From the NCBI GenBank assembly GCA_945868215.1, contig CAMBLN010000010.1, forward strand, positions 1 through 34,601: DNA of 34,601 bases, read 5' to 3'. Under the pieces are notes generated by a model. The model did no database searches. It was not told where the DNA came from and saw only the letters and a program-made list of their open reading frames with translations. The position numbers were made by a program, and so were the translations under genes. Below are positions 1 to 34,601 of the stretch, in pieces. Positions within the stretch are counted from its first letter, which is position 1. Every line of letters begins with the position of its first letter. Source of the DNA: Opitutus sp. GAS368. Lineage in GTDB: Bacteria; Verrucomicrobiota; Verrucomicrobiia; Opitutales; Opitutaceae.

Positions 1-1347
1 CTGGCGTTTGTGTGGGTGTCGCTGGTGTATGTGATCGTGGCGTTCGCGGATGTGACGGCGGGGGCGTTTACGCAGGCGGGTTCGTCGGCGGGGGATGCGG
101 CGCCGGGGCCGGCGGTGGCGACCTCGTCGTTGCTTTATCTGGGGCTGGCGCTGGCGATGGGTTGGTTGATGAAAAAGCGCGGCTGGGGCCAGGGTCGGGC
201 GCAGCTGGTGTTTCTGCCGCTGGTGCTCGCGGCCATCGTAGTGGGTCCGTGGATACCGTTTGATCTGGCGGCGTGGCTGCCGGAGGGCGTGCGGACGGCT
301 TCGGCGTGGAATGTGGTGCTGCTGGGTTACTGTTTCTTGGCGGCGATGGCACCGTTGTGGTTGTTGATGCAGCCGCGCGGGGCGTTGGGCGGATATTTTC
401 TCTACATCATCATGGTGGCGGGGGTGGCGGGCGTGGTGGTGGGCGGGTTGAACGGTTCGCTGGAGCTGCAGGCGCCGGCGTGGAGCGGGGCGGGATTTTT
501 CACGACGGAGGGCGGGGTGCCGCCGATGTTTCCGGTGTTGTTCATCACGATCGCGTGCGGGGCGTGCTCGGGGTTTCACGCGATCGTGGCTAGCGGGACG
601 ACGTCGAAGCAGTTGAACCGGATCGGTGATGCGAAGCCGGTGGCTTACGGGTCGATGTTGCTGGAGGCGTTCTTTGCGTGCATCAGCCTGGCGGCGGTGA
701 TGGTGCTGGCGAAACCGGGGGGACGGCCGGACGCGGTGTTTGCGAACGGCGTGGCGCTTTTTCTGAATCAGGCGACGTTCGGGTTGTTATCGGTGAAGGC
801 GGCGCACGGGTTCGCGCTGTTGTGTTTCGCGACGTTTATTTTCGACACGCTGGATGCGTGCACGCGGCTGGCGCGGTATGTGTTGATGGAGCTGTTCGGG
901 TGGGAGGGGAAGTGGCGGGGCGTGACGGCGACGGCGATCACGCTGGCGGGTCCGCTGGCGCTGGCGTTGCTGCCGCCGGCGGAAGTGAACGGGCAGAGTC
1001 TGCCGTTGTGGCGGGTGTTTTGGGGGCTGTTCGGAACGTCGAACCAGTTGCTCGCGGCGCTCACGTTGCTCGGGTTGACGGTGTGGTTGCACAGGCGTGG
1101 ACGCGGGGCGTGGCTGACGCTGTGGCCGTCGGTGGCGATGCTGACGGTGTCGTTGTGGAGCCTCGGGCTCATGCTGCGCACGCACGCGGGGCGGGTGGGC
1201 GGGGACGCGCCGGTGGCGCTGGTGCACCACGTGGAGGCGGGGGTCGCGGCGCTGTTGGTGGTGCTCGCGGGGTGGCTGGTGGCGGAGGCGCTGGTGCTGG
1301 CGCGGGGGTTGAGGCGGGGGGGAGTGAGTGGCGGGGCGGGAGTTTAA
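1..1347 (+). CDS. cstA: Carbon starvation protein CstA family (partial; 5' end lies outside the window)
   Basis: Open frame runs in from base 1 (LAFVWVSLVYVIVAFADVTAGAF...). Multi-TM; motifs such as ACGACSGFHAIVASGTTSKQL and FATFIFDTLDACTRLARYVLMEL are typical of CstA. TAA at 1345-1347. Confidence 0.88.
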   Translation: MAFVWVSLVYVIVAFADVTAGAFTQAGSSAGDAAPGPAVATSSLLYLGLALAMGWLMKKRGWGQGRAQLVFLPLVLAAIVVGPWIPFDLAAWLPEGVRTASAWNVVLLGYCFLAAMAPLWLLMQPRGALGGYFLYIIMVAGVAGVVVGGLNGSLELQAPAWSGAGFFTTEGGVPPMFPVLFITIACGACSGFHAIVASGTTSKQLNRIGDAKPVAYGSMLLEAFFACISLAAVMVLAKPGGRPDAVFANGVALFLNQATFGLLSVKAAHGFALLCFATFIFDTLDACTRLARYVLMELFGWEGKWRGVTATAITLAGPLALALLPPAEVNGQSLPLWRVFWGLFGTSNQLLAALTLLGLTVWLHRRGRGAWLTLWPSVAMLTVSLWSLGLMLRTHAGRVGGDAPVALVHHVEAGVAALLVVLAGWLVAEALVLARGLRRGGVSGGAGV

Positions 1348-1350
1348 TAC

Positions 1351-1381
1351 GGAAAGCGCGTTGGGGACAACGCGCTCCACC
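1351..1381 (-). repeat. REP-like hairpin, copy a (minus-strand 5' GTGG tetranucleotide)
   Basis: GGAAAGCGCGTTGGGGACAACGCGCTCCACC; perfect 9-bp stem AGCGCGTTG/CAACGCGCT, loop GGGA; identical to 1948-1978. Confidence 0.85.
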
Positions 1382-1398
1382 GGAATGAGATTTGCTGG

Positions 1399-1875
1399 AT
1401 GAGGGAAATGGAGTCGTATCCGGCACGGTTGCATCATGAAACACCTGGTTGGGTGAAGCCGGGGAGCTTGTTTCACGTGCGGATCCGACTGGAGAAGGAT
1501 GCGCCGTTTCAGTTTACGGATGAGGCTGTGGCGGGCACGCTGTTGTCAGCGGCCCGGATGTATCACGAGCCGAAGAAATGGCACGTGCACTTGTTCCTCA
1601 TCATGCCGGATCATGTGCATGCGATGCTGTCGTTTCAGGCGGATACGGCGATGTCCGAGGTGGTGCGAAATTGGAAGCGCGGCACGACCCGCATGCACGG
1701 CGTGAAGTGGCAAGAAAACTACTTTGATCATCGGCTGCGAACCGATGAAGAAGCGGCGAAGACGTGGATCTATATCCGGCGCAATCCGGTCGTGAAGGGA
1801 TTGTGCGAGGCGGAGGACGACTGGCGCTGGTGGTGGAGCGGCACGCAGGGCGACGGTGGAGCTCTTTGTCGCTAA
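1399..1875 (+). CDS. REP-associated tyrosine transposase (RAYT, Y1_Tnp / IS200-like)
   Basis: HUH-type motif MPDHVHAML preceded by KKWHVHLFLI; C-terminal Tyr motif WIYIRRNPVVKGLC; flanked by REP hairpins. Confidence 0.9.
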   Translation: MREMESYPARLHHETPGWVKPGSLFHVRIRLEKDAPFQFTDEAVAGTLLSAARMYHEPKKWHVHLFLIMPDHVHAMLSFQADTAMSEVVRNWKRGTTRMHGVKWQENYFDHRLRTDEEAAKTWIYIRRNPVVKGLCEAEDDWRWWWSGTQGDGGALCR

Positions 1876-1885
1876 CGCGCTTTGG
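1855..1885 (+). repeat. Degenerate REP-like copy in inverted orientation, overlapping the RAYT 3' coding end
   Basis: GGTGGAGCTCTTTGTCGCTAACGCGCTTTGG matches the reverse complement of REP copy a at 25/31 positions. Confidence 0.65.
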
Positions 1886-1904
1886 GGAGGGGGGGGCGAA
1901 GCTC

Positions 1905-1935
1905 GGAAAGCGGCTTGGGGACAAGCCGCTCCACC
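1905..1935 (-). repeat. REP-like hairpin, copy b
   Basis: GGAAAGCGGCTTGGGGACAAGCCGCTCCACC; stem AGCGGCTTG/CAAGCCGCT differs from copy a by two compensated base pairs. Confidence 0.85.
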
Positions 1936-1947
1936 TTTGGAAAGTTC

Positions 1948-1978
1948 GGAAAGCGCGTTGGGGACAACGCGCTCCACC
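1948..1978 (-). repeat. REP-like hairpin, copy c
   Basis: Identical to 1351-1381; abuts the ABC-F stop codon (1979-1981). Confidence 0.85.
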
Positions 1979-3850
1979 TCAGGCGCTCTCCATCTCGGTC
2001 AGTTTTGTGACGGCTTTTTCCCACTCTTCCGTGGCGGCGGTGACGAGGTCGGTCATCGCGCTGAGCTCGCGGTTGAGGTGTTGGAATTTGCCTTTGTCGG
2101 CGTAGGTCTCGGGGGCTTCGAGGGCGGCGGTGATTTCGGACTGCTTGGCTTCGAGTTCGACGACCTTCTTTTCGAGGACTCCGACGTGTTCGCGGAATTT
2201 GCGGATTTCGCTCGGGCTGGCTTTGGATTTGCCGGACGGGGCGGCTGCGGCGACGGGCGCGGCTTTTTTGACTTCGGCTTGTTTCGGGCGGTTGTCGGTG
2301 AGGCCGGCGGTGAGGGCGACGCGGGCGTCGCCGGCTTTGGATTTGTCCAGGAAGTATTCGTAGTCGCCGGCGTAGTGGGTGAGCTTGCCGCTGTGGACGT
2401 GGAGGACGTTTTTCGCGAGGGCCTTGATGAAGTGAACGTCGTGCGAGATGAAGATGAGCGTGCCTTGGTATTCGCGAAGGGCCATCACGAGTGCGTCGAT
2501 CGATTGGATGTCCAGGTGCGTCGTGGGCTCGTCCATGAGGAGCAAGTTGGGCGGGCGGACGAGAATGCGGGCGAGGGCAAGGCGGGTTTTTTCGCCGCCG
2601 GAGAGGACGGAGACGGGCTTGAGGACGTCGTCTTTGCGGAAGAGGAAGGCGCCGAGGATGGCGCGGGCCTGCTGTTCGGTGAGCTGGTTTTCGTTGGTGC
2701 GCAGCTCCATCACGTTTTCGAAGACCGTGGCGTCGGGGTTCAAGTTATCGAGACGGTTCTGGGCGAAGTAACCGGGGACGACGTTGCTGCCGAGTTCGCG
2801 CGTGCCGCCCTGGATGGGGATGACGCCGGCGAGGATTTTGAGGAGCGTGGATTTGCCGGCGCCGTTGGGTCCGATGAGGACGATGCCTTGGCCGCGCTCG
2901 GCGGTGAAGTTGAGGTTTTCGTAAACGACGTGGTCGCCGTAGGCCTGCCGGACGTGTTCGAGCTCGATGACCTTGAGGCCGGAGCGCGGGGGCTGCGGGA
3001 ACTTGAAGTTCATCTTGCGCAGCTCTTCGGTCGGCTCCTCGACGGCGACATCCTTGAGGCGCTGGATTTGTTTTTCCTTGGACTTGGCGCGGGAGGCCAT
3101 GGAGGCCTTGGCACCGAAGCGGTCAACGAAGACCTGCAAGTGGGCGATCTCGCGCTGCTGATTTTTGAAGGCGGCGAGCTGCTGGTGTTTGCGGGCTTCT
3201 TTCTCGGTGAGGAAGTTGTCGTAGTTGCCGTGGTAGTAATGGAGCGTGCCGGCGCGGAGCTCGAGCATGCCGGTGCAGAGGGCGTTCAAGAAAGCACGGT
3301 CGTGGGAGATGACGACGAGGCCGCCGGGGTAGCGTGTGAGGTAGTCCTGGAACCAGAGGAGAGCTTCGAGATCGAGATGGTTCGTCGGCTCGTCGAGGAG
3401 GAGCAACGCGGGTTCGGCGACGAGGAGGCGGGCGAGGTGGGCGCGCATGACCCAGCCGCCGGAGAAGGTTTTGGCGAGTTTGTCGGCGTCGTCGGTTTTG
3501 AAACCGAGGCCGTCGAGGATTTTGCGGGCGCGGGGTTCGAGGGTGTAGTCGATGTCGTAGTCGTCATCGGTGGGCTCGAGTTTTTTGCCGGAGGTCGCGA
3601 TGTGGAGAATGGTCTCGTCGCCGGCGGGGGCGGACTCCTGCGGGAGGTAGCCGAAGTCGGCGCCGCGTTCCCACTCGATGGTGCCGGTGTCGGGTTTTTC
3701 CTCGCCGAGGATGAGGCCGAAGAGGGTGGACTTGCCGGCGCCGTTGGGGCCGATGAGGCCGAGGCGGTCGGTGCGGGCGATGAACAGCGAGACGTCGGAA
3801 AAGAGTTCGCGGGTGCCGTAGGACTTAGAAACGTCTGCAATAGTCAGCAT
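1979..3850 (-). CDS. ABC-F family ATP-binding protein (Uup/YheS/YbiT-like)
   Basis: Two ABC domains: Walker A GPNGAGKST twice, signature FSGGW and LSGGE, DEPTNHLDLEAL / DEPTTHLDIQSI; C-terminal coiled coil. Confidence 0.93.
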   Translation of the reverse strand: MLTIADVSKSYGTRELFSDVSLFIARTDRLGLIGPNGAGKSTLFGLILGEEKPDTGTIEWERGADFGYLPQESAPAGDETILHIATSGKKLEPTDDDYDIDYTLEPRARKILDGLGFKTDDADKLAKTFSGGWVMRAHLARLLVAEPALLLLDEPTNHLDLEALLWFQDYLTRYPGGLVVISHDRAFLNALCTGMLELRAGTLHYYHGNYDNFLTEKEARKHQQLAAFKNQQREIAHLQVFVDRFGAKASMASRAKSKEKQIQRLKDVAVEEPTEELRKMNFKFPQPPRSGLKVIELEHVRQAYGDHVVYENLNFTAERGQGIVLIGPNGAGKSTLLKILAGVIPIQGGTRELGSNVVPGYFAQNRLDNLNPDATVFENVMELRTNENQLTEQQARAILGAFLFRKDDVLKPVSVLSGGEKTRLALARILVRPPNLLLMDEPTTHLDIQSIDALVMALREYQGTLIFISHDVHFIKALAKNVLHVHSGKLTHYAGDYEYFLDKSKAGDARVALTAGLTDNRPKQAEVKKAAPVAAAAPSGKSKASPSEIRKFREHVGVLEKKVVELEAKQSEITAALEAPETYADKGKFQHLNRELSAMTDLVTAATEEWEKAVTKLTEMESA

Positions 3851-3930
3851 GAGAACGGGACACCCAAACGGGGCCGGGTGCGTCGGTCAACGCCTCATCC
3901 ACGAGGGGGCGCGGACGGGTGGACGTGGGG

Positions 3931-3955
3931 GTTTGTCACTTATTAAGTGACAAAC
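3931..3955. repeat. Intergenic palindrome (TGTCACTTA family), copy 1
   Basis: GTTTGTCACTT-ATT-AAGTGACAAAC; perfect 11-bp arms; 27 bp 3' of the minus-strand DASS stop. Confidence 0.9.
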
Positions 3956-3982
3956 TTGCTTGGGGGGCGGGGGCTGCGGCGG

Positions 3983-5494
3983 TCAGTTCAGGTTGAAGAC
4001 GAGGCGGCCGAGGGTCCACATGAGCAGCGGGAGGAGGAGGGCGAAGAGGAGGTTTACCCAGATGCCGGCGCGCAACATGCGGGGGAGCGAGACGAGTCCG
4101 GAGCTGTAGGCGATGGGGTGGGGCGGGGTGCCGACGGGGAGGGCGAAGTCGGCCGAGGCGGCGAGGGCGACGGGCACGCAGAGGAGCAGCGCGGGCTGGT
4201 TGACGCCGATGGCGAGGGCACCGATCACGGGGAGGAAGGCGGTGGCGGTCGCGGTGTTGCTGGTGAGCGCGGTGGCGAAAATCATCACGAGCGTGACGAG
4301 GAACATGATGGCGAGCGGGGGCCAGCCGGAGAGGCCCTGCATCGCGGTGGCGAGGGCGGCGACCAAGCCGGTTTTGTCCATGGCGCCGGCGAGGCTGAGG
4401 CCGCCGCCGAAGAGGATGAGGACATCCCACGGCATTTTTTGGAGGCCCTTCCAGTCGAGGATGAAGGTGTCGGCGCGGCGGTTGGCGGGAATGAAGAACA
4501 GCAGGACGGCGGCGCCCATGGCGATGACCTCGTCGGTGATGAGTTTGCCGAACGGAGTGGTTTTCCAGGCTTCGCGCGAAATCCACAGGACGATGGCGAG
4601 ACCGAAGGCGGCGCAGACGGCTTTTTCGGGCCAGGTGACGAGGCCGAGTTTGGCGCGTTCGCCGGAGATTTGTTCACGGACGCCGGGTATTTCGATGTTG
4701 GATACGCGGAAGCTGATGCGCGTGAGGACGAGGTGGACGAGAGGCAGCGCGATGAGGACGAGCGGCACGCCGATGAGCATCCACTGGCCGAAAGTGATTT
4801 CGATGCCGTGGGCCTTTTCCATGTAGGCTTTGAGGATGGCGTTGGGCGGGGTGCCGATGAGGGTGCCCATGCCGCCGATGTTGGCGCCGTAGGCGATGGC
4901 GAGGACGAGGGCGGCGCCCATTTCCTTGGCACCGAGTCGGGCGCCGGGGACGGATTTGAGGAGGGTGTAAACGCTGACGCCGATGGGCAGGAGCATCATC
5001 GCGGTTGCGGAGTTACTCGTCCACATGCTGATGAACGCGGCGGCGCAGAGGAAACCGAGGATGAGCGAGCGGGGTTTGGTGCCGACCTTGGCGATGATGG
5101 CGAGGGCGATGCGGCGGTTGAGGTTCCAACGCTACATGGCGAGGGCGAGCATGAAGCCGCCCATGAAGAGGTAGATGATCGGATCGGCGTAGGGCGCGGC
5201 GGCCTGGCGGATGGGCATGATGCCCATGAGCGGGAGCAGGACGAGCGGCAGCAGGGAGGTTGCGGGAATGGGCACGGCTTCGGTTACCCAGAGTGCGGCC
5301 ATGAGGACGGCGAGGAAGGCGACGCGCGTGCCCTCGGCGGTGAGGCCCGGGAGGGGCGGGCTGATCCAGATGGCGGCAAACAGCAGGGCGGCGATGATCA
5401 GGCCGATGCGACGGCTCCAGCCGAGGCCTGGGTTGTCGATGAGGTTGCCGTCCTGATCGTGAAGGGGGTGGGTGAGGGGGTAGTTTTTGTCCAT
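3983..5494 (-). pseudogene. SLC13/DASS-type sodium:dicarboxylate/sulfate symporter, interrupted by a single in-frame TAG (5132-5134)
   Basis: ATG at 5492-5494 (MDKNYPLTHPLHDQDGNLIDNPG...). Frame is continuous across the TAG (...GGFMLALAM*RWNLNRRIALAIIAKVG...), then ...MWTSNSATAMMLLPIG...GTLIGTPPNAI...LTSNTATATAFLPV. Only one internal stop and no frameshift. Confidence 0.85.
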
Positions 5495-5645
5495 GGCGGG
5501 GACGGGGGCGGGGCGGGGTTTGGCGAGCGTGGTGAACGGCTTGCGTGGCACAATCTTTTCGTGGCGGGCGGGTGACAATGCGGGGGGCGCGGAGTTTTGT
5601 GTGGCGTCGGGTTTCGGGGCCGCTGTAAGTCTCGGGCTTACTTTT

Positions 5646-6692
5646 ATGAAGAAAGCCAAGCTCCAGAAGCGTCCGGAAGACATCAACGCGAAGCTCGCCG
5701 CCAAGAAGGGCCCGATCTCGCAGTTTATCGCGCACAACTACCGTCATTTTAACGCGGCGGCGCTGTTGGATTCCGCCAAAGGTTACGAGGACCACCTCAC
5801 GGCCGGTGGCAAGATGCTCGTGACGCTCGCGGGCGCGATGTCCACGGCCGAACTCGGGCTCACGCTCGCGGAGATGATCCGTGCGGACAAGGTGCACGCG
5901 ATCGTCTGCACCGGCGCGAACCTGGAGGAGGATATTTTCAATCTTGTGGCGCACGATTATTACGAGCGCGTTCCCGGTTATCGCGACCTGACGGCGGCCG
6001 ACGAGCAGGCGCTCTTGGACAGACACATGAACCGCGTGACCGACACGTGCATTCCGGAAGGCGAGGCGATGCGGCGCATCGAGGCGGCGGTTGCGGAAGA
6101 GTGGATCGCCGCCGACAAGGCGGGGCAGCGGTTTTTCCCGCACGAGTTCATGTATAAGATTCTTCGCTCGGGTAAGCTGAAGAAGATGTATCAGATCGAT
6201 CCGAAGAACTCGTGGATGCTCGCGGCGTGCGAGAAGAACCTGCCGATCATCGTTCCCGGTTGGGAAGACGCGACGCTGGGCAACATGTTTGCCGGCCGCG
6301 TGATCACCGGTGAGATCAAGAACGTGCACACGGTGCGCACCGGCATCGAATACATGACCGTGCTGGCCGAGTGGTATACGAAGACCGCGAAGCTCCTCAA
6401 AAACGGTGAAGGCTCGATCGGGTTTTTCCAGATCGGCGGCGGTATCGCGGGCGATTTCCCGATCTGCGTGGTGCCGATGCTGCACCAGGATCTTGGGCGC
6501 ACGAGCGTGCCGTTGTGGGGTTATTTCTCGCAGATCAGCGACTCGACCACGTCCTACGGCAGCTACTCGGGCGCGGTGCCGAACGAGAAGATCACCTGGG
6601 GCAAGTTGGGTCAGAAGACCCCGAAGTTCATCGTCGAGAGCGACGCGACCATCGTGGCTCCGTTGATTTTCAGCTGGGTGTTGGGCAAGTAA
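5646..6692 (+). CDS. Deoxyhypusine synthase-like protein
   Basis: MKKAKLQKRPEDINAKLAAKKGPISQFI...VCTGANLEEDIFNL...ITWGKLGQKTPKFIVESDATIVAPLIFSWV; WGK contains the position equivalent to the catalytic Lys of eukaryotic DHS. Confidence 0.9.
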   Translation: MKKAKLQKRPEDINAKLAAKKGPISQFIAHNYRHFNAAALLDSAKGYEDHLTAGGKMLVTLAGAMSTAELGLTLAEMIRADKVHAIVCTGANLEEDIFNLVAHDYYERVPGYRDLTAADEQALLDRHMNRVTDTCIPEGEAMRRIEAAVAEEWIAADKAGQRFFPHEFMYKILRSGKLKKMYQIDPKNSWMLAACEKNLPIIVPGWEDATLGNMFAGRVITGEIKNVHTVRTGIEYMTVLAEWYTKTAKLLKNGEGSIGFFQIGGGIAGDFPICVVPMLHQDLGRTSVPLWGYFSQISDSTTSYGSYSGAVPNEKITWGKLGQKTPKFIVESDATIVAPLIFSWVLGK

Positions 6693-6719
6693 GCCGACTG
6701 GCAGAGCCGGATATCCGGA

Positions 6720-6744
6720 CGAAACGGCTCCGCCGTTCCGCTAC
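6720..6744 (-). repeat. REP-like hairpin with GTAG tetranucleotide (minus strand)
   Basis: CGAAACGGC-TCC-GCCGTTCCG-CTAC, 9-bp stem including one G-T; 27 bp 3' of the DHS-like stop. Confidence 0.5.
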
Positions 6745-6752
6745 GGGTTATA

Positions 6753-6787
6753 CAAAAAGCCGCACCTTTCGGGGTGCGGCTTTTTTT
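6753..6787. terminator. Bidirectional intrinsic terminator
   Basis: AAAAA-GCCGCACC-TTTCGG-GGTGCGGC-TTTTTTT between convergent genes ending at 6692 (+) and 6811 (-). Confidence 0.9.
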
Positions 6788-6810
6788 GGCGGGGCTGCCT
6801 GCGGTCAGGG

Positions 6811-7452
6811 TTAATTGAGGCTGACGCCGAGGAATTCGAGATCGGAGCCGGGGGTTTTGTCCACGAGGACGACCATCCCCTTGGCGTCGGTGGCGACGGC
6901 GAGGTTGTTGGCGCGGGCGATCTCTTTCATGAAGGTAGCCAAGGTCATGCGAGGCATGGCGCCGGAGAGTTTGACGCGGGCGGCGAGGTTGGCGGGTTCG
7001 GTGCGCACGAGAAGCGGCTGGCCGGCGGGAGACTTGATGGCGTCGACCGACAAGCGCCGGTTGAGGGTTTCCAGCACGAGATCGAGGCTCGTGTTGCTGT
7101 AGGTGGTCTCGGGCTGCGTGCCGCTGGCCGCGAGCAAAGTCCAGAGCGCGGGGTCGGCGGCTTTGAGGCCGTCCGGCAGCTTGAACTTCGGCGTTTGGGG
7201 GGCGGCTCGGAGCGACTTCACGTAGGCTTGGTCGGCCGGCGAGAAGGCCTTGAGGGACACGGTGAACGAGAGGCCGTCCTGGCGTTCGATTTTGATGGAT
7301 TCGGTGCCGATGGCCTCGACGAGACGCGCGGTGATCGTGCGACCATTGGCGTCGGTCCATTGGCGGAAATCGTGGGTGTCGGCGGCCTGAAGGGTGAGGC
7401 CGCACGTGAACTGAAGGGTAACCAAGCAAGCGAGGAGCTTGTATGGTTTCAT
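6811..7452 (-). CDS. Exported protein with SLA1 homology domain 1 (SHD1)-like N-terminal region
   Basis: Signal peptide MKPYKLLACLVTLQFTCGLTLQAA, then DFRQWTDANGRTITARLVEAIGTESIKIERQDGLSFTVSLKAFSPADQAYV. Confidence 0.7.
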   Translation of the reverse strand: MKPYKLLACLVTLQFTCGLTLQAADTHDFRQWTDANGRTITARLVEAIGTESIKIERQDGLSFTVSLKAFSPADQAYVKSLRAAPQTPKFKLPDGLKAADPALWTLLAASGTQPETTYSNTSLDLVLETLNRRLSVDAIKSPAGQPLLVRTEPANLAARVKLSGAMPRMTLATFMKEIARANNLAVATDAKGMVVLVDKTPGSDLEFLGVSLN

Positions 7453-7601
7453 AAGAATGAGGATGCAGAAAGCCTGTCAGCCGGAGCCACGCAAGCGATT
7501 AGTGTAAAACTAGTGCATTATAGGGGTGGTGGGGGTGGTGGGTAAGTGGTGCGGAGCGTTGCATCGGTCGGGTTTTTGCGTGAACGTGCGTGCTTCGATT
7601 C

Positions 7602-9770
7602 ATGCCCAACGAACTTGCCCACGAAAAATCGCCCTACCTGTTGCAACATGCCGCGAATCCGGTGGCCTGGCTGCCTTGGGGGGGGGCGGCGTTTGCGAAG
7701 GCGCGGGCGGAAGGGAAGCCGGTTTTTTTGAGCATCGGTTATTCGACCTGCCATTGGTGTCACGTGATGGCGCACGAGTCGTTTGAGAACGCGGAGATCG
7801 CGGCGATTTTGAACGAGCATTTTGTGTCCGTGAAAGTGGACCGCGAGGAGCGGCCGGATGTGGACAAGGTTTACATGGCGTATGTGCAGGCGATGACGGG
7901 GCACGGCGGGTGGCCGTTGTCGGCGTGGCTGACGCCGGACCTGAAGCCGTTTTACGGCGGCACGTATTTTCCGCCGGAGGACCGGCACGGGCGCACGGGG
8001 TTACCGTCGATCCTGCGGGCGATTGCGAAGGCGTGGGCGGAAGATCGCGAGCGGCTGGTCGCGGAGTCGGTGCGGGTGATCGATTCGCTGACGGAGTATC
8101 ATGAGTCGCGGCGGTCGGAGGCCGGGGCGGCGCCGGATCTGCACGATTCGGGCGGGGAGGCGTTTGAGAAGGCTTATCAGTATTTTAATGAAAACTTCGA
8201 TGCGACGAACGGCGGGTTTGGCGGTGCGCCGAAGTTTCCGCGGGCGTCGAACCTGGGGTTTTTGTTGCGGGCGGCGGTGATTCAAGGCGTCGAAACCGAG
8301 TCGGGGCGCGAAGGCGTGAAGATGGTGGCGGTGACGCTGCAAAAGATGGCGGGCGGAGGGTTGCACGACCATGTCGGCGGAGGGTTTCACCGTTACTCGG
8401 TGGATGAGGCGTGGTTTGTGCCGCACTTCGAGAAAATGCTCTACGACCAGGCGCAGATCGCGGTGAACGCGCTGGAGACGCACCAGGCGACGGGGGACGA
8501 ACGGTTCGCGTGGATGGCGCGGGATGTATTCAATTATGTGTTACGCGACCTGGCGGCGCCGGGCGGGGCGTTTTATTCGGCGGAGGACGCTGATTCGCTG
8601 CTGGCGCACGGGAAGCCGGAGCACGCGGAAGGGGCGTTTTATGTGTGGACGCGGTCGGAGATCGAGTCGGCGTTGGAGGCGGACGATGCGGCGCTGGTGT
8701 GCGCGCATTTTGGTGTCGCGGCGGAGGGCAACGTGCCGGTGCAGCTTGATTCGCACGGGGAGTTCACGGGGAAAAACATTTTGATGCAGCGGCAGCCGCT
8801 GGCGGCGACGGCACGGGGGCTGGAGCTCGCGCCGGAGGTGGCGGCGGAGCGTTTGGGGGCGGCTTTGGAGGTGATGCGGGCGGTGCGGGAGAAACGACCG
8901 CGTCCGCATCTGGACGACAAGGTGATCACGGCGTGGAACGGGTTGATGATCTCGGCGCTGGCGCGGGCGGCGGTGTCGACCGCGGGGTGTCTGGCGGACG
9001 TGCGCGACGGTTACCGGGCGGCGGCGGTGAAGGCGGCGGAGTTCATCGAGCGGGAGTTGTATGATGCGAAGCGCGGGGTATTGTATCGGAATTTTCGTGA
9101 CGGGCGCGGGGCGAACGAAGGGTTTGCGGAGGATTACGCGTATCTGATCGCGGGGCTGCTGGATTTATATGAGGCGACCTTTGATGCGCGCTGGCTGCGG
9201 TGGGCGGACGGGTTGCAGCAGGTGATGGACGCGTTGTTTTGGGATGCGGAGCACGGTGGGTATTTCAACTCGCGGGCGGACGATGCGGGCATCGTGCTGC
9301 GGTTGAAGGAAGATTACGACGGGGCGGAGCCCTCGCCGAATTCGGTGGCGGCGGGGAACCTCCTGGGGATGTCGGCGATGCTCCATGACGACGCGGCGCG
9401 GGAGCGGGCGTTGGGGACGATCGAGGCGTTGCGGGCGCAGTGGGCGAAGGCGCCGCATGCGTTGCCGGAGATGTTGTGCGCGATCGAACGGGCGCTGGAG
9501 CTGCCGCGTCAGGTGGTGATCGCGGGGGACGTGGCTTCGGCGGAGTTTCGTGAACTCGCGGATGTGTTGAGGGAAAAGGCGGGACCGCGGCGGGCGGTTT
9601 TGGCGACGCCGGGCGAGGATGAGGCGGGGCGGTGGCTGGCGGGACGGGCGCCTTGGCTGGCGGAGATGAAACCTGGGGCGGACGGACGGGTGCGGGCGTT
9701 TGTGTGCGAGCGGTTCAGTTGTCAGGCGCCGGTGGATACGGCCGAGGCGTTGCGGACGGTGTTGGGCTGA
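7602..9770 (+). CDS. YyaL/DUF255 (SSP411-like) thioredoxin-domain protein
   Basis: [26 protein letters not shown]...[16 protein letters not shown]...[15 protein letters not shown]...[24 protein letters not shown]...[17 protein letters not shown]. Confidence 0.95.
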
Positions 9771-9775
9771 GCCGA

Positions 9776-9802
9776 GCCGCGCCTGCAAGCAGGCGGCCTA
9801 CC
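9776..9802 (-). repeat. REP-like hairpin with GTAG tetranucleotide (minus strand)
   Basis: GCCGCGCCTGCAAGCAGGCGGCCTACC; bulged stem, starting 6 bp after the YyaL stop. Confidence 0.7.
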
Positions 9803-9998
9803 TTCGGCAAAGGGTGGGGTTAAAAAATGTAAAGCTGGCGAAAGCAAGGGGGAGCAGAAAGGCGGGGATGGCAGAAAACTTACACCCCCAGCCGGCAGCT
9901 GGACGGGTTGAGTGGATCGGGGATTGTCAATGGGCTGCGGAACGGCGCATAACATCATCAAGTCAGCATTTTCCCCGCCCCATTTTTTCCAACCAGTC

Positions 9999-10610
9999 GT
10001 GAAAATCCTCGCCGTAGAAGATGATCCGGTCGCCCGCGCGGTGCTGCACCAGGCCCTGTTGCGGCTGGGGCATGAAGTGATCGAGGCGAAGGACGGGGCG
10101 GAGGCGTTGCGGGTGTTGGAGAAAGAGCCGGTGCGACTGATCGTGAGCGACTGGATGATGCCGGAGCTCGACGGGTTGGGGTTGTGCCGGGCGGTGCGCA
10201 ACCGGGTGAACGCGGATTACGCGTATTTTATTCTGCTCACGAGCCGGGAGGCGGATGTGGACAACCAGCGGGAGGCGATCGAGGCGGGGGTGGATGATTT
10301 TCTGACGAAGCCGCTCGATTTACAGGAGATCTGGATGCGGTTGCGCGTGGCGGAGCGGATCTTGCGCTATGCGACGGAAGTGCGGCAGCTGGAGGCATTC
10401 CTCCCTATCTGCGGCTACTGCAAAAAAGTGCGCGACGACCAAAATTACTGGCAGCAGATCGAGAGTTACATCAACGAACGGACGGGCACGGATTTCAGCC
10501 ACTCGGTGTGTCCGGATTGTTACCAGCGCGTGGTCGTGCCGGAGTTGGAGAAACTGCGGGCGAGTTCGCCCGCCCCTGCAAACAAACCCCGTGTCGAACG
10601 AACGAATTGA
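9999..10610 (+). CDS. Response regulator, receiver domain plus C-terminal CxxC...CxxC segment
   Basis: GTG start; VKILAVEDDPVARAVLHQAL...IVSDWMMPELDGL...LLTSREADVDNQREAIEAGVDDFLTKPLD...ICGYCKKVRDDQNYWQQIESYINERTGTDFSHSVCPDCYQR. Confidence 0.9.
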   Translation: MKILAVEDDPVARAVLHQALLRLGHEVIEAKDGAEALRVLEKEPVRLIVSDWMMPELDGLGLCRAVRNRVNADYAYFILLTSREADVDNQREAIEAGVDDFLTKPLDLQEIWMRLRVAERILRYATEVRQLEAFLPICGYCKKVRDDQNYWQQIESYINERTGTDFSHSVCPDCYQRVVVPELEKLRASSPAPANKPRVERTN

Positions 10611-10800
10611 TCGTCTGGAGGAGCGGCTGGCGTGGTTGCAGCGACATGTGGTCGAGCAGGACAAAGCCATGCTCGAAATGGCGGGGCAGCTGGACCGGCT
10701 GAAGGCGGAGCTGACGCGGTTGCGCCAGCGGGCGGAGACGGCGCCGGCGGGCGGGGAAGGAGAGCGAAACGCGGCGGAGGAGAGGCCGCCGCATTATTAA
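10591..10800 (+). CDS. slyX: SlyX family protein
   Basis: GTG start inside the 3' end of the response regulator; VSNERIDRLEERLAWLQRHVVEQDKAMLEMAGQLDRLKAEL...PPHY ending typical of SlyX. Confidence 0.82.
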   Translation: MSNERIDRLEERLAWLQRHVVEQDKAMLEMAGQLDRLKAELTRLRQRAETAPAGGEGERNAAEERPPHY

Positions 10801-10830
10801 GGCGGGGGCGGAGCCGAGGACCTCGCGAGG

Positions 10831-11274
10831 TCAGGGGGTGACCAGGCCGGTGCCGGCGGTTTTCAGGGTGATCGTGTCGTTGTCACCGACGGTGACCTCC
10901 AAGGAGCTTTCGACGGAGGCGCGGAGTTGTCCGGGGTGCTTGGCGAGGTAGGCGCGGAGTTCGGCGGCGAGCTTGGGCGTGAGGGTGGCCGAGTGGGGGA
11001 CGCCGCCCAAGGGCGGGATGCCGACGGGGGTGCGGTCGTCGAGGCGGCCGATTTGGGTGTCGCCGAGATAGAGTGTGTGGGTTGAGCGGCTGACGACGAG
11101 CGGGGCGGTGTTGGGGTTGATGAATTCCAACTGGAGGGCGTAGGTGTCCGCGGAGGGCGTCAGGCTTTTGACGCGGAGGGCGGGGGAATCGAGGCGGCGT
11201 TCGGGCGGGGTGCCGCAGCCGGAGAGAATCAGAGCGAGCAGGGACAGGCAGGTGAGGGAAAGCAGTGAACGCAT
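10831..11274 (-). CDS. LEA14-like (LEA type 2 family) lipoprotein
   Basis: Lipobox LALILSGC; LQLEFINPNTAPLVVSRSTHTLYLGDTQIGRL. Confidence 0.7.
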   Translation of the reverse strand: MRSLLSLTCLSLLALILSGCGTPPERRLDSPALRVKSLTPSADTYALQLEFINPNTAPLVVSRSTHTLYLGDTQIGRLDDRTPVGIPPLGGVPHSATLTPKLAAELRAYLAKHPGQLRASVESSLEVTVGDNDTITLKTAGTGLVTP

Positions 11275-11339
11275 GGGGGCATCAAAGGCGTTCGGGTGCG
11301 GGGTGCAAATGCGGAGACGCGGGCCGATCCAGGGGATTT

Positions 11340-11370
11340 TTAACCACGGATTACGCAGATGGGCACGGAT
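11340..11370 (+). repeat. TTAACCACGGA... repeat (half-element)
   Basis: TTAACCACGGATTACGCAGATGGGCACGGAT; closely matches 26394-26424. Confidence 0.6.
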
Positions 11371-11933
11371 CAGGTGCCGTGAGGACGGGCGCGGAAGGCT
11401 CGGTCGTTTAGAAAAACGAGAGGGCCTTGGCGCTTTCGACGGCGACCCAGGCGAAACCGACGGCGGCGCCGATCATGACGACGGCGCGGGTGAGTTTTTG
11501 AAACTGCAGGCGGCGGTCGTGGCGGTCGGGATGACGGTGGCGGCTGCAACCCTGCACCGACATAAAGCTGGCAAACTGGCCGTTGCGCACGGGGGTGGTC
11601 CGCGTGGTGCGACGCGATCCCTGACCTCGAATGAAGGTCGGGAGGCGCAGAAAACGCAAAAATGTGGTCAGGGCGCGGAGCACGAAACGACCTTCGAGGC
11701 AAGACGCGCGGGGGTTCAAGAGGGAAGTGGGGAAACGGATACATTTTCACAGATGTTTGGCAGAGCGAGGGGTGAACGGACAGGCGGCGGAGACGTAGTT
11801 TGGCTTGTAAGGCGCGCGGAGGGGCGGTGGTGGTGCTTTCGTCTCCGAAGATGCCGCCGAGGATGCGGTGAGAGTTTGGGGTGGTTTTTACGCGGGGGAA
11901 CCGGCAATTGTTCCGGTTTCCAAGAAGACCGTC

Positions 11934-13238
11934 ATGCACCACTTCACTTACGTCGGCTCCAACCTGCATTGCGAATCCGTCGATCTCGCCGAGATCGCCC
12001 GCCTTTACGGCACGCCGACCTACGTTTACAGCGCGACCACGCTGGCGGACAATTACACGCGGTTGGCCAACGGATTGACGGGGCTCGATGTGCAGGTGTG
12101 TTATGCGCAGAAGGCCAACGCGAACATCGCGATCCTGCGGCATTTCGCGAACCTCGGGGCGGGCTTTGATCTGGTGAGCGGCGGGGAAATCCGGCGTGTG
12201 CTGGCAGCGGGCGCGGACGTGAAGCGCAGCGTGTTTGCCGGCGTGGGCAAGACGGAGCCGGAGATCAAGCTGGCGCTGGAGAATGGGATTTTTGCGTTCC
12301 ACGTCGAGAGCGAGCCGGAGATCGCGCGCATCAATCATGTGGCGGGCAAACTCGGGATGAAGGCGCCGATCGCGATCCGCATCAACCCGGACGTCGATGC
12401 AAAGACCCACGCGAAGATCACGACGGGCAAGTCGGAGAACAAGTTTGGCATTCCGCTCAAATACGCGGCGGCCGCCTACGAGGCGGCGGCGAAGTATCCG
12501 AATATTTTCATCAAAGGCGTGCAGATGCACATCGGTTCGCAGCTGACGAGCGTGGCGCCGTTTGTCGAGGCGGTGACGAAGGTCGTGCCGTTTGTCGAGG
12601 AGTTGAAGGCGAAGTATGGCATCACGTATTTCTCGATCGGCGGCGGCATCGGCATCGTTTACCAGGATGCGCTGGCGAGCGGACAGCAGGCTTGGTGGGA
12701 CGCGCAGCCGGCGGAGACGCGGCCGATCACGCCGGAGGCTTATGGCGCGGCGTTGGCTCCGCTGCTGAAGCCGCTTGGGTTGAAGATCCTGCTGGAGCCG
12801 GGCCGCAACATGGTGGGCAACGCGGGCGTGTTGTTGTCGCGGGTGGAATATTTAAAGCGCGGCGAAGGGCGCAATTTTCTGATCATCGACGCGGCGATGA
12901 ACGATCTGGCGCGTCCGGCGATGTATGACAGCTACCACGAGATCGTGCCGCTTCACCGGGACAGCGGACGCCGCGCGTTCACGGCGGATGTGGTGGGGCC
13001 GATCTGTGAAAGCGGAGATTGTTTCGCCAAGCAGCGTCCGCTGCAGGAAATCGGCGAAGGCGAGTATATCGCGTTCATGAGCGCGGGTGCGTATGGTTTC
13101 TCGATGGCGAGCCGCTACAACACGCGCAATCTGGCGTGCGAAGTGTTGGTGAAGGGGGCGAGCTTTGAGCTGATCAACGCGCGCGAGACCTTCGAGCAGC
13201 AGATCGCGAACGAGAAGATTCCGGCGTTTTTGAAGTGA
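11934..13238 (+). CDS. lysA: Diaminopimelate decarboxylase
   Basis: PLP-Lys motif VCYAQKANANIAIL; HIGSQL; LLEPGRNMVGNAG; GPICESGDCFAKQR; SAGAYGFSMASRYNTR. Confidence 0.95.
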   Translation: MHHFTYVGSNLHCESVDLAEIARLYGTPTYVYSATTLADNYTRLANGLTGLDVQVCYAQKANANIAILRHFANLGAGFDLVSGGEIRRVLAAGADVKRSVFAGVGKTEPEIKLALENGIFAFHVESEPEIARINHVAGKLGMKAPIAIRINPDVDAKTHAKITTGKSENKFGIPLKYAAAAYEAAAKYPNIFIKGVQMHIGSQLTSVAPFVEAVTKVVPFVEELKAKYGITYFSIGGGIGIVYQDALASGQQAWWDAQPAETRPITPEAYGAALAPLLKPLGLKILLEPGRNMVGNAGVLLSRVEYLKRGEGRNFLIIDAAMNDLARPAMYDSYHEIVPLHRDSGRRAFTADVVGPICESGDCFAKQRPLQEIGEGEYIAFMSAGAYGFSMASRYNTRNLACEVLVKGASFELINARETFEQQIANEKIPAFLK

Positions 13239-13255
13239 GGCGGAGTCGGAGTTTT

Positions 13256-13343
13256 TTAACCACGAAACACACGAACTACACGAAAGTCGGAGCTCGGATT
13301 TTGGACGTATTCTTTTCGTGTATTTCGTGTGTTTCGTGGTTAA
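13256..13343. repeat. MITE-like inverted repeat, 31-bp arms (TTAACCACGAAACACACGAA...)
   Basis: Left arm 13256-13286 TTAACCACGAAACACACGAACTACACGAAAG; right arm 13313-13343 is its reverse complement with 2 mismatches. Fills most of the lysA-gpsA gap. Confidence 0.9.
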
Positions 13344-13352
13344 CCCGTCTTT

Positions 13353-14351
13353 ATGAATTTCGCCATCATCGGTGCGGGGGCTTGGGGGACGGCGTTTGCT
13401 GTTCATCTTTCGCGGTTGAATCACACGGTCACGTTGGTGCCGCGGCGGTTTGAGCAGGCGCTGGCGATTGCCTCTACTCGGGAGAATGCGGATTACCTGC
13501 CGGGGATTTCGCTGCCGCCGAGCATCCAACTCGGGCATGAACTCACGCCGGTGTTGATGGAGGCGGAGGTCGTCATTCTGGCGTGTCCGTCGCAGGCGTT
13601 GCGCGAGACGTGTGAACGCGTGAAGGCGAATCTCGGGCTGGCGACGCAGCTCAAGCTGGTCGTGTCACTGGCGAAGGGGTTGGAGTCGGGCACGCATTTG
13701 CGTCCGAGCGAAGTCATCGCGGCGGTGTTGCCGCAGGTGGCGGCGGGTTCGCTGAGCGGGCCGACCAACGCGGCGGAAGTCGCGCAGGGAAAGCCGGCGG
13801 CGATGGTGCTCGCGGCGACGAAGACGGATGCGTTTCTCGCGGAAGTGCAGGCGGCGTTAAGCGGGCCGACGCTGCGGGTTTACACGAGCGACGACGTGGC
13901 CGGCGTGGAGCTGGGCGGGGCGTTGAAAAACGTTTATGCGATCGCGGCGGGTTGCAGCGACGGGTTGAAGCTCGGGGACAACACGAAGGCGGCGTTGCTG
14001 ACGCGTGCGCTGGCCGAGATGGTGCGCGTGGGCGTGGCGCTCGGGGCGAAGGCGGAGACGTTTTACGGGCTCGGGGGATTTGGTGATCTCGTGGCGACGT
14101 GCACGGGTGCGTGGAGCCGTAACCGGACGTTTGGCCAGCACCTCGGCGAAGGGAAAAGTGCGGCGGAGTTGATCGCGGCGAGCAAGTCGGTGGTCGAGGG
14201 GTATCGCACGACGGAGTCGTTTTACGGGTTGTGCAAGGAACGCGGAATCGAGGCGCCGATCCTCGGGGAGATTCACCGGATACTGTATGCGGGCAAACCG
14301 CCGGCGGAGGCGTTGACGGCGTTGATGAAACGCGAATTGAAGCGCGAGTGA
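13353..14351 (+). CDS. gpsA: NAD(P)H-dependent glycerol-3-phosphate dehydrogenase
   Basis: [83 protein letters not shown]. Confidence 0.96.
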
Positions 14352-14527
14352 GGCGATTGTCGGAGGGTGGGCCGCAAAAAGGCGCAAAAAAAGAGCCGTC
14401 CGGCGAATCGAGTCCCCCGCGCGCCGATAGGCGCGATGCGAGGTTTCGAAGGCCGGACGGCCGGGGAGCGCGAGCGAGTGGCGGACTGTCGCTTCGCTCG
14501 AAACGCGGCCTACGGGGCTGAGGAAGG

Positions 14528-15910
14528 TTACTCCATCTCGGCTTTGTGACTTTCCTTGAGGTAGATCGCGCCGATGACGGTGGTGGCGACGGCGATGGTG
14601 ATGGGGTAGGCGAGGCCGGCGTAGGGGTTGCCAAACTGGGCGACGAGACTCGTGGCGATGAGCGGGGTGAGTCCGCCGAAGATGCCGTTGCCGACGTGGT
14701 AGGGGAGCGACATCGAGGTGTAGCGGATGCGCGTGGGGAAGATTTCGACGAGGAAGGCGGCGATGGGTCCGTAGGTCATGGCGACGAGCGAGACCAGGAC
14801 GAAGAGGATCGCGACGATCATGATGTAGTTGAACATCGCGGCGGAGAATTCGCTGACGCCGTTGGCCCGGGCGGTGGCGATGATCTCGTTGAGGGGGGCG
14901 GCGAAGTGCTGGAGTCCGGCGAAGAGCGGGATGTAGAGGATGGCGGCGAGGGCCATGCCGCCGAGGATGACGGGCTTGCGTCCGATCTTGTCGGAGAGGC
15001 TGCCGAAGAGGACGAAGCCGGGTGTGCCGAGGACGAGGGCGATGGCGACGAGGAGCAGGGCGGTTTCGTAGGGAACTTTGGATACGGTCTGCAGGAAATA
15101 CATCGCGTAGAACTGGCCCGTATACCAAACGACGCCCTGGCCGGCGGTGGCGCCGAAGAGGGAGATGAGGACGAGGCGGCGGTTGGCGGGGTTGAGGAAG
15201 CTCTCCTTGATGGGATTGACGGCGAGTTTGCCGGCGGCCTTGGCCTTGGCGAAGAGGGGGGACTCCTCCATCTTGATGCGGATGTAGTAGGAGAGGCCGA
15301 CGAGGAAGATCGAGACGAGGAAGGGCAGGCGCCAGCCCCAGTCGTTGAAGGATTCGACGCCGATGAGGTTGCGGATCGCGAGGATCACGACGATGGCGAG
15401 AAGGAGGCCGCCGGTGGCGGTGATCTGGATGAAGCTGGTGTAGAAGCCGCGGTGGTTTTGCGGGGTGTGTTCGGCGACGTAGGTGGCGGCGCCGCCGTAT
15501 TCGCCGCCGAGGGCGAGGCCTTGCACGAGGCGGAGGAGCACGAGGCAGATGGGGGCGGCGATGCCGATGGTTTCGTAGTCGGGCAGGAGTCCGATGGCGA
15601 AGGTGGCGCCACCCATCAGGAGGAGGGTGAGGAGGAACGTGTATTTGCGGCCGACGAGATCGCCGATATGGCCGAAGACGATGGCGCCGAACGGGCGGAC
15701 GACGAAGCCGGTGGCGAAGGTGGCGAGGGTGAGCAGGAGGCCGGCGGTGGGGTTGTCCTTGGGGAAGAAGTGTCCGGCGATGATGGTGGCGAGGGCGCCG
15801 TAAACGAAGAAGTCATACCACTCGATGAGGGTGCCTGCGGAGGAGGCGGAGATGACTTTCCAGAGCGTGCGTTTGTCGGGGGTGGAGGGGGAAGCGTGGG
15901 AAGAACTCAT
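14528..15910 (-). CDS. MFS transporter, metabolite:H+ symporter (MHS/ProP-like) family
   Basis: GTLIEWYDFFVYGALATIIAGHFFP; FVVRPFGAIVFGHIGDLVGRKYTF; LVQGLALGGEYGGAATYVAEH. Alternative start at 15931. Confidence 0.92.
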   Translation of the reverse strand: MSSSHASPSTPDKRTLWKVISASSAGTLIEWYDFFVYGALATIIAGHFFPKDNPTAGLLLTLATFATGFVVRPFGAIVFGHIGDLVGRKYTFLLTLLLMGGATFAIGLLPDYETIGIAAPICLVLLRLVQGLALGGEYGGAATYVAEHTPQNHRGFYTSFIQITATGGLLLAIVVILAIRNLIGVESFNDWGWRLPFLVSIFLVGLSYYIRIKMEESPLFAKAKAAGKLAVNPIKESFLNPANRRLVLISLFGATAGQGVVWYTGQFYAMYFLQTVSKVPYETALLLVAIALVLGTPGFVLFGSLSDKIGRKPVILGGMALAAILYIPLFAGLQHFAAPLNEIIATARANGVSEFSAAMFNYIMIVAILFVLVSLVAMTYGPIAAFLVEIFPTRIRYTSMSLPYHVGNGIFGGLTPLIATSLVAQFGNPYAGLAYPITIAVATTVIGAIYLKESHKAEME

Positions 15911-16090
15911 TGTGGGGTGCGGCGACCCCAAAGGAAAAGATCAGGTTGGGCAAGCGCCGTGTAGGGCGGTGGTTCCGGAGGGGCGGCGGGTGGCGCTTAT
16001 GGAAGCCCGGAATGTGGCCGAAAGGGGTGACGATGCCGGTTTGGGCATGATCGAGGAGGGAATGAGCGGACGGGCGGGAATGCCGCGAAG

Positions 16091-16537
16091 TCAGGTTTTG
16101 GGCTGCTCGATGACGGTGACTTTGCCGTCGGTGAAGGTGATGCGGAGGATGGGTTGTTTGCGGTCGGTGTAGATCGGGCGGCTGACGGGTTCGAGGTAGA
16201 CGGTGGAGGCGCCGGTCTTGGGGTCGCGGACGACGACGCGGCGGAAACCGTCGTAGGCGTCGCCCTGGTATTCCTGCCAGTAGCGGTTGTAGATCCAGGT
16301 GGTGGTCGCGCCGGTGGCGGTGGTGGACTGGAGTTTTTCGTCGGGGTTGCCGACGGCGATGTAAACCATGTCGAAGGTGTCGCCGACGAGGATGGATTTG
16401 TTTTCGAGACGCGTGCGGGTTTCGGGGGAGAGCGTGGCGAAGACGTCGGCCTTTTGTTTGGCGCGGCGCTCGTAGGTGTTGCAACCGGTGAAGACGAGGA
16501 GCGCGAGCAGGGAGAGCAGGAGCGAGGGGAGACGCAT
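16091..16537 (-). CDS. Putative small lipoprotein, unknown function
   Basis: MRLPSLLLSLLALLVFTGCNTYERRAKQK...; lipobox FTGC. Confidence 0.7.
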   Translation of the reverse strand: MRLPSLLLSLLALLVFTGCNTYERRAKQKADVFATLSPETRTRLENKSILVGDTFDMVYIAVGNPDEKLQSTTATGATTTWIYNRYWQEYQGDAYDGFRRVVVRDPKTGASTVYLEPVSRPIYTDRKQPILRITFTDGKVTVIEQPKT

Positions 16538-16670
16538 GATGGGAAAGGAAGGTGGGGAGGCGGGGGAAGTTCTCAAGGATTCAAGCAAGACGGACACGGG
16601 GAGGGCGGGGCGGTTCGGGGGAAGGAAGGGAGTGCCGTGGTGCGTGGGAGGGAAGGAAAGCGAACGGGAA

Positions 16671-16695
16671 ATTTGTCACTTATTAAGTGACAAAT
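16671..16695. repeat. Intergenic palindrome (TGTCACTTA family), copy 2
   Basis: ATTTGTCACTT-ATT-AAGTGACAAAT; outer pair changed G-C to A-T relative to copy 1; 7 bp 3' of the minus-strand TPR-like gene stop. Confidence 0.9.
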
Positions 16696-16702
16696 ATGTA
16701 TT

Positions 16703-17206
16703 TTATGTTGGGGGAGAAGGGGATGTGGGCTCGTTTTTCGGGGGATAAAGGTCGGCGAGGTCGGGGTCGGAGGGGGCTTCGGTTTTCCAGGAGGGGTTAC
16801 GGGCGATGGCGCGTTTGAGGCGGCGTCGGGCTTTGTCGAGGTGGCCCATCAGGCAATGATAACAGGCGAGGTTGTAGTCCACGAGGGGGCTGGGGCGGTG
16901 GATGGCTTCTTCGCCGATCATGAGGATGTCTAGGGCGTCGCCGATGTGGTTTTGCTCGCGCAGGGCGTAGGCCCAGGCGGTCCAGGGGCGTTCGAGGGAG
17001 GGTTCCGCAGCGGTGAGTTTGGAGGCGGTGGTGATGACGCTTTGCCAGTCGGAGGCGGACATCGCGACTTCCAAGGTCACGCCGAGAACCTCGGGGGTTT
17101 CGCGGTCGGCGGTCGGGATGAGCGCGAGTTCGGCGCGGGCTTCGGCGAGGAGATTCAACTCGAGGTAACCGAGGGCGTAGTCGAGGTGCTTGCGGGTGGA
17201 GATCAC
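16703..17206 (-). CDS. TPR-like repeat protein
   Basis: Helical repeats: HLDYALGYLELNLLAEARAELALIP...RPWTAWAYALREQNHIGDALDIL...VDYNLACYHCLMGHLDKARRRLKRAIARNPSW. Confidence 0.75.
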   Translation of the reverse strand: MISTRKHLDYALGYLELNLLAEARAELALIPTADRETPEVLGVTLEVAMSASDWQSVITTASKLTAAEPSLERPWTAWAYALREQNHIGDALDILMIGEEAIHRPSPLVDYNLACYHCLMGHLDKARRRLKRAIARNPSWKTEAPSDPDLADLYPPKNEPTSPSPPT

Positions 17207-17238
17207 GGGGGCGGACTACGGGGAGGGTGCCGGTCAAG

Positions 17239-17261
17239 TTTGTCACTTAATAAGTGACAAA
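17239..17261. repeat. Intergenic palindrome (TGTCACTTA family), copy 3
   Basis: TTTGTCACTT-AAT-AAGTGACAAA; 22 bp 3' of the minus-strand GH-like gene stop. Confidence 0.9.
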
Positions 17262-17283
17262 TTGGGTTTGGACGCTGGGGCGG

Positions 17284-18594
17284 TCAGGATTTGACGGGGA
17301 GGAAAAGGGGGCGTGGGCCGATGGGGAGGGTCCATTGTCCGGGGCCGGCGGGTTGGGGTCGGACCGGGGCCGGAGGGGAGGCGTCGAGAGTCATGGGAAG
17401 GGCGTCGCCGGCGGGGGTGACGCGGAGGGTGCGGGCCGTGGTGGTGGCGCTGTCGGCTTCGGCGGTCCAGAGCATGAGCCAGGCGGTGCCGTCGGGTTTG
17501 CGCCAGCGGGCGGAGTGGAAGATGCCGTCGCGGTCGAGGCGTTCGAGGCGGGCGTCGCCGAGGAGGGTTTGGAGTTGGCGGAGGGCGTGCCAGGATGGCT
17601 TGGGTTTGCCGTGGCGCATGATGCCGGCGGCGGCGTGCATCTGCGGTTCGTCTTTGTCGTCGAAGAAATAGATGTGGGCGCGTTCGACACCTTCGTTGAG
17701 GAAGAGCGGGATGGAGCGGATCAAGTAGGCGGCCTGGGCGGAGTCGGTGACGTTGCCCTCCCATTTGGCGAAGTCGCCTTTGCGGGCTGCGAGGCTGGTG
17801 GGGGAGTCCCAGCCGAATTCGGTGACCCAAACCGGTTTGCCCGGGGCATGGGCGTCGCGCCAGGCGATGACGGCGCGCACGTCGCGGAGGTAGGGAGTGG
17901 CGGGGTCTTCGGGGAAGGTGCGCGGCCAGGTGGGCCAGCCGGCGGTCTGCGCGTAGGTGTGGACGGTGAGGATGTCGACGCGGTCGAGGAAGGGACGGAA
18001 GAGTTCGAGGGATTTTTCGTAGGCACCGCTTTTTCCGGCGGTGACGTTGCAGGTGGCGATCTTGAGTTGGGTATCCCCTTCTCGGATACCGCGGCTCATG
18101 GCGTCGAAGACGCGGGCGTAGTCGGCGTCGGAGTAGTGTCCGGGTTCGTTGCCGATCTCGACGGCCTCGAGCCAGTCGCGTCCGGAAGGGCCGGCCATGG
18201 CGGCGAAGGCGCGGGCGTAGGCTCGGGAGTCGGCCTCGAGGTTTTTCCATTTCCCGGCGGGGAGGTTGTGGAACATGAGGCTGGCGTGGACGCGGTAGCC
18301 GGCTTTGCGCCAGTTGCCGTAGAGGTGTTCCCAACTGACGCGGTTTTTGGCGAAGGGGAGCGGGGCGGGGGTGGCGGTGTCGTCGGCGAGATCCCAGCCG
18401 ATCGGGTGGTAGTCGCGGACGACGGTGGTGACGCCGGCGTAGCGCTCGGGCTTGAACTGCACGGTGTGCACGCAGAGGCCGAGGAAGTCGTTGAGGGTGA
18501 CGGGCGGCGGGGTTGGGGGTTTCGCGGCGAAAGCGAGCGGTGGGAAGATGACCGCAAGGCAGGCAAGACGGCGGATAAGACAGGGCACGGGCAT
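17284..18594 (-). CDS. Exported glycoside-hydrolase-like (clan GH-A TIM barrel) protein
   Basis: Signal peptide; WLEAVEIGNEPGHYSD (candidate acid/base Glu) and KPVWVTEFGWDSPTS (candidate nucleophile Glu), as in GH5/GH39-type folds. Confidence 0.7.
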   Translation of the reverse strand: MPVPCLIRRLACLAVIFPPLAFAAKPPTPPPVTLNDFLGLCVHTVQFKPERYAGVTTVVRDYHPIGWDLADDTATPAPLPFAKNRVSWEHLYGNWRKAGYRVHASLMFHNLPAGKWKNLEADSRAYARAFAAMAGPSGRDWLEAVEIGNEPGHYSDADYARVFDAMSRGIREGDTQLKIATCNVTAGKSGAYEKSLELFRPFLDRVDILTVHTYAQTAGWPTWPRTFPEDPATPYLRDVRAVIAWRDAHAPGKPVWVTEFGWDSPTSLAARKGDFAKWEGNVTDSAQAAYLIRSIPLFLNEGVERAHIYFFDDKDEPQMHAAAGIMRHGKPKPSWHALRQLQTLLGDARLERLDRDGIFHSARWRKPDGTAWLMLWTAEADSATTTARTLRVTPAGDALPMTLDASPPAPVRPQPAGPGQWTLPIGPRPLFLPVKS

Positions 18595-18685
18595 GGCGTG
18601 AAGTTTCGACGGAGGCCGGTGCAGGGCAATGCCGGGGTGTGGGCTGCGATGGAGAGCCGACCGGCTGGCAGGAGCATCAGGATAA

Positions 18686-18710
18686 GTTTGTCACTTATTA
18701 AGTGACAAAC
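18686..18710. repeat. Intergenic palindrome (TGTCACTTA family), copy 4
   Basis: GTTTGTCACTT-ATT-AAGTGACAAAC; identical to copy 1; 19 bp 3' of the minus-strand stop at 18730. Confidence 0.9.
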
Positions 18711-18729
18711 TTGTATTTGTAATTGGTGT

Positions 18730-19020
18730 TTATGGGTTTGTGTTGGTGTGTTTTGGGGGTTCGGGCAAGGCTGGGGGACTGAGTTTTTTGAGGTATTTGG
18801 CGGGGTTTTTGCGGAATTTTTTGTCGCAGGGGGCGCAGCAGAATTTGATCTCCTGGCCCTCGTAGATGATGACTTTTTCGTCGCCCATGGAGCCGAGGTC
18901 GTTGTCGGTGACGATGCAGGTTTTGAGGGGGTAGGGTTTGGGCGGAGCTTCGGAGGCCGATGCGGTCACGGAGGCGGAGAGGGACAGGATGAACAGGATG
19001 AGGCGGTGGAGGGAGCGCAT
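18730..19020 (-). CDS. Small exported protein with YHS/TRASH-like metal-binding segment
   Basis: Signal peptide; KTCIVTDNDLGSMGDEKVIIYEGQEIKFCCAPCDKKFRKNPAKYLKKL. Confidence 0.72.
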   Translation of the reverse strand: MRSLHRLILFILSLSASVTASASEAPPKPYPLKTCIVTDNDLGSMGDEKVIIYEGQEIKFCCAPCDKKFRKNPAKYLKKLSPPALPEPPKHTNTNP

Positions 19021-19037
19021 GGTTTTGAAGGGAGGAT

Positions 19038-21176
19038 TTAAAAGCGGAAGGCGAGGCCGGCGCCGGGGCCGTAGTCGTCGTCGTAGGTGGCGATGAGGGA
19101 GAATTGTTTGGTGAGTAGGTAAGTGGTGGATACACTCCAGCCGAAGTCTTGCGCGGTGTCGTAACCGGCGCGGAGGTTCAGGCCGAGGCGGGCGGTGATC
19201 GGGAGTTCTTTGGCGAGGCCGAAGCGGGCGTGGCCGTCGCTTTGGAGGGTGAGCGTGGAGTCGATGTTGTAGGGGAGCAGGTAGGTTGCGCCGGCGATGA
19301 CGGCGTCCGCGCCGCCGGGGAGGTTGGTGAGACGGTAGCCGGCGAAGGCGGTCCAGCGCGGGTTGAAGTAGCGGGAATAGGTGGCGTCGATTTCGTAGCC
19401 GCGGCGGGGGACGCGTTCCCAGCCGAGTTCCCAGGAGAGGTTGAGGTTGTTGCGTCCGCGTTGGAGGGTCGCGACGCCGTCGCTGAGGTGGGATTGGACG
19501 GTGCCATCGATCCAGGCGTAGGTGTGGGCGTGTTCGCCGAGGTTGGGTCGGTGGGCGGGGCCCTGGTCATCGTAGCTGAAGACGCGGGCCATGCCGTTCA
19601 TCATGTGGTAGAGGAGGTGGCAGTGGAAGAGCCAGTCGCGGTTTTCGTTGGCGTAGAATTCGATCACGCGGCGGCTCATGGGCGGGACATCGACCGTGTG
19701 CTTGAGCGGTGAATACGCGGGGTCGGCGGCGTTGGGCATGAGCAGACGGAAGAAGTGTCCGTGGAGATGCATGGGGTGGTGCATCATGGTGTTGTTGACC
19801 AAGGTGAGGCGGAGGATCTCGCCGCGGCGGACGCGGATGACGTTGTCGGGGGACATGGCTTCGTCGTCGAGGGACCACGTGTAGCGGAGCATGTCGCCGG
19901 TGAGTTTGAGTGTGAGGTCGCGGACGGGGGCGTCGGCGGGGAGCGTGGTGGGGGTGACGGATTGGAGACGCGTGTAGGGCGGGAGCGGGCGGGGGGATTC
20001 GGCGGCGAGGGCGTCGGTGTCGGAGGCGGTGCCGTCGGCGTCGTGTTCGTCGAGGATGGCTTCGAGGGCGGCGTCCATGCTGTAGAGGTCGAGGGGGCCC
20101 GGAGACGGAGCGGTGGATGCGGAGGCGGATTCGTCGCCGATCCAGACGGAGGCGTGGCCGGAGTTGTCCTGGGCGGTGGCGCGGAGTTCGGCGGAGCCGG
20201 AGGCGGGGAGCGTGAGGAGGACGTCGTAGGTTTCGGCCATGCCGATGAGGAGGCGGTTTTGGCGGATGGGGCGGATGTCGGGTCCGTCGGCGGCGGCGAC
20301 GGTGAGCGGGCCGGCGGAGGAGCTGAGGTAGAAGTAAGTGGAGGCCGCGGCGTTGATGATGCGGAGGCGGAGGGTTTCTCCGGGGGAGCCGGTGAGGCGG
20401 GAGGTGCGGTGGCCGTTGATCAAGAAGGCGTCGTAGGCGATGTCGGAGACGTCCATCGCGGGGAGGCGGGATTTTTCGCGTTGGAAGAAGTCGCGCAGGT
20501 GTCCGGCGCGACGTGCGCCGAGGAGGGATTGGGAGGTGCCCTTGCGGAGGGCATACCAGTCGGAGCCGCGCAGGAGGGTGCGCATGACCTCGTGCGGATT
20601 TTCGTTGGTCCAGTCGGAGAGGACGAGGACCTCGTCGCGGCGGGCGGGCGGGGTGTCGGTGGCGGCGGGTTCGACGACGATGGCGCCGTAGATGCCGCGT
20701 TGTTCCTGGAGGCCGGTGTGGCTGTGATACCAGTAGGTGCCGGGGTGTTTGAGGAGGAACTCGAAAGTGCGCGATTGGCCGGGTTTGATGGGCGGGGTTG
20801 TCAGGTAGGGGACACCGTCTTCGAGGTTGGGGACGAGGAGGCCGTGCCAGTGGGTGGAGGTTTCTTCGCGGGCAAGTGTATTGGTTACGCGGATACGGGC
20901 GACGTCGCCGACGCGGAAGCGGAGGACGGGGCCGGGGACGGTGCCGTTGAGGGTGAGGGCGCGGACGGGTTTGCCGGCCGGCGAGAGAGTCGTCTCTGCG
21001 ACGGTGAGGCTGTAGTCGATGACGGGGGCGTCGGGGAAGAGGGTGGTGGCTTTGGGTTCTAGTTCGCGGAGGACGAGAGGCATGGCTTTGCCCATGCCGC
21101 CGCAGTCGGGGCAGGCGTGTGCGGGGGTGGCGGCGAAGGCGGCGAGCGAAAAGGTCAGGAGGGCGATAAGGCGCAC
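19038..21176 (-). CDS. Multicopper oxidase (CopA/PcoA-like) with C-terminal outer-membrane beta-barrel-like domain
   Basis: Probable GTG start at 21176 (VRLIALLTFSLAAFAATPAHACPDCGG). Copper motifs STHWHGLL, YWYHSHTG, MMHHPMHLHGHFF, DWLFHCHLLYHMM. About 190 C-terminal residues of alternating amphipathic strands ending ...YGPGAGLAFRF. Confidence 0.85.
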   Translation of the reverse strand: MRLIALLTFSLAAFAATPAHACPDCGGMGKAMPLVLRELEPKATTLFPDAPVIDYSLTVAETTLSPAGKPVRALTLNGTVPGPVLRFRVGDVARIRVTNTLAREETSTHWHGLLVPNLEDGVPYLTTPPIKPGQSRTFEFLLKHPGTYWYHSHTGLQEQRGIYGAIVVEPAATDTPPARRDEVLVLSDWTNENPHEVMRTLLRGSDWYALRKGTSQSLLGARRAGHLRDFFQREKSRLPAMDVSDIAYDAFLINGHRTSRLTGSPGETLRLRIINAAASTYFYLSSSAGPLTVAAADGPDIRPIRQNRLLIGMAETYDVLLTLPASGSAELRATAQDNSGHASVWIGDESASASTAPSPGPLDLYSMDAALEAILDEHDADGTASDTDALAAESPRPLPPYTRLQSVTPTTLPADAPVRDLTLKLTGDMLRYTWSLDDEAMSPDNVIRVRRGEILRLTLVNNTMMHHPMHLHGHFFRLLMPNAADPAYSPLKHTVDVPPMSRRVIEFYANENRDWLFHCHLLYHMMNGMARVFSYDDQGPAHRPNLGEHAHTYAWIDGTVQSHLSDGVATLQRGRNNLNLSWELGWERVPRRGYEIDATYSRYFNPRWTAFAGYRLTNLPGGADAVIAGATYLLPYNIDSTLTLQSDGHARFGLAKELPITARLGLNLRAGYDTAQDFGWSVSTTYLLTKQFSLIATYDDDYGPGAGLAFRF

Positions 21177-21257
21177 GTAGATGTATACGCTGGCGGGAAG
21201 GGAATCCCTTGGGGTTTTCCTTGGCAGGGTAGGGGCACGCGGGTCTATGTTGCGGGC

Positions 21258-22019
21258 ATGATTTATCCCGGGCTGGTTTCGATTACCTTTCGGAAATTCA
21301 CGCCAGCCGAGGTGGCGGGGTGGGTGAAGAAGGCGGGGTTGAAGGGGATCGAGTGGGGCGGGGACGTGCATGTGCCGCATGGCGATCTGGGGCGGGCGCG
21401 GGAAGTGCGGGAGTTGACGATGGAGCACGGGTTGGCGACGGCGGCTTACGGGAGTTATTACCGGGCGGGGCAGAGCGAAGGGGCGGGGCTGGCGTTTGAG
21501 CGGGTGTTGGAGACGGCGGTGGAGCTCGGGGCGCCTACGATCCGGGTGTGGCCGGGGACGGCGGGGTCGGATTCGGTGGACGAGGAAGGGCGTTGGAAAA
21601 TCATCCATGATTTGAGGCGGGTGGCGGAGCTGGCGGCGAAGGCGGGCGTGGGGGTGTGCACGGAGTTTCATGCGGGCACGCTGACGGACACGAACGAGTC
21701 GGCGGGGCGTCTGCTCGTGGAAGTGGATCATGCGAACGTGTCGACCTGCTGGCAGCCGCACAACGGGGAGGAGACGGCGGAGTGCGTGGAAGGATTGCGC
21801 GAAGTGCTACCGCGGACGGGCAACATCCATGTGTTTCATTGGTGGCCGACGGGGGCGGAGCGGCACGCGCTGGCGGACGGGGCGGAGCGGTGGGCGCGTT
21901 TCCTGGAAGTGATCAAGCAGGCGCCGGGGGACCGGTATGCGCTGTTGGAATTTGTGAAGGGGGACGAGCCGGAGGCTTTTTTGAAGGATGCGGCGACGTT
22001 GCGCGAATGGTTGGCGTGA
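21258..22019 (+). CDS. Sugar phosphate isomerase/epimerase (xylose isomerase-like TIM barrel)
   Basis: MIYPGLVSITFRKFTPAEVAGWVKKAGLKGIEWGGDVHVPHGD...TEFHAGTLTDTNES...HVFHWWPTG. Confidence 0.85.
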   Translation: MIYPGLVSITFRKFTPAEVAGWVKKAGLKGIEWGGDVHVPHGDLGRAREVRELTMEHGLATAAYGSYYRAGQSEGAGLAFERVLETAVELGAPTIRVWPGTAGSDSVDEEGRWKIIHDLRRVAELAAKAGVGVCTEFHAGTLTDTNESAGRLLVEVDHANVSTCWQPHNGEETAECVEGLREVLPRTGNIHVFHWWPTGAERHALADGAERWARFLEVIKQAPGDRYALLEFVKGDEPEAFLKDAATLREWLA

Positions 22020-22101
22020 ACGGATGCGCGGGGCAAAACGGGGATTGCGCCTCGACAAGGCGCGGGGGCGGGGATTGTGTCGCTGCTTTGTGTAAAAAAG
22101 C

Positions 22102-25100
22102 ATGAAACGCCCTTCAATTCTGCGTCTGACGAAGGTGGTCCTGGTGTCGTTTGCGACGCTGGCCGCGACCCTTTACGGGCAGGAGGCGGGAGCGGTGGCG
22201 GAGCCGGTGCATGCGGACACGCTGGTGCGCTGGGTGGGCTGGGTGTTTGTGGTGATGGCGCTCGGCGGGCTGCTGGTGTTTTGGATCAACCGGCGGTTGC
22301 AAGGGCAGATCACGGTGCAGACGCGGGCGTTGCGGGCGTCGGAGACGCGGATGCGGAATTTGTTTGAGAACACGCCGGTGGCGATCGTGGAGGAGGATTA
22401 TTCGGAGGTGGCGGTGTGGTTGCAGGAGCTGCGCAAGCAAGGCGTGACGGATCTGGCGGCGCACCTGGCGGGGCGGCCGGAACTGGTGACGGCGAAATTT
22501 TCACGGGTGAAGGTGGTGGCGGCGAACCACACGGTGTTGCGGCTGGCGGCGGTGGAGCATGTGGGGGATTACGAGACGTTGATCCGCAGCGTGCCGACGC
22601 CGGCGATGCTGGACACGTTTGCGGCGCAGTTGCAGGCGATCTGGGCGGGGGATTCGGAGATGACGAGGGAGTTGCTTTACCGCGGGGTGGACAGCAGGGC
22701 GGGGCACAGTCTGATGCATTGGAGCGTGCCGGAGGAAGAAGGGCGGCCGGATTACAGCCGGGTGCAGGTGGCGTTCACGGATCTGAGCGTGTTGAGGGCG
22801 ACGGAGGAGAAGTTGCGGGACGTGGAGGACCGGTGGCGGCTGGCGGTGATCGGGATCAACGCGGGCATCTGGGAGTTTAATTTTGTGACGGGGGAGACGT
22901 TCATCTCGGACCGGTGGAGGGAGATCATCGGTTATCCGGCGTCGGACATGATGAATGCGCGCGACGAGTTCTGGCCGCGGATTCATCCGGACGACGTGGG
23001 GATGGTGAAGCAGGCGATGCGGGATTATCTGGAAGGGCACCGGTCGAGTTACCGCGTGGAGTTCCGGATGCGGTGCAAGGACGGGGACTACAAGTGGATC
23101 CTGTCGCGCGGCATGGCGCTCTTCGACCAGGCAGGGAAGCCGCAGCGGCTGGTGGGGTCGCATTCGGACATCGACGAACGCAAGCGGGCGGAGGAGTCGT
23201 TGCGGGCGTCGGAGGAACGCTACCGGGTGCTCTTCGAGAATTCGCCGGTGGCGATCATCGAATACGATTTGCGCGGGCTGCGGGTGTGGCTGGATGATTT
23301 GAAGGCGGGCGGCGTGACGGATTTCGACGCGTATGCGGACGGGCATCCGGAGCTGTTGAAAGGGACGCTGCCCGGTTCGGTGATGGTGGGCGTGAACCGG
23401 GAGACGCTTCATCTGGTGGGGGCGGGCAGCAAGGAAGAGGCGGTGGCCAACATCGGGCGGATTCTCACGCCGGACATGGAAAAAGTGCGCCGGACGCTGT
23501 GCCGGGCGCTGTGGGACGGCCGCAATGCGATCGAAGGCGAGATGCGCATGAACGCGCTGGACGGCATGCCGCGGCGGGTGTTCTACCGCTGGTGGGTGCC
23601 ATCGCTGGGAGGCAAACAAAGCTATGCGTGGACGCAGGTGGTGCTGGTGGATTTGACGGGCATCAAGCGCACCGAGGAGGCGCTGGCGGCGGAGCGCGAG
23701 CGACTCGCGGTGACGTTGCGTGCGATGGCGGAAGGCGTGATCACGACGGACATGGAAGGGCGGGTGCTTTTCCTGAACGAGGCGGCGGGGGAGTTGACGG
23801 GCTGGTCGGAGGACGCGGCGATCGGGCGGATGCTCGACGACGTGTGTGTGCTGCGCCACGAGAAGACACGGCTGCCGGTGGCGACGCCCGCGGCGACGGC
23901 GGTGTCGTCGCACCGCGTGATCGACCTGCCGGCGAACACGGTGCTGCTGGACCGGCAGGGATCGCCGCGGGTGATCGAAGGACGCTGCGCGCCGATCCAC
24001 AACATGCAGAGCCAGGCGATCGGCGCGGTGCTGGTGTTGCGCGACGTGACGGAGCGGGCGCGGCTGGAAGGGGAGATTTTGCGGGCCTCGAAGCTGGAGT
24101 CGGTGGGCATCCTGGCGGGCGGGATCGCGCATGATTTCAACAACCTGCTGACGGTGGTGATGGGCAACATCACGCTGGCGACGCTGGATTCGCAGGCGAT
24201 GGCCTCGGCGGGGCGCTGGTTGCAGGACGCGGAGCGCGGGGTGATGCGGGCGAGGGACCTGACGCAGCAGTTGCTGACCTTTGCGCGCGGGGGCGAGCCG
24301 GTGCGGTCGGCGGTGCGGTTGCCGGAAGTGGTGAAGGAGGCGGCGAACTTCGCGTTGCACGGCTCGAAGGTGCGGTGCGAGTTTGCGATCGAAGAAGGCC
24401 TCTGGACGGCGGAAGTGGACAAAGGGCAGATCGGGCAGGTGGTGCAGAACCTGGTGATCAACGCGGTGCAGGCGATGCCGGAGGGCGGGGTGATGCACAT
24501 CGCGATGCGCAACCAGCATCTGGCGGACGCGGCGGTGCCGCAGCTGGAGGAAGGGAATTATTTGTGTATCACGCTCAGCGATACGGGAGAGGGCATCCGG
24601 CCGGAGCACCTGGCGCGGATATTCGACCCGTATTTCACGACGAAGCATTCGGGCAGCGGGTTGGGGCTGGCGACGGTGTATTCAATCGTCCGCAAGCACC
24701 AAGGGCACATCGAAGTGGAGTCGGAGGTGGGACGCGGGACGCGGTTCCGTTTCTGGCTGCCGGCGGTGCCGGACGCGCGGCCGGCGGCGGCGGAAGTGGC
24801 GCATGCGCCGGACAATCTGACCGGCCGGGTGTTGTTCATGGACGACGAAGAGCTGATCCGGGCGATGGCGGACGCGCTGTTGCGGAGGCTGGGCTTCGAG
24901 GTGACCTGCGTGGCGGACGGGCAGGAAGTGTTGCGCGTGTATGCCGAGGCGCTGCGCACGGGGCTGCGTTTCGACCTGGTGATCATGGACCTGACGGTGC
25001 CGGGGGGGCTGGGCGGGCAGGAGGCGATGATCGAGCTCCACAAGCTGGACCCGCAGGTGAAAGGAATCGTGTCGAGCGGCTACTCAAGCGATCCGGTGAT

Positions 25101-25212
25101 GGCGAATTACAAGACCCACGGGTTCAGCGGCAGGGTGGCGAAGCCCTACCGGCTGACGGATTTTGCGAAGGCGATCCGCTCGGTGCTGGAAGGCGGGCAC
25201 GGGGAGGAGTGA
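22102..25212 (+). CDS. PAS-domain hybrid histidine kinase with C-terminal receiver domain
   Basis: TM segments; several PAS domains; HisKA GGIAHDFNNLLTVVMGN; HATPase NLVINAVQAMPEGG / DTGEGI / GSGLGLATVYSIV; receiver VLFMDDEELIRAMADALL...VIMDLTVPGGLGG. Confidence 0.95.
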   Translation: MKRPSILRLTKVVLVSFATLAATLYGQEAGAVAEPVHADTLVRWVGWVFVVMALGGLLVFWINRRLQGQITVQTRALRASETRMRNLFENTPVAIVEEDYSEVAVWLQELRKQGVTDLAAHLAGRPELVTAKFSRVKVVAANHTVLRLAAVEHVGDYETLIRSVPTPAMLDTFAAQLQAIWAGDSEMTRELLYRGVDSRAGHSLMHWSVPEEEGRPDYSRVQVAFTDLSVLRATEEKLRDVEDRWRLAVIGINAGIWEFNFVTGETFISDRWREIIGYPASDMMNARDEFWPRIHPDDVGMVKQAMRDYLEGHRSSYRVEFRMRCKDGDYKWILSRGMALFDQAGKPQRLVGSHSDIDERKRAEESLRASEERYRVLFENSPVAIIEYDLRGLRVWLDDLKAGGVTDFDAYADGHPELLKGTLPGSVMVGVNRETLHLVGAGSKEEAVANIGRILTPDMEKVRRTLCRALWDGRNAIEGEMRMNALDGMPRRVFYRWWVPSLGGKQSYAWTQVVLVDLTGIKRTEEALAAERERLAVTLRAMAEGVITTDMEGRVLFLNEAAGELTGWSEDAAIGRMLDDVCVLRHEKTRLPVATPAATAVSSHRVIDLPANTVLLDRQGSPRVIEGRCAPIHNMQSQAIGAVLVLRDVTERARLEGEILRASKLESVGILAGGIAHDFNNLLTVVMGNITLATLDSQAMASAGRWLQDAERGVMRARDLTQQLLTFARGGEPVRSAVRLPEVVKEAANFALHGSKVRCEFAIEEGLWTAEVDKGQIGQVVQNLVINAVQAMPEGGVMHIAMRNQHLADAAVPQLEEGNYLCITLSDTGEGIRPEHLARIFDPYFTTKHSGSGLGLATVYSIVRKHQGHIEVESEVGRGTRFRFWLPAVPDARPAAAEVAHAPDNLTGRVLFMDDEELIRAMADALLRRLGFEVTCVADGQEVLRVYAEALRTGLRFDLVIMDLTVPGGLGGQEAMIELHKLDPQVKGIVSSGYSSDPVMANYKTHGFSGRVAKPYRLTDFAKAIRSVLEGGHGEE

Positions 25213-25232
25213 AGGGGCGCGGGCAAGGCGTG

Positions 25233-25260
25233 AAAAAGCCCCGGCGGTGCGGCCGGGGCT
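25233..25260 (-). terminator. Intrinsic terminator of the Gfo/Idh gene
   Basis: Minus-strand reading AGCCCCGGC-CGCACC-GCCGGGGCT-TTTT; 9-bp stem followed by T tract; 21 bp 3' of the minus-strand stop. Confidence 0.82.
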
Positions 25261-25281
25261 GCGGGGCGACGGTGTATCGGA

Positions 25282-26340
25282 TTATTTGATACGGACCTCT
25301 TTTCCGGTTTTGGCGGAGACGTAGATGGCGTCGAGGATCTTTTGGATGGCGAGGGACTCGGCGGGTTTTACGTGGGGCTGGGCCTTGCCGAGGAGGACGT
25401 CGATGAAGTGTTTCATGCGGTTGCCATCGACGAGATTCGGGAGGTGGGTGACGAGCTCCGTGCTGTAGCCGTGCGGGCCGTTGCGGAAGAGCTGCAGCGG
25501 GGGGAACTTGAGGCCGGCCTGGGTGCCGAAGAGCTGCGTGCCGTTGTTGTCGGGCTCGGGCTGGTGCGCGGCCCAGGACGTTTCAAGGAGGACGGTGCGG
25601 CCGCTCTTGAGCTTGATGAGGGCGATGGAAAGGTCGTCGACGTCGAACTTGGCCTTGGGGTCGATTTCGCTTTTGCCCCAGGTGCCGGAGCCCTGGCCGC
25701 GGGGGCCGAATTTGCCGTAGGTCTGGCCGGAGACGGCGGCGGCGTCGAATTCGCCCATGAGGTAGAGGCAGCGGTCGAGGGCGTGGACGCCGATGTCGTA
25801 GGTGCCGCCGCCGCCGGCGAATTGTTTCTGGGTGAACCAGGAGCCGATGCGCGGGATGCCGGCGCGGCGGCACCAGGCGGTCTTGGCGTGGTAAACGTCG
25901 CCGAGGACGCCCTTGGTGATGAGTTGTTTGGCGGTCTGCACTTCGGGGATGAAGCGCTGGTTCTGGCCTACCATGAGGAGGACTTTTTGCTTCTTCGCTT
26001 CGACGACGAGTTTGGCGGCGTCGGCGGCGTTGGTCGCCATGGGCTTGTCGAGCATGACGTGTTTGCCGGCTTTGAGGGCGGCGAGCGCGACGGAGGCGTG
26101 AAGGTAGTTGGGTAGCGCGATGGAGAAGATATCGATGTCGGGGCGCGCAAGGAGCGTGCGGAAGTCGGTGACGAGTTCGGGGATGTTGAATTTGTCGGCG
26201 GCTTCGCGTCCGCGTTCAGGGGAGGTTTCGGCGAGGGCGACGACCCTGGCGGCGGGGTGCTGCTTGAAGGAGGCGATGTGGTCGTGGCCGATGGCGCCGG
26301 CGCCGATGACGGCGATGGTGTAGGAGGATTTTTTCTTCAT
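25282..26340 (-). CDS. Gfo/Idh/MocA family oxidoreductase
   Basis: IAVIGAGAIGHDHIASFKQHP; ALPNYLHASVALAALKAGKHVMLDKPMA; GGGTYDIGVHALDRCLYLMG. Confidence 0.95.
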   Translation of the reverse strand: MKKKSSYTIAVIGAGAIGHDHIASFKQHPAARVVALAETSPERGREAADKFNIPELVTDFRTLLARPDIDIFSIALPNYLHASVALAALKAGKHVMLDKPMATNAADAAKLVVEAKKQKVLLMVGQNQRFIPEVQTAKQLITKGVLGDVYHAKTAWCRRAGIPRIGSWFTQKQFAGGGGTYDIGVHALDRCLYLMGEFDAAAVSGQTYGKFGPRGQGSGTWGKSEIDPKAKFDVDDLSIALIKLKSGRTVLLETSWAAHQPEPDNNGTQLFGTQAGLKFPPLQLFRNGPHGYSTELVTHLPNLVDGNRMKHFIDVLLGKAQPHVKPAESLAIQKILDAIYVSAKTGKEVRIK

Positions 26341-26393
26341 GGATTGGAAGGGGGAGGAGGTTGGGGAATACGAACAGCTGAAACATTCAGACT

Positions 26394-26453
26394 TTAACCA
26401 CGGATTTCACGGATGGGCACGGATTGATGGGTTTGTATCCGCGCTGATCCGCA
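26394..26453 (+). repeat. TTAACCACGGA... repeat with decayed inverted right part
   Basis: TTAACCACGGATTTCACGGATGGGCACGGAT then ATCCGCGCTGATCCGC, imperfectly complementary to the left part. Confidence 0.55.
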
Positions 26454-26851
26454 AGAGAATATAAATTTTTTTCGCAGCTATGCCAATCTGATATAAGATC
26501 TTGGACAATAAGAGCCGGGGGTTTCGACTACGGCCGGCTTCGAGTGGCGAAGGGACGCGGAGAGGCGCATCGAGGAGCGTAAGCGTCGGCCCCGCCTCGA
26601 AGCCGGTGTGTATCGAGGATTTGATTACACGGATGGAAAAGCGGGACCCGGACGCGCGGTGGATAACCGATGGCGTTAACGTCGGTTAATACGACGAACG
26701 GGAGGCGTTTCGGTGACGATTGTGATCGTGGGTTTACGCGAAGGTTAAGATTTGGTGCGCAACAAGTCGGGTGTTGTGCCGGGGTCGGGGGCGGGCTTGA
26801 GATGCGGAACGCCAGTCACGTAGTTAAAAAACAAATACACCGTTCACCGCC

Positions 26852-27550
26852 ATGAGCATTCCGATCACATCGTCCTCCCGTCTGTTCGAGGCGATCGACC
26901 GCGAGCAGGCCGTGCAACTGCAGGTGCATCTTGACGATCCGGGGACGCATTACCTGGTGTTGTATGCGGGTGCGGACGGGTCGCAGGTGGCGGTGATGCC
27001 GGTGGGGCCGAACTGCATGTTTACGAATCTGTCCCTGCTGGCGGGCAAGGAGATCGAGGGGTTGAAGCCGGTGTCGGCGGCGCGGACGCGGTTCGCGCCC
27101 ACGCTGGAGACGCGGTTTTTGTCGGATCTGTGGATACATCTGGGGCAGGCGCGGCTGGATGCGTCGGCGTTCAGGAATTTTTCACTGGAGTTGCGCGAGA
27201 TACCGGCGGAGGAGAAGGAGACGCTGCTGCTGGAGATCCTGGCGCGGTTGAGGATGTTTCACCAGGACATGGCGCAGATGCTGGCGTTGCCGCTGGAGGA
27301 GATCGAAACATGCCGGCACAGCGACGGCGTGGGGATGCCGGCGGGGCTGCGCACGTTGATGATCGAGCGGTTCCACGAGGCGCGGGAGCAACTGGCGGTG
27401 GTGGAGCAGCGGGAGCAGTTCCTGAGGGAGCGCGAGCATTCGTTGATCTCGGGACTCGAGCAGCGGGCGCAAGTGGCGTCGGCGGCGCCCTTCCCCGTGC
27501 CGACGGGAACCGGCGCGGGGCCGGGGTATCGCGGCGGCGGGGTGCGCTGA
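26852..27550 (+). CDS. Protein of unknown function, helical/coiled-coil C-terminus (first gene of three-gene operon)
   Basis: MSIPITSSSRLFEAIDREQAVQLQVHLDDPGTHYLVLYAGADGSQVAVMPVG...; C-terminal EAREQLAVVEQREQFLREREHSLISGLEQ; followed 20 bp later by the next start. Confidence 0.7.
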   Translation: MSIPITSSSRLFEAIDREQAVQLQVHLDDPGTHYLVLYAGADGSQVAVMPVGPNCMFTNLSLLAGKEIEGLKPVSAARTRFAPTLETRFLSDLWIHLGQARLDASAFRNFSLELREIPAEEKETLLLEILARLRMFHQDMAQMLALPLEEIETCRHSDGVGMPAGLRTLMIERFHEAREQLAVVEQREQFLREREHSLISGLEQRAQVASAAPFPVPTGTGAGPGYRGGGVR

Positions 27551-27569
27551 CGACGGGTGAATAATTTTT

Positions 27570-29450
27570 ATGAGCGTTGAAAAATCCACAGGCAAAGCGA
27601 CGGATGCGCGGAGTAATGCGGGGAACGGTTCGCCGTTTGCGATAAAGATGCAGCGGGCGGTGGTGGCACCGCCGACGCCGGAGTTGGTAAAGTTGACACC
27701 GGCACCGGTGGCGGCGGAACCTGTGTATAACGAGCAGACGATTCCGCCGACATCCATGCAGACGGCACCGGTCGCTCCGGCGGCGGGTGTGAAGCGGATG
27801 ATGGTGCCGCCGCCGGATCCGCAGGGACGGCCGCGCTGGCTGGATACGCCGGTGCAGGGAGTGCAGGTGGCGGCGGCCGGCGTGGTCGCGCCGGTGCAGG
27901 AACCGAAACCGGCGGCGGTGGAGCCGAAGACGCCGGTTAAAAAGAAGGGCGTGAGCGCGGGGTGGATCGGGTGGCTGACGGCGGGAGTGTTGGTGCTGGG
28001 GGGCGGAGCCTGGTATTTTTTGAAGGGGGACGCGAAGGCCGGGGTGAAGGCGGCGTCGGCGGCCGTTGCGGCGGTGGCCGCGCCTGCGCCGGCTCCGGCA
28101 CCTGCGGTGGTGGTGGCGGATGCGGGGGATGAGTTGGAGGCGGCGATGGCGGCGAAGCGTGAGGCGGAAGAGTTGATTGCGCTGGCCCGTGCGGGAGCGG
28201 TTACGGGCGAAGTGGATCCGGGGCTGGCGGGGGCGTTTGCCGGTGCGAGCGGGGCACAGCGGCGCTTCGAGGCGGGGGAGCTGCGTGAAGCGGGGGAGTT
28301 GTGGCGGGCGGCGGCGCGCAGTGCGGGCGAGGTGGCGGTGAAGGTGGCGAGGCGGCGTTACGAGACGGGGTTCGAGGCGGTGCCGATGAAGATGTTGTCG
28401 GAGTATGCGCCGGACGAGGCGGCGAAACTGGCCGGGCAGGTGAAGGCGGCCGAGGGACTGGCGGCGAGCGATCCGAAGGCGGCGGGTGAGGCTTATTACC
28501 AGGCGGCGGCGGCGGTGAAACGGGTGCGGGAGGCGGCGGCGCGGCAAACGAGGGTGCTGGCGGAGAAGGCGGTGGCGGCGAAGGACGCGGGCATGGCGTT
28601 GTATTTTTACGAGCAGGAGCTGCGGCTGGCGCCGGGGAGCGAGGAGGCGCAGGCGTATGTGTTTCGTCACAAATTCAAGCCGGGGCAGGTGTTGACGACG
28701 CCGACGGGGCTGGCGCTGGCGTATGTGCCGCCGGGGACTTTCAAACAAGGCACGCCGGCGGGGGAACCGGGGCGTGATTCCGACGAGGTGCAGCGCACGG
28801 TGACGGTGACGAAGGGGTTTTACATGGGGATGACGGAGGTGACGCAGGCCATGTGGGACCGGGTGATGGGGGCGGGGCAGGCGGAGGCGCGCATCACGGC
28901 GGGGAAGCAGAAGCGGGATTTTATCGGAGGGGACAAGCCGATGGTTCTGGTGACGTGGGAGGATGCGCAGGAGTTCTGCCGCCGGTTGGGGGAACGGGAG
29001 CAGGCGAGTTACCGGCTGCCGACCGAGGCGGAGTGGGAATATGCGTGCCGGGCGGGGACGACGACGGCGTTCCAGTCGGGTGCGGGGCTGAGTTTGCGCG
29101 AGGCGAACATTGACGACGGGTCGAGCCGGGCGGTCGGAGCGCCGGTGTCGGCGGGGACGGCGGGTGTGGCGAACGGGTGGGGGTTGAGCGACCTGCACGG
29201 CAATGTGTGGGAATGGTGCGCGGACTGGAGCGCGCCGTATGCCGCGACGGCGCTTAGCGATCCGACCGGACCGGCGGACGAAAACATCGGGCGTCCGGAT
29301 CTGGCGATGAAGGTGGTGCGCGGCGGCTCGTGGAATGACGGCGCGACGGAGGCGCGCTCGGGGAATCGCTGGAGTTATTCGCCGGTGGTGGTGACGGCCT
29401 ACATCGGGTTCCGCGTGATCCGTGAAATTGATTTTTCTTCCCAACCATGA
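27570..29450 (+). CDS. Single-pass membrane protein with C-terminal FGE-sulfatase (SUMF1-like) domain lacking catalytic cysteines
   Basis: TM WIGWLTAGVLVLGGGAWYFL; Ala/Glu-rich helical middle; LAYVPPGTFKQGT...MTEVTQAMWDRVM...YRLPTEAEWEYACRAGT...LSDLHGNVWEWCADW...VVRGGSWNDGATEARSGNRW...IGFRVIRE. Confidence 0.88.
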   Translation: MSVEKSTGKATDARSNAGNGSPFAIKMQRAVVAPPTPELVKLTPAPVAAEPVYNEQTIPPTSMQTAPVAPAAGVKRMMVPPPDPQGRPRWLDTPVQGVQVAAAGVVAPVQEPKPAAVEPKTPVKKKGVSAGWIGWLTAGVLVLGGGAWYFLKGDAKAGVKAASAAVAAVAAPAPAPAPAVVVADAGDELEAAMAAKREAEELIALARAGAVTGEVDPGLAGAFAGASGAQRRFEAGELREAGELWRAAARSAGEVAVKVARRRYETGFEAVPMKMLSEYAPDEAAKLAGQVKAAEGLAASDPKAAGEAYYQAAAAVKRVREAAARQTRVLAEKAVAAKDAGMALYFYEQELRLAPGSEEAQAYVFRHKFKPGQVLTTPTGLALAYVPPGTFKQGTPAGEPGRDSDEVQRTVTVTKGFYMGMTEVTQAMWDRVMGAGQAEARITAGKQKRDFIGGDKPMVLVTWEDAQEFCRRLGEREQASYRLPTEAEWEYACRAGTTTAFQSGAGLSLREANIDDGSSRAVGAPVSAGTAGVANGWGLSDLHGNVWEWCADWSAPYAATALSDPTGPADENIGRPDLAMKVVRGGSWNDGATEARSGNRWSYSPVVVTAYIGFRVIREIDFSSQP

Positions 29451-30703
29451 AATCCAAAAAAACCTGTTCTGATTATTTAAAACCGACCCGGGCGGCGTTT
29501 GCGCTGCTGGTTGTCTGTGCGGGGGTGCTGCCTTTTTCCGGGTGTGTCGCGCCGGAGTCCACCCCGGCCTACAAGGAGGCGCAGGCGCGCGCGGAGGCGG
29601 AAAAAGCGAAGCAGGTGGCGCATGTGATGGAGATGCGGCGCATCGGGACGTTGAGTGATGCGCAGGCGGTGGACGTGCTGGCGGCGATCAACGGGCAAAA
29701 GCCCGCGCCGCGCACGCCGGTGGCCGAGGCGGCGAAGCCTGCGGCGCCGGTGACGAGTGCGCCGGCGGCGACCAGCCCCGCACCGACGGTTGTGCCGGTG
29801 GGCGGGGCCGCGCCAGATGCGCGTTACCAGCCGGTGCGAGTGCTCAAAGGGGAGCGCATGCGGAGCATCGGATCGGATTCGATGGACGAGATGGTGGCGG
29901 AGTTGGAGAAGGTGTTTTTGGGTTACCACGAAGGGCTGCGGATCGCCCACGAAGGGCTGGGTTCGTCGACGGCGATGCCCGCGTTGATCGAAGGGCGTTC
30001 GGATTTCGGTCCGATGAGCCGGCCGTTGCAGGCGGCGGAAGTGGAGCGTTTCCAGGCGCATTTCGGGTATCCGCCCACGCTTTTGCGCGTGGCAGTGGAC
30101 GCGCTCGGGGTGTATGTGCACCCGGACAATCCCATCGCCAAGAGCGGCCTGACGCTGGGGCAGCTTGACGCGATTTTTTCGGCGACGCGCAAGCGGGGCG
30201 AGGCGGCGATCACGACCTGGGGTCAACTCGGGCTGACGGGTGACTGGGCGAATGCGCCGGTCGTCATTTTCAGCCGCAACAAAGCCTCGGGGACGTATGG
30301 GTTTTTCCGCGACGAGGTGTTGATGAAAGGCGAGTTTGCCCCGGTGGTGCAGGAGCTGCCCGGCAGCGCGGCGGTGGTGGCGGCGGTGGCCGCCGAGCGC
30401 TATGCGATCGGGTATTCAGGAATCGCCTACAAGACGCCCAGCGTGAACGCGGTGCCGCTGGCGAAGACGGCGGGTGCGGCCAAGGTCGCTCCGGGCGAGG
30501 CGACGGCGATCAACGGCAGTTATCCGCTGGCCCGGGGACTTTATATCGTGATCAACCGCGATCCCTCCAAGCCGGCGAACGACAAGCAGCGGGAGTTTTT
30601 CACCTTCACGCTCTCGCCGGTGGGGCAGGAGGTCGTGAAAAAAATCGGTTATTATCCGCTGGTGGGCGCGGCGTTGGAAAGCGAGCGGGCGAAGCTGAAG
30701 TGA
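29447..30703 (+). CDS. PstS-like phosphate-binding lipoprotein
   Basis: Lipobox FSGC; IGSDSMDEMVAELEKVF...GLGSSTAMPALIEGRSDFGPMSRP...SRNKASGTYGFFRDEVL...YAIGYSGIAY. ATGA overlap with the upstream gene. Confidence 0.85.
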   Translation: MKSKKTCSDYLKPTRAAFALLVVCAGVLPFSGCVAPESTPAYKEAQARAEAEKAKQVAHVMEMRRIGTLSDAQAVDVLAAINGQKPAPRTPVAEAAKPAAPVTSAPAATSPAPTVVPVGGAAPDARYQPVRVLKGERMRSIGSDSMDEMVAELEKVFLGYHEGLRIAHEGLGSSTAMPALIEGRSDFGPMSRPLQAAEVERFQAHFGYPPTLLRVAVDALGVYVHPDNPIAKSGLTLGQLDAIFSATRKRGEAAITTWGQLGLTGDWANAPVVIFSRNKASGTYGFFRDEVLMKGEFAPVVQELPGSAAVVAAVAAERYAIGYSGIAYKTPSVNAVPLAKTAGAAKVAPGEATAINGSYPLARGLYIVINRDPSKPANDKQREFFTFTLSPVGQEVVKKIGYYPLVGAALESERAKLK

Positions 30704-30717
30704 CGAGGGCGGACAGA

Positions 30718-30755
30718 AGGCGAAGGGCCGCGGGTTTGCCTGCGGCCCTTCGCCT
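30718..30755. terminator. Strong hairpin between convergent genes, probable terminator
   Basis: AGGCGAAGGGCCGC-GGGTTTGCCT-GCGGCCCTTCGCCT, perfect 14-bp stem between 30703 (+ stop) and 30774 (- stop); T tract weak on both strands. Confidence 0.6.
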
Positions 30756-30773
30756 GAAAAAGGGACGGTTGGA

Positions 30774-31748
30774 TCACATGCCGTCCATGATCGAGTTGAT
30801 CTGGCCGTAGTATTGGAGGGCGAAGGAAATCACGAACCAGGCGACCAGGAGGGCGACGGCGGCGAAGAGCACGCCGGGGTAGATCATGGAGGCGGCGGTG
30901 AGGCGGGCGTTGGCGGCGGTCTGGTGGTGCTCGGCGAGGGAGAAGAGCGTGGTGTCCAGGCTGCCGGTGGTTTCGCCGGTTTGGTAGCGGGCGACGTATT
31001 CGGAGGGAAATACGTCGAGGGCGGTGAGGTGGGGGCCGGGGGCTTCGCCGCGTTCGATGCACGCGTGGATGGTGCGGGTGGCTGCGGCGATGCGGGGGGA
31101 GCGGGCGAGTCCGCCGGCGGCGAGCCAGGCATGGTCGATGGGGGCGCCGCTTTCGAGGAGGTTGCCGAGGGCGAAGGAGAAGTCGGCGAGGGCTTGGTGG
31201 CGGCGGTAGCCGCCGATGGCGGGGAGGATGTTGAGGAGGGCGAGGGCGAGCGGGTGTTCGCGGCGGATGAGGACGCGGAGCAGGAAGGCGCCGCCCCAGA
31301 CGGGGAGGAGGATGGCGAGGAGTCCGCCGAGGTAGGCGGAGAGACTCCAGTTGAGTCCGGTTTCAAAATCGATGAGCCGGAGGAACGGGAAGAGGACGGC
31401 GGCGAGGTGGAAGACGCCGGCGGGGTAGAGGCAGGCGAGGAGGACGCGGCGGCGGGTCTGCGCGATTTGCGCGTGGCGTTCGGCGAGGTTGACGAGGACG
31501 CGCGGGAGGCGTCCGGAGCGGGCGGCGGCGGCGAGAAAGGGACGGTCGTTTTGCGGGAGCCAGTCTCCGGCTGAGGCGATGATTTCGGGGATGGAGAGTC
31601 CGTCTTCGGCGAGGGCGGAGAGGCGGAGGGTGTCGGCGGCGGGGGCGGACGAAGGCGCGCGGAGGGCCTGGGCGAAGGTGAGGCCGGCCGAGAGTTGCTG
31701 CGCGAGCTGGTGGTAGAAGCGCGAGAGGGTCGCGGGAGGGAGGGGCAC
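30774..31748 (-). CDS. GspF/PilC-type type II secretion inner-membrane protein
   Basis: LAQQLSAGLTFAQAL; DFSFALGNLLESGAPIDHAWLAAGG; YQTGETTGSLDTTLFSLAEHHQ; C-terminal TM. Confidence 0.85.
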   Translation of the reverse strand: MPLPPATLSRFYHQLAQQLSAGLTFAQALRAPSSAPAADTLRLSALAEDGLSIPEIIASAGDWLPQNDRPFLAAAARSGRLPRVLVNLAERHAQIAQTRRRVLLACLYPAGVFHLAAVLFPFLRLIDFETGLNWSLSAYLGGLLAILLPVWGGAFLLRVLIRREHPLALALLNILPAIGGYRRHQALADFSFALGNLLESGAPIDHAWLAAGGLARSPRIAAATRTIHACIERGEAPGPHLTALDVFPSEYVARYQTGETTGSLDTTLFSLAEHHQTAANARLTAASMIYPGVLFAAVALLVAWFVISFALQYYGQINSIMDGM

Positions 31749-31790
31749 GGACGGGGTGGTTACTGAGTGGATACGCGGATTTCGGGCATC

Positions 31791-31810
31791 GCCTGCAAGC
31801 AGGCTCCTAC
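31791..31810 (-). repeat. REP-like hairpin with GTAG tetranucleotide
   Basis: GCCTGC-AA-GCAGGC-TCCTAC. Confidence 0.7.
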
Positions 31811-31820
31811 ATTTCGGAAA

Positions 31821-31843
31821 GCCCGACCGGCGGTCGGGCCTAC
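31821..31843 (-). repeat. REP-like hairpin with GTAG tetranucleotide
   Basis: GCCCGACC-GGC-GGTCGGGC-CTAC, perfect 8-bp stem, 11 bp 3' of the ATP-grasp gene stop. Confidence 0.7.
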
Positions 31844-31854
31844 ATCGGACGGGG

Positions 31855-34386
31855 TTAGAGTTTCAGTTCGACCTGGGTCATGCGGGGGGCGATGCGGGCC
31901 TGGTGGCTGAAGTAGTGGTCGCTGAGGACGGGGTGTAGGGCGTAGAGGCGGTCGAGGAGGTCGGCGAGGGTTTCGCTGAGTTTGGCGTCTTCGGCGGAGG
32001 GGCGGTCGGGGTCGTCGTTGAAGTGGCGGGCGAGGGGGACGGCGGCGATGAAGTTGAGGGTGTCGGTGACGACGGCGATGGTGGGGTCGTCGCCGGGTTC
32101 GCCGACGTCGTGGCGGATGGCGCGGAGGGCGATTTTGATCTGATGGAGGTTGTGGAAGATGCTGCGGGGGGCGTCGGGTTGCTGGAGGAACAACTCGGCG
32201 ACGAAGCGCGGCTGGCTGCGCATCTGGTAGAGGCGGCGGTAGGCGTCCTGGGAGCCCAGCATGCGGAGGAGGGCGGAGAGTTCGGGGTTGTCGCGGTAGG
32301 GGGTTTTGGCGGCGGCGTCGGCGGCGGGGCGGGCGGCGGCGGCGGTGTCGAGGGCGCTGAGGATGTGGCGGAGGGCGCTGCACGTCATGGTGGCGCGTTC
32401 GAGGTGCATGCCCATGTGGAGGAAGTGCCAGCCGGCGTCCTGGACCATGGTGCGTTCGGCGAGGCCGATCATGGCGTTGATCTCGGTGAGGACGGTCTGG
32501 ACGGCCTGGGTGGGCAGCGACGGGCCGCGGTCGGGGCGGGCCACGGTGCGGCGTCCGCCGGGAACGGGGCGGAGCTTGTGGAGTTCGTCGAGGCGGCGGA
32601 GGAGACGGCCGAGGGTGGTCCAGACCTCGGGGCTGACGTAGTCGCGGAGCTGGCGGGCGTTTTCGACGGCCCAGCTGATGGAGGAATAGATCGAGCTGGA
32701 GTTGGCGGTGTCGAGGGACATGCGCCACATGAGGTCGGTGGAGAGGGAAGCCTGGGGGTTGGCGCGGGCGGTGATTTTGTGGTCGGTGTGGCCGGTGGCC
32801 TCGAGGAGGCCGCGCCAAAGCGGGAGCCAGCGGCGGCGGTCCTTGGCGGAGATTTCCTCGAGGGCGACGTCGTCGAGGATGGACAACATGCGGGCGGTGG
32901 CCTCGGCGCGTTCGAGGTAGCGGCCGAGCCAGAAAAGGTGTTCGGCGGCGCGGGAGCCGAGGGTGTTGGTCTGGACGCCGCCGGAGGCGGTTTCGTGGTC
33001 GGCGATGTCGCCGGAGTTGTCCTGGGTGTCGATGAGGACGACGGCATCGGCGGTGGGGCCGACGCGGGAGGTGACGTGGTCGGGTTCGCCGAGCCGGACG
33101 AGTCCGCCCGGGAAGACGGAGAAACGCCGGCCCTGGCAGAGGACGAAGGCGGAAAGGCGGGCGGGGGGGGCGTTGCGCGGGCCGGGGGAGACGGGCAGGA
33201 GTTGGAGGCGCGGCTGGGCGACGAACGCGTGCGGGTTTTCGCGGACGGTCTTGGAGAGTCCGCCGGGGCCGATGAGGGCGGGGGAGGAGGCGGGGGCGAA
33301 GTTGGTGGAAAGCCAGTCGCCGTTGCGCGGGTCGTGGGCGGGGAGGATGCGGAGACGGTCGCCGTGTTCGAGGATGTAGTCGAGGTGGTCGGTGTCGCCG
33401 CACGTGTAGGTGGGGACGGAGCCGAGCAGGGGTTTCTCGCCGAGGTAGAAGCGGAGGAGCTTGGGGGCGTAGGCGTTGAGGGCGCGGCTCTCGGCGATGC
33501 CGGTGCCGATGGCGTTGGCGAGGACGACGTGGCCGGTGCGGATGCACTGGAGGAGTCCCGGGATGCCGGCGTTCTCGCGGTCGGTGGAGAAGACGACGGG
33601 GTCGATGTGGGCGTCGTTGAGGCGGCGGTAGATGACGTCGACGCGTTCGAGGCCGGCGATGGTTTTGAAGTAGACGCGGTTGTCGAGGACGAGGAGGTCG
33701 TCACCGCGGGCGAGGGGGAGACCCATCTTGCGGGCGAGGAAGCTGTGCTCGGAGTAGAACGGGTCGTGGGGGCCGGCGGTGAGGACGACGATGGACGGGG
33801 CGCGGATGTCGCCGGGGGCGAGGGCGCGGAGGTGGTCGAGGAGCTGTAGTGGAAAGTTGATTACACTGTGGTAATCGGGGAGGGCGCGGTAGAGATCGGT
33901 GGCCTCCTGGGTCATGAAACGGCGGTTCTGGACCGCGTAGGAAAGACCGATGGGGGTGTTGGCGCGGGTGTCGTCGAAGAGCCAGCCCTCGGCGGTCTTG
34001 ACGAGGTCGAAGCGGAGGAGAGTGGCGGGGCTGGCGCGGTGGGGTTCCAAGTCCAGGCAAGGGCGGCGGTAGTAGGGGTCGGAGAAGACGAGCTCGGGCG
34101 GGATGATGTGCTGGTGGAGGGCCTGTTGACCGCCGTAGAGATCGACGAGGAGGGCGTTTACGAAGTGGGCGCGCTGGCGGAGGGCGGCTTCGAGTTGGGT
34201 CCATTCGGGGGCCTCGATGACTAGGGGGGTGGGCTCGAGTTCCCAGAACGGTTGTCCGGCGGGGCCGGCGGCGAGTCCGAAATCGGTGAGGCCGGCGTCA
34301 CGGATGGAGGCACGCAGGCGGGCGCGCAACGGGCGGAGTTGCGCGGGGTGGAGCGTGGGATGTGACGACGGGCGGGCGGACGGCAT
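31855..34386 (-). CDS. Fused circularly permuted ATP-grasp type 2 / alpha-E domain protein
   Basis: N-terminal: LLVDLYGGQQALHQHIIPPELV...FDLVKTAEGWLFDDTRANTPIGLSYAVQNR...LVLDNRVYFKTIAGLERVDVIYRRLNDAHIDPV...ANAIGTGIAESRALNAYAPKLLRFYLGEKPLL. C-terminal alpha-E: LGSRAAEHLFWLGRYLERAEATARML...AGWHFLHMGMHLERA. Confidence 0.95.
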   Translation of the reverse strand: MPSARPSSHPTLHPAQLRPLRARLRASIRDAGLTDFGLAAGPAGQPFWELEPTPLVIEAPEWTQLEAALRQRAHFVNALLVDLYGGQQALHQHIIPPELVFSDPYYRRPCLDLEPHRASPATLLRFDLVKTAEGWLFDDTRANTPIGLSYAVQNRRFMTQEATDLYRALPDYHSVINFPLQLLDHLRALAPGDIRAPSIVVLTAGPHDPFYSEHSFLARKMGLPLARGDDLLVLDNRVYFKTIAGLERVDVIYRRLNDAHIDPVVFSTDRENAGIPGLLQCIRTGHVVLANAIGTGIAESRALNAYAPKLLRFYLGEKPLLGSVPTYTCGDTDHLDYILEHGDRLRILPAHDPRNGDWLSTNFAPASSPALIGPGGLSKTVRENPHAFVAQPRLQLLPVSPGPRNAPPARLSAFVLCQGRRFSVFPGGLVRLGEPDHVTSRVGPTADAVVLIDTQDNSGDIADHETASGGVQTNTLGSRAAEHLFWLGRYLERAEATARMLSILDDVALEEISAKDRRRWLPLWRGLLEATGHTDHKITARANPQASLSTDLMWRMSLDTANSSSIYSSISWAVENARQLRDYVSPEVWTTLGRLLRRLDELHKLRPVPGGRRTVARPDRGPSLPTQAVQTVLTEINAMIGLAERTMVQDAGWHFLHMGMHLERATMTCSALRHILSALDTAAAARPAADAAAKTPYRDNPELSALLRMLGSQDAYRRLYQMRSQPRFVAELFLQQPDAPRSIFHNLHQIKIALRAIRHDVGEPGDDPTIAVVTDTLNFIAAVPLARHFNDDPDRPSAEDAKLSETLADLLDRLYALHPVLSDHYFSHQARIAPRMTQVELKL

Positions 34387-34503
34387 GAAACGAAGTGGTG
34401 ATGAACAGTCGGGCGGAGCGCAGGCGCAAGCACGGGGTTTGCCAGATGAAGGAGGACGAGGGGGTTAAAGGGTTAACCGCGAAAAGGCGATGGGGCGCGG
34501 AAT

Positions 34504-34524
34504 CGCGAGCAAGCTCGCTCCCAC
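34504..34524 (-). repeat. REP-like hairpin with GTGG tetranucleotide
   Basis: CGCGAGC-AA-GCTCGC-TCCCAC; minus strand GTGGGAGCGAGCTTGCTCGCG resembles the well-known Pseudomonas REP consensus. Confidence 0.7.
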
Positions 34525-34544
34525 GAATGAGAGCCGGGATGAAA

Positions 34545-34567
34545 AGTGTCACCTAATAGGTGACACT
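34545..34567. repeat. Intergenic palindrome (TGTCACTTA family), diverged copy 5
   Basis: AGTGTCACCT-AAT-AGGTGACACT; two inner arm changes relative to copies 1-4 are each compensated on the opposite arm. Confidence 0.82.
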
Positions 34568-34601
34568 GTGGGGTTGTTACAGAGGTAACGAGGTCGCAGG
34601 A

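Follow-up and report, generated by a model that had tools for sequence, protein, structure and literature searches.

A dispersed palindrome family of Opitutaceae, found between and within genes, with genome-specific spellings and paired arm changes

What are the short palindromes scattered through this DNA, and what keeps their two arms matched? A sequence-only reading had listed five in the window, by which we mean the whole 34,601-nt stretch analysed (C10:1-34601 of our own genome, G000, an assembly of 3.07 Mb in 220 contigs). All five were recovered as exact matches, here given without strand; 100 dinucleotide shuffles of the window yielded none. Four belong to a T subfamily. Those at 3931..3955 and 18686..18710 read GTTTGTCACTTATTAAGTGACAAAC, that at 16671..16695 has A-T as its outer pair (ATTTGTCACTTATTAAGTGACAAAT), and that at 17239..17261 has a reversed centre (TAATA on the + strand), opposing the usual strand polarity. 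The copy at 3931..3955 lies between the minus-strand genes 1979-3850(-) and 3983-4999(-) and carries on the + strand a directional tail, AACTTGCTTGGGG (3953..3965), recognized from column statistics of 57 T copies; it fits the subfamily tail AAYTGGRTTGGGG, and its initial 3 bases overlap the palindrome arm. The fifth palindrome, AGTGTCACCTAATAGGTGACACT at 34545..34567, is of a C subfamily; it is close to the end of the contig and 160 bp upstream of where the minus-strand gene 31855-34386 starts. Contigs C7, C17, C53, C104, C169 and C200 of the same genome likewise end ~40-75 bp from a palindrome, as if the assembly had been broken by these repeats. An Rfam search of the window gave no match.

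Genome-wide search, proposed in the sequence-only reading, puts the family far above chance: 85 copies were found at ≤3 mismatches, against 0 for a reversed-pattern control. The exact pattern TGTCACNTATTANGTGACA occurs 73 times, and its free N...N pair is only ever T-A (57) or C-G (16). T copies are mostly GTT-TGTCACTTAWTAAGTGACA-AAC and C copies mostly AAG-TGTCACCTAWTAGGTGACA-CTT. The pairs at ±3, ±10 and ±11 from the centre differ between the two subfamilies and go together in our genome. At these three pairs, which the search pattern leaves free, 99, 97 and 90% of own copies are complementary, compared with 62, 61 and 57% after shuffling of partners, and the excess declines to chance by ~±13. 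It is therefore confirmed that the arms change in pairs, as the five copies had suggested, and the structured core is ~23-25 bp. The 3-nt AT centre was also borne out, and among T copies its direction follows the G-rich strand. Copies that are dispersed and restricted to one family, fall into subfamilies, form doublets and keep their palindromicity support the earlier suggestion of a REP-like repeat with a partner.

The same reading had proposed a U-tract-independent 3′-end element, noting that four of the five copies lie 7-27 bp 3′ of a minus-strand stop codon. This holds in the window (10-30 bp when counted from the 19-bp core) but does not extend to the whole genome. With genes called by a simple codon-usage script rather than a standard finder, intergenic copies number 23 in tandem, 8 in divergent and 7 in convergent gaps, which fits the 57, 26 and 17% expected from gap lengths; convergent gaps thus show no excess, and some copies lie between divergent genes. 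Copies in tandem gaps lie 21 to ~500 nt past the stop codon and may be weakly shifted in its direction (mean relative position 0.40). About a third of copies (26/76) overlap genes, 18 of these 26 being >40 nt from both gene ends; genes are still under-represented, because the regions are 85% coding. No U tract follows the 57 T-subfamily palindromes, which run instead into AAC/AAT and a G-rich tail, and the combination of stem and U tract at gene 3′ ends that marks intrinsic terminators was not found.

Copies within genes of our genome have the palindrome read in its stop-free frame. Since the arms read TGT CAC YTA W, this frame is open in both orientations with nearly the same peptide, CHL[IL][SG]D[KT], often with NP ahead; relatives carry CHV[IL]RD, or other-frame peptides from a G variant. 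The restriction to one frame indicates tolerance and not selection for the peptide, because the other frames hold stops. Host reading frames are intact and belong to many unrelated genes, among them those for TatD, an MGMT and an RsmE. Further hosts are presumably a DNA glycosylase-like protein, a cysteine desulfurase, an NnrD-like protein and an M32-like peptidase, and we take those with multiple copies to be an NAD-dependent epimerase/dehydratase-like protein (two), an amidase (two) and a FolK-PabB fusion (three). Alignment of TatD orthologs reveals an empty site (LKESPNPICHLISDKPAKPSRLETF versus LDPRKTKQQDTF), and empty sites occur in relatives for IscS and the PabB part of FolK-PabB too, so that in these three conserved genes the palindrome is an in-frame insertion of the kind that characterizes Rickettsia palindromic elements (RPE). 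When a solved TatD-type chain was aligned, most of the insert fell in a gap; MGMT and RsmE gave no clean insertion in alignments with solved structures. At some ortholog loci of relatives (L251-L253, L277 and L310, from G002, G008 and G012) the peptides NTTGY, NQLGN and SNLLGY stand at the same insertion sites, and may represent additional spellings of the palindrome or copies that have decayed.

Each genome favours its own spelling among the dialects TGTCACTTA, TGTCACCTA, TGTCACGTA, TGTAACTTA and TGTAACCTA. All copies in G002 are C (53/53) and all those listed for G018 are G; G010 has mostly TGTAACTTA, its TGTAAC class amounting to 45 copies; and TGTAACCTA is frequent in genera g46 and g51. 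Orthologous sites were compared by aligning the G010 and G001 copies with our genome. Strict flank alignment gave 14 shared sites for the 46 copies of G010 and 14 for the 27 of G001, and looser gap scoring gave 17 for each, counts that are lower bounds since the comparison covered loci around our own copies. At shared sites the 19-bp core is 0.907 (G010) and 0.972 (G001) identical with no gaps, flanks 4-40 bp away are 0.52-0.63 identical with 11-26% gaps, and background DNA of the same loci, >100 bp away, is 0.80 identical.

What change there is between our genome and G010 is concentrated in one pair. At 13 ungapped shared sites both sides of pair ±6 have changed in 8 and one side in 3, and the other arm positions show no changes. 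In coding copies the ±6 change replaces H by N and D by Y, giving CNLLSY/CNLLSD against our CHLLSD/CHLISD; because unrelated proteins carry the same double change, whatever drives it seems to act on the DNA or the transcript. The C-to-A shift at ±6 occurs in our own genus and in at least two other genera. The IscS site has T in our genome, G004 and G009 and C in G001 and G011; such exchange of T and C at shared sites needs three linked pair changes and resembles block replacement or repeated insertion. Given these arm-paired, species-specific spellings, something in the cell probably reads the palindrome.

As single-stranded DNA, the palindrome forms a hairpin whose stem is 11-13 bp and whose loop is 3 nt, at -8 to -12 kcal/mol and a z of -5 to -8. 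In our genome the G-rich strand carries the centre T in 51 T copies against 3 (27 against 5 in G010, 16 against 1 in G001); this strict bias is seen in the T subfamily and is absent from the C and G subfamilies. The window itself has a GC skew of +0.19 to +0.38 along its whole length whatever the gene strand, and this uniformity, with genes on both strands, makes it probably a replication signal. The G-rich strand is usually the leading strand. If so here, the lagging-strand template, on which IS200/IS605-type single-strand transposases act (PMC6006769), carries the element in a fixed sense. Doublets, found in several genomes (e.g. G000 C4:43227/43283 and C177:5423/5480), combine all relative orientations, and their start-to-start distances cluster at 42-48 and 54-59 bp, with none at 49-53. 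The two spacing classes differ by about one helical turn. G002 has tandem arrays with a 90-bp period. Few unpaired half-sites exist, because intact T palindromes explain ~108 of the 117 half-site matches.

Among 388 Verrucomicrobiota genomes sampled, 21 have the palindrome and all are Opitutaceae (21/37, against 0/351 in other families); the near-perfect palindrome of 19-25 bp reaches tens of copies in some genomes, a single genus spans 0 to 85, and many of the genomes compared are drafts. In a scan of named genomes nearly all matches listed were from Opitutaceae/Opitutae (Verrucomicrobiota); the single matches listed for each of Marmoricola, Dysgonomonas, Clostridiales and Hymenobacter are what chance would give when 257 Gb is searched with a 17-base pattern. 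Viral contigs gave 0 matches, and phage carriage was rejected on that ground.

Two groups of known palindromes are closest. Rickettsia palindromic elements are intragenic (PMC2229807), and CGTC-tagged REPs include RPE-4, RPE-6 and Neisseria dRS3 (PMC3733652). Like these, our palindromes are dispersed, occur in frame inside genes as well as between them, form doublets and have no associated transposase. Unlike them it has neither a CGTC tag nor a CCA tail: CGTC is not enriched near copies, no unpaired CGTC/TGTC tag was found, and the TGTC of the palindrome pairs with GACA within the stem. In Rickettsia, repeat identity is reportedly lost among the copies (PMC6649704), whereas Opitutaceae arms are kept perfect and the dialect shifts in concert. 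GTAG-tagged REPs and REPINs work with RAYT transposases (PMC3116915, PMC3733652), and intragenic ones have been reported in Opitutus terrae (PMC3733652). Like them, our palindromes are short, split into subfamilies whose arms use alternative complementary bases, form doublets, occur in Opitutaceae and are in part intragenic; they differ in lacking the tag (GTAG lies ≤12 bp from 1/75 own copies, below control windows) and in having no RAYT gene flanked by the palindrome among the loci examined. The family thus resembles known intragenic palindromes but falls outside both tagged superfamilies. We found no published description of it in the literature searched, where most subscription papers were absent.

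The window does contain a RAYT-like Y1 transposase gene, 1399-1875 (+), within a region (1345-1980) where it is flanked by different REP units of its own, GCGCGTTGGGGACAACGCGCTCCACC and an arm-compensated variant, GCGGCTTGGGGACAAGCCGCTCCACC. It was rejected as partner on account of this other REP and because no examined Y1 locus bears the palindrome. In the loci examined the closest Y1 match is 0.6-6 kb from a palindrome, a search of one relative with 10 copies gave no Y1 match, and no mobilizing enzyme was found among the Y1 loci examined.

Chromosome-organizing dyads such as MatP matS and the SlmA, Noc and ParB sites number in the tens, are dispersed and also occur in genes, with sequences different from ours. 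The main rival to a mobile element is that the palindromes are sites of a chromosome-wide dimeric DNA-binding protein (a nucleoid organizer, nucleoid-occlusion or segregation factor), with mobility secondary or historical. The 19-bp dyad with nearly always paired 9-bp half-sites, the conserved island amid fast-changing flanks, the concerted dialect shift and the indifference to gene ends all suit such a protein. We nevertheless consider it unlikely, since the sites are added sequence with shared flanks exceeding the dyad, vary from 0 to 85 copies within one genus and show no clear (or significant) chromosomal pattern in the complete genome G032. A 3′-end element, whether terminator or mRNA stabilizer, has in its favour the four window copies past a stop codon and the stable hairpin. 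Against it stand gap classes at background, overlap with genes, a T subfamily lacking the U tract, and paired changes inside coding sequence too. We judge it the least credible of the readings, with hardly any chance of being right.

Two further readings explain part of the data and are, in our opinion, very improbable. Quasi-palindrome (template-switch) correction is an established mutational mechanism that turns one-arm changes into two-arm changes without selection, and the palindromes might be neutral relics of an old insertion whose arms are equalized by it alone; one-arm intermediates do exist. Correction alone, however, cannot account for one substitution recurring at many loci of a genome, nor for the lack of change at every other arm position where background identity is 80-83%, and the even spread of paired changes over arm positions that it predicts is not seen. 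The other reading is a minimal MITE, left over from an insertion sequence or built from its terminal repeats joined together. A MITE could be reduced to little more than its two ends, and the element is added sequence, but the scarcity of unpaired ends and the viral contigs free of the palindrome speak against it. Terminal repeats of an insertion sequence were rejected because half-sites are nearly always paired.

We therefore favour, as probable though far from assured, a REP/RPE-class non-autonomous mobile palindrome of Opitutaceae that spreads as a hairpin and whose dialect is held by a co-evolving factor. Dissemination by copying is indicated by added sequence, flanks shared beyond the dyad, doublets, arrays and subfamilies; orthologous copies that hardly vary, arms that change in pairs and dialects shared across a genome indicate later maintenance by an arm-reading agent. 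Copies would spread, now or in the past, when the replication fork exposes them as a single-strand hairpin that some enzyme mobilizes. Those landing in genes would survive because one frame is stop-free in either orientation and because they sit in tolerant, fast-evolving stretches. A predicted trans-acting protein, possibly the mobilizing enzyme itself, would recognize the arms as hairpin or dyad and hold a genome's copies to one dialect, and drift in its specificity would drive the paired changes. Three observations weigh against the mobile palindrome: the Y1 loci examined yielded no mobilizing enzyme, retention at orthologous sites exceeds what a purely selfish, decaying element needs, and strict strand bias is limited to the T subfamily. 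More tentatively, and as less likely than not, we suggest that the predicted protein and its 50-90 inserted sites co-evolve as dialects. Drift in recognition would then rewrite one base pair on both arms at dozens of orthologous sites, protein genes included despite the amino acid changes there (H to N, D to Y), and DNA-level selection would override protein sequence.

The most informative facts were out of reach of the first reading: the palindrome enters proteins in frame, genomes differ in dialect, and orthologous sites undergo paired change in concert. Protein-coding palindromes are best known in Rickettsia and usually viewed as decaying selfish DNA, and intragenic REPs have been reported more widely. 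Intact orthologous copies with concerted dialect change offer a testable separation of selfish relic from maintained site, the family provides natural replicates with which to look for the partner of transposase-free REP-like elements, and it illustrates how proteins gain peptides from a short DNA element. A local cluster is seen in the relative G002, at C2:530-777 kb, where GC skew is too weak for placing origin or terminus: twelve palindrome loci fall within 250 kb (0/5000 random placements), and their centre orientation mostly flips near 620 kb.
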